From contig BDIU01000126.1 in assembly GCA_002118135.1 (NCBI GenBank), positions 124,001-188,000 of the forward strand: a stretch of 64,000 nt of DNA, in the 5' to 3' direction. A model generated the notes under the pieces. The model saw nothing but the letters and a program-made list of their open reading frames with translations, was not told where the DNA came from and did no database searches. Source of the stretch: Trebouxia sp. TZW2008. Its lineage: Eukaryota > Chlorophyta > Trebouxiophyceae > Trebouxiales > Trebouxiaceae. The position numbers were made by a program, and so were the translations under genes. Below, in pieces: positions 1 through 64,000 of the stretch. Position 1 is the first letter of the stretch. Each line of letters begins with the position of its first letter.

Positions 1-19
1 GCTCAAAGCTTGCTGGACT

Positions 20-200
20 CTGTCTTGGTCGCTGTATACAAGGCTCTGTGCTTACAGCTCCATACATACTGCTCTGTACATAAGGCTCCGTACATAATGC
101 TCTGTACATAATGCCCTGTACATAAGGCTTTGCGCACAATGCTCTTTACGTCAGGCTACATACACAAGGCCCTGTACGTAGGGCTCTATATCAGGCTCTG
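20..200. repeat. Degenerate minisatellite
   Basis: About ten imperfect copies of a 15-19 base unit built on GGCTCTGTACATAA run head to tail. The region would lie in the intron upstream of the first visible GH51 exon. No coding sense is evident. Confidence 0.7.
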
Positions 201-220
201 AGGCAAGTCTTGATGCAGGC

Positions 221-970
221 AGCCATTGCAGAGGCAGGCTTCATGACGGGTGTGGAAAGGAATTCAGAACACGTGGCCATTACATTAGACCCTCATGTGA
301 TGATGATGCTGAGCTGCAATGCAGGCAGCCATTGCATCAGACCCTGTAGTGACAAGGTTGATCTGCACTGCACAGCCATTGCATCAGACCCCCAAGTGAT
401 GATTTGAATCTGCACTGCAGGCAGCGATTGCAAAGGCTTCATGACAGGTGTGGACAGGAACTCAGAGCACGTGGCCATTGCATCAGACCTTGGGGTGATG
501 ATCTCAATCTGCATTGCAGGCAGCCATTGCTGATGCGTCTCAGAGGGCAAGGAAATTGCTGCCAACGTTAACTCTGCACTCACCCTGGAGTGATTCTTGC
601 ACCCTGCAGACAGCCATTGCATCAGACCCTGGAGTAATCATTCAAATATGCCTTGCAGGCAGCCATTGCAGAGGCGGGCTTCATGACAGGTGTGGAGAGG
701 AATTCGGAGCACGTGGCCATGGCAGCATTTGCGCCTCTGCTGTCCCACTGGAATGACAGAGCTTGCCCCCACAACCTTGTCATATTTGACAACCACAGGT
801 ACAGCTTAACCTGATACAACTACAACAACAAAACCATGTAGTCAATGCTAGATGACACGCTCCAGCACAGGTGCTAAGTGTATGTGGTCATGGCAGCTTT
901 TATGCTCATGCTGTCCGACAGGAGTAACAGACCCTGCTTACACAATCTTGTCACACTTGACAGCCACAAG
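221..970 (+). repeat. Relic copies of a GH51 exon edge
   Basis: The segment spanning the acceptor and first ~50 bases of the exon at 672-798 (reading GFMTGVERNSEH) recurs at about 221-281 and 421-481, upstream of the real exon. A decayed copy of the 3' half of that exon, covering the part that reads LLSHWNDRACPHNL, lies downstream at about 881-970. The copies carry substitutions and stops, so only 672-798 fits a continuous reading frame. The spacer GCAGCCATTGCATCAGACC also recurs between copies, so whole junction-spanning blocks were duplicated. Confidence 0.8.
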
Positions 971-2595
971 CACAATTTTACCTGATACAGAGACATTATA
1001 GTTGCCTGCTTGCATCATAGAAGCATCATCATTGCTGAAGGCTTGAGGCCGGAAAGATGAAGATGACGTTGTTTTCGTGGTGTCATGATTCCAGTCATGG
1101 TTCATGTTAGGCCACACTTTCAAGACACAGGAGCGAGTTTGATCATCAAGCATCAGACACACTATAATGCCCAGGCTTAGATCGCAACCACCACAAGTCT
1201 ACTCTGCAAGTTGCAGCTGCTCTGTCTAGGAATGTGTTGATGCTTCATCATTGTTTGCAGCAGCTGCAGACCCTACCAGTATAGCTTTGATGCGGCAGAA
1301 GTCTTTCAGCTAGGTGATGTGTGCATGCAGGGCGTTTGGGAACAGTGGGATACTGTGTGAAAATGCTGTCTTCAGACTTGCAACCAGCGCGATACGTACA
1401 ACTGCTCATGACTACACCGTTTGAGCTGTTGTGTTGTGCATGCAGGGTGTTTGGAACAGTGTCATACTACGTGCAGAAACTGTTTTCAGAGTTTCAAGGG
1501 GTGCGGTATGTACAGTCAACTGTAACTACCCCTGAGGGTGACCCACGTGATCATGAAATTGCAGCATCAGCTTCATGTCAAGATGATCAATGTAGCAAGA
1601 TTGCTTTCAAGGTATACACAAACAAGGGCGACTTGCATGTCTGCAGTGCATTGCCTGCTTTGATAAGTGCATATGGTAGTCAGTGCAGTGCAATTTTGTA
1701 CTTGATCTGTGTTCTTACGTTGCATGTAGCTGTGGGTCTCTAGTGCCGTGATCATTCTGTGTGGGCACAAGGTGCCTGCCTTGAATGCTTGGCATGGTTT
1801 GTGCAATGCATGGTATTGGTGCTGACACCAAACTCTTTGCTTTTGCAGATGGTGGACTTTGGGCAGGACAGAGTTTTGGCATGGCATGTAGCATGCAGGG
1901 GCCCGTTGTTTTAGTAGATAGTGCAACTCGGGCGATTTGGTGTTTGCAGCCCTTTCTGATGCGTCGTTTGGTTGCTGAAGCTTGAATGCTGTGATTGCTT
2001 TTGCAGATGGTGAACTTTGGGCAGGACAATCAGTTGGTTGATGTTGAACTGCTGGGCCTGAAAGGTTCCCCAGACACCATGACGCTCACTAGGCTGAATG
2101 GCACCTATGCTCAGGATGAGAACACCTTTGATGATCCTTTCAAGGCAAGTCTCCGCTTGATGCTGCTGACTGCTCAAAATGTATGCTAAACTGTCTTGAG
2201 CAGCCAGTCAGAGATGCTATTTGCATCACAAATCACTTCTGTGCTGCTTCTGCAAACTCAGCTGTGACTGACTTGACTTGCAAGGCAGTTTTGCTTGACG
2301 TACTTGTTTTGCTAAGCTGCAATTCTCATCACAAAGCACATTTGCGCAGCTGATGCAAATTGAGGTGTGACTAGGTTGGCTTGCAAGGCATTCTGCTCCT
2401 TGACATACTGGTTTTGCTGAACTGTGAGTTTGATTGCAAGTTGTGCTGATGATGCAGATCACTCCACATGAGCACACTGTTGGCTTCAATGGGCACAATC
2501 CAACGGTGGATTTGCCACCTTTCTCCCTCAGTATTGTTAGCGTGGATCTAACAAAATCACGAAAGCCCGAGCTCAGCATCAGTCAAGCTAAATAA
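672..2595 (+). CDS. Alpha-L-arabinofuranosidase, GH51 (3' part only)
   Basis: C-terminal part of a glycoside hydrolase family 51 enzyme, which removes L-arabinofuranose side chains from arabinans and arabinoxylans, usually after secretion. Visible exons are 672-798, 1446-1611, 2007-2144 and 2458-2595 (TAA), and phases join without a break. The first exon holds the family stretch GFMTGVERNSEH...FDNHR at the end of the catalytic barrel. The second holds VFGTVSYYVQKLFSE. The last two form the C-terminal beta-domain with DENTFDDPFK and LPPFSLSIVSVDL. The catalytic glutamates lie upstream, outside the window. The intron at 2145-2457 starts with GCAAGT, a GC-AG intron. Relic exon copies sit before exons 1, 2 and 3 (221-481, 1325-1416, 1841-1890). 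Confidence 0.88.
1325..1416 (+). pseudogene. Relic copy of GH51 exon 1446-1611 (5' part)
   Basis: About 90 bases starting with the same TGCAGGG acceptor context match the start of the real exon 117 bases downstream, with roughly one base in four changed. It reads as a broken version of VFGTVSYYVQKLFSEFQ. A similar short relic of the start of exon 2007-2144 (MVNFGQD) lies at about 1841-1890. Confidence 0.8.
2145..2457 (+). repeat. GC-AG intron containing a tandem duplication
   Basis: The donor is AAG|GCAAGT and the acceptor is GATGCAG|ATC. Inside, a block of about 120 bases with the landmarks GACTTGCAAGGCA and TACTTGTTTTGCT is present twice (around 2265-2340 and 2380-2420), so the intron itself has grown by duplication. 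Confidence 0.65.
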
Positions 2596-3596
2596 AAGAA
2601 AGAAAAGAAAAAGAAAAGAAAAGTCTATGCTGTTAGGCGTCATAACGGCAGCCTCCGTCTATAGAGGCAGCCCCGGGGGTGCTGCTGTAGAACAGCAACC
2701 AGAGGACTTAATTCTATGGGGTCAGCCCAACAACAACACCATGATGAACCTTTCAACGCAGCGTGCAACTTATGTCACGATTTACTCACTTCCTAGCAGT
2801 TATCACTGAGCTGGAAATAGCTTGTGTTGTATGCAGAGAATGGCAGGACTTTGCATTGTGCAGGCTGCTGTGACATGCATATTTTTGGTTGCAACAACGA
2901 CTGCTTTATGCCTCAGAATCTTTATAGCTATACAGAAGTAGGGAGCGTTCATTCTTTGTCATTTGCTTGCCCGCGTCAGCTGCATTTTGCCGCCATGTGG
3001 CCTTGTGTTGTCAGTTTCGATTTTGCTCAATCCACATCATTTGTGTTGACGCAAAGATCTTGTTGCTTGGAACATGCAGGTAGACTTAGGGTCGTCGCTC
3101 TCAGTCTGGCATAGCTAAATTTCTGCCACTGCTGTGATCCTGATTGCTCTGTCCGTTTTGTCCAATGGTTCTGAATTGACCACTGTTGCTGCTGACATGT
3201 ACAGTTCAACCACTGTGTAAGGGCATGGTGAATCCTGACATGCTTTGATCAACAGCGATTGCTCCTGTTTGCCATACTAAAGCAATGTCTGCGGTTGCAA
3301 GCTGTGTTGCTCATGCCTGATGCAATTGTTTCATGGTTGTGATGCATACAGCCGTAAGCTTGCAGCTCCCTGATCTGGGCAAATCTTGCTCAAGCCTTCA
3401 AGTGAATTCCAACTGGCATGTATGCCACAGTCATGAAACAAGCTATACAGCCTTCATCTTCCGCACCGCATCAAAATTTGAAAGCATGCTTCATCACATA
3501 CAATCAAGGCTTTTGGCAGCCTTGCCTGGTGCCACATCTCACGTGAAGCCAATCAATCCACAACAAATAAGCTTGCAAGTCGATCAGCAGTCAGGC
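2596..3596. other. Convergent intergenic region
   Basis: About 1 kb between the stop of the GH51 gene (+) and the stop of the SRI-domain gene (-). It begins with a purine-rich AAAGAAAAG stretch at 2594-2624. I see no supported gene. Short open frames here have no recognisable motif. Confidence 0.6.
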
Positions 3597-5869
3597 TCAT
3601 TTGTGTAGCCTTTTCTGAGCATATCTGATGTACTCCCGCACAAGCTTCTGAATGTGATCAGATTCTTGGATCAGAAAGTCAGCGTCTTCAGCATGTGCAT
3701 GGTTTTGCAACACTTTTGCTGCAGCCTTCCTGATGACCAACTTGTACATCTGCATGGCATGCAACACCGTCACAAAGATGACTTTTGTTGTGTGCTGTTT
3801 TATTTTCATTCAACATACGTGCTAGACAGGCTCAGCTTGGCATTGCCCAGCTAGGTACATACCGGAGCAATCAACTGTCCCCAACCAGTCAAACCCTGTG
3901 CAACTGTAACTCGTTGTGTTGAGCATCAAGGGAAGAAAGGTCCTTGTACACAGTTGTCTACAAGGGCATTCCTACCCTCCATGTTTGATACAATTGGCTG
4001 AGCTTAGTTAGGATCTTGGCGGAAGAAAGGTGCGCTATTCGTACAGCAGGTCATGCATGCTGGCTTGTTATGCCACAGGTAGCGAATGGTGCTCTGCATG
4101 AGCGTTCAGGGATGAACATCTTATCGCTGTTGCAGACGTGCTTGTTCATGCAGTCCTGAGTTGTGCAAGCAGAAGCATGATAGAGAAGAAAGTCACCTCT
4201 CTGTCAACAATGCCAGCCTTGTAGAATGGATCCAGGAAAGCCCTCACATACTCAGCGACTGCACGCTGCACATGCCGCCTGTCATGACGTTCTTGAGCTG
4301 CAGGCTGCTCTCCATCAACTGCACCTGGTCCACCCACTGCTTGTGCTGATGCCTGTGCTGTGTCTGGCGCTTCGCCATTTGCATCTGGCTCAGGCAAAGT
4401 CTGTGCTGACGCTTGTGCTGACGCTTGTGCTGACGCTTGTGCTGACGCTTGTGCTGACGCTTGTGCTGACGCTTGTGCTGACGCTTGTGGTGATGCTGCT
4501 TCTGCATGAGTTTGCTCTGCATGCTTTATATCCCGCCCAGATGGAGATGCCTTATCACCAGCATCATGCAAGCTTCTGAGGGGCGAGGCCATCACGTCTG
4601 GCTCTGCAGAATCACTAGGCTCATCCCAATCAATGTCATCATCCACAAGTGGTGCAGAAACTGTTGCTGTTGGTGCTGCGGGCTGGGCATGAGAATCAGT
4701 GGAAACTTTACGCCGCTTTTTTGGTGCGGTGTTTGTGACTGCTGACGCTGTTGGGTCTGCTGGGCTTAGGGATATGTCATTTGCAGCAGCTGATTGCTCT
4801 GCTGTCGCAGGTGGCGTGGGTAGTGGAGCATGGACGGTTGGTCGTGATGCAGGAAGGGATGGAGGATACTTGACAAGGCTAGCATCTGTGCGAGCTGCAT
4901 AGTTTTGGTAGCTCTGCACAAGCAGACAGCAGGTGTCAATTCACTACGCATAGCTTAAACATGTCCTGTGTACGTTTGACAGGCAATACACTGGGCCAGA
5001 TACACATTGCCAATCACCCATTGCTGATTACCCATGCACTGCTGATTACATCCACGCACTGCTGATGACACCCATGCACTGCTGCTTACATCTTTACACT
5101 GCTGATGACACCCATGCACTGCTGCTTACATCTTTACACTGCTGATGACACTGGCAGATAGCTGGCTGAGGAGCTATGAAAGCACTTGCTTGGCAGCTTA
5201 TGATGTGGCAAGGTTGTTGCAAACTAGACAACTGTGAGCTGGGCGACAATGTAAATTACACAACTTACTGCTTTGCTCATGCAAGACTTGAACAGCTTGA
5301 GCTCTTGTTCCGTGGCTGCCTTCAGAGCTGTTCTCCTGAGGTCATTCTCAGAGGCCACTATGTCAGGTGTCAAGGGCAGGTCTAAGTCCTTCAGGGCCAT
5401 CACCAGGTGTTGCCCTGCCAGCTTCTGCAAGACCTGCTGCCGGAGGGCGCGGGGAATCTGCACTGCATGTCAATATACCAGTTACCTTCCTGGCATGTAC
5501 ATGCATCCTGATTCTGAAGCAGTGTTGGCTGGCGAAAGGTTGTGTGTGAAACTGGTATGATAATCAGTATGTAGCACCAACCTTGGTTTTGTTGACAAAG
5601 GCGACTATGGGGGTTTCTTTCTTGGGCACACCATCTAGCAGTTTGCCAGCATGCGTAAAGGCAGCTTTCAAGTCTGCAAATTGTTTCTCTTGGGTTGAGA
5701 GCGTGACAGGCGTGCTGTCTTCGATGTCTGCAGCTTTTTCTGCAGCCAAGGCTGCAGCTTGCAATAACAGGGCTTTGGCATTAAGGCCATGTCTGGGCGC
5801 CCTGATCAGGTCGCTGTCAGGGTCCTCAAGGTCTGCAGGCGCAGCACTGTCGTGCTGCTCTTGAGCCAT
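3597..5869 (-). CDS. SRI-like C-terminal domain protein
   Basis: Four exons: 5869-5582, 5457-5269, 4913-4197 and 3749-3597, all phase 0, giving 448 residues. Residues 1-96 are acidic and alanine-rich. The middle is disordered, with a nuclear-signal-like PKKRRK and seven tandem ASAQ units encoded by a 12-base minisatellite. The last ~75 residues (HVQRAVAEYVRAFLDPFYK, then MYKLVIRKAAAKVLQNH to YAQKRLHK) resemble the C-terminal helical domain of PHRF1 and SCAF proteins, related to the Set2-Rpb1-interacting fold that binds the phosphorylated RNA polymerase II tail. I infer a nuclear transcription or RNA-processing role. No RING, PHD or SET domain is present, unlike PHRF1 or SETD2. The start ATG follows a CpG-rich divergent promoter shared with the cysteine synthase gene. 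Confidence 0.78.
4408..4494 (-). repeat. 12-base coding minisatellite (ASAQ repeat)
   Basis: Six perfect tandem copies of GCTTGTGCTGAC (plus strand) run from 4411 to 4482 with imperfect copies at either side. Read on the minus strand they give seven ASAQ units. The unit length is a multiple of three, so copy-number change keeps the frame. Confidence 0.9.
5028..5155. repeat. Intronic minisatellite
   Basis: Units containing CACTGCTGATGACACCCATG and CACTGCTGCTTACATCTTTA alternate about six times in intron 2 of the SRI-domain gene. The two longest copies are identical over more than 40 bases. Confidence 0.8.
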
Positions 5870-6280
5870 AACTTCACTTAGAAGCGGAGTCGCGTCTGCG
5901 CAAGTGCACTTGCTACTGTGACCCTTGCTGATTGAGCCGGCTTGCCTTGATGGCTTAGACAGGTATGTAATTGCTGATACGGATGAAGTTCAGGTGTAAC
6001 AGTATATACACGCAAATTTGGGTGGCGTTGTCTGTCTCGTGCTGTCAATTGCTGAGCGCTGGCAATGCCGCTGTCGCCCATGCAGCAGACAGCAGGATGC
6101 CATGCTGGATGTCATGCTTTGCATGCTGCACTGCATGCTGCATGTCAAGGTCGCAACAATGAGCACAATGTCTGGCGCAGGCACGTCTCGCATCGACCTG
6201 TGCAGGTTTCGGAGTAAGCTGCGCTTCCCGCGGTTTGCGTATGTCAGTCCGGACGCCACAAACGCGTTTTAGAGCCACGG
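5870..6280. promoter_or_regulatory. Divergent promoter region, SRI gene / cysteine synthase
   Basis: A 411-base gap separates the two start codons, which point away from each other. CpG is clearly denser here, mainly between about 6000 and 6350, than in the flanking introns. I could not assign a TATA box or specific factor sites. Confidence 0.55.
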
Positions 6281-9200
6281 ATGGCTCCGCATGGCGTATA
6301 CATAGCAGCGGCAGCGGCAGCGGCCCTTGTGGTACGTCATGCGCAATAAGTGCTGCACGCAGACACTCAACACGCACGCTCAACTCAATGCTTGCTTCAT
6401 AGGGCGGCTTGTGGCTGCACAGACAGCAGCTGTATCAGAAAATTTGCCAGGCCAGTCACACTTGTATCAACACACATGATGTTCACATACCAACTCCCGT
6501 CCTTACCCTTCTCATTGACTTGTGCAGGCTTTAGATGGCTCAAAGCAACGTGTGAGAGACCAAGTCTGTCCTCCTGCTGCCCAAGGCCTGGCTGGTCTAA
6601 TTGGCAACACGCCACTGGTCCGCATTGCAAGTCTTTCTGAAGGTACTGGGTGTGAGGTACTGCAAGCTTGACACTGCTTGCTTGCTCCTGATTGCAAGCA
6701 ATAGCACTTGACTTGTTTCTGGACACAGCCTCTGCCTGTTCTACACAAATCAGCTGAACCAGCAAGGGATGCAGTTATGTCTTTTTGCTGAAACACTAAA
6801 CGGCCACACAAGCTGCTGCGGCTGTCAATTGACTGGGAAAACCTCACTCAGACTCACTACGCATAGGAGTGTGTGAACCTTGGCGCTTCACCAGCATGCA
6901 TCAAAGACATCTCAAACAGCATGTTTCACACATGCAGATTGTTGCCAAAGCTGAGTTTCTGAATCCTGGAGGCAGCATCAAAGACAGAGTGGCGTTGAGC
7001 ATCTTCCAGGATGCCTTTGCTGAAGGGTCGCTACAAAAAGGCGGTCTCATCACAGAAGGGACTGCTGGCAGTACCGGTCAGCTCTCAACCTGCATGGCTA
7101 CATTCTATGTCTCACTCAAGTCCGGCATTTTAGTGTGACTTTCCTCGACTAACAACTCATCAGTCAAACTTTACTTAGTACTCAGGGCTGAGCATGCTTG
7201 CCAAAGGCCATGGCTACGGACTAGCTTGTGTTTTCCAGCTGGAGGCGTGTTTGCAAGATGTGCTCTTGACAGCTTGAGCAAATCCTGTGCTTGCCTTGAC
7301 TTCTTGAGCATGCCCATGCGTTGTCGCATTGGCAGCGAACACTGTCAATCATGTATACACTCACCAGTCTGAAGTCCATCTGTAACAGCCCAACCTTTCG
7401 CTTGAGCAGCAACGCACCCATATCACAACTTCAGTCCACAGCTGCAACTTGTGGCATCTGGACAATTTGAAACAGCATTGTTGCATTCAGGTGTGAGCTT
7501 GGCCATGATTGCTCATGCATATGGCTGTCGATGCCATGTAGCCATGCCTGATGATGCAGCACAGGAGAAGAGCCTTCTGCTGGAAGCTCTAGGTATGAGT
7601 TGCATTCATCAGCCATACCTGCATTCCTACAGATCCATGACTGCGCTGCTGGTTCTGTGTCGTGCGCAAGGTGCCATTGCAGACAGGCTTGCAGGAGAAT
7701 GTGTATGGCTGTTGCCATGTCGTGTCTTTCTGCTGTCTTCGTGTTGAAGGTCATGGAACACTGTGCCAATCAAGGCACAGCGTGATCGTGTCAACCGCAA
7801 GATTCTTTTTGCCGCTTGGCCAGTGATGGTACCTTGTAGACTTAGCTTTTGGCCAAGTATTCTAGATGCATGTCAAGCTGACTGTCGCTGTGTTGTAGAT
7901 GCAGCTTCTAGCTCAATCAGTCTAGATGCATACTAAACCTGGACTTTGCTGCACATGTCTCATAATTCATTGTTGGTCTGCAGGTGCGACGGTGCAGCGC
8001 ATGCGTCCAGTCTCCATCACACACCCAGACCATTTTGTCAATGTAGCGCGCCGCAAAGCAGCTGAAGAAACCAACAGCATCTTCGCTGACCAGTTTGAGA
8101 ACCTAGCCAACTTCAAGGCACATCTACAGACAGGTGAAGAGCTGTGGCAGCAGTGTAACGGGCAGTTGGATGGCTTTGTGTGTGGGGCGGGCACAGGTGG
8201 CACTATTGCTGGAGTGTCTAAGCGCCTCAAACAGCATAAGGACTCCATACAGGTGTATCTGATTGACCCTCCTGGCTCCAGCTTGTACAACAAGGTGAGC
8301 TGTGCTTTTCTGATGGCAGCAAGTCTGGTCTTGTCAATGCAACTTGACTGTACAGTACCATGCTTATCATTGCTGTGTGAATGGAGTCAAAGCTTGAGCT
8401 CAACGGCCCAAATCTGCACAGTCAGTCAGCCATATGACTCACGACCATTATGATTATTGCAATAGTTACTTCAGAAATCATGGGCATTTCTTTCATCACA
8501 GCCTAAGCTTTAGCTACTCTCAGCGTTGACAAGCACAGCTTGCGACCTGTCAAATCGCCAAGCCAAACTCCTCACACTAGAATTGTCATGATATCAAGCC
8601 CAAATTGTCAAATGCATGCCTTCGCAATTGTGTCAACATCAGAATTTGGCATGAAGCAATTTTCAGCTCCTAAACTTCACAGGCGGTGTCAGGGATCCCA
8701 ATGTTCATGGGATGCATGCATATGCAAGTTTTCCAACCTTGAGCGTGGCATGAAGCAAGTGGTGTCCAGGGTGCAGGTGACACGAGGTGTAATGTACACC
8801 CAGCAAGAAGCTGAGGGCAAGCGCCTGAAGAATCCCTTTGACACCATCACAGAGGGCATTGGCATCAATCGCCAGACACAGAATTTTAGCAAGGCCAGCA
8901 TTGATGGCGCCTTCAAGGGCACAGACAGAGAAGCCGTAGAAATGGTTAGGCATCAGTTTTCAAGACCAACAGACCGAGGATTAGCTGTTGTGTCAATGCG
9001 TATACTTGAAAGACAATCAAGCAGCTCAGTCTGTATCAGCAATGTGGTGGCTGCAGTGCTGACTGTAGCTGAAATCAAGTGATGGACTGCAGCTCAGCAC
9101 GCATCTGCAGTGTGGTTGGCCACTGGCTTGCAACTACTGCATCAGCATCAACACATGTACAGGATCTGTCAGCTGGCCTCAGTTTGCAGTGTCTGCTCAC

Positions 9201-9700
9201 TTGTGTACGCTCAGCAAAAAACAATGATGCCATTCTGGATATGCAGCTGATGACAGCACTATGCTCAATGCTACCTGCTGCGCATGCAGGCAGCATACCT
9301 TCTGCGCAATGATGGCCTCTTTGTGGGCAGCTCAGCAGCAATGAATTGCGTAGGAGCTGTCAAGTTGGCCCGTGAACTAGGACCAGGTCATACCGTTGCA
9401 ACCGTTTTGTGCGATGGCGGCCAAAGGTGACTGCCCCTTCTGTGTACATTGTTTTTTCTATGAGTATAATGTCTTAGCTGCTTGTACATGCTGATGCCGA
9501 GCAGCATCCTTGCGTGCTTTGTTGGCCTCGGTGACTGCCATGTAGTCGTGAGGATAGAGGAGCAATGCAAGCAGTAGCTGCTTCTGATGCAACGAGTTCG
9601 GTGCTGCAGGCATTTGAGCCGCTTTCACAACCCAGAGTACTTGGAGACACACAATCTGCTGCCAGTTGCTAAAGGCGCTTCACTAGACTTTGTGTCCTAG
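6281..9700 (+). CDS. Cysteine synthase (PLP-dependent, fungal-type)
   Basis: Eight exons: 6281-6331, 6528-6656, 6938-7076, 7491-7592, 7984-8294, 8777-8944, 9290-9426 and 9610-9700 (TAG), 375 residues. It makes cysteine from O-acetylserine and sulfide using pyridoxal phosphate. [11 protein letters not shown] opens the fold. [10 protein letters not shown] carries the PLP lysine (about residue 75). EGTAGSTG is the substrate loop and GTGGTIAG holds the cofactor phosphate. [10 protein letters not shown] matches the subfamily common in fungi, where a hydrophobic N-terminal anchor is usual. The short alanine-rich exon 1 ([17 protein letters not shown]) would be the counterpart. Exon 1 is the least certain part, chosen because it has an ATG in a CpG-rich promoter, a GTACGT donor and the right phase. 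It is probably membrane-anchored or organellar. Confidence 0.88.
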
Positions 9701-9957
9701 TGTAGATTTTTGGCATGCTGCATGTATGCATTGTACGCTGGCTCTGAACGCTCATGACACTGGGCTCTAAAAGAGGAAGGTGTTACGCAAAGCAGGGCTT
9801 GGTCCATTATCCGCTGGAAGACCCCTTGGGGCTCAAAAGGAACCTGGAGGCGTCTGCTTGACTGTGCACCGGCCGTGGCAGGGCTCAAGGCCGCATCACA
9901 ACAGGTCACAGTAGCTTCTCCATCTTTTTCTGATTCAGCTTCTGTCTGAAGTAGCAC
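9697..9957 (-). CDS. Possible small ORF of unknown function
   Basis: An 86-residue open frame on the minus strand runs into the cysteine synthase stop. It contains VFQRIMDQALL and ERSEPAYNAYMQH, which look protein-like, but I do not recognise the family. It may be one exon of a gene whose other exons I cannot identify, or a chance ORF in the convergent 3' region (9701-10512). That region otherwise shows only short CAG runs near 10015-10035. Confidence 0.25.
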   Translation of the reverse strand: MLLQTEAESEKDGEATVTCCDAALSPATAGAQSSRRLQVPFEPQGVFQRIMDQALLCVTPSSFRAQCHERSEPAYNAYMQHAKNLH

Positions 9958-10512
9958 TTGCTGACACCCCGTCTACAGTAAACAGCATGCATAATGGGCG
10001 GGGAGCCGCTGCCACAGCAGCAGCAGCAGCAATCAAATTGCAAGCTCAGCTGTTGCTGAGCAGCAACAGCCATTCGAACTCTGCTCTAGGCTTGTATAGC
10101 ATCTTACAAGGCAGACAGCCTTCTTCTCAGAACTCTCGTCACGTCAATCGTCAAAAACAAGGCATGCATGGTCAACTAGCCAGGCAATGAAGCAGGTGAT
10201 AGTCATTGGTATCAGGAACTACAGCAGCTATAGCAACAAGGTCAGTGATGTCGACGGCAGTCTGCTACTTCAATGCTCAGCCATACTAAAACTTGTGTGG
10301 TCAGATTAGCTACAGAACAATGTGCAATCACATCATCCAACAAGCAGAATGAAAATCTTCATTCAGACAAAGCTGCATTGAAAGACACAGCTGCCCAAGT
10401 AGCTGCATGTAACACTGCTGCAGCATCATGTTCAGGTCTAAAGCCATGTTGGGGCTTGTACAGACAGCGTCAATGCTCGCTCCACATCATGATGCCTTCA
10501 CTGAAAGAGAAA

Positions 10513-12280
10513 TCATCGCCGTCTGTAGTTTAGCCTGTGGTCTTTTACAGCTTGGTTTGATAGGTTCCTGATCTGGTTGTCTGCTGTAGAAACATGCTGC
10601 TGATTGCGCTCAATGATAGCATCCTGGTATTTGACCTCACTGCCCATAGCCTACAAGCAGCAAAAGCTTGCTCACGTGACATGTGTTCATTGTACATACG
10701 ATGACAACATGCATACTGTGCATGTGCAAAGATTACTTTGCGCAAAATATACATGGCTGCAACTAGAGTCAAACAGTAACAGAACTGCAGTTGACACTGA
10801 GACACTGTTCATGACCAAAACGCCAGGTTGTGCAGTGCACACGATCTGTACCAATGCCATGAAATAAGACGCACCTCGCCTATCCTCTGCAGATCGCTCA
10901 AGGCATCACTGATGGTGTCTAGGTGCTTATCCTGCTCGTTTGTCTGCCGCCGTACTTCTAGTCTGTCTTCCTCTGCACGCATGCAAACAAGTGAGCAATT
11001 GGGCAACCACCAGCATTTGGACAGGGGCTTGTCACAGGTCAAACATGACTTGACAGCAGTCATTGTGACAGTCTGACTTGGGACTTTAGGCGCATGCCAA
11101 CAGCAATGAAGGCAAGGAGAGGATGTGCTCATACCTGCTAGTCCATCACCAATGTGATGCTTCTCAGGGTCAATGGTAGCTCGCAAGCGCTGTGTGGATG
11201 ACAATAGCTCTGATCTTGCTTGTTCCTCAGACAACTGCAGCACATGCAATGAAATGAGTACACAACTTGCACCAGGTGCAGACATTGCTGCAGCTCATGC
11301 TTTGGCAAACTCTCCCCATAATACCGGCAAATTCAGGGTGATGACAGTGCATGCAGCAGCCATACTCACCGGCTTGTCAGCTCTGTTGCCAGTTCTGCCC
11401 GCCATAGAGTCTTCCTGCCTAGATTTCTGAGCCAGGTCATACATCTCCTTCTCCTGCCTTCTTGCATTCTGCCGCCTGCAAATGAATCAGTGCCAAATGA
11501 GCAATTAGCAACTGATTCAGCCATGCCAGGGATGCAAGACTTGTAAAGTCATCAGATGTACGCTTTCTCGCAGACATTAAGCAACAAAGGATGCATTGGC
11601 CAGACTGAGGGCATGCACTACAGTGGACATGAAGCAACTTGAGAGCAACGGGGTTGAAGGGTCACTTACTGCTTGACGCGAGCTTTTCTGGTGGCATCAC
11701 GCTGTGCATTGGGATCGCATTCACAACAGCATGAGCAAAGGAAAAGGAGACAGCATCTCCTCATGTACTTCAAGATACCCTTGGCCTCTACCACGTCTGC
11801 GTCAATCTGCAGCAAAACAGACAGCTGACAAGAATTCCAGACTTATTACAGGGAAACATGAGCACTTTCCAGTTTGTTGCAGTTCTGCTGCCAGCGCAAA
11901 TCTAAACGTCCAAGCATGCAGCTTACCTCATATAGGTCCCTTTCCACTACTTCAAGCTTCTGGCCTTGCTGGTGCAGTGCATCTAGTGTGTTTGCTGCGA
12001 TTTCCCGTGTTTGTTCTGCGGTCTGCACAGACACAACAATGTAAGCTTTCAGACAATGGAGCCTTGCTTTCTCAAGACACAGTCTCGGACACTATTGAAG
12101 CAGGTAGAGGTTGTTAACCTAAATCCTGCTACTGACCTTAGCCGCTCGCTGTGCTGACTGAGTAGTCTCTTTGTGCGTCCGCTTAGCTTTGTCAACGATC
12201 TGTGCTTCTTCCATCGTGTAGCCTTGGGACCCATACGTCTTGCCCGCTGTTCCGTTCGTCGTTGGTGATCTGGAGTCCAT
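10513..12280 (-). CDS. SNAP-25-like Qb+Qc SNARE
   Basis: Seven exons: 12280-12137, 12022-11927, 11806-11670, 11475-11370, 11234-11135, 10972-10875 and 10650-10513, 272 residues. It would supply two helices of the four-helix SNARE bundle in membrane fusion. The Qb helix begins at about residue 49 (EIAANTLDALHQQGQKLEVV, zero-layer Gln about 67). The Qc helix is near residues 200-262, with MGSEVKYQDAIIERN giving the zero-layer Gln about 236. There is no transmembrane segment. The linker holds a seven-cysteine cluster (about 98-109), as in the palmitoylated linker of SNAP-25, so lipid anchoring is likely. An upstream in-frame ATG at 12292 is an alternative start. The nearest functional comparison is SNAP-25/29/33. 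The exact trafficking step cannot be told from sequence. Confidence 0.85.
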
Positions 12281-12940
12281 CGCTGCGACCATGCGCTTGT
12301 CTGCTGACTGTGAGGCTGGAATACGAGCTAGCCACACAATGCAGCAGAGTGAATCTGACTACCGCGGCTTCAATTGCAGCTGCCGAGTTTGTTCGCCTTG
12401 ACGTCGAGTTGCAGTTGCTGGATCGGCTCCCATCGAATTTGCCAGCTGGCGGGCACGTGAGTCACAACAGGAGAAGAAGAACCGCTGCCTGATCCTCAGC
12501 ATGCTGATGCTGAAATTTCAATGTTGCGAGAGACAGGTCTTTCTTGAGCTCGAGCTGACATGCCATTCCGTTGAGCATGCACCACTTTGAAGCAAGTAAT
12601 GGTGTGCCCGCTGATTGTTGCATGTTTTGATGATTGACATGCAAGCGCGATGATTTTACCCAAGGTCCAAGGTGTCATCATATGCATCCTCATGATGCTA
12701 GGTGTGGAGCGTATGTTTGTGCAAATTGTCATCAAGTGACTTATGCTCAGAGGCGCATAGTGTTGCATATTGCGATGTCGCGAAAAATTATCAAACAGGC
12801 GACTTTAGACCTGCAGCAATATCTTCGTTGCTGTCTATGCATGCTGTGTTGTCACATTTAAAGTCATGAGCCATATCAAAGTTTGGTTGACCAGCTAACC
12901 TGCAGCTGACTGAGCTTTGACTTGCTTGTCGTCTGCGCAA
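12281..12940. promoter_or_regulatory. Divergent promoter region, SNARE / unknown-function gene
   Basis: 660 bases separate two divergent start codons. CpG-rich sequence covers about 12100-12450 and again 12930-13350, with a CpG-poor, AT-richer middle. Short open frames here lack recognisable motifs. Confidence 0.5.
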
Positions 12941-15900
12941 ATGGGTTCAAGTCCGAGCCGTTCTGCACCACCAGCGTCCGGGATGCAGACGCGCCAAGAG
13001 AGCGAGGCTGTTCATTACCCGCAAGTGTACAAAGAACCTCCTCCATCTAGCCATGCTCACGAGTCCCGACACGAGCCATATGCAGCAAATTCTTTCGGTC
13101 AGGCGCCTCCGCGAAATGCCAATCAAGAGGAAGTGGCACCGCTGGTACACTGAAATGCAACGCTGGCTCTCATACCCCGAGAGACTCAGTGGCAAGCACC
13201 GATCTTTCGACGTTGCAGGGGTACTGGATGGGTCTGGAAGCCTGGCGCAAAACTGTAGGGATTGCGAGCATTGATTTGCGACGCCCGACGTGAGTGTGCA
13301 GGGCTCAACGAGCAGAGAAGTGGTTCCTGCGGTCGTTCAAGCTAACGTATGCCGGCCCACATGTTGTTGCTGAAAGCTTATATTTTTGATGTATGCCAGC
13401 ATCAATGCAGGCTTCCTGGCGGGCATGCTGGAGACAGTTTATTCCGAACAGCATATCCACCTGATGCCCCCACACACCCTGCAGCGCCCATGGCTGGCAG
13501 GCAAGTCACCTAGTCATCCAGTCAATAAAAACACACGCTAGACAGGCTCAAAGGGCCCAGCTATCTACGTACTCGAGCAATAATTTTTTCCTGCATGGCT
13601 TGTTCACAAATTATTCAATTAATTACTCAAAAGTCTTCATCAAGTTTACTGGCTGTTGCTTATAGAACTGTTTCATTCAAAGCATGCGTCATGCTCCACA
13701 GGCGCAATCCTTTCATGACATCAGGGTCAAGGCCAACTGGAGCTTACAACAATGGTTATGAAGACAATCAGAGCCGCTTGGGCAGCGCATTTTTTGCAGG
13801 TGCCCCTCATTTGCACGTATGGCACACATGCAAAGGCAGTGTGACCAAAGCGACATATGCAAAGTGTACAATCACTCATGTCACTTAAGGCATTGTATGA
13901 TGTCTCGTTGATGAGACATCATGACATTGATGATGTAGGACACTTGTATGATGCTTCTAACCATCAGCCAAGTTAAAGCAAGCCAGCAAAATGCTTTGAG
14001 ATCGACACATGCAAAACCAAAGATATGCACTTCAGAATGTTTTTGAGGCCTTGTCTTGAATAGCACGTTTCTCCGCTTTTGTCACAGGCGCACGATGCAA
14101 GATCTTGAGATGTGTGGAGTGGGGAGGGCCTGGCCGGAGACCCAATAAAGTAGCCAGGCCGTACAGTCAGCCAGGGACAGCATATGACCAAATCACAGGG
14201 CAGAGAGTGCAGGGCAATGCAAATGTGACTGCAAGTATGCTTTGTTTTCTGACTGCTTTGAGCCAGGCAGCCACACACACTCAGCACCTGCACCAAAGTG
14301 CATGTATTATGATCTGATACTATGTCTTGTGATAGACAGACACGGCCCTTGTCTGCCTGTTACACGAGGCAAGCTGCTGCACAGCAAAGTTGTGACCCTG
14401 CATGCCTGAAGCTTAGCAATGCTCCTGAGTATTGCCATGTTGCTGGTTTTCCATGTTCACGTCACTTATATACAAGCCCTTGCAGAATTTTGGCAGACTT
14501 GCATGCTGCTGGCCAGCCCTCTGCACCCCTGAGCAGCAACAACTGTGCTAATAATGATAAATAATAGTACTTTACGTGTTCCAGCATATACTGCTAGGTA
14601 TGTGTGGCACAAGTCCTATCTCGCCACGCAGGCTTGTCTTGAGCGTCGCGTTATGGACGCCTGATGTTCAACTGTTGAAAGTCAGACAAAACAATGTCGT
14701 TCCAGATCTTCCTTGGGCGACCTGGAGGATTTGATCCCTTGACTTGACCAACTGTGCTACAAACAACCCAACAGCTGTTAAGCACGCGCAGCCGTGTTAC
14801 AGACTGACCAGGCGCATTGTGATGGTATGTAAAACAAGTCAGGCAAACAGAGTCCAGCTGCACCAGCTTTTGAAGTTTAGCTGCACATATACAAGGCTGC
14901 TGCAGGTGATGTTGCAGGAAGCAATGCGCAAGCGCTGTATCATCCAGTCAAAGTGAGCCAAGCTCTGCCAAGCGCTGTCAATCTCTCAAGTCTGACTCAG
15001 ATTTCATGGCAGATATGCAAGGCTGCTGCAGATGATGTTTCAGGCAGCAGTGCACAAGGACTATATCAGGCAGTCAGAGTGAGTTCAACATGACAAGCAT
15101 TTCAAATCTGACTGCACATCTGCTGCAGGTGATCTTCAGACAGCACTTAGCGATGTGGGCAACCGACTGTCAGCCTCAATAAAACCAAACAGGGATGCAG
15201 CCCTGTTCAACTTTGGCGTCGGTGCCTCATTTGAGCTTGACAAAGGGCAAGTGCAGCCCATAGTAAGTTGTCAGGGCACAGCAGCCCACATGCATGGCAT
15301 CACACACACACACATGTTTGAGCATAAGCATTCAAGCACAACTATCAGACACCCAATGTGCTTGATTGGCCAAGTCAAGATGCCTTTGAGTCCAATGCAA
15401 GCAGCATATAAGCAGATTGTGTTTGTCAGCTGCCAAAAACCGTCATGTCATGCATCTGAGCACAGGATGTATCTCCACAAATGTGCTGCACAAGGTGCAT
15501 GCATTTACTGCAGCATAGCGTGTTCACCTCATGCTGCAAGCTGACCTGAGTATTGTGCTTTGCAGTGTCGGCTGAAAGTCAAAGACTTCATGTCTGTAAA
15601 GGTGAGCTGGAGCTGTCAAGCTGCATTGCTTGCCTGATGTGCTGAAGGCTTTTTCAACATGCATACTTGCAGTCATGACTGTTGCAAGCAATGCCCTGTA
15701 GCTGTGCTGCTGCATTGGCAAGGACAATGTCTGAGTCAGTTGGTGTGCCCAAAATTTTGGTTTTGCGGTTCTGGTCTGACTGTCACGGCATGCGTGCTTG
15801 GTCATGCAGTGCTGTTGTCACTGGGCAGCAGAAGACTGCAGCAGCGCTGGTCGTAGTCTGAACAGCTCTGTGTTGTGCAGCTCTTGCCCCAGCCTGTTCT

Positions 15901-16467
15901 CAAGTTGCACAAACGATTTCCACTAGGCAAGTCGGGACTGGCTATCAGAGTGGCATATGACTGTCCACTGGGATACTTAGACCGTGCTTTTGAGCCCCCA
16001 GCACGTCTACTTGTCAGGTGAATGCCTGTGTGGTCTTGTGGCTGTGTCATCAGCTCTTCTGCAGAGATTGTCTTCACCTGATGTGCATGTATCTGACATG
16101 TGCAGCAGACCATAGCACATCATAGAATATGTCATACTCAAAAGGGTTGCATTGTGTGCAACAGTGTTTCTGTGTTTAGCTGAGCATGCTATGTGTCTCA
16201 AGCTGAGTGTGCTGATCAGTTGATACAACATAGATGCACAATGCAATGTGCTCAATCATGTTATGCAGGCTAGACAATCAGGCCGGGTCTGGCATACATG
16301 TGGGCCCATCAGGCATTGAGTTTGATGAGCGAGTTCTAGCTCTAGGCGCAAATGCTGAAGCAAGATTTGGAGCAAGTGTTGCATTTCCCCGCCAACTCCC
16401 TGTCATGGAGGGTGAACAGCTTTTTGACTGGGATATTCACAGGCTGGGAATCAAAACCAGGTGGTGA
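12941..16467 (+). CDS. Conserved protein of unknown function, possibly N-myristoylated
   Basis: Nine exons: 12941-13144, 13219-13289, 13411-13500, 13702-13799, 14088-14213, 15129-15262, 15566-15601, 15881-16017 and 16269-16467 (TGA), 364 residues with all phases matching. The N-terminus MGSSPSRS fits an N-myristoylation signal. Residues 1-200 are proline, glycine and serine-rich. The second half looks folded and beta-rich, with LPQPVLKLHKRFPLGKSG, YDCPLGYLDRAFEPPARL, SGIEFDERVLALG and the end DWDIHRLGIKTRW. I do not recognise a named domain. The intron at 13501 has a consensus GC donor (AG|GCAAGT). The exon 5 end at 14213 uses a weaker GCAATG donor and is the least certain junction. Relic copies of the exon 6 edge lie at 14895-15070, and a retroelement relic sits in intron 5. 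Confidence 0.7.
14600..14760 (-). mobile_element. Non-LTR retrotransposon relic
   Basis: The minus strand reads NPPGRPRKIWNDIVLSDFQQ then LNIRRP, an in-frame stop, and DAQDKPAWRDRT. This matches the conserved C-terminal tail of LINE-type ORF2 proteins. The TAA at the tyrosine position and the lack of flanking ORF show that it is dead. It lies in intron 5 of the unknown-function gene. Confidence 0.65.
14895..15070 (+). repeat. Relic copies of exon 15129-15262 (5' edge)
   Basis: Two decayed blocks, at about 14895-14955 and 15008-15075, repeat the acceptor context CTGCTGCAGGTGAT and the following ~40 bases of the real exon, each about 110 bases apart. Both lie upstream of it and both keep an AG acceptor. 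Confidence 0.7.
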
Positions 16468-17236
16468 AAGCCGCAAAAATTGCAGGTGACTGGTCAAGAA
16501 TGCTCCATCAACTTTCTCATGGTGGAAAGGCTACCTTACTGTACTACTCAGGGCTGTACTACCAAGTACCAATGCTGACAATGCTTCCACCTCCACCTCA
16601 GCTCAAGCATGTGTGCCCACTGTGCTAACAGATACATTTCATACTTCTGCCAGGAAGTTGCATATGCTCATGTCACTGACAAAGCTGTTGAGGTTCTGTC
16701 TGTCTGAATTCAAGCAAAGTGCTGTGTTGAATGCGCTTGATGGAACTCACGGATTGACCCCTGTGGCATTGTTGAAAGGCGACATCAAACATCATTTGGT
16801 CAGGGCCTCAAACTTCAGATCAGCAGAGTGATCGAGGTCTGATCGCAGTTGCTTCATTCAGCAATCATCACATGACCTCGCAGGAAATTGCGATAAACTG
16901 CAGCTGGGCAGAGCTAGCTAGATGAAAAGTTCCCAGATCCGATGTGATCATCATTAGCTTTGTGGCGTGCAAAGCATGCGCTTCTTGCCATCTTGCATGC
17001 AAGCTACATCGGACGCCGAGTCAGCAAACTTGCAGGAAATTTCGCACTTCAGCTGAATTTCATTGGATGGGCTCCAGCACGGCACCGCTCCTCAACGCGG
17101 CCACCCGGCTGCAGCGACGCTTCTGCCATACGTGGCATGGTGATGTCACCTTTTGTCCAGAATGAGAGAGGTCTTGCCAGCGATCGCTTGAGCAAGGCCG
17201 GGTGCTGCACAGCAACAGACGCTGCCTATCTGCAGC
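16468..17236. other. Intergenic region upstream of the mannanase
   Basis: About 770 bases between two plus-strand genes. The last ~250 bases are CpG-rich, as seen before other starts in this window, so the mannanase promoter is probably there. No gene recognised. Confidence 0.5.
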
Positions 17237-20200
17237 ATGCATGGACACGGCCCAAGCCCGAGGCGTCTGACCGCCACTTCTATGATGCTGGCTGCCGTGA
17301 CGGTCGTCCTTGCATTTGCTGCAAGCGCACAGGCAGCTGCTGTGGCAGTGCCACCCGTGCTTGCGCCGTCGGCAGCAACAAATGTGTCCACAGGCCCCAG
17401 CGCTGCTCCTGCGGGTTCGCCGTCCAATCCTTTTGGCGACTCGGGTTTCATCACCGTCCAAGGCAACAAGTTTGTTGACCCTAATTGCCAGGTGCAAGCT
17501 CAGGCGCTCAGCTTCAACTGCAACACATGAATCGACGTTGCTGTTAGCACGCTTCGAGCTAATTTGTTTCCGCCACTGCAGGAGTTTTTCTTTGTCGGAG
17601 GCAACTCGTACGTATACGTGCTGCAGACTGCTCCCTCGAGATGTCTTTTACATGCATTTCAATGCAGTCTGGCTGTGCATGACAAGGCATCAAGCACATC
17701 CGTCTACCTGCAATTTTGGTCTGTCGCAGATGGCTTACTCTAGAGGCTGCTTCAAACATACTGCATCCCATCTCCACTGACTACCTTGGAGGCCGAGACC
17801 TCATCCAGTATCTGATGCAGACAGCGCAGGCCAGCAACATCACCGTCATTCGTACACTGGCTGGCAGTGCAAATGATGGCGATGACTTCAAGCTGCAAAC
17901 TGCCCCAGGTACAAATGCTTAGCAGCATCATTGCACAATTTCCTGCATGCATAAGCAGGGCGCTCAACACACCTGGCAACACCATACAGCTGCATCAGCT
18001 CAAGCACAGCAAGGCACAGGGTGCAAAGCATGCAAAGCGTGCTGTGAGTCTTCAACACAAGCAAGCAGCAGCAACATGCCTTGCACTGCGCCCCTGCTCA
18101 TTGCTGCAAACCCTTGTGCAGACAGCTGAAAGCCCTTGCATCTGCAGGTGTCTACAATGATGGCGGCTTAGACAAAAGCGCTGATGAAGTGCTTTATGTC
18201 TGCAGGGGTCTATAATGAGGCAGCCTTCGTTGGCCTAGACAAGATCATTAATGAAGCCAGCAAGGCAGGCATCAAGCTCATTCTGCCCTTCACCGACAAC
18301 TGGCATTACCAGGACGGTCTCTTCCAGTATGTTGTTTGGGGCAATTCCACCCACCCTGAAGACTTCTTCACTGACCCCGCCATCATTCAGCTGTTCAAGA
18401 ACCACATCACTGCCATTGTGAACCGCACCAACACCTTCAACGGACGCATGTACAAGGACGAGCCTGCTATCTTTGCATGGGATTTGATCAACGAGCTGAG
18501 AGATGGCTGCAACCAGAGCCAGGCCAATGCGTCCTGCGACCCCTCATTCACCAGCAAAGTTCAGGTCAGCTGCTGCCTTTTTCTGCTAAGTTGCGTGCAT
18601 GGTGTTTGATGCTGCGTCATTACAGCATGCTTGTGACTGCCCAGCTGAGCGTGTCTAACCTCGTAAGTCTACATGCGGAAACCCAGGCGCTTGAGGCCTT
18701 CTGCCACAGAAACATCAATCAGGATGCCTTGGGACAATTTTGTGCTGTTGAGGCGGTGCATAGAGCCTGTGATGAGCTGAACTTGACGTCAAATCTGCAT
18801 CTTCAAATGCTCTTTCCAGTGCACAGCCACAAAGACATGACTGAAGATGTCTTCTGTGGTGCCCAAATTGCATTCTGCTGGAAATAATCAACATGCAAGC
18901 AAGCACCCTGGATCCTGATTCCTTGTTCCTTGTTGACTAGTGTCAACCTGATGGTGTGCTGCAAATGACCACCAAGTTTGTGAGCAGGACTGGATTGTGG
19001 ACTTGAGCTCCTTTGTCAAGACTCAGGACCCCAATCACCTGGTCACTGTGGGTGAGGAAGGCTTCTATGGTCCTGGATCCCCAGATGTGGGCCAGAACCC
19101 CATGCCTGGCGCTGGCCAATGGTGCTCCCTGACAGGCAAGCTCCCTTGTTGCTTACAAACTATTCATCTGTTGTGAGCTCTTCTTATCGGTCTCTGATGC
19201 TTGGCATGCTTGCACATGGTCAGTATGCATGCAGAACACTGCCTTCAGATTTTCAGCAAGCCTTACCGGGCAAGCTGTGAGGCAGCAGTGATGGGCAAGC
19301 TCCCGTTTGCTCATTCACTGCCCATGCCTGCACATTCATCTTGGTGTAGCTTCTGCTCATCCGCTGTTTATTGCTGCACATGACTCTTGGGCTGTTTCAT
19401 GAATCACTCCCAGGCTGCCTGACCAAGCAGAATCAGGCAGCCTGAGTCTATGACAAGACACCAATTGTCAAATAAGCTCTTGTTGTGACGCCTTTCGGCA
19501 CAGCTGTTTCTTTGTCTACTTTCTTTTCTGCTCATGGGGTAGCACTGGGCGGCATGCACAATCACTATCTGCATCTTTGTACCCAGCCGTGGCATTCAGG
19601 CAATTGGCAATTGGCTTCAGCAGTAAGCTAGCTGTCTGTTGACTGAGTTGCCCAAGTTTGCTTGGCTTTGCTCTGCTGCTGCTGCTGCTGCTGCTGCTGC
19701 AAATACCTGTTGCCTGTGCTTGGTCAACAGCAGCAGTGCTACAACTGAGTTGCTGATGTGCTATGTGCCCATTGCAGGCCAGAACTTCACCCAGAACATG
19801 GCTCCAGACACCATTGACTTTGCTGGAGTGCACATCTGGCCAGACCTGTGGACTGTAAGTCAACTGACAATCTGCTTACATATTTGAGCATGCCCTGATG
19901 TGCATTATACCAGGCTGTTTTGTTGTCCATCACCAGCATGCTCTGCAAGCTTCTGTTGTGCTGGTGCACCTCGCTGAGTGGCAATGCATCTTGACATTGC
20001 GGAGTGCTAGCTTGCTTGCCATACATTGAAGGATGACAGCAACTGTGTGCATGGGTGACATGAGTTATGGCTGGCAGTCTGTCCAAACGCTTGCTGCATT
20101 TACAAACACCAAATCATGGCAACAAGTGCTTGCTGTCTATCAGATATAACACGCTTTATGCTTTGCAAAGAAGCTTTGACACCTGGATGTCTGCAGCTGT

Positions 20201-21268
20201 GCATTTCAGCATGAAACTTCCCTGGCAGCCTTGAATGGCATTGCATATCTTCTGATGCAATGCAGGTCAAAGACCCTGTGGGATTCACCACTTCATGGTT
20301 GACTGCTCATATCAAAAACGCTCAGGCACTGGGCAAGCCGTTCATTGTTGAGGAGTTTGGCAAGAGCATTGACCAGCGTGACCCAGGAACCATCAGCACA
20401 GTCAGGGACCCTGTCTTCACTGCTGTGTACAACATGCTGAATGCCAGTTTGAAGTCAGATGGCATCTTCAAAGGTGAGCGACCGGGTCTAGATCAGACAA
20501 GTGTCTGTACGTGCAGCATTGTGCAGATGGTGTGTGAGGGAGGATGTGCCTCTGCATGAGCAGTACTCATACCTGTCCTTATCTAGTTAGTGCAAGCTGC
20601 CCTCCATGTACTCGGTCATTATGTGCACAGCGCTGGCTCATAGCGACAGAGCACTGTATGCAAAGCAAGGTGCTCAAGCGTTTGTAATGTGATGTGGTGG
20701 GCTTGATGCAAAGGTGTTGTATTGCAGCTGCACTGATAGGATGCTTGGTGATGCAGGAGCTGCCTTCTGGGAGTTCAGCTACATTGCTGGTCCACCAGAC
20801 TCCAATCAGGTGCTGTTCAACGAGTCAACCTGGACCAACATTGTTTCGCCATCCGCTGACAATGCGCTGCAGACCATGCTTTCCAACCCTGCAGTTGCCA
20901 ACTGTGTTCCAGGTGATGCCTCTTCTTTGGGCCTATGCTACATGCACTGTCAATAGATGCTGTTGGAATGCAGCGACTGCGATTGATGTGCAGATCTGCT
21001 CTGGAATTACCCTCCGTTCTGGCCAGCTGAGCTTGTTTGACAATAGTGTGATGTTGTTGCGGCCAAAATGCAATGTGTGGCAATGCTGCAGACAGCTGAA
21101 ACATTGACCCTACTTCGTGCTGCAATGACGATCGGCATCATTGCTGACGCTGTAGATCAATCCAGTCAGTCTCACACACTGTCCCCCATATTGAGCATGT
21201 AATGCACTGCAGGTCCGCTGAAGAGCACCACAAGCTCCAGCAACACTGCAACCGCCGGCAAACGCTGA
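17237..21268 (+). CDS. Mannan endo-1,4-beta-mannosidase (GH5, subfamily 7-like)
   Basis: Nine exons: 17237-17491, 17582-17607, 17730-17908, 18206-18564, 18988-19135, 19778-19854, 20266-20473, 20757-20912 and 21213-21268 (TGA), 487 residues. It cleaves the mannan backbone outside the cell. Residues 1-34 are a signal peptide (MMLAAVTVVLAFAASAQA), followed by a Ser/Pro/Ala linker. The barrel begins at FITVQGNKFVDPNCQEFFF. DLINELRD carries the proposed acid/base Glu about 250, and PFIVEEFGK the nucleophile Glu about 378. Exon 2 is a 26-base microexon, and its GTACGT donor keeps the phase to exon 3. The intron after 19135 starts GCAAGC (GC-AG). The C-terminus is a short Ser/Thr tail. Reading through the exon 8 donor would give a shorter end at 20956, but the spliced end keeps phase and looks more natural. 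Confidence 0.9.
18142..18190 (+). pseudogene. Relic copy of mannanase exon 4 start
   Basis: CTGCAGGTGTCTACAATGAT and the next ~30 bases match the acceptor and first ~50 bases of the real exon at 18206, with a short deletion and a stop. It lies just upstream of the real exon. Confidence 0.8.
19676..19701. repeat. CTG trinucleotide run
   Basis: Eight or nine CTG/TGC units lie in mannanase intron 5. They are non-coding in the splice model. Confidence 0.9.
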
Positions 21269-21934
21269 TGTGCAACCTGTCATTCGTTGTGGGGATGAGC
21301 CTAGCGCAGATGCGCATGCAATGTCAAATGAGTCGTGTGATAGGGTTGGACAAGCCGTATTGCTGGGTTGGCCCTCAGCATTTGCTTTTGTACTTGGATC
21401 GGCAGCACATTGATATTGCAGAGTGTATGCATGGTTGACGTTGATGCCAAGATGTATTGCATGTACCACAATGACGGTGGCAGCTGTCATCAAGTGGTGC
21501 AGCACTTGATAGACCAGATATGTAAGAATAAGGGTTTCAGCTTGCATTTCGATGGCACTCACGATGCATTTTCGCGCAAAAGGTTCATGAACCTGGCCCA
21601 AAATTCCACCGGGATACAGGAACTGCCATGGAAAAAATGCTGCTGCGCATGCATTATAGCCTCAGAGCTGATGGGCGTTCCTTTACTGTTTACCACATAT
21701 AAGAAGGTAATGACAACCTGTCATGTCAGGCAAGCTTATCCTGGAAAGTTTGATTTAGAAAAACTGCAGACAACTGCAACATGCTGCAATGTCATGCTTC
21801 CAAGTCAATAAGCTGCCAGAGCTGTTGCGTTTTACTGAAAATGATTGACACTGTCTGTATATCAGTACAATAGGCGATTGCGTGCCACCTGTCAGCAGTC
21901 TGATCATTGCTTACAAAATCTTGCTGTGCAACTT
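21269..21934. other. Convergent intergenic region
   Basis: Lies between the mannanase stop (+) and the DUF212 stop (-). A TGTAA motif, the usual green-algal poly(A) signal, occurs at 21520-21524 on the plus strand, about 250 bases after the mannanase stop. The open frames here show no recognisable family. Confidence 0.45.
21911..21915 (-). terminator. Candidate poly(A) signal TGTAA for the DUF212 gene
   Basis: TGTAA on the minus strand begins 20 bases after the DUF212 stop codon. Chlorophyte algae use TGTAA in place of AATAAA. The position is close but plausible. Confidence 0.4.
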
Positions 21935-23420
21935 TCAAGCAATAACAACAGCTGGAGGTATAGGAAAAAACAAGCCAACTATTACGCCCAACAGCGCCCC
22001 CACGCAAACCTGCATACAAAGCTTGAATGTTGGAAATTGAAGATTGCTGCCTGTATTGCAACAGCATATCACTTCCAAAGGCAAATTGCACTATCGCAAG
22101 ACAGGTTTGCAGCACACCTTTGCAACCTGAAATTACCTGTATAGGTGTATGCCCCAGAACTTCCTTCAACTTAGTTTCACTAACACTGTGACCTTCCAGC
22201 AAGTCTTCCAACAGAATGTTTAGGACCTCTGCCTGCTTGCCTATGAGCAGCGAAATCCAGCTTATGTGCAGATCTACCATAAGGGTAGCCATTTCAAGCT
22301 GATCAAGTGCACATACTGAATCATTAGGACGATGACAATCACAAATTGCACCAGCATCAGCAACAGGTTTACCTGCATGTCTTCGGACCCCAGCTGCATC
22401 GTACATGACTATGAGGCTGAAAGCTAGACTCACAGCAAACAAAGAGCTTCCCAGCCCAAATTCTAGTGCTGTCGCTGTGGTTACAGCCTGTGTGCCACAT
22501 TCATGTAGTCAGAAGTCAAACAGAACACAAGGAGCAAGCCAGTCTTCTCTCTCTCTTACAGCAGCAAATGTTATGCATGCATTGTTGCAGCAGGCAGGTA
22601 AACAAGCACTCAGGCAGGCGTGCTCACTTACTGAGCATAATGCTGAGTGTGATGACGGCATGCCACCAGAATCAACTATAGCTTTGAGATCCCATACTCC
22701 TTTCCTCCACCTCTTGGTGAAGATCTGCACCAGCACATTGTCATGCTTGCTTGCTGATAGTCACGTGACCATGTGTGGACGTAGTGCTGTGTTCTGCAGC
22801 AGAACGTATTGACATGAGCTTGATGCGCACCTTACAAGTTTGGGCCAGAAACCATCCCCAGAAGCCTGCCATAAAAACATAGTTCTGACCAAGGTCTAAA
22901 AATCCATTGCCAGGCAATATGGCTGCACCAAATAGCAAGCACATCCTGCTGAATGGCTTATGTTGCCTGCACATGCTGTTTTGCGCTGTGTTGGGGTGGT
23001 CACGACAACTTGAAAAGCTGTAGTTGGCTTAGCATACCTGAGTGGCTGTTCGCTATTGTGCGGCACATCGGCAGTCGCGCATGCTTGTATCCCTCGGGCA
23101 CTATGACAACGTCGTGTCTTTTTCGTCAAAACTGTATGACGGTCTCGGTTTGTGTGTCTGTCAAGACCTACGCATCCGAAGTGGCTGGCGCTGGCAGAGT
23201 GGCTGGCCAAGCGAGACGTGCACGCCGCACGGGTGACAGGAGATAATTGCTTTCGTGCGTGGACCGGATTGGAGGCATGTACAAGGCTTCCGCAGCAGGT
23301 TCGAGACGTGCTGCAGGCGAGCGAGTTTGATGCCAAGCGATCACTGTAGACAGCGGACTGCATGAGAGGGCTGCGACTGCTGGTGCGTTCAGGGACTTTG
23401 CAAGCGCCGGGCCGAGCCAA
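21935..23420 (-). CDS. DUF212 / divergent PAP2-family membrane protein, plastid-type
   Basis: Six exons: 23420-23038, 22945-22831, 22724-22632, 22487-22373, 22240-22137 and 22009-21935 (TGA), 294 residues. It belongs to the acid-phosphatase/vanadium-haloperoxidase-related family. Family signatures are AGFWGWFLAQTCK, then SGGMPSSHS (about 185-193, the phosphatase-like motif), SLIVMYDAAGVRRHAGKQ, EVLNILLEDLLEGHSVSE and LGHTPIQ, ending in a hydrophobic tail VCVGALLGVIVGLFFP. The first ~125 residues are Ser/Arg/Ala-rich and poor in acidic residues, as in a chloroplast transit peptide. The biochemical substrate of the family is not established. The divergent neighbour is another plastid-type protein 177 bases away, suggesting co-expression. 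Confidence 0.85.
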
Positions 23421-23597
23421 ACGGCTGCTGGCTCTCGCTTGTCTCCTGCGCCCGTGCTGCAGTGCGACAGGGCCGTTTCAAGAAACTTTGAGGCGATTTC
23501 AGTACTACCGGGCGAAATGCCCGGTCAACATGCAGCTGACAATGACCTTCAGCGCTGCATTTAGCACTGCACCTGATATCTCATAGGACATCTCGAC
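23421..23597. promoter_or_regulatory. Compact bidirectional promoter with inverted repeat
   Basis: 177 bases lie between the divergent starts of two plastid-type genes. A perfect inverted repeat, ACCGGGC / GCCCGGT with a 5-base spacer, lies at 23507-23525, about 75-90 bases from either start codon. The sequence is CpG-rich compared with flanking introns. Confidence 0.55.
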
Positions 23598-24389
23598 ATG
23601 CATACTGTGAGCTGCCAGTGTTCAGTCCAAGGCATCGCAAGCACACGCAGTCTGCACAATTCATCGCTAGTCCTTGCTCCTGTGGGCTTCAAGCCATTCA
23701 CAAGCAACTCCCGAAATCAGCAACCTAGGCGGTTACAGTTGACTCGCCAGCCGTCCAAACAGATTGTCTCTGCATCTGGGGTGAATACCCGAAGCCATTT
23801 TTGTGAGCATGTGCCGTCAGACGTATCGAGATCACTTCCTGCATGCAGGACGATGAACTGCCTCCCTGGGCACGCAAAGAGGAAGAGCGAAAACTGCGGG
23901 GAGCAAACATTGAGCTACCATTTGGTGTCTTTCTCCTGACCTCAGCCGTAGTGGCGATTGCAGCTGTGGGTATCTGTTCACACTGATATTTTGCTGCAAG
24001 TTGATTGCCTGGTGTGACTGCACAAGGGCTGGTCGGTCACTGTGACCCTCGTGTGCTCCTGCAGACTGGCTCCTGGTTTGAGATTGCCAACAAGAATGCA
24101 GTTTTTGGTGTGTTACAACCTGATAATCCTTTGTGGGCAATCATTCTGGGCTTTTTTGGAGTCACAGGATACCCCACTGCAGGTGCGCAGTGTCACCAAA
24201 ATGCAATATGTACCATACTGCTAGCATTGCAGCTGCCACCCTTGACCTGCAATCAGTGGTGCTGCAGTTGACAGTCACAATGCATTTCCATCATTCGGTC
24301 AGGCTTGTGCTGCAGGCTTCTTGTTCTGGAAAGGGATTCAGGCTGCCAACAAAGAATTTGAGCGTGCAGATGAAATTGATGGATACTAG
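23598..24389 (+). CDS. Small plastid membrane protein, conserved, function unknown
   Basis: Four exons: 23598-23780, 23849-23965, 24065-24182 and 24316-24389 (TAG), 163 residues. Residues 1-60 look like a chloroplast transit peptide (Ser/Arg/Gln-rich, no acidic residues). The mature part begins DDELPPWARKEEERKLRG, then a hydrophobic segment FGVFLLTSAVVAIAA, the loop TGSWFEIANKNAVFGVLQP, a second hydrophobic segment LWAIILGFFGVTGYPTAGFL, and the tail NKEFERADEIDGY. Two membrane spans are likely, probably thylakoid or envelope. The pattern resembles a conserved green-lineage protein, but I cannot name it. The exon 2 donor (GTGGGT) was chosen by phase. Confidence 0.72.
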
Positions 24390-25346
24390 CTGTCAGCTGA
24401 GCATGATACAGAATCTATGTTCCGAACAACCAGGTCAAGCACAACTGTGTTGACCATGATAGAATGAGTAAAGTAATTTCTTGAGTGTGACAAGTGCAGT
24501 GTTGTCAGTCATCATAAGGTCTTTGCAACTGTCAGTTTTATGCATGTGCCGGCAAAATCGGCGAGTGATGGTGGCGACCACACATGCGGTCTGTGATCGT
24601 TAACTGCCTAGCTATAACACCATCAAGTCATTAAGTGGGTGGCATCATGATGCTTTACAAGGAGGATTTGCAAACAAACAAATCTCTCTGTGCCTGTATC
24701 ACACTTGGAGTCAACACTGTCAGCGTCAGTGTTGCACAAAGTCAATGATTCTGCCACTAGTGCCACTCTTTCATGAATTTTTCTGCCAAGACGACGGCTT
24801 GTGTGGTGGTCTCCCCGTCAAATTCTGCACAGTCTTTGAGTCACAAGTCTCAGACGTCTCAGCAACCAGCCAGCTTAGAGGCGCATGCGTGTCAAGTGTA
24901 ACATGCTGCACGCACGCAACGCCAGCTAGTTCTGGTGAACCTTTGCTATTGCATGAATTGTGGTGTCCAATGACCAGGTGGCCAACGGAGCGTCACTGCA
25001 CGCCACCCGGCTGGCCCGTACGAGTCCGCGTTGCGGAGTACGGCATGAGACGACCTTGGAAGTGCCGCAGCAGCGACAAACCTCTTCTGCTAACAGCGCT
25101 ATACCCTGTCGAGAAGACACAACTCTGCGTGTTGCTTGCAGAAAAATCCCACTATTGCTCTGGTGTAATGACACACGCTGCTCCAGGCTGCGATGCATGC
25201 CGAGTTCAGGTCGCCTCTGAACCCTGCGCGGAACCCTGCATCTTTGACCTTATTCAGGCAGTGATCTGACAGCTCCGTGAACAGCGGAGCCACTTTGCTT
25301 GATTGCCGGGTAGTTGCAATTCTGAGGCCGACTCGATCTTGGCAAG
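24390..25346. other. Intergenic region with CpG-rich block
   Basis: No gene recognised. A CpG-rich block at about 24880-25120 precedes the next start codon and is the likely promoter. Open frames run through it on both strands, including 174 codons on plus from 24745, with Cys-rich, low-quality translations typical of chance. Confidence 0.5.
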
Positions 25347-28300
25347 ATGGTAGCAAGTGCAGACATGACAAAGCAACTTGGCTTGGATCCTTCCTTGTCT
25401 ATGTCCCTCTTTAAGTCGCCGGAGCACGCTCAAGAGGTATGTTCAGATGTCATACTTAATGAAGTTGGGTCGTTGCTCTTGAAAATCTAGCCAAGGCACA
25501 TGACTTGACACTGACTGGTCTTTAACAATAGGTGTGGTGCTGGTTGGACAAACACGGTGACACTCCTGTGATGCGCGAGAGGTTCAAGCATCTTGTTGGC
25601 ATATGCACAGTAAAGTCGGCGAAAGCAGCCCCAGTGCAGCCTTTGCAGCGCAAGTTGTCAAGCAAGCCAACACCTCAGTCCTCACAAGTTCAGTTGCCTG
25701 GCCGCGACCATGCCTTGGCACACCAGAGCAGCACTTTGTTCACACCTGCTGCAAGGCCAGCCACTGCTGCTGCAGCTGCACGTCGCAAGCGTGCCAGCAC
25801 AAAGAGGCCCACAACAGCAAATGCAGGTGACGTCATTTCAGTTCCATGCGCTGCCACGCAAGTCTGACCTACTGCATCTGTGTGCTCACGTGAATGCTGA
25901 GTTAGCCCCTGGTCATGCAGGCTTGTCTCGGACATCTGATCCGGCAATCCCTGTCCCCACAGCCACTGAGGCTGTGCTGCGCACCAGTGCTCTTCTGCCA
26001 TCTCAACAGGCTGCTAGCAGTAAGAGAGGCTCTCTTTTTCAACCTTCAGGTAGACTGCCTGCACAGCTGGCCAAGTCTGTAGCTGCATCAGCAGCAGCAT
26101 CAGCAAGACCATCTCACAGGGAGACAGTGACTGGCACCAGGCCTGCTGTTGTGGCTTCAGCAGCTGTGTATGGCCCATCAGACTGTGCCACTGCTACTGT
26201 TGCACTGGTACCTGTGCAGCCTCAGCCTGTGCCTGAGTTACACTCAGTTCTTGCTGCAGCCAGTCAGCCCTGTGACAGCAATGCAGCCTTGTCAGTCGAG
26301 CAGCAGGAAAGTGCTGTCAAAGCGGAGCTGGCACCCAACAGTGCAAGGGTCGTTGAACCAAGTAGCACTAGCTCTGCAGAGGCATCACCAGATGCTGTCA
26401 GCTTGCCTGCTGTCAAGTCTGCTGAAGAAGAGAGTGGACCCTTCCAGCACCAGCAGCCATGCAGTCAGCAATGCGCTGATGGGCAGAAGCTGTGCAGTGC
26501 AGCTGTTGAGCAGGGCAGTAGGCAGACAAGCAGTAGGCAGTCAAGTCGACCTGGCACTGCTAACGGCAGAGTGGACAACCCATCTACCTTTGACAGGCGC
26601 TTTGCCTTGCTGCACAAGGGCCTCCCCACGCATTTGCCCCCGCATGCAGCCTCAAAGCCCTCCAGGCTATCTCGATGCCCTACACCTCTGAGAGGCTCCA
26701 CACCACTGGGTCCTAGCACCACCAGCAGCCTGCTGTCAGGCACAAGCGAGGGGGCTGTGTCTAATATCACAGCTCCCAGTACACAGAAGCAAAGTGATCG
26801 GGCAGCACCTGCTGCACAGACAGGGGTCACAGCTGTCTTGGGTCAGACTACACCTGCTGTTGCTGCAGACAGTACAGCACTTGTTGCAGCATCAGCCTCA
26901 GCATTAGCAGCAGCATCAGTAGCAGAGGATGGTGCAGCAGTTGCAGCTTTTGACACAACCTCAGGCAAGACACAAGGCCTGGTCAAGCCGTCAGCAGTTG
27001 CAGGCACAATTGTCAGCCTAGGCAAGGACCAAGGCCTGATCAAGCCTTCCTCGCCAACCTCTGTGTTGCCAGGTGTGGGTCTAGAAAACACCACTTATAA
27101 TAACTTCTTCAGCCTGGCTGATGCCTACCCTCAGCTGCACCAGGCGGCAGCTGCAGCAGGCAGGGCGCACAAGACCAGTGACCGCGCCTTGCAGAGTATG
27201 GTTGGGGATACCCTGAAGGGCAATCCTGACTTGTGGAAGCAGCAGCTGCAGTCTGCGTACACCATTAACAATGACAGGCTCAAGCATGATGCGGTGAGTC
27301 CTTTGTGCTGGCAAACACACTCAGTTATGGCTCGTGCCCAGACAATTCCGTATACGATCACCAGCGCATCAGACATGAAGCATGATGTGGTGAGGACAAG
27401 ACATGTATTGTTGGCCACCACACCTGCTTCATCATTGTTGTCTCAGCCATAGCTTGTCTGGTGCTAACAAGTGTCCAGTGAGCGATGTCTTGGCTGCAGC
27501 ACATCTTTGTATGCTGCACAGGGTTGGGGTGAGTTTGATGAGGCAGGAGAGGGCGACTTTCTGGAGTGGGTGGGGCGCAGTCAGCTATACAGTGCAGACC
27601 TGCTGGCCCCTGAGGCCGCCCAGGACCTGGCCCACTGGATGGCCACTGCTACTCAGGGAGACCAGCGTCACATGATGACGCTGCTCAGGGACCTGCATGC
27701 CTCTGTCAGCCCCACTGGGTGTGTACCTGACACCCTTCCCAATTTCCCCCCCTTGTTTGACAACAAGCAGAGCGTTGCACTTTGAGCTGGTGCTGCATCA
27801 AGGTCCAACAATTTTGGCACTTTAATTGAGTGCCAGATTTGAGGTCACGTGCTGTACCATATCTACGTATCAGTACAGCCATCGTCATTGTTGTTCGCCT
27901 GCCGGCAGATCGGAATTCACATTGTATTTTTGTGGCTTTGCAATCACATGAGCAAGCCACTGCATTAATCGCTTTGTTGGTGATGGTGTCAATGCTGCTT
28001 CACTGCGCTTCTGCACTGCGCGGGCTCATTCTGACTGAGCGCAACGCCTGATAACATGCAGGCCGCATCTGCAGTCAGTGTCACACAGCACACACAGCCG
28101 GCAGACACCATTCGTGTCTTTAGCCAGAGAAGCTGAGCGTGACATGGACAGCAGCAGCAGCAGCAGGGCTGGCATGTCCTTGCTGCCTCCAGCAAAGGAG
28201 CAGAGCAGTGCTCAGGTGACATACAGACTAGTTGTGTTCAGATGAAGCCTGTCTGCATGAGTCACTCTATGTTGGATTCAGGCTCATCTACATGATGAGT

Positions 28301-31012
28301 GTTGGGTGAAGTCAGTTTTTGAGAACATTGTAGCCTGGCTGGCCATGCCTTGTGTGCTATGAATGTATGCTGAAACATTGCATTGTCTGAGCACATGAGT
28401 CACACTTTCCTGTCACGCATCCTGGTCACTCAAAGACAAGACAGCAAACAATTGCATCAATCCCACATGGAGATTAGAAACAATTCCAAATTCTCCAAAA
28501 GGTATTATCGCCCATGCTCAGCTATATTGCCTGCCTGCTGCCAGCACAGCTGCAGCAGCCAGCACCGCCTTCTGCAAGCATGTACTGCCTCACACAAAAC
28601 ACTTGTTTGTGCTGTCCAACCCATTGTGCCCATCATCAACAATCAACAAGCTTCTTGCTTGTGTGGCAGGTGCTGCACAGTGACATCAGCAATGCCAATG
28701 CCCCGGCTGCATCAAGCCTGACCAGGCAGCAACAGACAGCGCCATCTGCTTCACAGGTCTGACTTATGCTGCACCTTTAGCGTTTGGCACATGCGCAGCA
28801 TTCTGCTCAGCATTGGCAGCACCTGTGTCAACGCAAAGAGGCAATGTATCAGCAGGCTTTACCCAAGCTTACAGCAGGCCTGCATGCTTGTGCTGGCCCT
28901 GTTGTAGGACACCAAAAGCTGCATTGCATGCAATCTGTACGGATCCCTTACGCCATATATGTGTATATATATGTATGTGTGTTACCAAACAACTGATATG
29001 TGTTGTAGTCAGCACTGTTATTGGTACTCATAACTACAAATATCATTATTGCTGTAAAGGTCGTTGATATGATCACAGGTGCAGCCAGCTGCAGTCCCAG
29101 CAAAGCCCAGGGGCATAAACGTGAATGAGGGCTCCAGCAAGGGCACCTTCAGAAGCAGCATCAACCTGTCACAGGGGGCGCCAGGCACAGCCAAATCCAC
29201 ATATAGCCAGACCCATGGCGCCTCCATGCCTCAGCTCATGGCTGCTGTGCAAACTGCCTCCCAACAGCATGCACAGGTGACCTGACAATGCTCACTATGT
29301 ATGCTCAAATGGCTGCAGTCATGAATGCTGTGCAACCAGTGGCTGCAGCCACAGCTGCTATTCAGATGGCCTTCCCACATCATACCCAGGTTGAGACACA
29401 TCTCAAACATTGTTGTTGCAGCAGCAGGCATGTGTCTATGCAAAGAGCATCTCGATGGCATGCACTGGTTGAAACTTGACAGCATGCACTGGCAAATCCA
29501 CCTACAACCAAACTCATGGTACCTCTATGCCTCAGCTCGTGGCTGCTGTAGAAACAGCCTGCACAATTATGATTCACGACCTGTTACTGGAGTTACTGGG
29601 ACATCCTGTGCTAACAGCATATGTCATTGTCAGCAATCCATGCCCTTGCACTGACGCATAAGTGCCATGCTATGCGTCTTCTCACATTGGAGCATTCTGA
29701 GCCTTCAATGCTGTGATGGCAGATCACCGTTGACCTAGTGCGCACTTGACCCAGATTGATACATACTGTCTGCCAGACCTGCTACGGGTCTGTCTTTGCG
29801 AGTGTGGAAACCTGTTTTACATGACAGGCACAGAAGCCACATGTGATGACAGCCCCGTTTGGAGCTAGTCTTGCCCCCATCTGAGCACATGTACTTACAA
29901 GAGTCAAAAGCTGCTGTCTACATCACAAGCACAGAAGCCAGTTCTGGTGACAAGCCCTTGCAGCGCACTAGAACCCACTCCTTGACCATGCCCACCTGAA
30001 CAGGTTGCTACAGCAGCAAGCATGCCTCTGTTGACACAACAGTACTGAACAACTGTGTACATGACAGGCACAGAAGCCAGTTCTGGTGACAGCCCCCTTC
30101 GGCACACTAGACCCGCTGCTAGACCATGCCCATCTGGCTGTCTTCCCAGTTCCTCATGGCTTGCTTACCACCTCTGCTGAGCTTCACACGGACGCACAAC
30201 GCAGTGGCCTGGATGAGACTCACTATGGGCAAAACTTCTGCTCCAATGCGTTCAGAGGGGATGCTGCTGCTCTCTTGGCAGCTGCACAAAGGTAGGCCAA
30301 TGAGAGTTCACTGAACCAGGAAAAATTGTTCTTTATCATTCTTACCGTAACACACAATGTCAAAGCATGCTGTTCAAGACTGTACTTTATAGGTCTTGAA
30401 ACTGTTTCACCTCAGCCGCTGCTGTTCAGTGTGCAAGCCTTTTTCTTGCCTTCTTTGGTTTGTAACTTGCTGTAGCATACATTTGTGCTGCAGCCAACAT
30501 TCTTGGTGACAAACTGACAGAAAGCAACAGATGAAGGTCTGCATTTGCCTGATGACTCAACAGAAGCATAACGACTTTCATCTTGTCAGTCTCATTCGTG
30601 TATCCATTGCACAAGTGAAATCACTCCTGTCTTATGGCTCACTGCAAGTCTGCAGATTCCCTGCAAGCTCAGCAATTACCTACCAAAAAGTATGAGAGTG
30701 CTGTGATTGCATTGTCACTTGATCCTTGTAAACTGTGCTTTTGCTGCCACAATGATGCAAGCAGCTTGTGCAATCTGTGGGTGTGCTGTACCACACAGGG
30801 AGAAGGAGACAAGCAAAGCAGCTGGCATGAGGACCACCATTCCTTTGGGCAAGAAGGCTGTCAACTGTGTGCCGGTGTATGATACAACATACCATGATGA
30901 GTTCAAGGCACGATCGCTGGACGTCAGCCAGCAGCAAGCTTCAGCAGAACATGCACGCAGCATGTTTCATGCGCCAACAGCTTCTGTTGGCTGTGTGACG
31001 CGCAGTCATTGA
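25347..31012 (+). CDS. Large low-complexity protein with spaced T-Y motifs, function unknown
   Basis: Nine exons: 25347-25436, 25532-25826, 25921-27293, 27522-27718, 28062-28215, 28670-28756, 29079-29276, 30074-30291 and 30799-31012 (TGA), 941 residues with phases consistent. A further exon near 28815-28900 cannot be excluded. The N-terminus has a short conserved-looking block, VWCWLDKHGDTPVMRERFKH. Residues ~100-560 are Ala/Ser/Pro/Gln-rich and probably disordered. A compact segment, GDFLEWVGRSQLYSADLLAP to MMTLLRDLHASV, follows. The C-terminal quarter holds spaced motifs AKSTYSQTHG, DETHYGQNF and YDTTYHDEF, which loosely recall the repeats of SAXO-type and other microtubule-bound proteins. 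A cytoskeletal or ciliary role is only a guess. Relic exon edges lie at 27365-27395, 29500-29565, 29826-29880 and 29926-30003. Confidence 0.6.
29826..30003 (+). repeat. Two relic copies of exon 30074-30291 (5' edge)
   Basis: The acceptor block ACATGACAGGCACAGAAGCC and about 60 following bases occur at 29818-29880, 29920-30000 and 30060-30140. Only the last is continuous with the open exon. The other two have stops and indels. A separate relic of the 3' part of exon 29079-29276 lies downstream of it at about 29500-29565. Confidence 0.85.
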
Positions 31013-31940
31013 CGTGACATTCTGACAAGCTCAGCGCTGGCATGCATGCTGACTTGTGAATGCATGGCTTGACACTTTGCACCATTATCCTGACGATTAC
31101 ACTCAGACTTGAAGGTTAGCTAAGCACTCTGCTATCATCTCGGCATGCACAAGCTGTGCATTCAGCTGCCGTCTGGAATGATTGGAATAGGTGGCCTCGC
31201 AATCAGCAAAACTCAGCTCAGCAACATTACATCTGCAAGTGTCTCAGCTGTCGCTGTAAGTAAACTGTTTTACAAGCATCTTCTGCTGTGTCTATATAGT
31301 CTAGTAGGCTGACATTCCACTCTACCTCAAGGCTGCTATCTGATGTGCCATTGTTTGAATAATTTAATACGCTGGGCCGCACAAAACCTTAAGACTTGAG
31401 GCATGATAGTAACACCTCAACCGGCCCACAGGTGCAGTAATTGCACATATGAGCTACACTTTGTTGTGACCACGGATTGACATACGAAGATGTGCATCAA
31501 ACAGCAGCACAGATCTTACTATCTAATAAGGAACATAAAGCAAGTGGTTTTGAGCACGTGCTGAGGATGTTTAGCACGCACTGTGTCTGCCTGCATGCAC
31601 GAAGCAGTTTGCAGGATTAATGCTGTAAAGGTATGGCTCCAATTTCAAATCAAAGAGACATCAAATTATCTCATGGCATACAGCTATCAACTCTGACCCA
31701 CATGCAATTCACATCAACTGCAGGAACAAAGGCGCCGCAATATTTTGCAGCTTGAAGCTAGCAACCTGCTGAGACCTGGGAAAGAGCAGTTGCTGCTGCT
31801 GCTTAAACTCTGCATTTGGCATGCAGCCTGTTATGTTGCAGAGCAGCTTTACTGAGAGAGGCATGCTTGTGGCAAACTGCGTGGAGCTGAATGCTCAGGT
31901 GAAAATGTAGTCAACCAGTGAATTTGGCAATGTGCAAGCC
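31013..31940. other. Convergent intergenic region
   Basis: Lies between the stops of the 941-residue gene (+) and the Strawberry notch gene (-). AT-richer than its surroundings, with no recognisable gene. TGTAA occurs on plus at 31255 and on minus near 31267. Confidence 0.5.
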
Positions 31941-34900
31941 TCAAGAGCGAAAATGATAGCGAGACAGCTCTGCTGGCGTCATATGGTTTGGTTGTGACAT
32001 AGCGAGCTGAGCCTGCGCTTCATGTTCCTTCTGTTCATGCAGCTCATGTAACAGGTCATCTTCTGCCCCCTTGGGCAGTAGCATGCCCACCAGCCGCCTT
32101 GCACTGTCGCCTGTATTACCGTTCGTGTTACCACTACCTCCAGTATCATGATAACTGGAGCAATCAAACGTTGTCTGGAAAAGTCAAGCGCAGGATGATT
32201 GCATGGACATGCAGTTGGTATTGTGCAAAATGGCTCCATGGGGTTGCAAGCTTTACTGTGCAGCATTCTTTTGTGAGGATGCAAGATGTTTGCTGCAAAT
32301 GCTACAGACAGCTCAAGGCATGCTCAGGCATGCGGCTTGGAACCCACCTCGCTCTGTACATCATTTTGAAAGCGTCATACTTTGAATACTGGATGACAGA
32401 TGCAGCCACTTGCCTAGAAGTTGGCAGGGAGGTTTGCAAAAAACCCCGTCTGTGCCAATGCAAGCTTGACCTGCCCCTTCAGTGTGCAGCTGTGCTCAAT
32501 GCTGCCCAACAAGCACATACATGGGTGACTCAAGAGCCAACTCACATTGCCAACACACCATTGACTCTGTTCAACAAGCAAATACTTTGACGTATGGAAA
32601 TAGCAAGCAAAATGTTGGAGGCAAGGGCAGACCTGGTGGCCTGCAGTCTGAGCCTTAATGCTGTTCAGCAAATGAGTGTATGGGTGGACAAAACCAACAG
32701 ACTTGGAGAGAAGGGCAGACCTGTGGTCTGCAGTCGCAGCACAAGCATGCGGCGGTCAGCAGGGCGGGGCTGTTTCACCAGGGCACGCTCCACCATGCCC
32801 CAGATGGGCAGCACCAGCCCTCCTACGAGAACCAGCTCCCTGACCCTCCAGCCCCCCCTGGCCCCCCAGCCCCCCTCAGGCATCTGCCCAGCCTTGTCAT
32901 ACTGCTTGCACCACTCCCTGCCTGCTTCCACTGGGTCCAACTTTACATACCTGCAGCACCCATTGTCACAGTCATCAGCATGAACATCGCAGTCTACTTT
33001 GAACAGTTTGGTCTAAAGCCAGCTTGATACAGTTGCAAATACATCTCAACTCACTCAAAGCTCTGCACACTGTTGTTGTCAGTGTCTACAAAAATGCATT
33101 CATATGTCCTGCAACATTTCATTGTCAGCTTGCAGGAGCGTCTTTGAGCACAAGATGAGGACATGGAGGGTCGAGGTTGATCATGATCAGTATGCAAAGG
33201 GGGTTCAACAATGCCGTGTGTGCATGAGCAACTCAGCGCTGTGTAGCCACAGACCTGCAATCACCTCAGGCACAAGCTCAGCAGTGCCATTGCAGTTGGA
33301 CTGCAGCCACAATCTCTGCAATGCAATTGCAACTGTTTTGCTGGGCGTGCCCTTGAAGCAACTGCAGAACTGTTGTTCTACACATTCAAAAACTGAAGCT
33401 GCTCACACAAGATCCACTGCAACACAAATATTACCCAAACACTCTGCAGCAAAAGGGGAAGTAGCACTCAATAGCAAGAAGGCAGCATTTTGCTCACACA
33501 CGCCACAGCAGATTTGCGCCACAACATGTTTATCTGGGAGACAAATGCTTGCAAGATATCCCGTGTTGCAGGCGCGCAACTAGGTGGCAGCCACATGTCA
33601 GCAAGATGGTTTGGCCAGGCTTTGAAACAAATTGATGAAGCATATGTTTCTTGGATGCAAAGTGAGCGGGCAGCAAGGCTGGATCAAAAGCTAGATGGCT
33701 TGCAGACAGGGTCAGCAGATAGACTGTAGTACATAGGCTGGATACGCTGCAGTGCTCACTTATCAGTGAGTTTCTGAAGGCACATTGATTGTCTGCCTCA
33801 GCAGCAGATACAGTTTTGAGTGCGTAATGTATGCTGTAATGCTCACTTGTCTGTCAGTTCCTGGAGGCGCATGGTTCTGGCAGCAGGGCCGGTGGCAGGG
33901 CGGTAAACAGCCACCTGCCCTTTGCCCTGCACCTCTACTGCCAATAGCAGACCCCTGACCGCCCCCCTCTCAGGTCGGTAGAACCCACTCATGCTCGCCC
34001 TGGACTCCGCCTGCATTGCAAGAAGTGATCTTCTTGATGTTGCATGCTATCATAGTGAGTCAGCACATACTCCCAAGCTTGCAGGCAGCCCTACGGCTTG
34101 ACCTATTCCGTACCACATGTCTAAATGGGCTGAAGGCTGCTGTACAATTTAATCTCTTTTTGAGGACACTCCTTGTCAGGACAATCTCGATGTAAGGACA
34201 ACGCCATTGGTACCCAGCCACTGCATTCTTGACTGCAGTTGTCCCTCTGAGTCAGGACAATCCGACGTAACGACGAATGTCTTGTTTGACAAAGCAGTCG
34301 TTACACGGAGAGTTTACTGTGCGTGTTCTGTCTGAACTATTTACCTGTATGGGTTGGACACCAGCAACTGCAATGTGCCTGTAGGGGTCAGGCGGCAAGG
34401 GCTCTGCCTGTGTGGGGCCATTCAGGGCTGCCTCTAGGGCCCTTCCAGAACCCATAGCTGCCAAATGGTCTGATGCAAAGCCTGCCTGAGTGTGTGACTT
34501 GCTGCCAAAGGAAGCTGTCTGCTGGCTTGGAGACTGCTGATCCATGCCTGCCATGGATGATGGGTTTGGAGAATAGGGCAAAGAGCCGTCAAGCGGACTT
34601 TGCTGTGCTGCTGCGCATCTGTCCTCAGTTAGGTGTTGCTGACTTGGTCGCAGATGGTTGTGGAAGTGAGTGTGAGGGAGATGGGAGGGCTCAGGTGATG
34701 CTGGTTGCAAGCTGTTGTGGGTGTTGCTGACACCAGGGCTTTGCGCTGCATGAGCAGCAGCAGCAAGAGACTGCAGCCGTGTCTGTTGCTCCATTGACTG
34801 CAGCTGTAGCAGATCATCCACAGAGCTCAGCTGAGTTTCCAGCGCAGCCGGGGCAGCAGGTGCGTCAGAAGCTGGCGACGCAGCTGCAGGCATGCTTGCT

Positions 34901-37900
34901 GCGCTGGTGCCCACATCTGAGCCTGTGCCAGGGTTGTCTGGAGTTCTGCCAGGGCTTCTGCCCTCAGCAGTGTGGGTTCTGCGGCTTCTGCCAGGGTCTG
35001 CACCACTTGAGCTTGTGCCAGCATTGTCTGCAGTTCTGCCAGGGTCTGTGCTATCAGCTGTGAGGGTATTGAGGCTTCTGCCAGGTTCTGCCGCTTCCGG
35101 GTTAACCAGCTGGCCCCCGATTCTGATCTTCAGCTTCTGCCTAGGCTTCACAGCAGCAGCTGTGGCAGCAGGAGGCACAGAAGGGGGCGGCGCAGGTGCC
35201 AGGGCATCTCTGAGAAGGCTTTGAGCCAGTTCCCAGGAAATGCCCCTGTCGACATGCACTCTGAAGAGCAGTGTGGGTGCACCTGTGCTGCCATCTTGCC
35301 ATATCACCTGCGCCAACAGCATTAAGCACTGTCTTTGTGCTCTTTCTACCAGAGGATCATGCAAATAACTTCAGCACCTGCAAAATCTTTGGAAACAAAG
35401 AATCTGCCAAAACTTAAAGAAGGCCTTGAACAGCTTGGCATAGCTGACACCTTAGCAGCACCCTGGTCCCATGTGCTCATGTACAGAAACACGCTTGTCC
35501 AGATCTGCAGACATGCGCTGAACGGTAACGATGGACATGGCTCGAAAAGGTTCCTGTGAGCAAAGCAGTCTAGTCCACTGCTGAGCAGGTGACCACACTG
35601 AAGATCACATTGGCAAACTTGACTGTAGGCACAAGGCATGATCTGACCTGAGGGGCTGCAGCAAGGGTGATTGAGGTGCCCTTGACGTCCACAATGCCCT
35701 CGTCATACTTGCCCTCCTTGCGTGCCTGCTTGATGCTGGCCTCCAAGATAGCCTGGTACAGGTCGAACACTTGCCCCTGGGCCTCAGGAGCCAGCCCTAA
35801 CAACCTGCCCCACAACACAACCCAAGTCAGTGCTGGCTTGCGCAGCCAGACACATGCTACAGTACTCTCTGGACACTAAGGGGAAATTACAGGAGGCACT
35901 CTCTTTGTGCCTGCTTGATGCTAGCCTCCAGGATAGCCTAAGACAAATCAATCAGCTGCCCTGGAGCCTCAGGAGCCAGCCCTCACGACCTGTCCAGTGC
36001 AGGATTGAGTGTTGAGTGCAGTGATGTGTGAGAAGCATGCTAGGGTCAGGGGTCGTAAGAACGCAACCCAAGTCAGGGTTGAGCTGCACAAGGTAAAGAC
36101 ACTGCAATTTGAGACCAATGATTGCGTCCTGACTGCAGTGATACCTTTCAGTAAGCAAAATCAAAGGATAACTTTCTCAGGAAGAAATGCATGCGTTGCT
36201 TCCAAAAATTGCCATACAAGGTGGAGTCACAAGTCATCTGCCTAACGGCACCAAGGGGCAATCCCAACAGCTTGCCCAAACACAATGGGATGTTGAGTGG
36301 ACTAGTTGTTGAGCAGCATGCTAGTATCATTGGTTATGAGCCTGTGCACCTTTGTGCTGCAGAAGCTAGTCCACTTGATCTGGACCACAGAGCATTTCTG
36401 GAGCACGCAGAACCCAATGCACTGATGTGAATGCAGCCATTGCTGCCTTGCGCAAGGTATGCAGCGCCTTGTCACAAAGATGTACTTTGTACTGAGTGGT
36501 CAGAGTACAGCTCAGAGACAAGATACTGAGTACCTTGAGCAAGACAGTCATGACTGTGTTCACAGCAGTGTGTTGGTTCTTGTTGAAAGTCAGCTGTCAG
36601 CAGTTGCTTCCCCAGCGCTTGACAAGCACAGGCTTGATGTTCTGCCAACGTGCTGAGCACATCCTCATCTTCGACAACCTCGTTTGATGACTACTCACGG
36701 TCACGCATGTTGACAGCAGTCAGGCATGTCTTCCACAGAGAAGGTACAGTGGCGGATGCAGCAGCGCGCCTGTTGAGGAAGCATGCAACATCAATCATGT
36801 CAGCGCCAGTAATCTTGCAGTGGCAAAAGCTGCACTGCACCTGTTGAGGAAATGTGAAACGGTGTAATCTTGCAAGGGGAAAGTCAGTGACGCAACTGTT
36901 GGTGAAGCATGCAATGTGCATGTGGCAGGTGCAGAGTCAGCGACCAATCTTGTGATAAGCATGCAACGTCGTTGTTGCAATGGCAACTCCAGCAGCACAC
37001 CTGTTGAGGAAGCGCGCAACATCAATCTTGTCAGCATCAGTGATCTTGCCAGCAGAGGGTGGGGCGCCTTCAGGGCGGGACAGGAAGGAGTTGATCTCAA
37101 TGGCAGTCACCTCAGGCTGGGGCCTTATGATGCCAACATTCAGCAGATGCGCTCGAGCCTGCAGTCAGGCAAAGCTTGTCATTGCTGTCAAGAACGTGGG
37201 TCCCTGCCACTGTGCAAACTTGCATGCCAATGCAGGACATGCAAAGACTTGCTGCTGACGGCAGCAGCATGCCTGATGCAAAATGAGCGTCACAGCCAGG
37301 TGTGCCTAAACACACCTAGCAGAGTTGTTGCTGCAGCGTACATTTGCATACATTTCAAGCGTTTGACATGACAGCTTGAGAGGTAGGCAACTTGGGAACA
37401 GCGTTGATTGAGGCAATCAAGATGATATGCTTGCCAGCGCCCAAGTTCGCCATAGGCAGGGCCTGGACCAAGCGTTGTGACTATGCTGCTTGCACCACAA
37501 AGTATGGTCATGTTGGCTGTGCTCAAGATTGTCAAAATGTGCCCCATGACACAGGTGCAGACTCAGGTCTGTGGCTGGCAAAAGCTGTTGCAGCAGCAGA
37601 AGGGCATTTCATGCGCCATACTGGCTTTTCACCTGGCCTAGAAACTGATGCAAGGTACAACTGTGATTGAGCAGTGTCCTGGCAGCAGCAGGAAGGCATC
37701 TAAGGCATTGTACTGGGAGGTGCTTCACACCTGACCCAGGAAATGGTGCAAGCTGAGGGGTCGGGGGTTGGCAGGGGTGGGGCGGCAGCAGGGGGGTATC
37801 ACAGGGAGGACTTCCTCCTCCATGATGGCTCTGTAGGTGGCCTTGAGGGCTACTTGACCCCAGCGTGACTCATAGTTGAAAGCTGTGAGGGACGGCCCTG

Positions 37901-40900
37901 CCCTCCTGTCACCCTGCAAGTCCATTTACATCAGCACAATAGCATCATGACAACAACATAATTGTCGACGCACAGTCAGGGTTTCCCTCCATGATAGCGA
38001 TGTGAGTGGCCTTCAGGGCAACTTGACCCCAACGTGACTCATGATTGAAGGCTGTGAGGGACGGCCCTGCCATGCTGTCACCCTGCTAGTCAATGTGCAT
38101 GAGCACAACAGCAATGTGGCAGTAAGAGCCAGCAATGAAGGTGGATCTAATCTGGTGTCATGAAGTCGGGTTTCATGCCTGTCATTCTGTGAAATGGTCT
38201 GCACCAGATTGCTAGCGCTTGCGACATGGACTGGAATGACTTTGATGCATCAAGTCGACGCAAGAGGCAAGAAGATGATATCTGATGTGTCAAGAAGGAA
38301 GCTAATTGAGACTCAAGTGTGACTTGTCAGCCGTCCTGGTGGCTGACAGCATGTTGCATAGCCAAGTTATGTCCAGCTTTCTTTCCAATCTGCCCAAAAG
38401 AACAATGCATACAGCAGCAGGCTGGTGCAGAATTTGGCCAGTGGCACTTGTCCTGACCTGTGTGAGGGCGCCAAGACTTTCCAGCCGGCGAGCGACAGCG
38501 GCGGCAAAGCGGCGTTCGCCACCGAGCGGCGTGAACAGCAGGCGGTACTGAGGCGGGTGCGCCTGGTTTGCGCGGTGCGACCGGCCAAACTGCTGAATGG
38601 CCTTGTCGGCCGACCAAGGCAGCTCTAAGGTCAGATGCACTCGTCTCTGCTGGTTCTTGGCTCGCCTGCAGGATAAGCTTGTTGAAAGGTTTTGGCTTGA
38701 ACTTTTTGCACAGCTTGTAATAAGTATCAGCACATTCACTGCCTGATGAGGAGATCATGAAGGAGGAGAAAGCGATGCATGCATGCAGCACCCTGACGTG
38801 CCACCCTGGGCAGTGAGCAGGTGTTGCCATCAGACGATTGTCCAAATGAAGCAGGCTTTTGCACTAGCCCACAGCTTGCATCAAGCTATACTAAGTTTCC
38901 GAGCCAGAAATTGATTATCAGTGGCCGGGTGCAGCAATTCTGGCTGACTGATTGCAGCAGCAGAAGCAGATACAAAACCACCATTAACAGCAGTCCGCTC
39001 ACCTGTCAGCATGCAATGAGATGCCAGCAGAAGCTGCCTCTGAGATGATAGCAACCCGCTTCTCCAGATTAAGGAACATCTGGCGCTCATGCACATTGAT
39101 CAGGTCCAGGGTGGCTGTGGCAGCAACCCCACTGGCATTGCGGGGCTCCCACTTGACCCCAGCGGCTACTCCCTGTTGCCTAACCAGGCGAGCTTTACGC
39201 CCTGTCATCTCAGCCACATGGTCTGGGCCGCCCAGTTGATCTATCAAAGAGTCAAGCGGGTTGGCTGGCAAATCAAGGCCTGCTACTGCCTTTTTCACCT
39301 GCAGCAGCACCACAAAGCTGCAGCAACAGCAAAACACCCCTATTGCCTGGCGAGGCGAGCCTTACGCCCTGTCATTTCAGCCCAGTGATCTGGGCCGGCC
39401 AGTCGGTCTTTCAAGGAGTCAAGAGGGTTGGCTGGCAAGTCTAGGCCAGCTACGGCCTTCTTCTCCTGCAGTCAATCAATTGTCTGTGTATGCATCAATG
39501 CAAGGGCGAGAGTGTGATTAGTGTTTTGGCTTACTGCAAGCAGGCTCAAAAGACACATCGGGACTGCAACGTTAGGGGCTGAAGCTGTGGTGTGACACAC
39601 GTGGAGAGGGCTGAGTAATGCATCACCAATTGCACTGCTTCTCTTGCACTCCAGATTCTGAGACAGACTACAGTATCAGCTATGACTCTATCAGCTGCGA
39701 TCGTAAGGAGTTTTGACTTGTCAAGGAATCAAGGGACAGGTATGACAGTAAAGGTTCAGACAGACAGACAGACAATCTGTGCAAATCTCAACATCTTTAC
39801 AAAAAGCTCACTTTTGTCAGAAACAAGCTTTGCTCTTGTGGTGTCCACTTTACTTCTGCAAGCGACAGTCTGTGTACTGCCTGGTCATGCTTCTCCTGCA
39901 GCTGCTCCCTCTACAGCCTGCCAATCTTGGTCAAAGACAAGGTCTGTTGCATGTATGGCAAAAAATTGCTTTTGCATGGAGCAGACCTGTTCTTCTTTGT
40001 GCACAGCGTGGTCGTACATTTTCTGCAGCTGCTCCCTGGTCGTACGTTTTCTGCAGCTGCTCCCTATGCAATTGACTGATCTCTGTCACAGACAAGACAT
40101 ACTGCATGTATGTGAAAACATTGCTTTTGCAAGTAACAAACATGTTCCTTTCTATGCACAGCCTGGTTGTACTTCTGCTGCAGCTGCTCCCTCTGCAGCC
40201 TGCTGATCCCTGCCAGAGGCAAGATCTGTTGCATGTATTGCAGACAAAAACCTTTTGCAAGGGACAAACCTGTTCCTTTCTATGCACTGCCTGGTCATAC
40301 TTTTCCTGCAGCTGCTCCCTCTGCAGCCTGCTGATCTCTTGCTGAGCTTTTGCCGCCATCTGCCGCTCCAACTCCTCCACCGTTTCCTCCTTCACAAACA
40401 CCAAGTCATCATCGTCGTCATCACCAGCAGCACCATCCAGACGCAGGTCTTCAGTGATGTCCACAAGCTCGACTTCTGGTGTGATGTGTGGACTGCTGCC
40501 AACCCTCTTGCGTTGCCTTGACGCGGCTGAAAGAGGTGTCATGTGACTGGGGGGGGACTCAGCTTTGACGTGGCTATGAGTGGCTTCAGAGCCATGTGGG
40601 CGGTTGTGAGTTTGAATGTGGTTGGATGCAGCTGACACGTCTGCATGCTGATCATTGGGAACGGCAGTGGCTTGTGCAAAGTCCTCCTGCTTGACGGCAG
40701 TTTTGCTGCTTGCAGATACCCTACGGCGTTTGCTGGTGCTTGCACGCTCTGGTGGCTCAAGCTTGATGTCTGAGTCTTCTTCTTTGACCCTGGAAGGAGC
40801 ACCCCCGCGGCGGGGCGGGGTCCAGTCTGGGGACCCTAGACTGTCTTCAGACTTGATGTCAGGCTGCTCAGCTGGTGATGGACTGGCGTGCATTCCATCG

Positions 40901-41717
40901 GTGCCATTCTGTGTGGGACTGTCTGCAGCACAAGCGTAGATTGCATGAGCAGCGTGTTTGTTTTCATGACAGCTTTGCATCTCTTCAATGGTTTACATCA
41001 AGGGAAGTAATGCATGACTGAGCGATATGTCATGGTTGACAAAGTTCTTGTGGTGCACATCACATCAATGAGTGACAACACCATCTTGTGAATGCTCTAA
41101 TGGCATCAGCCTTGTCAGTCCCTGATTCTGCATTTGTGCCAATCTGCTGCACAATGATGACAAATGCATGACGTCAAGGCCCAAGCACGCTGCCTGTGCA
41201 CAGTCTCATATGTTTGTCTGCTTGAGCTACAGCAGCAGTGTGATGACAGATGTAGGAGGTGCTGGGCATCCTGACGTTTTGTGCAAAACACCTTGACATT
41301 GTCCAGTCCCTGGGTAAGCACAGCAGTGGACACTCACCATGCAAAAGCTCATCCTTGACTTCCTGCTTCATGGCTAAACCCTCCTTGACTTCGACTTGCA
41401 TGGCTACTTCCTCACTGCCTTTGCCAGCCTTTACAGACACCTTGGTACGCCGCAGCTTGGGTGTTTTGACACTCTTCTCTGCCTTGCCCCTCTTCCTCTT
41501 CTTGTCTGGCTTGACTGCACCACTATCTGTTTTGCCATGGGGGGGAGTTGCTGACCCGGCCTTTGAGGGTTGCCCTGGGGGGTGGGGCGAGTCAGTGCTG
41601 GGGTCAGGCTGGGCGGGGTTGGCAGGCAGAGGGTAGTAATCCTCCACAAGACGCAGCAGCAGCTCCTGCAGCATAGGCCTGATCTGTGGCATTGCTTGAC
41701 AGCATACACAGCTTGGA

Positions 41718-41752
<35 letters not shown>

Positions 41753-44700
41753 GCAACATCACCATAGCAATGGCAACACAGCAATTGTTCACTGTATGCC
41801 CAGAGACATACCCACTTGGCAGCAGAATAGTACTAGCGGCAACAGCGAATCTATCAGCAGATGCAATACCAAAAAGAATTCGCAAATCAACGATGATTTC
41901 ACCTGAAAGCGGCACAACAGCAAATGACAGACACGCATGCAGCAGCAATGCTTGTACAGTGACTGCAACCCTGGGATTATCAACTCTGATCTCAGACAGA
42001 AGATGAAGCAGCAGATGCCATAGCAGCGGCAAGATGTCCTTCCAGACTTCACAGATGGAAGCCCTAGCAGCATCACAACGCTCATGCCAGACAAACAGGC
42101 AGCAGCAACATCAGCAGCAACGTTCTAGCTCAAAATGGCCTCCAACAAGCCTGCAATTGAGCAGAAGCAAAAGCAACAAGGGTGCTGACCCTAGGGCCAG
42201 AGACATAGTCTTCCAGAAGCTCGCCGCGCTCTGCCACGACGTCGGCAGTGCGCGCCTCACCAGTGGACTGCAACCCAATTACCACACACTTGCCCTCCTC
42301 CAGAGCTGCCTCGCTCATGCGCACCAAGCAGGGAATCTGCACCGTCATCATCATCTTGATGCCTACCAGTGGGGATTGTGCTAGGGTATCTAGATGTGCG
42401 GCCAATGCTAATGGGACATGGGAATAGCACAACTTGAGGGCATGCACCTTGTCTTGGCGCTGTTCTTGAGCACAATATCTGCATCGTGTTGGTGAGCGTA
42501 CAGCAGAGGTATACCAGCAATGTGATGCATCCAAGAAAAGTTCCGTGGAGCAACGTCGCGTACACAACGACGTGCAGGTGGTATGACCAACTCATGATGC
42601 ACACCAGGCAAGACACAACAAAACGCTGGGCATGAATGTAGTGGCACCATCACAAATGTGAGCAGCATCAAAATAAAGGTGATACAGGAAGGACTGCACC
42701 TTAGCTGACATGCACATATGCCTGAAGAAGCGCTGGTGGGATGCCCAGAAGGAGCGCCACAGCAGGCTGCCACGCTTCTTGGGCAAACCCGCATCCTTCT
42801 CAGCCAGGCCTGCCTGCTCAGCAGCGTACAGAAATTCCCGCCGCAGCTGGTTCCACATGCCTGCTGCTGCCCCATACTTCTTTGTCATGTCCTCACCCAA
42901 CTCAGCCTCCACCACCTCAAACTCAGCACCTGTATACAAATGCCATACGTTAAACTGTGACCTCAGCAGTGCACAGCAACTTCTGCCGCAGCTGGATCCA
43001 TGTGACCACAGCTGCTCTGTAGTGCTTGATCATGTCCTCACCCGACCCAGCCTCCACCACCTCGAACGTAGCACCTGTATGCACATGCCACACTTCAGCC
43101 CGTGAGCTTGGCAGCATACAGGAACTCCCGCCGCAGCTGATTCCACATGCATGCAGCTGCCACATACTTCTTCATCATCTCCTTGACCAACTCAGCCTCC
43201 ACCACCTTGAACTCTGCACCTGTGAACACATACAAGATTAACGAAGCATTGTAGAATAAATGCTCAACTGATCAACTGAGCTTGTTATGCAGCAATATGC
43301 ATTTGCAAGTGTGATATATTGCTGCAAGCTTGCTGAAAGCTGCACCAGGCAAAGTGACTGCAAGCTGACTTGACTAAACAGCAAGCCAATGACCTACAAA
43401 GTGCAACATAGCCTCTCACAAAGCTTGTAGCTACATGCATATGCAGACAAATCAAAGTGTCCAGGAAAAACAGAAATTCCAATTTCTCCAAGTCAACATT
43501 GAATGCTGAGAGTGGGCGCAAGCATTATCGAGAGGGGTTGACCTCTTGAGCAGCAGGTGCAGCAGGTGTTGCACTTGTCAGGCTGCATGTGCATGCGGAA
43601 AGGCAGACATAAACATCCTAAACAAATACGGGCATGATCAAGGGGGCTGACCTTTGAAGGAGAGGGTGCGGCAGGCATACATGCCGCGCGCCTTCATGTC
43701 CATGGCCACCAGCTCCAGAGCCCCCATCCCCCGGCCCCCCACAGCCTCCAAAAACGCCTGCAGGACAGATAGATGTTGACACAGTAGAAGAACATATTAG
43801 GCAGGTGCACACCCCCCAGTTAATTGTGGTTATGAACGTGTTTTGGGCAGAAGCTGCCTGACAGGAAAGAAGTACTCAGGTGTGCAGACAGTGGCACAGG
43901 TCATTACTATAAAGCTATTGTTGGAGTACACACATGAAAAGATAGCATGCTATACTAGCAGATGAGTAATGCTGGGACATATAGGCCAGAATGGCACAGC
44001 TTGCGGAAAGCTCCTCTCAACGCCAAGACCACGGCTTTGCATACAATCTGCAGTATGCCTTGCGGTCATGGCTTGACAGAAAGCCAGTGACGCAGACCTG
44101 AGAAACACAGGATGAGCTGGTCGCTGTGTTGCAGCGATGCAGATCTCACATGAAGCATGCTACAGCGTTGGAAATGGCTCAGACCTGGAAGTTGGAGAAG
44201 GAGGGATTGCCAGGCCCCCATAGGCCAAGGCGCTCCATGTAGCCCAGGTTGCGTGGCTCTGAGGCCCCAGTGGCGCTGCAGTACACCACCCTAGCCCCTG
44301 GCACTGCCCGCTGCAGTGCCACTACCGCCTGGCCCACCTGCACCACCACTCTTGACAACTCACTGCCATGCTAATGCAGCTATCTTGATCTAAGATATGT
44401 TTGAGGACTCCCGCATAGGATTGACCAAGACCCTGCTGCATCAGCACTACATGCGCCCTGTCCCGTCCTGCTGCTATTATTCAACTGTAGCCATCATGCT
44501 GAACTTCCGAACACTGCCACTCAGCAGATGCTTGCTGCTCAGCAATGAGCATCAGAGTGTAAATAGTGCTGCATATGATGCTTGGCTAACTCTGAAGAAG
44601 ATGAGCAATTCAAGTTGTGTGGGCAGCTGAAGACACGCAGCAGAGAAGTGTTGATACATATTGAGCTGGGTCACTTGCTCTGCATCGCATGCATTGGACT

Positions 44701-44940
44701 GCCTGACCATGTATGATGGAGCAAATAGCAGACCTTGGTAGCTCTGTTGCCAGCCTCTGGGATAAGGTTCTTGGCCTTGTGACACTCGTCAAATACAATG
44801 AGGCCGTCAAAGCCTGGCCCAGCCCAGTCAATGAGCTGTTGCAGGCGTGTCTCGCCCTTGTCACTGGAGCTGGTGAGGCTGGAGTAGGTCAGGAACATCA
44901 CCCCTTCCTCTACCCCCACCTGCATGAGGGCGTCACATAT

Positions 44941-44990
<50 letters not shown>

Positions 44991-47900
44991 ACATGCCTGC
45001 TAGCGCCATGATCCTGCTAGATGCATACAGAAGCAGTGCACTGCCTCCTATGACCACACGTGCAGAGGGTAGGCAGCAAGTCATTTGTGTTCTGTTTCAA
45101 TTACAGCTGCAGTTCATTGATCTCACTTGCTACCAGAACACTGCACCAAAATGGCGTATCTATTGTGGGTGTGTGAGGCCTCACACACTATCATGCTAGC
45201 ATTGCCATGTAACATAGTGTAGTGAACAATGACAGTATAGCCAATCCTGTTATAGCATTCAGCACAGTGCGCAGGTGAACTACATAGCACAAGTAAAACA
45301 TTGTTAATGCCAGAGACATTCACAGCTACATGGCAGGAAGAAGCCCATTTACCGAGGGGTGCTTGTGAGTGTGCAGGCGCAAAGGAGTGATGCTGCGTGA
45401 GTCTCACCTTGGACAAGAGAGACCCATAGGGCAGCTTGTTGAGAGCATGCACTGGCACATCAGCAGCGCCTACATCATCCAAATCCCGCCGCGTGTCCAG
45501 GCGCAAGTCAGACCCGATGGACACCCACAGATGCTTGCGCCGCCCCACACGCCAGTTCTCTATCATCAACCCTGCAAAGCGAATCCTCACATGACATGCT
45601 GGGTCAGCAAGTACATGCTGCTTTCTTTGGCAGACATCTACAGGCCTAGGAAAGTTTGCAAGGGCCGGTACGACCACTTGAGCACTTGCAAGACTCTGTG
45701 GATATCAGAGCATTGCATTGCATGACATGCGGCAGCATTGCGGTGAATGCTGTGGTGAGGACTGGCACAGCATTGAATGTGGTAGTGCTGCCTCCAAGCT
45801 TTCAGTTGCACAACTGTGCGTCGTTACATCAAACTGCTACTGACAATAGCCATGAGCTGTCCCATCACAGTGCATGTTTTCCAACTTCAATTACCGCTTC
45901 TTTACAGCCTATTCTCAATAGACAGCAGATGGATCAAAGCACTCTCCACAGCAATCCCACAGTTTCTGTCAAGGAGTTCTGCTAGTGTACAGCCTATTCT
46001 CAATAGACAGCAGACGGATCAAAGCACTCTCCACAGCAATCCCACAGTTTCTGTCAAGGAGGCCTGCTAGTATTGTTTGTAGAACAGGACTCACTGTTCA
46101 ACAGTACAACAGCATTCAGGAGCAATGGAAGTGTCCACCAAATCAGTGCAACAGCAACCATGAGCAGCAATCACACTGACCAGCAATGGTCCGACCCTTG
46201 CCAACCCCGGCTCCATCCCCAATAAAGAACCCTGCCCGAGTGTCATCTGGCAGCAGCTGCTCATGCCTCTGACAGGCATACACAATGGATTCCAGCTGCA
46301 ACCCGCTCAACAGCTTCTTCCTGATTAGGTCATCCAGGTGCAAGGTGTAGGTGATGTCAGGAGGCTCCACTGCTGCCAGTGAAGCTGTCTCTACAACTGG
46401 GTCAGGGTGGGCTGCCCCTACCTGCAGCTTTGAGGGGACGTAATCCTGCATGACATGTCACATTTTTTAGGCAAAACTGGACTGTCTCTTTGGGGTCATC
46501 TAGGTGCAAGGTGTAGGTGATGTCCAACGGTTCCACTGCTGCCAGTGAAGGAATCTGCACTACTGGCTCGGTGTGGGCTGACCCCACCTGCAGCTTGGAG
46601 GGAGCATAATCCTGCATGATACGCTAGATTCTGGTGCAAGGACAGGTTTGTGTTGTGGGCAGTGCAGTCTGCACTCGCAGCTTTGAGGGGCTTGATCCTG
46701 CACAAGTTGCCATACCATGAGACAAACATGGGCTTTCACTTCAGATCTTCCAGGTGCAGAGGGCTAGTCATGTCAAGAGGCTGTATTGCTGTGAGTGAGG
46801 CAGCCCCTTTCACTGGGTCGGGATAGGCTGACTGCACTTGCAGCTTCAAAAGTCCATAGTCCAGCACAAGGTGCCAGCCTCTGAAACATTGAGCACTGCG
46901 CCTCAAGTGCAAGGTGCATGCCACAATTGGTAGGTCAAGCTCCTAGAGGCCATCTCTATCACATGGACACAGTTGCTACTCTGAAGACATATGATTGTTG
47001 AGCCATCATGCCACGTTCTGACAGATGTGCGTCCCTGGCATCTGTAGAGCATGATCTAGCTGCAGAGTTTGAACATCTGTACATTCCACTCGTCTTGCCA
47101 ATGCAACTGCCTCTGATGTACAATCAAACACTGCTGCCTGATCAAGCAGCAGAGACAGTCCCACTGGCAGAAGCAGAGTCTCTAATGATGAATGTGCACG
47201 GCCTTGTTGAACGTGCACACTGCCCGGTCATCAAAACAAAAGATTGGATTCTTTTTCTTTCCAAATCCTGTCAAGCTGCTCCTTCATCAACGGGGGCTGT
47301 TGCTGAAAGCCGCTGCAAGTTGTGCTCAAGAGCAGCTACTCACCATGAAAGTATCTCCTGCTGCCTCCTGCTGAGCCTCTTCTTCCTCAGGCGGGGCTGC
47401 TACAGGCAGCCCCTGGCCATCATACAGATCAGCCCTTACAAGGCGGCCTTCATCTTCATACAGATGCTGCTGCTGCCAAACATCCGACAGCACCTGTCTG
47501 TCAGTCTCCCTGTAGCTGGCGCGCTGTCTGAGGCTCTCTAGCTCGTGTTGCTGCTGCTGCATGACTAGGTGCCAGCCAGCAGCACTCCTTGAGTCCTCTG
47601 AGCTGTCCCCAACAGCATTGGGATACTGCAAGCACAATGTGAAGGTGTGCACTCAACACTCAAGGTCAGAAACTGCTGCTGCGGCTTCATCAATTGCCAG
47701 TCAGCTGCGATCCTGGATTCCTCTAAGCCGTTCCAGTAGCATTGAGAAAATGCAGGTACACCATGTATGCACACAGAGACCGGAGCAGCTGCAGTCTTGA
47801 AATGCAGGGTTTGACCCTCTTTTGTTGCACTGACCCTGGCACAAACAGAGATCAGTATTGCAAGGTACATACAGGTGAGCTCAGCAGAGGATCTTGCTGG

Positions 47901-48944
47901 GCCACTAGGCATCACTGTGTACCCCAGATGCACTGTACACGCACTCCCACGGTCATCATCGTGAGTAGGCTTGCAGTCTCTGATCTTGCTTGCCAGATAC
48001 ACATTGTCCGTTTAAAGATCCTGGGAAGTCGTCGTGCACGACGCTTTGTCAGATCTCAGATTCACTGTATGCGTCAGTCCTACTGTACGTCTGTACAGGT
48101 CATCAGAGCACACGCATTGCTCTATTCATCTGTATGTGGTCAGATCAAAGACTGCCACTAGATTCTCCTGCCTGGGTCATATTGTGGCTGCTCGGCTTAA
48201 GACATTGCACAAAGGTGATGAGGACAGGTGCATCTTTTGGCGTGCAAAGGTATGCTGCGCTCACCTGCATATGCTAAGGGTAGAGGCTGCCACTAGAGTA
48301 GCCTGCTGGGTTGTATTGTGGCTGGTGCACTCACCATGCTGGCAAGCAGGAACCAAATGTGCTCACCTGCGTATGGTAAGGACATGTGTACCATTCGGCA
48401 TGCAAAGGTATGCTGCGCTCACCTGCATGTGGTGAGGGTAGGGGCTGACACTTGAGTAGCCTGCTGCATCATATTGTGGCTGCTGCATTTGGCTGGCTTG
48501 GCGTTGCCAGTCAGGATGCTGCTGCCCAAAAGCAGCTTGCTTCTTGTGCTCATTGATCTGCTGAGCCCTGATGATCTGGTGTGCTACTTCTACAGACAAG
48601 CTGACGTTCTGTGTGCTGCCGCAGTAGGGGCATCTGAACTGCTGCTTCTCAGCGAGCTGTGGCAGGATCTGTGCTGGAACTGCACACATGCAAACAGAGA
48701 CTAGATGCAATGAACCAGGCAGAGAGAGCAAGTCAACATGCATTTGCATTCCAGTTGCATGTGTACATGGACACAGTAAATTGAACAGGGAGCTGCTGTC
48801 AAAAATGTGCATGAGACTTGGATGAGCCTGCACAAGTAAGGCTGCATGCATGCCAGGGAGCTTTGGCTGTTGCGCACCATTGATGACACTGCTGCAGCTG
48901 CCACACTTGACTTGCAGTGCTGCCTGCGCGCTGTCCTGCTGCAT
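31941..48944 (-). CDS. SBNO: Strawberry notch / FORGETTER1 helicase-like protein
   Basis: Twenty-one exons: 48944-48878, 48679-48423, 47625-47344, 46445-46181, 45571-45408, 44919-44734, 44337-44185, 43757-43652, 42929-42700, 42336-42190, 41683-41338, 40922-40270, 39298-39003, 38665-38458, 37913-37731, 37116-37001, 35804-35648, 35307-34345, 34010-33847, 32950-32721 and 32110-31941, total 1780 residues. The N-terminus has an LSD1-type zinc ribbon (CGSC...CPYC). [14 protein letters not shown] (about 276-290) is the ATP-binding loop, DECH (about 389-392) is motif II and [10 protein letters not shown] is motif III. The C-terminal helicase lobe has [28 protein letters not shown] and [11 protein letters not shown]. 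The order matches plant FGT1, a nuclear co-activator that works with chromatin remodellers in stress-gene memory. Exons 11, 12 and 18 add long disordered inserts. I see no PHD finger between the lobes, where plant FGT1 is reported to have one. Many introns carry relic exon edges. Confidence 0.93.
33753..33826 (-). pseudogene. Relic copy of SBNO exon 19, 3' edge
   Basis: About 70 bases repeat the donor and last codons of exon 34010-33847 (encoding MRLQELTDK) with many changes. The relic lies downstream of the real exon in gene orientation. Confidence 0.7.
35896..36300 (-). repeat. Relic copies of SBNO exon 17, 5' part
   Basis: 35896-36002 repeats about 100 bases of exon 35804-35648 ([15 protein letters not shown] region) with stops. 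A shorter match ([10 protein letters not shown]) lies at about 36246-36290. Both are upstream of the real exon in gene orientation. Confidence 0.7.
36770..36970 (-). repeat. Relic copies of SBNO exon 16, 3' part
   Basis: Three decayed copies of the exon end that encodes [16 protein letters not shown] plus its donor occur at about 36773-36826, 36836-36880 and 36898-36970, downstream of the real exon 37116-37001. One still reads IDVACFLNR. Confidence 0.75.
37984..38098 (-). pseudogene. Relic copy of SBNO exon 15, 5' part
   Basis: About 115 bases match exon 37913-37731 at high identity, still reading [20 protein letters not shown], then decay into a stop. The acceptor is changed from GCAG to CTAG context. 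It lies upstream of the real exon. Confidence 0.85.
39349..39465 (-). pseudogene. Truncated, near-intact duplicate of SBNO exon 13
   Basis: With a perfect CTGCAG acceptor, this block reads [17 protein letters not shown] and [17 protein letters not shown] without a stop for 40 codons, then hits TAG. The real exon is 39298-39003. No donor follows, so inclusion would truncate the protein. Confidence 0.85.
39868..40206 (-). repeat. Four decayed copies of the SBNO exon 12 coiled segment
   Basis: The end of exon 12 encodes [20 protein letters not shown]. Downstream in the intron the same block recurs at about 40206-40141, 40071-40037, 40045-39983 and 39912-39868, with the marker GGGAGCAGCTGCAG. 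Some copies keep a GT donor. Confidence 0.85.
41721..41750. repeat. CAG run (10 units) in SBNO intron 10
   Basis: Ten uninterrupted CAG triplets on plus (CTG in the transcript), just 38 bases from the acceptor of exon 11. Confidence 0.95.
42963..43222 (-). repeat. Two relic copies of SBNO exon 9, 5' half
   Basis: Upstream of exon 42929-42700 two ~110-base copies occur at 42963-43075 and 43110-43222, about 145 bases apart. Each has an intact CAG acceptor and each reads FxVVEAxxxx..MxxxWxQLR (for example [18 protein letters not shown]). Each then ends in a stop or loses the frame, and neither has the second half of the exon. Confidence 0.88.
44941..44988. repeat. (CAG)16 in SBNO intron 5
   Basis: Sixteen perfect CAG units on plus (CTG in the transcript), 22 bases from the acceptor of exon 6. 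Confidence 0.97.
45902..46074. repeat. Recent 85-base tandem duplication in SBNO intron 4
   Basis: Two copies offset by 85 bases (landmark AGCCTATTCTCAATAGACAG at 45906 and 45991) differ at only a few positions. Confidence 0.92.
46495..46870 (-). repeat. Three relic copies of SBNO exon 4, 5' part
   Basis: Upstream of exon 46445-46181, copies at 46495-46617, about 46640-46700 and 46740-46870 repeat the region encoding [18 protein letters not shown] to TYTLHLDD with increasing divergence from near to far. The nearest still reads [16 protein letters not shown]. Confidence 0.88.
47670..47755 (-). pseudogene. Relic copy of SBNO exon 3, 5' part
   Basis: About 85 bases match the start of exon 47625-47344 ([20 protein letters not shown] region), including the GCAGCAGCAG run, with an in-frame stop. 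Confidence 0.75.
48150..48400 (-). repeat. Relic copies of SBNO exon 2, 3' edge
   Basis: At least three blocks (about 48150-48198, 48249-48328 and 48358-48382) repeat the exon end and donor context GCTCACCTGCATGTGGTGAG and the neighbouring TAGCCTGCTG...TATTGTGGCTG, downstream of the real exon 48679-48423. Confidence 0.75.
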
Positions 48945-49573
48945 AGCTACCAGACCGTCGCCATTGATGGCACGCTACGCCGTGCAGGTCTTGCACTCAT
49001 CAGGACAGACACTATGTACGCTACTGAAACCTCCCTTTGGCCCCAACGGCGCAATAGTTTCTGCTTAGGTCTCTATGGGCCTTGATGCCAAGGAGCAACA
49101 AGTAGGCAACCCGAAGTCCTTGACTTTGCAGCACAAAGCGTGTTGGGAGAGCTTTGCAACTCGGCTGAGCTGTGTATTCACAAATGCAAGGTCAAAGGCT
49201 TTGGCGCAACGCTGAGCGATCTACAACATCGACAAGGAGACGATACGCAGCCGCGCGAACTGACTGCGGTCTTGCTGCAAGGACAATGCAAAAAATGAAC
49301 AAGTCAGCGCTTGCTTCAACGCCACCTCAACATGCTTATTTGCCCGCTCGATTGCCATCTCGGAAACTTCCGTGTGTCTGCAACTCAGGTAGACTCCACG
49401 TGCGTATGCATGCAAGTCGTGCATGAGCTGCTCGACGGGAGATCGTTGCGAACGTCGAGTGCATCATTGCGCAGCAGCCTGCGTGGCAAGCTTTGCAAAA
49501 CTTGACTTTGAGCGCAACGATACGGTCCTTCTAGCAGGGGTCTGCAAAATGACAGCTGACTGATCTCTTGCGC
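48945..49573. promoter_or_regulatory. Divergent promoter region, SBNO / ABHD13-like
   Basis: 629 bases separate the two start codons. CpG density rises between about 49190 and 49560, next to the hydrolase gene. An in-frame TAG shortly before the SBNO ATG supports that start. Confidence 0.5.
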
Positions 49574-52500
49574 ATGTCTCTGCACTGGATCATGCGGTGG
49601 GCCCTCAAAGCAGCTGGAGGGGTGCGCTGCATGCAGCTTAAAGGTTGCTTGAGCAAACATCGCCAAAGTCGTTACCATTTGACGGGGACTGCCTGTACAG
49701 GTTGTTGCGGTTGTGGGCATCGGCTTAGGCCTTGTTTACCAATTCCAGGAGAAACTGGTGAGACTGTGAATGCTGGGCTGCAACCTCCCTGGATCGTTCG
49801 GCTTTCAAGATATGTTGCCTGTCTGCAGCTCTATCTCCCCCGCATTCCTGGTGTTCCGAACGAATTTGCCTATCTTCCTGATAGGTTTGGGTTGGACTAT
49901 GAGGTGAGACTACTACTTGTTCCTGGCAGTGCTGACAACCTCAAGATCAGTGCACCACATGCGCGTCAGAAAACAGCAAAGTTGTTTGCTGACTTCTGCA
50001 TTTGTCTTGTGCATAATATTGATGCACAATTGCATATGTGCAGGATGTCTACATCAAAGCACGGGATGGTACTCAGCTGCACAGCTGGCTGATGTGGCCG
50101 CGTGGCTGGTCCAAGGAGCAGCGACGGCGGCGGCCAACAGTCCTCTTTTTCCAGGCACGCCTTGCCAGGTCACTTTCTGGCCTGGCCAGCCCTGAAAACG
50201 CTCATCATGTTCAGGCAGCTGCATGCACCATGACTTGTCACATCAGCCAGATAAGTTTCTAGGCCAGCCCCATGGCTATTCCAGTGTTGTGTGCTTGCAT
50301 GAGTCACCGCCCGCAATCAAAGTCAGCCGCTTGATTGGAGTTTGCAAGCCTACAAAATCCAGACGAGCACAATTGTAAAACCTGCGCAGTTGCATAGATG
50401 CCTACATGCACTCGTAGATGGCAGCCTGGCATGATTTTGGCATGGGCAATGCTACTTCTGCAATTCTGCCCATGCTAACATTGCCTGCGAGGCTGAGGAA
50501 GTTGGGCAATGCTACTTCTGCAATTCTGCCCATGCTAACATTGCCTGCGAGGCTGAGGAAGTTGGGCAATGCTGCCTCTGTACACATGCTCATGCCAACT
50601 GCCCCCCTGCAGGGCAATGGCAAGGGCAGGATCATGATGTGATCTGACACACAGGAATTTGTATTGTGTGAAGTCAAGCAATGGAGATGGGCAATGTGAG
50701 GCAGCAGTTGTTGAAAGCACTCCTGCCGTGATGCAGCTCCTGGCAAATGCAGCTGTCGACCACTTTCAGCAATGTCCACCTGTCAGCAGTCCTGTCTATA
50801 GAGCAAGTATTGCAGGACAACTCACTGCTTTGCAACTCAGAAGATCTTTAAGCACGCCAGTACAATCTCAAACGCGTTGGCATAATGAGGGACAGACCCA
50901 TGTTGTAGCACTATGACTGCCATGTTCAAGGAAGCTGTTCTTTGCAGGGAAACACACTCTGGAAAGAATCATTTTGGCATGCCAAAGGACTCATCACTTA
51001 TCAGACAGCAAAGTGCTCGTACTGTCTGCTGAAGCACACTTTTAAAAAGTAAAACATTAGACAGATACTGCAAAAGTATCGTGGTTTGACTGTTTGACTC
51101 ATCACGTGAACGGGTTGATCATTGATTGTTATCACAAATGATGTCATACTGTACTGCGTGGTGCAGGAGAATGCTGGTAACATGTCTTTCCGCCTGCCCT
51201 TCCTCAGGCTGGTCATCAGGCACCTCAACTGCTCAGCATTTGCTCCAAGGTAACCTGTCATGGGTCTATTGCTGGAAATGTCATGGTCATTGTCCTCACA
51301 TCGGTCATCAGGCACTGAATTGCTCATTCTTTGCTCCAAGATTCACTCATGTGGCTGCTCTTGAAATTGCTGTTCTCAAGCTGGTCAAAGGCATCTTGAG
51401 TGCTCAGCGTGTGCTTCAAGGTGTGTCAGATGGCAATGCAGCAACTGCATCTGCCATGATGCACTTGCTGCTGCTACTGTGTTGCGTTTGCAGCGTGGAC
51501 AGCAAATGCCATGACCTCAAATTGTCAATGGTGTGTCTGCAGCAGCATATTTATGTGCGTGAATACCTCGCCAAGCGCATTGAAAATGTGTCTTGTACTG
51601 CGTTGCAGTTACCGGGGCTACGGCCTGAGTGAGGGTAAGCCAACTGAGCCAGGCTTGCAGCAAGATGCGCAGGCATCCCTAGACTACCTCAAAGCTCACC
51701 CCACAGTCAACCAAGACAATGTAAGTCCAATCTTGCTGGGAGTTAGCTGGGCCTGCTGCGCCTGTCTAGCATGCGTACTGAAAGAATGCAGTCCATTTTG
51801 CCCGTAGTTGCTATGCTGCAGCATTGCATTGTCTGCTGTAAGAAGTCCGAGCTTCGACAGGTTGATCCGCCAAATTAGTATAGGTGCACGAGTCACAGGC
51901 TCACATTGTGCAGCATAGGTGCATGCATCAGAGGCTCAGTTTGTGCTGCAGATCATTGTGTTTGGGAGATCACTTGGTGGTGCTGTTGCCTTTCATGTGG
52001 CGGCAACAAATCCTGGCAAGATCAACAGCCTGATTGTGGAGAACACTTTCTGGTCCATTGAAGCTGTGACAGGCAAGGTAAGCAGTCAACATATATGTAC
52101 ATATAAAGTATAAATAGTCCAGTATATAAATAGCACAAGACTGAACTGTTTAAAGGCATTTGGCTGCTCCAGCACGGACCTTGCAAAGCCTCTCTAGCAT
52201 GTGTCTTCAATTAATTAACTCTCAAAGGTTGTGTTCTATCTGCCCACCGATGTATGGCATGTTTGTGCAGCTTCAGTAGTCTGACTCAGGATACGAGCAT
52301 GGCAGACTGATTTGCTTTGCAAATGCATGTTGATCAGATACTCAAGTTGCAGCATCAGATAGCTTGTCGAAGGAAGCATGGAGGCTGAATTGTATGTGTA
52401 CAGGCATAAGTTGCAGCTTCTGGTGTGTTGTTTATGACCATATGAGCCACCAGAGATATGCACCATAGCTGACACCACAGAACGCATGCATGCATCCTTT

Positions 52501-55397
52501 GTTCAAGGTATTGAGTAATGCTGTATGCTGTCGTTCAACCATATCCTGTCACTCAGCTCAAAAAGCCCACTTGTCATTTTGTATGAGGTGCTTGGCCATG
52601 TCTGGGACAGCTATTCAAGCAATGCTTAGCAGCCCTTGAAATGGCCTAGCAATATTCTTGCAGGTGATGGCATTTCTGGCTCCCTTTGTGGGTCCAGGGC
52701 GCCTGTTCAACTGGCTCATACGGAACAGATGGCGCAATGATGAGGCCATAGCCAAGCTGGGCCGCCTGCCTGTGCTGCTGCTGTCATCCCTTGAGGTATG
52801 CATGCCATGCTGCTGTTCATCAGGCACAGACGCTTCTCTCTGATCACATTCAGGATGGCCATCATCTACTTTTAAAGAATTTCTCCTGGCATGTGCTGCT
52901 TCTGTCCTCCCTTGAGCTTTGCTCTCCCCGCTGTCCCTTGTCATCAAGTTGGAGATGGTCCTGACCAAATACTGCACTGTGTTCTGTGACTACGCATGTC
53001 CTGTTGTTAATTTCCTCTAGTTCTGCACTCTCGCTGCACATTTGCTGCTGCCCATCAAGCAGAGGCCTTTTTTTTGTTCATTGTTGGCAATTGCTAAGCT
53101 GGGCCGCTTGCCTGTGCTGTTGCTGTCATCCCTTGAGGTCTGCCCACCAACACCTGCTGCTGTTCAGCACGCATAAGCAACTTGTTCATGTTGAACTGGT
53201 TCTGGCTGTGACCCAGCAATCCTTTGTGATTAGGAATGTTCGGTTACTGCCATCCCAAGTCGGGCACCTGCTGTACCTGCTGTTGCCCATCCATCAGACA
53301 CTGCCTCTGCATGATGTCAAAGCTGGTAATCACCAAAACCAGCAATCTTGTTTTGTCACTGATGCTCTGTCAGTGTCCTCCCTTGAGGGCTTGCACCCAC
53401 ATCGACTGGTAGTGCGCACCAAGCACAGGCACTCTGTATCAAGTTCAAGATAGTCCTGATCAAATTCTGCAGGCGATGTCGTGTTGGCATTGTCATCTGG
53501 TCATCATTTGCGTCTGCACCTGCACCTTTTGATGCTGACCAGCAATCATTGGTGTTGCTTTCATGTCAGGTCCAAGATCGTCCCACCCAAAAACAGCAAG
53601 CGTCTCTTGACATCAAATGTGCTGCTGCTGTCGCCGCTTGAGGTTCTGCACCTGCGGTCTTTGCTGCTGCCCATCAAACATAGGCACTGATTTCAAATCA
53701 CACTTGAGCCAGCCACGACAATATGCAGCAAGTGGTAGTTGATTCTGACTGTCCTGTCGTCGTCATGTCTTGATGCTTGCAGCTGCCTTGCTTGATGGCC
53801 ATCAGGCGTAGTGCTTGCTTGAAAATCAATTTTCAGATGGCCTGACCAACTTCAGCAGTGGTGTCCAATGCTGAATGTCCGCTTCTTCTGAGGTTTGCAC
53901 ATGCCTCAATTGCTGGCTTTTAGACACAGCCTGCACATGCTTCTTAGAAGAGCAGTGGCAGCATCTGGCAAATGCCATTTTAAGCATTATGCAAAGACAA
54001 TGCCTGATGGTCAGCACATGAAGCAGGTGCAAATTTCAAAATTCTGCCAGTGTCATTCTGCCTGTCACTTTGCTGGCATGCATAGATGTTTGCCAATGCC
54101 TTGCTCAGTGCATCTGTACTCAGAAGGTGCGCCTGTCTTGGTGCGACATCGACGTCCTGCCTGTCAAACTGCCCAGTCCGTCAATCCACTCAACTCATCA
54201 GCTGAGGCTTACAACTGCTTGCGATATGCATCAAAGCGCACCAAAGAAAAAACACCACAGGCTGAGGCATAGCATGAGCGCAGGGTGAGATGCTGCTGCC
54301 ACAGCATGCGGAATGCCTGCTTTCAACATATTGCTGCACGACTCGATTCTGGAATGACTTGTTACATCTATATGCAAGATTGGCTGAGATGCTGCATGAG
54401 TGCAGGATGAGATGTTGCCACCAGAGCATGTGGAATGCCTGCTTACAGTATGTTGCTGAACAACTGTAAAATGACTTGTTGCAACTATCAGCAAGATTGG
54501 CTGAGGTGCTGCATGAGTGCAGGATGAGATGTTGCCACCAGAGCACATGGAGCGCATGCACAAGCTGCTGCTGGCCAACAAGGGGCAGGTCACGTGGGTC
54601 CCCATCCACGCTGGACACATGGACGCCTATGAGACCAACCCAAATGTAAGTGCTGCGAGCAGAATGCTTGATCCTCACGGTGAATTACTGATCAAATGCA
54701 CGATTGCTTTGCACAGTTGCTGCAAAACACAATTTTGTTGTCTTGACACAACATGCACGGTCAGAGCGTGCCTCAAAAAGATGCAGTCTGTTTGTTCAAT
54801 CACAACTTGAGGTCAGCTTGCTTGCAGATAGACAGTTTGTAAGTACCTGGTTGGTCTCAGCTTGTCTTTGTATGCCATGTCATCAATGCAGCTCCATGTT
54901 TAGCACAAATTTGTGTGTATTGGACTACAGTGCAAAACAAGCCATCAAGTGACCTGTCTGACTTGTCACATCGAGTGAACAATTAGACGCTCTACAGAAA
55001 AGCTCAACTGCTGCCAATCAATCTGTAGCCTATACATTACAGTTACCCAGACAAGCCTGTTCTGCCTGGCCTAAGACGCTGCAATTCCAGCATGTTCTAA
55101 ACACGCTACTGAGCACATGAATGCATGCAGGAGTATTGGCCGCCTGTCAGGAACTTTGCAGAGCGGTATGCAACCTCAGATCTGGACAAAAGGTATGACA
55201 TTGATAGTGGGGAGGGAGTGAAGCAGGCTGAGCAGGCAAGCCAGGCTGGAGTGAAGCCTCCATCAGCAGTCGGGCCTTTCACAAGTGACAGCAATCAGCC
55301 GGCCCAAGGACAACAGCATGGTGGCATCCAGAGCGATGACTGGCAGAAAGTCGAGATTGATGACAGCCATCATGATCAGCCCAAGAAAGAGCTATGA
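49574..55397 (+). CDS. ABHD13/Bem46-family alpha/beta hydrolase
   Basis: Ten exons: 49574-49621, 49701-49757, 49829-49903, 50044-50154, 51167-51249, 51609-51720, 51952-52077, 52664-52795, 54523-54645 and 55131-55397 (TGA), 377 residues. This is a serine hydrolase of the membrane-anchored Bem46/ABHD13 group, whose substrate is not established. An N-terminal signal anchor (GGVVAVVGIGLGLVYQF) precedes EKLLYLPRIPGVPNEFAY. The catalytic triad is visible: FGRSLGG (Ser about 169), DEMLPPEHM (Asp about 249) and HAGHMDAY (His about 280). SYRGYGLSEGKPTEPGLQ and ENAGNMSFRLPFLR are family hallmarks. The ~85-residue acidic, Gln-rich tail is extra. The intron at 50155 appears to start GCACGC, an unusual donor forced by phase and by the invariant ENAGN. 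Introns hold many relic exon edges. Confidence 0.92.
50444..50623 (+). repeat. Perfect 60-base tandem repeat
   Basis: 50444-50503 and 50504-50563 are identical. A third, diverged copy follows to about 50615. It lies in intron 4 of the ABHD13-like gene. The identity implies a very recent duplication. Confidence 0.95.
51283..51425 (+). repeat. Relic copies of ABHD13-like exon 5, 3' edge
   Basis: Two blocks (about 51283-51345 and 51370-51425) repeat GGTCATCAGGCACCTCAACTG to TTGCTCCAAG with changes, downstream of the real exon 51167-51249. Confidence 0.8.
52885..53660 (+). repeat. Relic copies of ABHD13-like exon 8, 3' edge
   Basis: The exon end encoding AKLGRLPVLLLSSLE plus its GT donor recurs at about 53088-53142 (nearly perfect), and more decayed at about 52888-52925, 53370-53400 and 53618-53650. 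The intervening TGCTGTTCATCAGGCACAGA motif also repeats, so whole blocks were copied. Confidence 0.85.
54287..54450 (+). repeat. Relic copies of ABHD13-like exon 9, 5' edge
   Basis: GGATGAGATGTTGCCACCAG and its upstream GCATGAGTGCA acceptor context occur at about 54275-54325, 54395-54445 and 54512-54560. Only the last continues into the open exon. The unit is about 117 bases. Confidence 0.9.
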
Positions 55398-55599
55398 TTT
55401 GGATTGTCTGCAAGGAGTGGGGCTTAGCAGGATTGTGTCATGTGGAATACGTGATGAATGAGCCACAAGCGAATTTGTGAAGCTAAAGGAGAACAGCAGT
55501 GGTCATTGCTTGCTTGGACAAATCAGCATGTAGGAGTTCTGGAGCGTACCAGCTGCCCTTTTCCTACTTTTAGACTTGGACCGTTTCTTCAGGGCTGCC

Positions 55600-56062
55600 T
55601 TTAGCTCCAAGGTCATCTCACGTCGAGCGTATTACATTGACTTGAGCCTTGAACGGTGGCAGGCGTTGCATGCATGCTGAGTGTGGACAAAGCAACAATG
55701 CAGGCTGCTGCAGTTCGTGAAGAGAGAGAGAGAATAATTTTACATGCTTTAGCCAGCCAACAAGGCTGATCACATGTGCCACNNTTGGCCCGCACCCCAG
55801 CCAATGCTCCACATTCAAACACTAAGTGCCTTTCATCGCCTAAGGCCCCAGAACCACAAAGTGTGCACAACCTACAGGCTCTAGCAATGCCACTGCGACG
55901 ACCAGCAGCAGTAGGAAGCTGGTGACAACCAAGCCTAAACTGTAGAAAGCGCTGCATGTTCCTGCCAGAAACAGGCAATTGACAATATATATATTTACAA
56001 GACTGACCACTGACCATAGGGTTATTTACAGTGTTTGCTAGGGTTTTGTCATGATTTGCCAT
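55600..56062 (-). mobile_element. Non-LTR retrotransposon ORF2 3' fragment
   Basis: The minus strand encodes FLQFRLGCHQLPTAAGRR and then CxLCxxCGxxxxGDExHLxxEC, the zinc-binding tail found after the reverse transcriptase in LINE elements. It has lost the polymerase and carries two unresolved bases (NN at 55783-55784), so frame past that point is unknown. AG-dinucleotide runs flank it at about 55722-55733 and 56081-56092. Confidence 0.75.
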
Positions 56063-56659
56063 GGGGGTGCATGACTAAGCAGAGAGAGAGAGCATGACAA
56101 ATCACTGTAATTTCAAATGCTAGATTTTATGATTCTGAAAACATGTAGTCATCTGTCAAGGTATTACCCTACTCTAGTGCCCTACACACACTCTGTTAAC
56201 CTCTATTTTCTTTATTCTATTCTAACTAAAAATTTAGTAGTTAGTATAGTAGTGTAGTATAGCACCACGTGCTTTAGCAGTTTAGCAGTTTATCAAGAAA
56301 AGCTTTGAGAGCTGGAGGGGTGTAGTAATCCACAAGTCTGGAAGAATGTCTGAGATGAATTGCTGAACTGGTGAGGTGGACATAACTGTGCTAAACAGGG
56401 GTCGCGCGCTGACACCCCCATGCTTCACCCAGACCCCGCAGGGGTCTGGCACAGAGCCACAGAGCCTTGCACGCAGATGCTACAGCATAGCTGCAGAGCC
56501 TTGCACGCACAGCTGCAGAGCACTGGCTCAGACATGCTACAAGTAACGCCAGCCTTATGTCCACGTGTCGCCGGTCTGCACAGAGTCACGTGTAGCTCTG
56601 CGTGCAGATGCGCAACTTTCTGATTTCTCTATGTTATGTCTGTTTTTTCTGTAGCTAAG

Positions 56660-56815
56660 ATGAGGATGGTTCAATTGGAAGCCTTTTTGTTTGCGTTCAC
56701 TTTCTTAGTGCTAGTTGTTTTCGTGGCCGGCTTGACCGTTACGGACTGTTGCTATGAGTACCGCTTACGAGAGCCTGATAGAGCACATGCGAGCGGCTGT
56801 CCAGGCCTTACGTGA
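56660..56815 (+). CDS. Small membrane-span ORF, 51 residues
   Basis: ATG at 56660, TGA at 56813. It begins MRMVQLEAFLFAFTFLVLVV and has one strong hydrophobic span, then a Cys pair and a basic tail. It lies in a CpG-rich stretch just after a short AT-rich region, and overlaps the next ORF in another frame. I do not recognise it. A chance ORF is possible. Confidence 0.3.
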   Translation: MRMVQLEAFLFAFTFLVLVVFVAGLTVTDCCYEYRLREPDRAHASGCPGLT

Positions 56816-56915
56816 AATCAGAGCCAACAAGGAGAAAGTCGATCTAGAGGAGTTGTGCAACCTAGAATATACGCTGTCTAATACAATTACCGACTGTTTG
56901 GACGAAGACGATTAG
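56754..56915 (+). CDS. Small acidic helical ORF, 53 residues
   Basis: ATG at 56754, TAG at 56913. It begins MSTAYESLIEHMRAAVQALR and ends with an acidic LDEDD. It is predicted helical. Its start closely matches, at DNA level, a segment at 57409-57440 (VSTAYEDLKQQF) in the adjacent retroelement relic, so the two are probably related copies. Confidence 0.35.
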   Translation: MSTAYESLIEHMRAAVQALREIRANKEKVDLEELCNLEYTLSNTITDCLDEDD

Positions 56916-57354
56916 TCATCTTGTGCGCTAAAAAGTAGTCAGCAATACCTGGTTTTGATCAATGTCACCGGACGGACAGGACACGTGTCAAATGTAGTAT
57001 CCTATGCAGGATACAGCAAATAGGCTGTGTCCTAGTTATGCTCCTTCTCATCAAAGCAGCACATAGCTAGCAAGAGCTGTTTGACAAGGAACTTGCAAAG
57101 GCTTGCTGCCTGCAAAAGCTCGCCTGTGAACATGTAGAGCCTGTGCAGTCGACACAACTTTGTTTTCTGTCACACCACTTGCATAGGCTTCCTGGGCAAG
57201 GTTTACTGCCATGCAAAACAATAAACTGCCAGGGACTAGCCTTTTCTTGCCTTTTCTTGCCAAATTCTCTGTGCTTCGCTTTTTTTTGCGAGTGCAGTCA
57301 TACTGGTGTCACACGGTCTCAGTGGCACACTGCATGCTGTAGCAGTCTGCAAAT

Positions 57355-58020
57355 GTGCTGGCCAGGGATGCCTCAGTGGATCAAGTATATCCCCCTGAAT
57401 TTGCTGCTGTGAGTACTGCTTACGAGGACCTGAAACAACAATTTGCAGCTAAAGGGAGTCACTGGAGCTGCGGCAGCTTAGGTGAGTGGTGTCGCAGATA
57501 CTCTCTTGCCCAAGTGACCTTGAGTCCACCTTCAGAGTCTTGGGTCCTCACTTTGCTAAGGACCCAAAGTTGTTCATATTTCCCAGTTGAGCTGACAAAA
57601 CAGCGCTTGAGCAGCCACTGCACATGACAAGGAGGCACGAGACAAGAAGGGTCTCAATGCCATACTGAGGAATCTTGAGCAGTCTGTAGATGAGACACCA
57701 GAAGAGCTTGAGGTGAAAGTCAATGCTCTGATTGCTGATACTTTGCAATTGTCTGTGCGTTGTACCAGCGCAAAGCGCATCAAGAGGAAGACTGCTACAC
57801 TTGATCATGTGCTAGTGCAGTTTGCAAGCAAAAGACAAGCTGGCAGTCTTCAGAGCAAAGGGCAAGCTTGCAATTGGTGTGGTGGTGCACCGGTGTCACC
57901 TGATGAAAAATCAACCAGCAGAAGCTTTTGGCCAGGCAGCATATGCACACTGGGACATCGTGCATCAGCAATGCAAAGATCTGAGCATGGCTGCCATCAT
58001 TATACACGGGGCATGTCTGT
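57355..58020 (+). mobile_element. Relic of a LINE-type ORF1 (nucleic-acid-binding) region
   Basis: 57409 onward reads STAYEDLKQQFAAKG. After a break, 57640-57850 reads EELEVKVNALIADTLQLSV and TATLDHVLVQFAS. In the other frame KDKLAVFRAKGKLAIG and LTPDEKSTSRSFWP follow. This order (helical part, then VLVQFASxxDKLAVFRA, then LTPxE) is the ORF1-like pattern of plant and algal non-LTR elements. Frame changes show decay. Confidence 0.5.
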
Positions 58021-58217
58021 AGCAGTCAGATCGCAAGCAGCCAAATGCCATGGCACCTTTGCTTTTGCTGCAAACTCCAGGCAGAAAAGCCACAGTGATG
58101 GTCATGTATGTTGGTCAGTCGCTTTCCTTTGCTGCTAGTGGATGGCAGCATTTGGCTGAAACTTGCTCCCGCTAGTATGTTTATCTTTTGGATTTTTCTT
58201 TTCTTTTCTCCAAACAG

Positions 58218-59374
58218 ATGGACAACGTTGTACACCTGACATGCAGAGGGCTTGCTGGCTTCCAGCCAAGCACAGTCAACCAGGCAAACTTCTTGAGCAG
58301 CACGCGAGCAATGCCATGGCAGCAGCATGGGCAAGCCAGCAGCAAAGCAAACACAGCATTTGAGGCTGCTGGTGATGCCAGTGCTGCATTGCATGTCTGG
58401 GCAGGCACAGGCACAGCACAGCATAAATGGCAGAAGGTGCATGTCTCACATCAAGTCTGTTAAGAGCAGAAACTGAATCTTGCTCAGAAAAGCGCTATTG
58501 ATTGCTTGAAATGCTGCATGGCATGCTTGAGAAAGCTCTTGCACTGATGCTAAATGCCAGTCCCACACAGGCTTACTTTTGTCTGTATGACATTGGCATT
58601 TGGGGTCAGAGAACCCACATGCTGACCAGTCAACCAACATCAAAAAGTCACAGCAGCATGTTTCTGCAGACTTTGCTGACATGTGCATGCAAGACCCGCA
58701 CTGCCATGTGTCTGTATGTTGCTTGGGTTTTGTGCGCGTTGCTGTTGCGGCTCTCATCTTGTACAATACTGGCGGCAGCGCTTTCTCTCAGTCTAAGGCC
58801 ATTGCAAGTGCAGAGGCACTCCATAAGAGCTCTGAGTCTCCACCCAAATGGAACTCTACTAGCTGTTCCTGCAGGCAAGTCCAGATTTGCTGCTTCAGAC
58901 TGTGCATAGCTGCAAATTGTCATTTTGTCTTTTGGACAGGATCAAGATGTGCGCTCATGATGACTCAATGACTTTCCATGCCATGTCCATGCTCTGCGTC
59001 GAGCATTGTTTAGCATTTCACCATGCCTTCATGCACACAGCTTGATGACCTTCCATAATGCTGTCCTTTGCCCTGCCTGCTTGCCAAACCTGCAGAATCC
59101 TTGAACACATGTAGGATTGCTTGTGTTACATTCAAGCTGCAGCAGCGCAAAAGACATCATTGCCTCATACAGGCACAGGCGTCGGCCACATCTGGGAGTA
59201 TAATACCAAGGACTGGTTCTGCCATCGCTGAGAAGGTGGACTGCTACGCCCTCCCGTTGCCTGCTGCTTCTGTGAAGGGCCAGCCCTATCAGAAGGCCCC
59301 TACCTGTTCGTCTCCCCTGTAGCATCAGCAGTTGTACAGTGCATGCCTGTGCCCATGGAAGAGCTGCTGAAGGT
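58218..59374 (+). pseudogene. Degenerate WD40-like gene
   Basis: A GC-donor exon at 58814-58874 reads RHSIRALSLHPNGTLLAVPAG, a WD-repeat-like strand set. Its phase continues into 59167, reading GTGVGHIWEYNTKDWFCHR, then an in-frame TGA, after which the same frame stays open for about 47 more codons to a GT donor. An open stretch at 58218-58435 (MDNVVHLTCRGLAGFQPS) may be an earlier exon. The single stop suggests a pseudogene or a misjudged splice. Family not assigned. Confidence 0.35.
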
Positions 59375-60139
59375 TTGTCAAAAACACGTTTTGAATGATT
59401 GCGTCAAACAGCTGATTGTGTGCAACTCCTGGATCAGCAATGGCATGACAGCTTATCTTGATGCAACTGTGAAGCAAGGGCCTGATTAAGTGTCATTGCT
59501 GAGCATGCCAGATGTCAATCACCAAGTGAGTTGAGGTTGCTTGCTGTCATGCATTTTGACCTCTGCCATGCATGCAAAGGCTGGTGATGAGCAATGGTTT
59601 GCAACAGCAAGCATGCTTGCAAGCCAGCGCCTGCCAAAAAGCTTGCCAAGCCTGAATGTGCATCACCCTTTGCCTTTGCTGGTGTTTATGACTCCTCCAG
59701 CAATGACTGTGTCTGACAAACATCTTCACCGTCATGCGGTATAGCGATAACAATGTCGCAAATGTTGCACATGTGTGATAGCTTCTGTGACAAGTTGGTG
59801 CAGTCAGCCACATATATTCATTGACTATGAGCTGATACTTCTGCTGACCTTACTGCTGCATATTGCAAATCTGCTGCTGCTGTTTCTGAGGCTGCCTATT
59901 GCAACTCAGGAGGGGGGCTCGTGAGAACTCTGCCCTGGTTCCTCCCCATCTGCATTATCAGAACCCAGCCGACAAGGAAGAGTTTTGCCCTCAGCCCAGT
60001 GCAGTCCCACCTCTTTGGCAGCCTCCTTACCCTCAAGCTGGCCAGCACACAACAGCAGTCTTACCTTTCGTGCCCAACCACCTTTGCCACCCCATAGACT
60101 TAGCAGCTCTAGGCGCTCCAATCCTGCAACAGGCTTGAC

Positions 60140-60393
60140 CAGCCTTTCAGCAGGTGTGCCCACAGCTGTACTGGACGCATGCAGCCCTGAGCAAAGGGAT
60201 TCTGACTGCAGAACAGACAATCAAAGATTTGGCCTGGAATCCTCAATTGGGCGTCAACACGCATGCAGGGCTGAAACAGTTAATAACAAAACTCTCAGCA
60301 GTGGCTTTGGCTCTCAGCCAGGCCCAAATCAGACTTTTGCAAAAGAGCACGTCTAAAGCAGAAGGCATAACTTTGGCAGATGTCTCAGCATAG
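60140..60393 (+). other. Open frame with a histone-fold-like tail
   Basis: The plus frame ends ...IKDLAWNPQLGVNTHAGLK, QLITKLSAVALALSQAQIRL, LQKSTSKAEGITLADVSA and stop. The hydrophobic spacing resembles helices 1-3 of an H2B-type histone fold, but no residue identity is decisive and the 5' end is unclear. Another open plus segment at about 60655-60852 (KEPFEANPRAYAARRKERHQ) is also unassigned. Confidence 0.25.
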
Positions 60394-61841
60394 ACGGCAG
60401 TTGCCACAACCTCAGCAATGACAGGAACAGATTCTCATTTGCAAGATCAGCACAATCTGCAGCATGAGCTACAAGTTGACCAGCAAAGCTCTGTTGTAAC
60501 AAGGCATCAGGCCCCACATGCAGCTCTTTAGCTGCAAGCACAGCTTCAGCAGCCAGCTCTATCAACGGGTATTTTGTGCAAGTGACAGTGCCAGAACAGC
60601 TGTGCGTGCGGCCCTTGGCATCAACAAAAGCTCTAGTAGAGCAACCAGCCTACCCTAGCCGCACCCCTGTTGGTCAATGCTGGGCAGCTGGGGGTCACAA
60701 CCAAGGAGCCCTTTGAAGCAAATCCAAGAGCCTATGCAGCCCGACGCAAGGAGCGCCATCAGCCAGTCATTACTGTTGAATGCTTGCAGCCACACGTCGC
60801 TTTCTCAAACAAGCAAGTGGCAATGTCTGTGTTGAGGATGTACTAAATCTTGGCAATGACCGATCTTTGACGTGATGGGCAAGGGATGCTTGCTTGGCTG
60901 TGACACGCGCATTGTTGAAGCAAATGTGATGAATTCACGTTGCTGTAAAGCAGCTGCCAACATCCACTCTGATCGCTGACCACTGCCAAAGTTGATGAAT
61001 AAGTGACTGACCTGTTTTGATCGCATAATTTTGCTATACAAACGTTCGTGCTGATCGAGTACTGCAGTCAATGATGTAATTTCCCGAAAGCTTCAACACA
61101 TGCTTTTTGTGTTGTTTGCTCACGTTGTCCTATCAACACACACAGTTATGTGCAGATGATGGCCTATAATATGCTTCGCTCCTTCATTTGCAGCACAATG
61201 TCATTCCAAGTTAGGTCAGCCGAAAAAGCATTGTGTGGGCAAGCCTGATTCTTGGTCTATCGCTGAGTTTTGCTTGAGTCTGACAAGACTTAGTCACAAT
61301 GACCAATTTTGCATGCTGCGGCTGGGGCTTCAGAGCCGACGGATCGCAGTGCATGCGGACCAATGACTGCGCCACGCCCGAGATTCCAAAGGCTTTTCCC
61401 CCTTGAGTAAAGCATAAACTGTACGGGTCTTTTGGATTGGAGGTGTCTGGAGGTCAACGCAAATTTCTTGGAGGTCAAAACTGCTCGAAGGTGTTTTTAG
61501 GTTCGCGACTAAATTGGCAAGCAGAAGCGCTCCGAGCTCGGTTCAGTTCGTAGTGGTGCACATGCAGCCGCGTATTGGTCAGTGCTTGCATCGCACTACA
61601 GCCTGACTCCTTTTCGGTCTTTATGCAACCCTCATCTCGGTACTGAAGTACAACTGAAAATCGTAACAGACAGTGAATTATGCCACCAGCTCATCAATCT
61701 TGCAGAGCACTCTGGAAGCCTGCAGTCACAATAGGTCACAAGCTTGATATAACAGCTCTGTAGGCTGCAAAATTGAAGTGCCTTCTTGAGGTGCTGTCGA
61801 CTACAAGCCAACCTGTGCACAGCTGTCCTTGTTGAGATCTG
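60394..61841. other. Unassigned region upstream of the H2B-like gene
   Basis: No gene I can name. A CpG-rich block at about 61300-61600 probably marks the promoter of the H2B-like gene. Open frames occur on both strands around 60353-60565 and cannot be decided by eye. Confidence 0.4.
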
Positions 61842-62195
61842 ATGGCTGAAGCAACACCAGCTACAGCAGTGCCTAATGCAAGGCTGTCAGGTAGCAAGCG
61901 CAAGAAGGTCCCAGGTAGCAGCAGCCACGCTTGGGATTCATACTTGCACAAAATCCTGCAAGACAATCCTCCAGATGTGAAGATCACCAAGGAAGCTATG
62001 CAGGTTTGGGCTGAAGCCCTTGATGCCTGGTTACAAAAGCTTGCTCAGGAGATAGTGCACGAGCATACTTCACAGGCTCTGACCCCAGCAAATGTCCAAG
62101 CATCCCTGGAGCTGTTGTTGACAAAAGGTGACACATCCAAGGGAAACTCAGCACTTACAGAATCAGTTGCCAAGCATCCCAATACAGGCTCTTGA
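61842..62195 (+). CDS. Divergent histone H2B-like protein
   Basis: Intronless, 117 residues, ATG at 61842 after a CpG-rich block. A short basic tail (GSKRKKVPGSSS) leads into a full histone fold: SYLHKILQDNPPDVKITKEA, then the long helix AMQVWAEALDAWLQKLAQEI, then LTPANVQASLELLL, and a C-terminal helix SALTESVAKH. This order matches H2B helix 1, loop, helix 2, helix 3 and the C-terminal helix, with two residues fewer in loop 2. Few residues are identical to canonical H2B, and the usual HPDTGISSKAM and KRSTITSREIQTA blocks are replaced. So it is a variant or a histone-fold relative, not the bulk histone. A decayed copy of its 3' end lies at 62722-62830. Confidence 0.72.
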   Translation: MAEATPATAVPNARLSGSKRKKVPGSSSHAWDSYLHKILQDNPPDVKITKEAMQVWAEALDAWLQKLAQEIVHEHTSQALTPANVQASLELLLTKGDTSKGNSALTESVAKHPNTGS

Positions 62196-62290
62196 TTAAA
62201 ATTCATGCACTTCACTGGCACCTGCATTGCATGCATGACTGCTTGTTTGACTGCAGACAGCTCCCTCTTGCAGTTCTGTGTATTAGTACT

Positions 62291-62317
62291 GCTCTTGTCT
62301 GAGACTCAGGCAAGAGC
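62291..62317 (+). terminator. Hairpin downstream of the H2B-like gene
   Basis: GCTCTTG ... CAAGAGC arms enclose a second inverted repeat CTGA/TCAG, giving one near-continuous stem about 96 bases after the stop. It is not the canonical replication-histone stem-loop but sits at a suitable distance. Confidence 0.4.
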
Positions 62318-62340
62318 ATCCTTATGTATTGCTATGACGA

Positions 62341-62680
62341 TTGGCTGCTTACACTTTCATGATGGGTGAAGTTCATGCTGTGCTGTACAATCATTATCTG
62401 CTGACATGGCCAGGTGAATCAGATACAGGATTCAGAGTTGCACATCAAGGGAGAAACAGCAAGTGTCATGCAGCAAGACTAGACAATGCATATCAGGCAG
62501 CATTGACTGTCCGGTCTTCTGTGAACATCAACTGCACACCTTTGCACAGCAGCTGAAATACCGGAGGTGTGGTACACGGGGCACGATATCTATGGCTGCT
62601 AAGCCTGACACAGCTCCTGCTCCACGATACAAGCTGCGCTCTGCTTCAGTCAAGCCTTGCCATTTCAGGTAAGCTGTCAT
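62341..62680. other. Intergenic, no clear gene
   Basis: Short open plus frames include one beginning MAAKPDTAPAPRYKLRSASV at 62591, which resembles a basic tail followed by a GTAAGC donor at 62669. A partner exon was not found. Confidence 0.3.
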
Positions 62681-62721
62681 CAACATTCCCAGTGACAGGA
62701 CTGTTTTGGTGACATATCCAT

Positions 62722-62830
62722 GGCACACTCAGCACTTACAGATTCAATTGCCAACCATTCCAAAACAATCCCTTGATTGCTGTTCATGCTGTTGGTATAA
62801 CTGCATCTGCCTGTTTGGCTGACGACAGCC
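62722..62830 (+). pseudogene. Relic copy of the H2B-like gene's 3' end
   Basis: CACTCAGCACTTACAGATTC to the stop and the following GCCTGTTTGGCTGA...GACAGC repeats 62149-62270 with substitutions. It reads SALTDSIANHSK in place of SALTESVAKHPN. It abuts the recombinase ORF. Confidence 0.8.
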
Positions 62831-62835
62831 GTCGC

Positions 62836-63816
62836 TTATTGATGCTTCCGTAAACCAAGCCGGTGCTTGCCAGATATCCACCTATAGGTGTCTTGAGTTT
62901 CTGTGCTGTGACACATGTCTGCTGCCAGAGTCTCCCTGGCTGCTATTGTGAGTCTGTTCCAATCCATGCTATTCAGATAGCTGTGTCTCAACAATGTCAA
63001 GGTTAGCGGTCTGCCAAATAGTTTTTGCAGCAGAGAACAGCACCACTTGCTGACATTCTTTGCTGTGTATGGTATGCCGGACCTAGTAGTGAAAAGCCAT
63101 CTCCTAGGCGGCTCAGCTTGCAGAGATGTCCACAACTCCTGAGTCAGATTCATTGGTAGTGTTCTTCGCCACATCCCGGCAGAGTGAGCAGTTTTGAACT
63201 CTCTCAGCACTAAAATTGCAGGCTTCTTCCTGTCTGCTGGCAAGCACAAAAAGTTGTTTTCCTTCACTGTATCCACGTCATCCTGTGATATGGTGGCTGC
63301 AGATGCAGGGCACTGCAGGAGAGCCACCCGGTTGAGATCGCAGCGCAGTGGCGGGATCATGGTATAAAAGGCTAGCAGAAGGCGTTGGCGTGATCCCTTG
63401 GCCAGAGAGGTACGTACCTTGATCACCTCTTTGAAGTCAACATAGCCCCGCTGTTGTCTGTTGGAAGGCTCATTTGCTTTTAGCCGTGCCTGCTGCTGAG
63501 CTTCAAGCTCTTTGGAAGCCTGTAGCCATATTGCTAGGGCTTGCCGGTGCTGCTGCTTCATGGCAGGCATACGTCTAAGAGCAGCCAACACCGCTGTGAC
63601 CACATTCTTCTGCGTAGCAACTTCTGGGTATTGCTTTTTGATCCATGGAATGATTGTCATGGGTTGCATGGCCAGCTCACTTATTGGTTGCCCTAGCTTG
63701 GCTGACATGGCCATAAGGCGTTGAGCATAGGTGTGCTTGGAGCTGTCAGACAGCTCAGGGTCTTGTTGTATACCTTGCAAGGCCTTGTCACATTTGGTCG
63801 TGGCTGGGTGACCCAT
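62836..63816 (-). CDS. Tyrosine recombinase (integrase-like)
   Basis: Intronless, 326 residues. The N-terminal ~110 residues are helical and resemble a SAM-like core-binding domain. The catalytic part shows YTMIPPLRCDL (box I Arg), EFKTAHSAG (candidate Lys), LTLTLLRHSYLNS (box II Arg, with the usual first His replaced) and MCHSTETQDTYRW (second His and the nucleophile Tyr). The IPPLRxDL and LRHSYL style resembles recombinases of Crypton-like elements and of algal virus-derived or Polinton-like elements, rather than phage integrases. The ORF is intact, unlike the retroelement relics nearby, and has no introns. No partner viral genes are visible in the window. The element may continue beyond 64000. 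Confidence 0.8.
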   Translation of the reverse strand: MGHPATTKCDKALQGIQQDPELSDSSKHTYAQRLMAMSAKLGQPISELAMQPMTIIPWIKKQYPEVATQKNVVTAVLAALRRMPAMKQQHRQALAIWLQASKELEAQQQARLKANEPSNRQQRGYVDFKEVIKVRTSLAKGSRQRLLLAFYTMIPPLRCDLNRVALLQCPASAATISQDDVDTVKENNFLCLPADRKKPAILVLREFKTAHSAGMWRRTLPMNLTQELWTSLQAEPPRRWLFTTRSGIPYTAKNVSKWCCSLLQKLFGRPLTLTLLRHSYLNSMDWNRLTIAARETLAADMCHSTETQDTYRWISGKHRLGLRKHQ

Positions 63817-63849
63817 CTGTTGCGTGTGGGGGGGCTTGCAAGGACAGGA

Positions 63850-63872
63850 GAGAAGATCTGCGAGATCTTCTC
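63850..63872. promoter_or_regulatory. Perfect inverted repeat upstream of the recombinase
   Basis: GAGAAGATCT and AGATCTTCTC flank a 3-base GCG spacer, 34 bases before the recombinase start. A second repeat, AGTCAAA / TTTGACT with a 3-base spacer, lies at 63931-63947. Paired arms with a short spacer are typical of tyrosine-recombinase core sites or operators. The function here is inferred. Confidence 0.5.
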
Positions 63873-64000
63873 CCAGTCACTCCTTTTGATCACTTGCAAT
63901 CCTTTTCCTCGATAAGCAGTTGTATGATGCAGTCAAATTGTTTGACTTGCAAATAATCAAACTTAGTAAATTTTACTTGCAAAAGCTGCAATTTGTTTTT

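Follow-up and report, generated by a model that had tools for sequence, protein, structure and literature searches.

Introns in the genome under study, probably that of a green alga, harbour decayed copies of the exon edges that adjoin them. The copies are direct, lie close to their source, show a polarity with respect to the exon, and are present at other loci. Our data point to a process in which short blocks are repeatedly duplicated directly beside themselves, about randomly genome-wide, with copies of splice junctions becoming stranded in introns; we put the probability of this reading at roughly 0.8.

Orientation, range and polarity of the copies

The window – the whole 64-kb stretch of DNA – lies within the 258 kb of contig that were analysed (C122:1-258000). 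A search with rbcL gave, as best full-length match, a metagenome protein at 94%. Across these 258 kb, pairs of similar segments less than 1.5 kb apart (score at least 40) were direct in 218 cases and inverted in 3, the orientation that belongs to local tandem duplication. Comparison of the window with itself yielded 36 same-strand matches and 0 inverted within 1 kb (E<=0.01), and 43 and 1, respectively, at a looser threshold. At separations above 4 kb, direct and inverted matches were about equally frequent. A shift scan found 1550 segments at offsets of 10-1500 against 0 at offsets of 20000-21490, and 30 kb of a second contig (C10) contained 20 direct pairs and 0 inverted.

Offsets between copies were mostly 60-200 bp, often with unrelated sequence in between; an apparent floor at ~75 bp in the BLAST results is put down, tentatively, to near-diagonal culling, the shift scan having given shorter offsets too. 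The ratio of arm to offset was at least 0.6 in 45 of the 117 events with an offset of at least 60, others having unrelated spacers, and arm length was hardly correlated with offset (r=0.17). Preference for a unit of ~140-180 bp was weak: set against a fitted lognormal, and with four ranges tried, P was about 0.006-0.014.

The claim that introns hold decayed copies of exon edges was borne out by comparison of exons with their own flanking introns: 60 of 453 comparisons (255 exons) scored at least 18, against 0 for reverse complements, 0 for shuffled introns – a control that the earlier note had set beforehand – and 1 for a random intron. The scan took in exons of at least 40 nt, low-scoring ones apart, and introns of at least 60 nt, trimmed to the nearest 1500 bases. 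Exon models were self-trained ab initio predictions. Pfam backs the GH51, PALP and alpha/beta-hydrolase (ABHD) genes, and five predicted SBNO exons are overlapped by five AAA_34 matches. The predictor took some relics for exons.

Polarity was counted over pairs of which one arm carries exon sequence and the other does not. In the 258 kb, acceptor-spanning copies lay upstream in 35 cases and downstream in 1, and donor-spanning copies downstream in 33 and upstream in 1. Overall, 68 of 70 pairs (68:2) fell on the side of the junction that they span; these are pairs, not independent events, and involve 31 distinct acceptors and 26 distinct donors. Ratios of 35:1 and 33:1 are far from the scatter without polarity that would have told against the idea. 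The word "strict", as first used of this polarity, holds for the window (12 acceptor-spanning copies upstream, 8 donor-spanning copies downstream, 0 contrary; 20:0), but is slightly too strong for the contig, where a looser count that also scores whole-exon arms at both junctions gives 69 for and 7 against (69/76). Arms wholly within an exon had 7 copies upstream and 13 downstream, whole small exons 4 upstream and 2 downstream. Pairs with both arms exonic (48 of 218) were left unclassed, some of them being relics predicted as exons. Fifteen pairs reach across the two junctions of a single predicted intron; these are mostly arrays or doubtful models, and none is established as a new intron.

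Polarity also bears on templated insertion, in which a nearby segment is copied into a distant break by synthesis-dependent strand annealing and the spacer is old sequence. There are indeed sharp-edged young pairs with unrelated spacers, and a published vertebrate process gives proximal duplications with a median of 147 bp (PMC2671141). However, about a fifth of copies should then lie on the wrong side (the mirror position is non-coding for 20 of 69 copies), as against 2 of 70 seen, or 7 of 76 on the looser count. Moreover, spaced intron-intron pairs enclose an exon in 1 of 38 cases where 5.9 are expected, and inverted copies are almost absent. The either-side copies and older spacer of synthesis-dependent proximal duplication are thus at odds with the polarity and with exon-poor spacers, and on these grounds we consider templated insertion at a distance very unlikely.

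Relics in the genes of the window

Relics were confirmed in four gene models of the window, namely GH51, SBNO, ABHD and a gene at 24.7-33.6 kb. They are listed here with two direct repeats that lie away from exon edges; 5' type denotes copies of the acceptor side of an exon, 3' type those of the donor side.

214..653, + strand: GH51, decayed array of the acceptor and first codons of the exon starting at ~659 (edge 654-727), 5' type, upstream; self-match
884..989, + strand: GH51, relic of the 3' edge and donor of the exon starting at ~659 (source 713-818), 3' type, downstream; 76% over 106
1320..1400, + strand: next GH51 exon, relic of acceptor and 5' edge (source 1435-1514), 5' type, upstream; 77% over 81
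1837..1870, + strand: young relic of an acceptor and ~24 nt of exon (source 1995-2028), 5' type, upstream; 97% over 34
29483..29560, + strand: downstream relic from the 3' part of exon 29085-29276, its source (29182-29259) stopping 17 nt inside the exon; 81% over 78
29818..29998, + strand: two upstream relics (29818-29862, 29914-29998) copying acceptor and 5' edge (source 30053-30136) of the exon at 30068; 84-87%
32615..32648, + strand: relic of acceptor and 5' edge (source 32703-32735), upstream; 88% over 34
35907..35995, - strand: SBNO, relic of acceptor and 5' edge (source 35722-35810), upstream on the minus strand; 81% over 89
36759..36818, - strand: SBNO, relic of 3' edge and donor (source 36990-37049), downstream; 87% over 60
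37971..38113, - strand: SBNO, relic of acceptor and 5' edge (source 37800-37944), upstream; 83% over 145
39338..39471, - strand: SBNO, relic of acceptor and 5' edge (source 39171-39304), upstream; 84% over 134, TRF period 167
39869..39927, - strand: SBNO, piece of the array 39815-40346, downstream of exon 40270-40922 and derived from its 3' part (source 40279-40337, stopping 9 nt inside the exon); 88% over 59
42962..43231, - strand: SBNO, two copies of 145 bp in tandem, lying upstream of exon 42789-42906 and interpreted as relics of 5' type; TRF period 145, 2.9 copies
45903..46071, - strand: intron-only tandem duplication, unit 85, 96% alike, off exon edges; TRF and self-match
46494..46866, - strand: SBNO, upstream relics at 46494-46619 and 46743-46866, both from the 5' edge of exon 46181-46445; 70-83%
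47674..47760, - strand: SBNO, relic of acceptor and 5' edge (source 47549-47636), upstream; 73% over 88
48126..48192, - strand: SBNO, downstream relic from the predicted first exon, 3' edge and donor (source 48419-48484); 75% over 67
51375..51422, + strand: ABHD, downstream relic from exon 51167-51249, 3' part (source 51203-51251); 80% over 49
52889..53858, + strand: ABHD, relic array of the 3' edge and donor of exon 52664-52795 (source 52744-52826), downstream; e.g. 53086-53173, 82% over 88
54260..54464, + strand: ABHD, upstream relics from exon 54523-54645, acceptor and 5' edge (sources 54394-54579 and 54499-54545); 79-80%, TRF period 117
62127..62829, no strand assigned: direct pair 62127-62261 / 62708-62829, outside all predicted gene models; 71% over 135

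Within the GH51 array, 214-280 matches 654-720 at 93% and 214-485 matches 416-727 at 70%; the gene itself matches Pfam Alpha-L-AF_C. The spacer of the young relic (1871-1994) is unrelated sequence, and a genome search with it found only the spacer itself. In SBNO, the source exon 46181-46445 overlaps the AAA_34 match at 46179-46412. The intron-only duplication at 45903..46071 is the same process as that at exon edges. A "mannanase exon 4" named earlier was not located, 55.6-62.9 kb containing one weak coding-like segment only. Predicted as exons were segment 219-395 of the GH51 array and parts of the SBNO copies at 42962..43231 and 46494..46866.

Decoy splice sites, which the copies were said to leave behind, are real as sequence: AG or GT is retained in 50 of 69 putative decoys and lost in 19. 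Among acceptors 28 of 36 keep the dinucleotide where identity alone predicts 23.3, and among donors 22 of 33 do so where it predicts 21.1; the decay of the decoys fits neutrality.

Extension to eleven places on other contigs revealed direct copies at 10 of the 11, nine of them clearly oriented and 0 contrary. These loci were chosen from protein-profile overlaps (those below ~20 model positions being skipped) and screened by eye, not blind to position; WD40 and dynein profiles were uninformative. Near-tandem copies, given as arm/offset, were found at C64 (189/194, 90%), C372 (150/171, 92%), C275 (152/164), C130 (143/174) and C332 (121/157), and exons in C73, C25 and C79 have both 5'-part copies upstream and 3'-part copies downstream. 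The single repeat at C65 was left unoriented, and a kinesin locus (C193), picked because its profile matches overlap, lacked direct repeats. At the SBNO-type loci C64 and C372 the same exon is copied, with identities of 90-92% within a locus and ~62-74% between loci, which indicates that it was copied independently.

Could the pattern be an artefact, either of assembly (collapsed haplotypes) or of wrong exon calls that turn into relics? The exons were predicted by script, and some relics were themselves predicted as exons. Yet most copies are well diverged (down to <65%), with the splice dinucleotide lost in the proportion given above, the contrast between direct and inverted pairs is independent of gene models, and the same pattern appears at places picked from protein-profile matches. 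We therefore give this explanation next to no credence.

Spacers, exon edges and age

In 33 of 69 spaced pairs with at least 84% identity the spacer is unlike either flank, and for 22 of these 33 there is no other same-strand likeness within 1.5 kb. Two of the 33 were searched genome-wide (68.5 Mb) and each matched itself alone, so that neither search yielded a donor for such filler. Mobile elements or introner-like insertions bearing exon-like ends would likewise place segments with splice-site sequences in introns; but the copies match the adjoining exon, and the 33 spacers, compared all against all, share five short, weak matches only. Since these 33 spacers form no family, we reject this origin as extremely improbable. 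One spacer did contain a dispersed family, for which no link to the exon copies was seen.

A further issue is whether exon edges are preferred. Events that join exon to noncoding sequence make up 44 of the 83 classed, against 16.1 expected under random placement, and an excess is evident in three of four age-matched classes (20 observed vs 9.3 expected; 12 vs 7.2, P=0.04; 11 vs 6.0, P=0.03). Repeats also cover 13.4% of introns in total, as against 6.3% of the sequence between genes. A hotspot at exon edges, with nicks or RNA-DNA hybrids at splice junctions or transcription leading to preferential duplication, would explain these figures. However, the youngest class shows 6 events vs 4.7, which is not significant, and neutral pairs are equally dense within introns (47 intron-intron pairs in 122.6 kb) and between genes (24 in 60.2 kb). 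Moreover, preservation of the exon-attached copy already predicts an excess that grows with age and shrinks among the youngest events, as seen. It thus seems that the excess stems mainly from such preservation, and we think a hotspot quite unlikely; its persistence in all but the youngest class leaves room for a mild preference for gene edges. Equal neutral densities and a non-significant youngest class lend no support to the idea, implied at the outset, that the process is specific to introns or to exon edges, though the next classes keep a modest excess.

Introns with repeats have a median length of 542 (78 introns) vs 322 without (191). Longer introns may simply offer a larger target.

Proposed process and known systems

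Tandem duplication of junction-spanning blocks, with only the exon-attached copy kept, accounts for orientation, distance and polarity. The suggestion that this is the simplest reading stands as the best one, with the qualification that many pairs are not head-to-tail, given the frequency of spacers unlike either flank. We infer the order of steps, the building of arrays and the molecular route as follows. Short blocks, mostly with an offset of 60-200 bp, would be repeatedly duplicated next to themselves in direct orientation, at about random positions in the genome, often with unrelated sequence remaining between the new copies. Were the block to lie within an intron or between genes, both copies would decay; were it to span an acceptor or donor, the protein would survive only if the copy joined to the remaining exon were used. 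The unused copy would be left behind in the intron that flanks the duplicated junction, and this geometry would produce the polarity. Repeated events and misalignment among existing copies could build arrays, and every event would leave a longer intron and a decoy splice site, which would then drift neutrally. The route that we favour is a staggered break, or a pair of opposite-strand nicks ~100-200 bp apart, followed by two-sided fill-in and end-joining; the spacer may be filler or the remainder of a trimmed unit.

A more ambitious version – an unusually active process with a preferred unit of ~140-180 bp (about one nucleosome), working mainly in transcribed genes, favouring exon-intron junctions and having been a main source of intron DNA, such that splicing must ignore many near-perfect decoys – we regard as unlikely.

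Tandem duplications in rice have reportedly been traced to break repair, in work by Vaughn and Bennetzen from 2014. Repair of breaks with protruding ends gives local direct duplications via staggered-break fill-in, some with an extra insert (PMC5730883 and PMC8355091). The likeness to our local direct copies is one of sequence form, and many copies here have long spacers. Cases from potato (RdRp; PMC4974935) and Drosophila (PMC2891723) reportedly likewise involve within-gene tandem duplication over exon-intron boundaries, the copies containing splice sites. The stress in those works is reportedly on new introns, whereas here existing introns grow, exon edges decay inside them, and local pairs number 218 in 258 kb. 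Vertebrate capture of proximal DNA also produces short proximal copies of similar length, some including exons or splice sites (PMC2671141); there, donor-acceptor distances are mostly below 5 kb, pairs closer than 50 bp were left out and one exon copy or more is inverted, unlike the polar, nearly all direct copies at offsets mostly <300 bp reported here. Introners (PMC9860276), too, add intron sequence on a large scale, but are dispersed mobile families, whereas the source here is the adjoining exon edge.

Intron growth is often credited to mobile elements; here growth by copying from the neighbouring sequence can be followed one event at a time, each copy carrying an inherent mark of direction and having a conserved partner as an aid to dating it. 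Decoys at graded stages of decay offer a natural series for testing how a real site is told from a near-identical false one. For gene prediction they are a warning, relics having been taken for exons by an ab initio predictor.

Short-range direct repeats and the underlying gene models

The repeats are apparent independently of gene models. Within the window, each of the 36 self-matches no more than 1 kb apart at E≤0.01 is same-strand; a looser threshold yields 44, a single one of them inverted. Across the 258 kb of the contig that includes the window (C122:1-258000) pairs no more than 1.5 kb apart number 218 direct versus three inverted, and at separations above 4 kb direct and inverted matches occur in roughly equal numbers; 30 kb of a second contig, C10, gave 20 direct and no inverted. 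A shift scan returned 1550 segments at offsets of 10–1500 versus none at control offsets of 20000–21490, and these group into 109 places (115 with a slightly lower threshold, of which the window holds 26).

The assembly – 527 contigs, 68.5 Mb, with a plastid-type rbcL – was read over these two stretches, the window being C122:124001-188000, and over short segments of another twelve contigs. The rbcL protein is most similar to a metagenome protein (94%) and to records from the green lineage, which together with the many predicted spliceosomal introns makes a green alga the likely source. Exons and introns are ab initio models from a self-trained gene finder, which predicted 41 genes, 310 exons and 269 introns on C122:1-258000; at times it predicts relics (decayed copies of exon edges in the adjoining intron) as exons, and it may merge separate genes. 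Spliceosomal introns are common among the models, with splice sites of the forms CAG|GTGAG and TGCAG|G. The GH51, PALP and alpha/beta-hydrolase genes are backed by Pfam, and five AAA_34 matches overlap five predicted SBNO exons.

Three further features of the window were recorded:
44941-44989, SBNO gene: (CAG)16, a leucine run in the predicted protein, probably intronic.
4402-4497: a near-perfect 12-bp repeat, eight copies, within an open frame and coding for an Ala-Ser-Ala-Gln run.
62836-63816, minus strand: a 326-aa frame without introns, which by eye we take to look like a tyrosine recombinase, perhaps Crypton-like; it gave no Pfam match at E 0.001 and no meaningful match among solved structures.

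Polarity of exon-edge copies

An earlier note had described relic exon pieces in introns, 5′ pieces upstream of the exon and 3′ pieces downstream, and read them as tandem duplications. On C122 an exon matched its own flanking intron in 60 of 453 comparisons, against none in shuffled and reverse-complement controls and one in random introns; the pieces thus score better than shuffled sequence. Upstream matches (n=33) reached the exon's 5′ edge in 21 cases, the 3′ edge in one and both in two, the other nine being internal, seven of them closer to the 5′ end. Downstream (n=27), the 3′ edge was reached in 16, the 5′ edge in two and both in three, and five of the six internal matches lay closer to the 3′ end.

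Repeat pairs were tallied where one arm bears exon and the other none, leaving aside 48 pairs with two exonic arms and those with no exonic arm. Acceptor-spanning copies fell upstream in 35 cases versus one downstream, donor-spanning copies downstream in 33 versus one upstream; these are counts of pairs, involving 31 different acceptors and 26 different donors. A looser count, scoring whole-exon arms at both junctions, gave 69 for and seven against, and the polarity claimed in the note is borne out, though 'strict' overstates it slightly for the contig. Tallied separately, arms within an exon (n=20) fell seven upstream and 13 downstream, and whole small exons (n=6) four and two. For 20 of 69 copies the mirror position falls in non-coding sequence, so insertion blind to side should misplace about one fifth of copies. 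Spaced intron–intron pairs enclose an exon in one of 38 cases, versus 5.9 expected under random placement.

Excess at exon edges and the form of the repeats

Neutral pair density is alike in intergenic DNA (24 in 60.2 kb) and introns (47 in 122.6 kb). Exon–noncoding events made up 44 of the 83 classed, versus 16.1 expected by random placement; another 32 of the 115 events, in which both arms are exonic, were excluded. Observed versus expected counts by age-matched class were 20/9.3, 12/7.2, 11/6.0 and 6/4.7, the matching assuming that exon arms diverge at about 0.8 times the rate of intron arms within the same pairs (identities of 0.83–0.84 and 0.79–0.80, respectively). The simplest reading of this excess is that the copy attached to the exon is preserved; a less likely alternative is a mild hotspot for duplication at exon edges.

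The offsets of 131 events – below 60 in 14, 60–119 in 29, 120–199 in 58, 200–279 in 17 and larger in 13 – weakly suggest an excess around 140–180. Near-tandem events (arm-to-offset ratio of 0.6 or more) account for 45 of the 117 with an offset of at least 60 (median offset 143), and some very young pairs have sharp edges, such as window 1837-1870 / 1995-2028. Among 69 spaced pairs at ≥84% identity the spacer resembled neither flank in 33; 11 of these spacers are similar to other sequence no more than 1.5 kb away, for the most part arrays, which leaves 22, and genome-wide searches with two spacers matched only themselves. Spacers may be filler made with the duplication or leftovers of a trimmed unit. 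Through a spacer outside the window we noticed a dispersed element of ~150 bp (16 matches on both strands, at window 34153-34301 and elsewhere in C122:1-258000), with no link seen to exon-edge copies.

Gao and Lynch reportedly described tandem duplication as an origin of new introns in 2009. Other papers report new introns arising in this way (PMC4974935, PMC2891723), small tandem duplications arising in mammalian cells at breaks whose ends protrude (PMC5730883, PMC8355091) and vertebrate proximal duplications attributed to strand annealing (PMC2671141); in the open-licence literature we found no description of polar exon-edge relics in introns at such density.

Introns, decoy sites and other contigs

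Repeat arms cover 13.4% of intron, 12.6% of predicted exon and 6.3% of intergenic bases, and median intron length is 542 bases with repeats versus 322 without, an association only. The decoy AG is intact in 28 of 36 copies and the GT in 22 of 33 (neutral expectation 23.3 and 21.1), retention near enough to neutral to give no indication that decoys are purged by selection. On C122, each of fifteen repeat pairs takes in the two splice sites of a single predicted intron; such introns could in some cases have arisen by duplication, though the models in these places are doubtful.

Eleven places on other contigs, chosen by eye, not blind, from profile matches with one exon matched twice, were also read. 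Direct DNA-level copies were present at ten (C64, C372, C275, C157, C73, C130, C332, C33, C25, C79) and no direct repeat at the eleventh, C193. Reading of exon and splice-site sequence gave the predicted polarity in nine of the ten; the C33 copy sits past the 3′ end of the exon match, downstream, and its splice site is ambiguous. On C73, C25 and C79 the exon's 5′ part is copied upstream and its 3′ part downstream. The same exon has been copied upstream, independently, in two diverged SBNO-type loci, C64 and C372, a hint that the process recurs at some sites. Besides the SBNO gene of the window, SBNO-type AAA_34 loci lie on C64, C65 and C372 (L023, L024, L026, L031).
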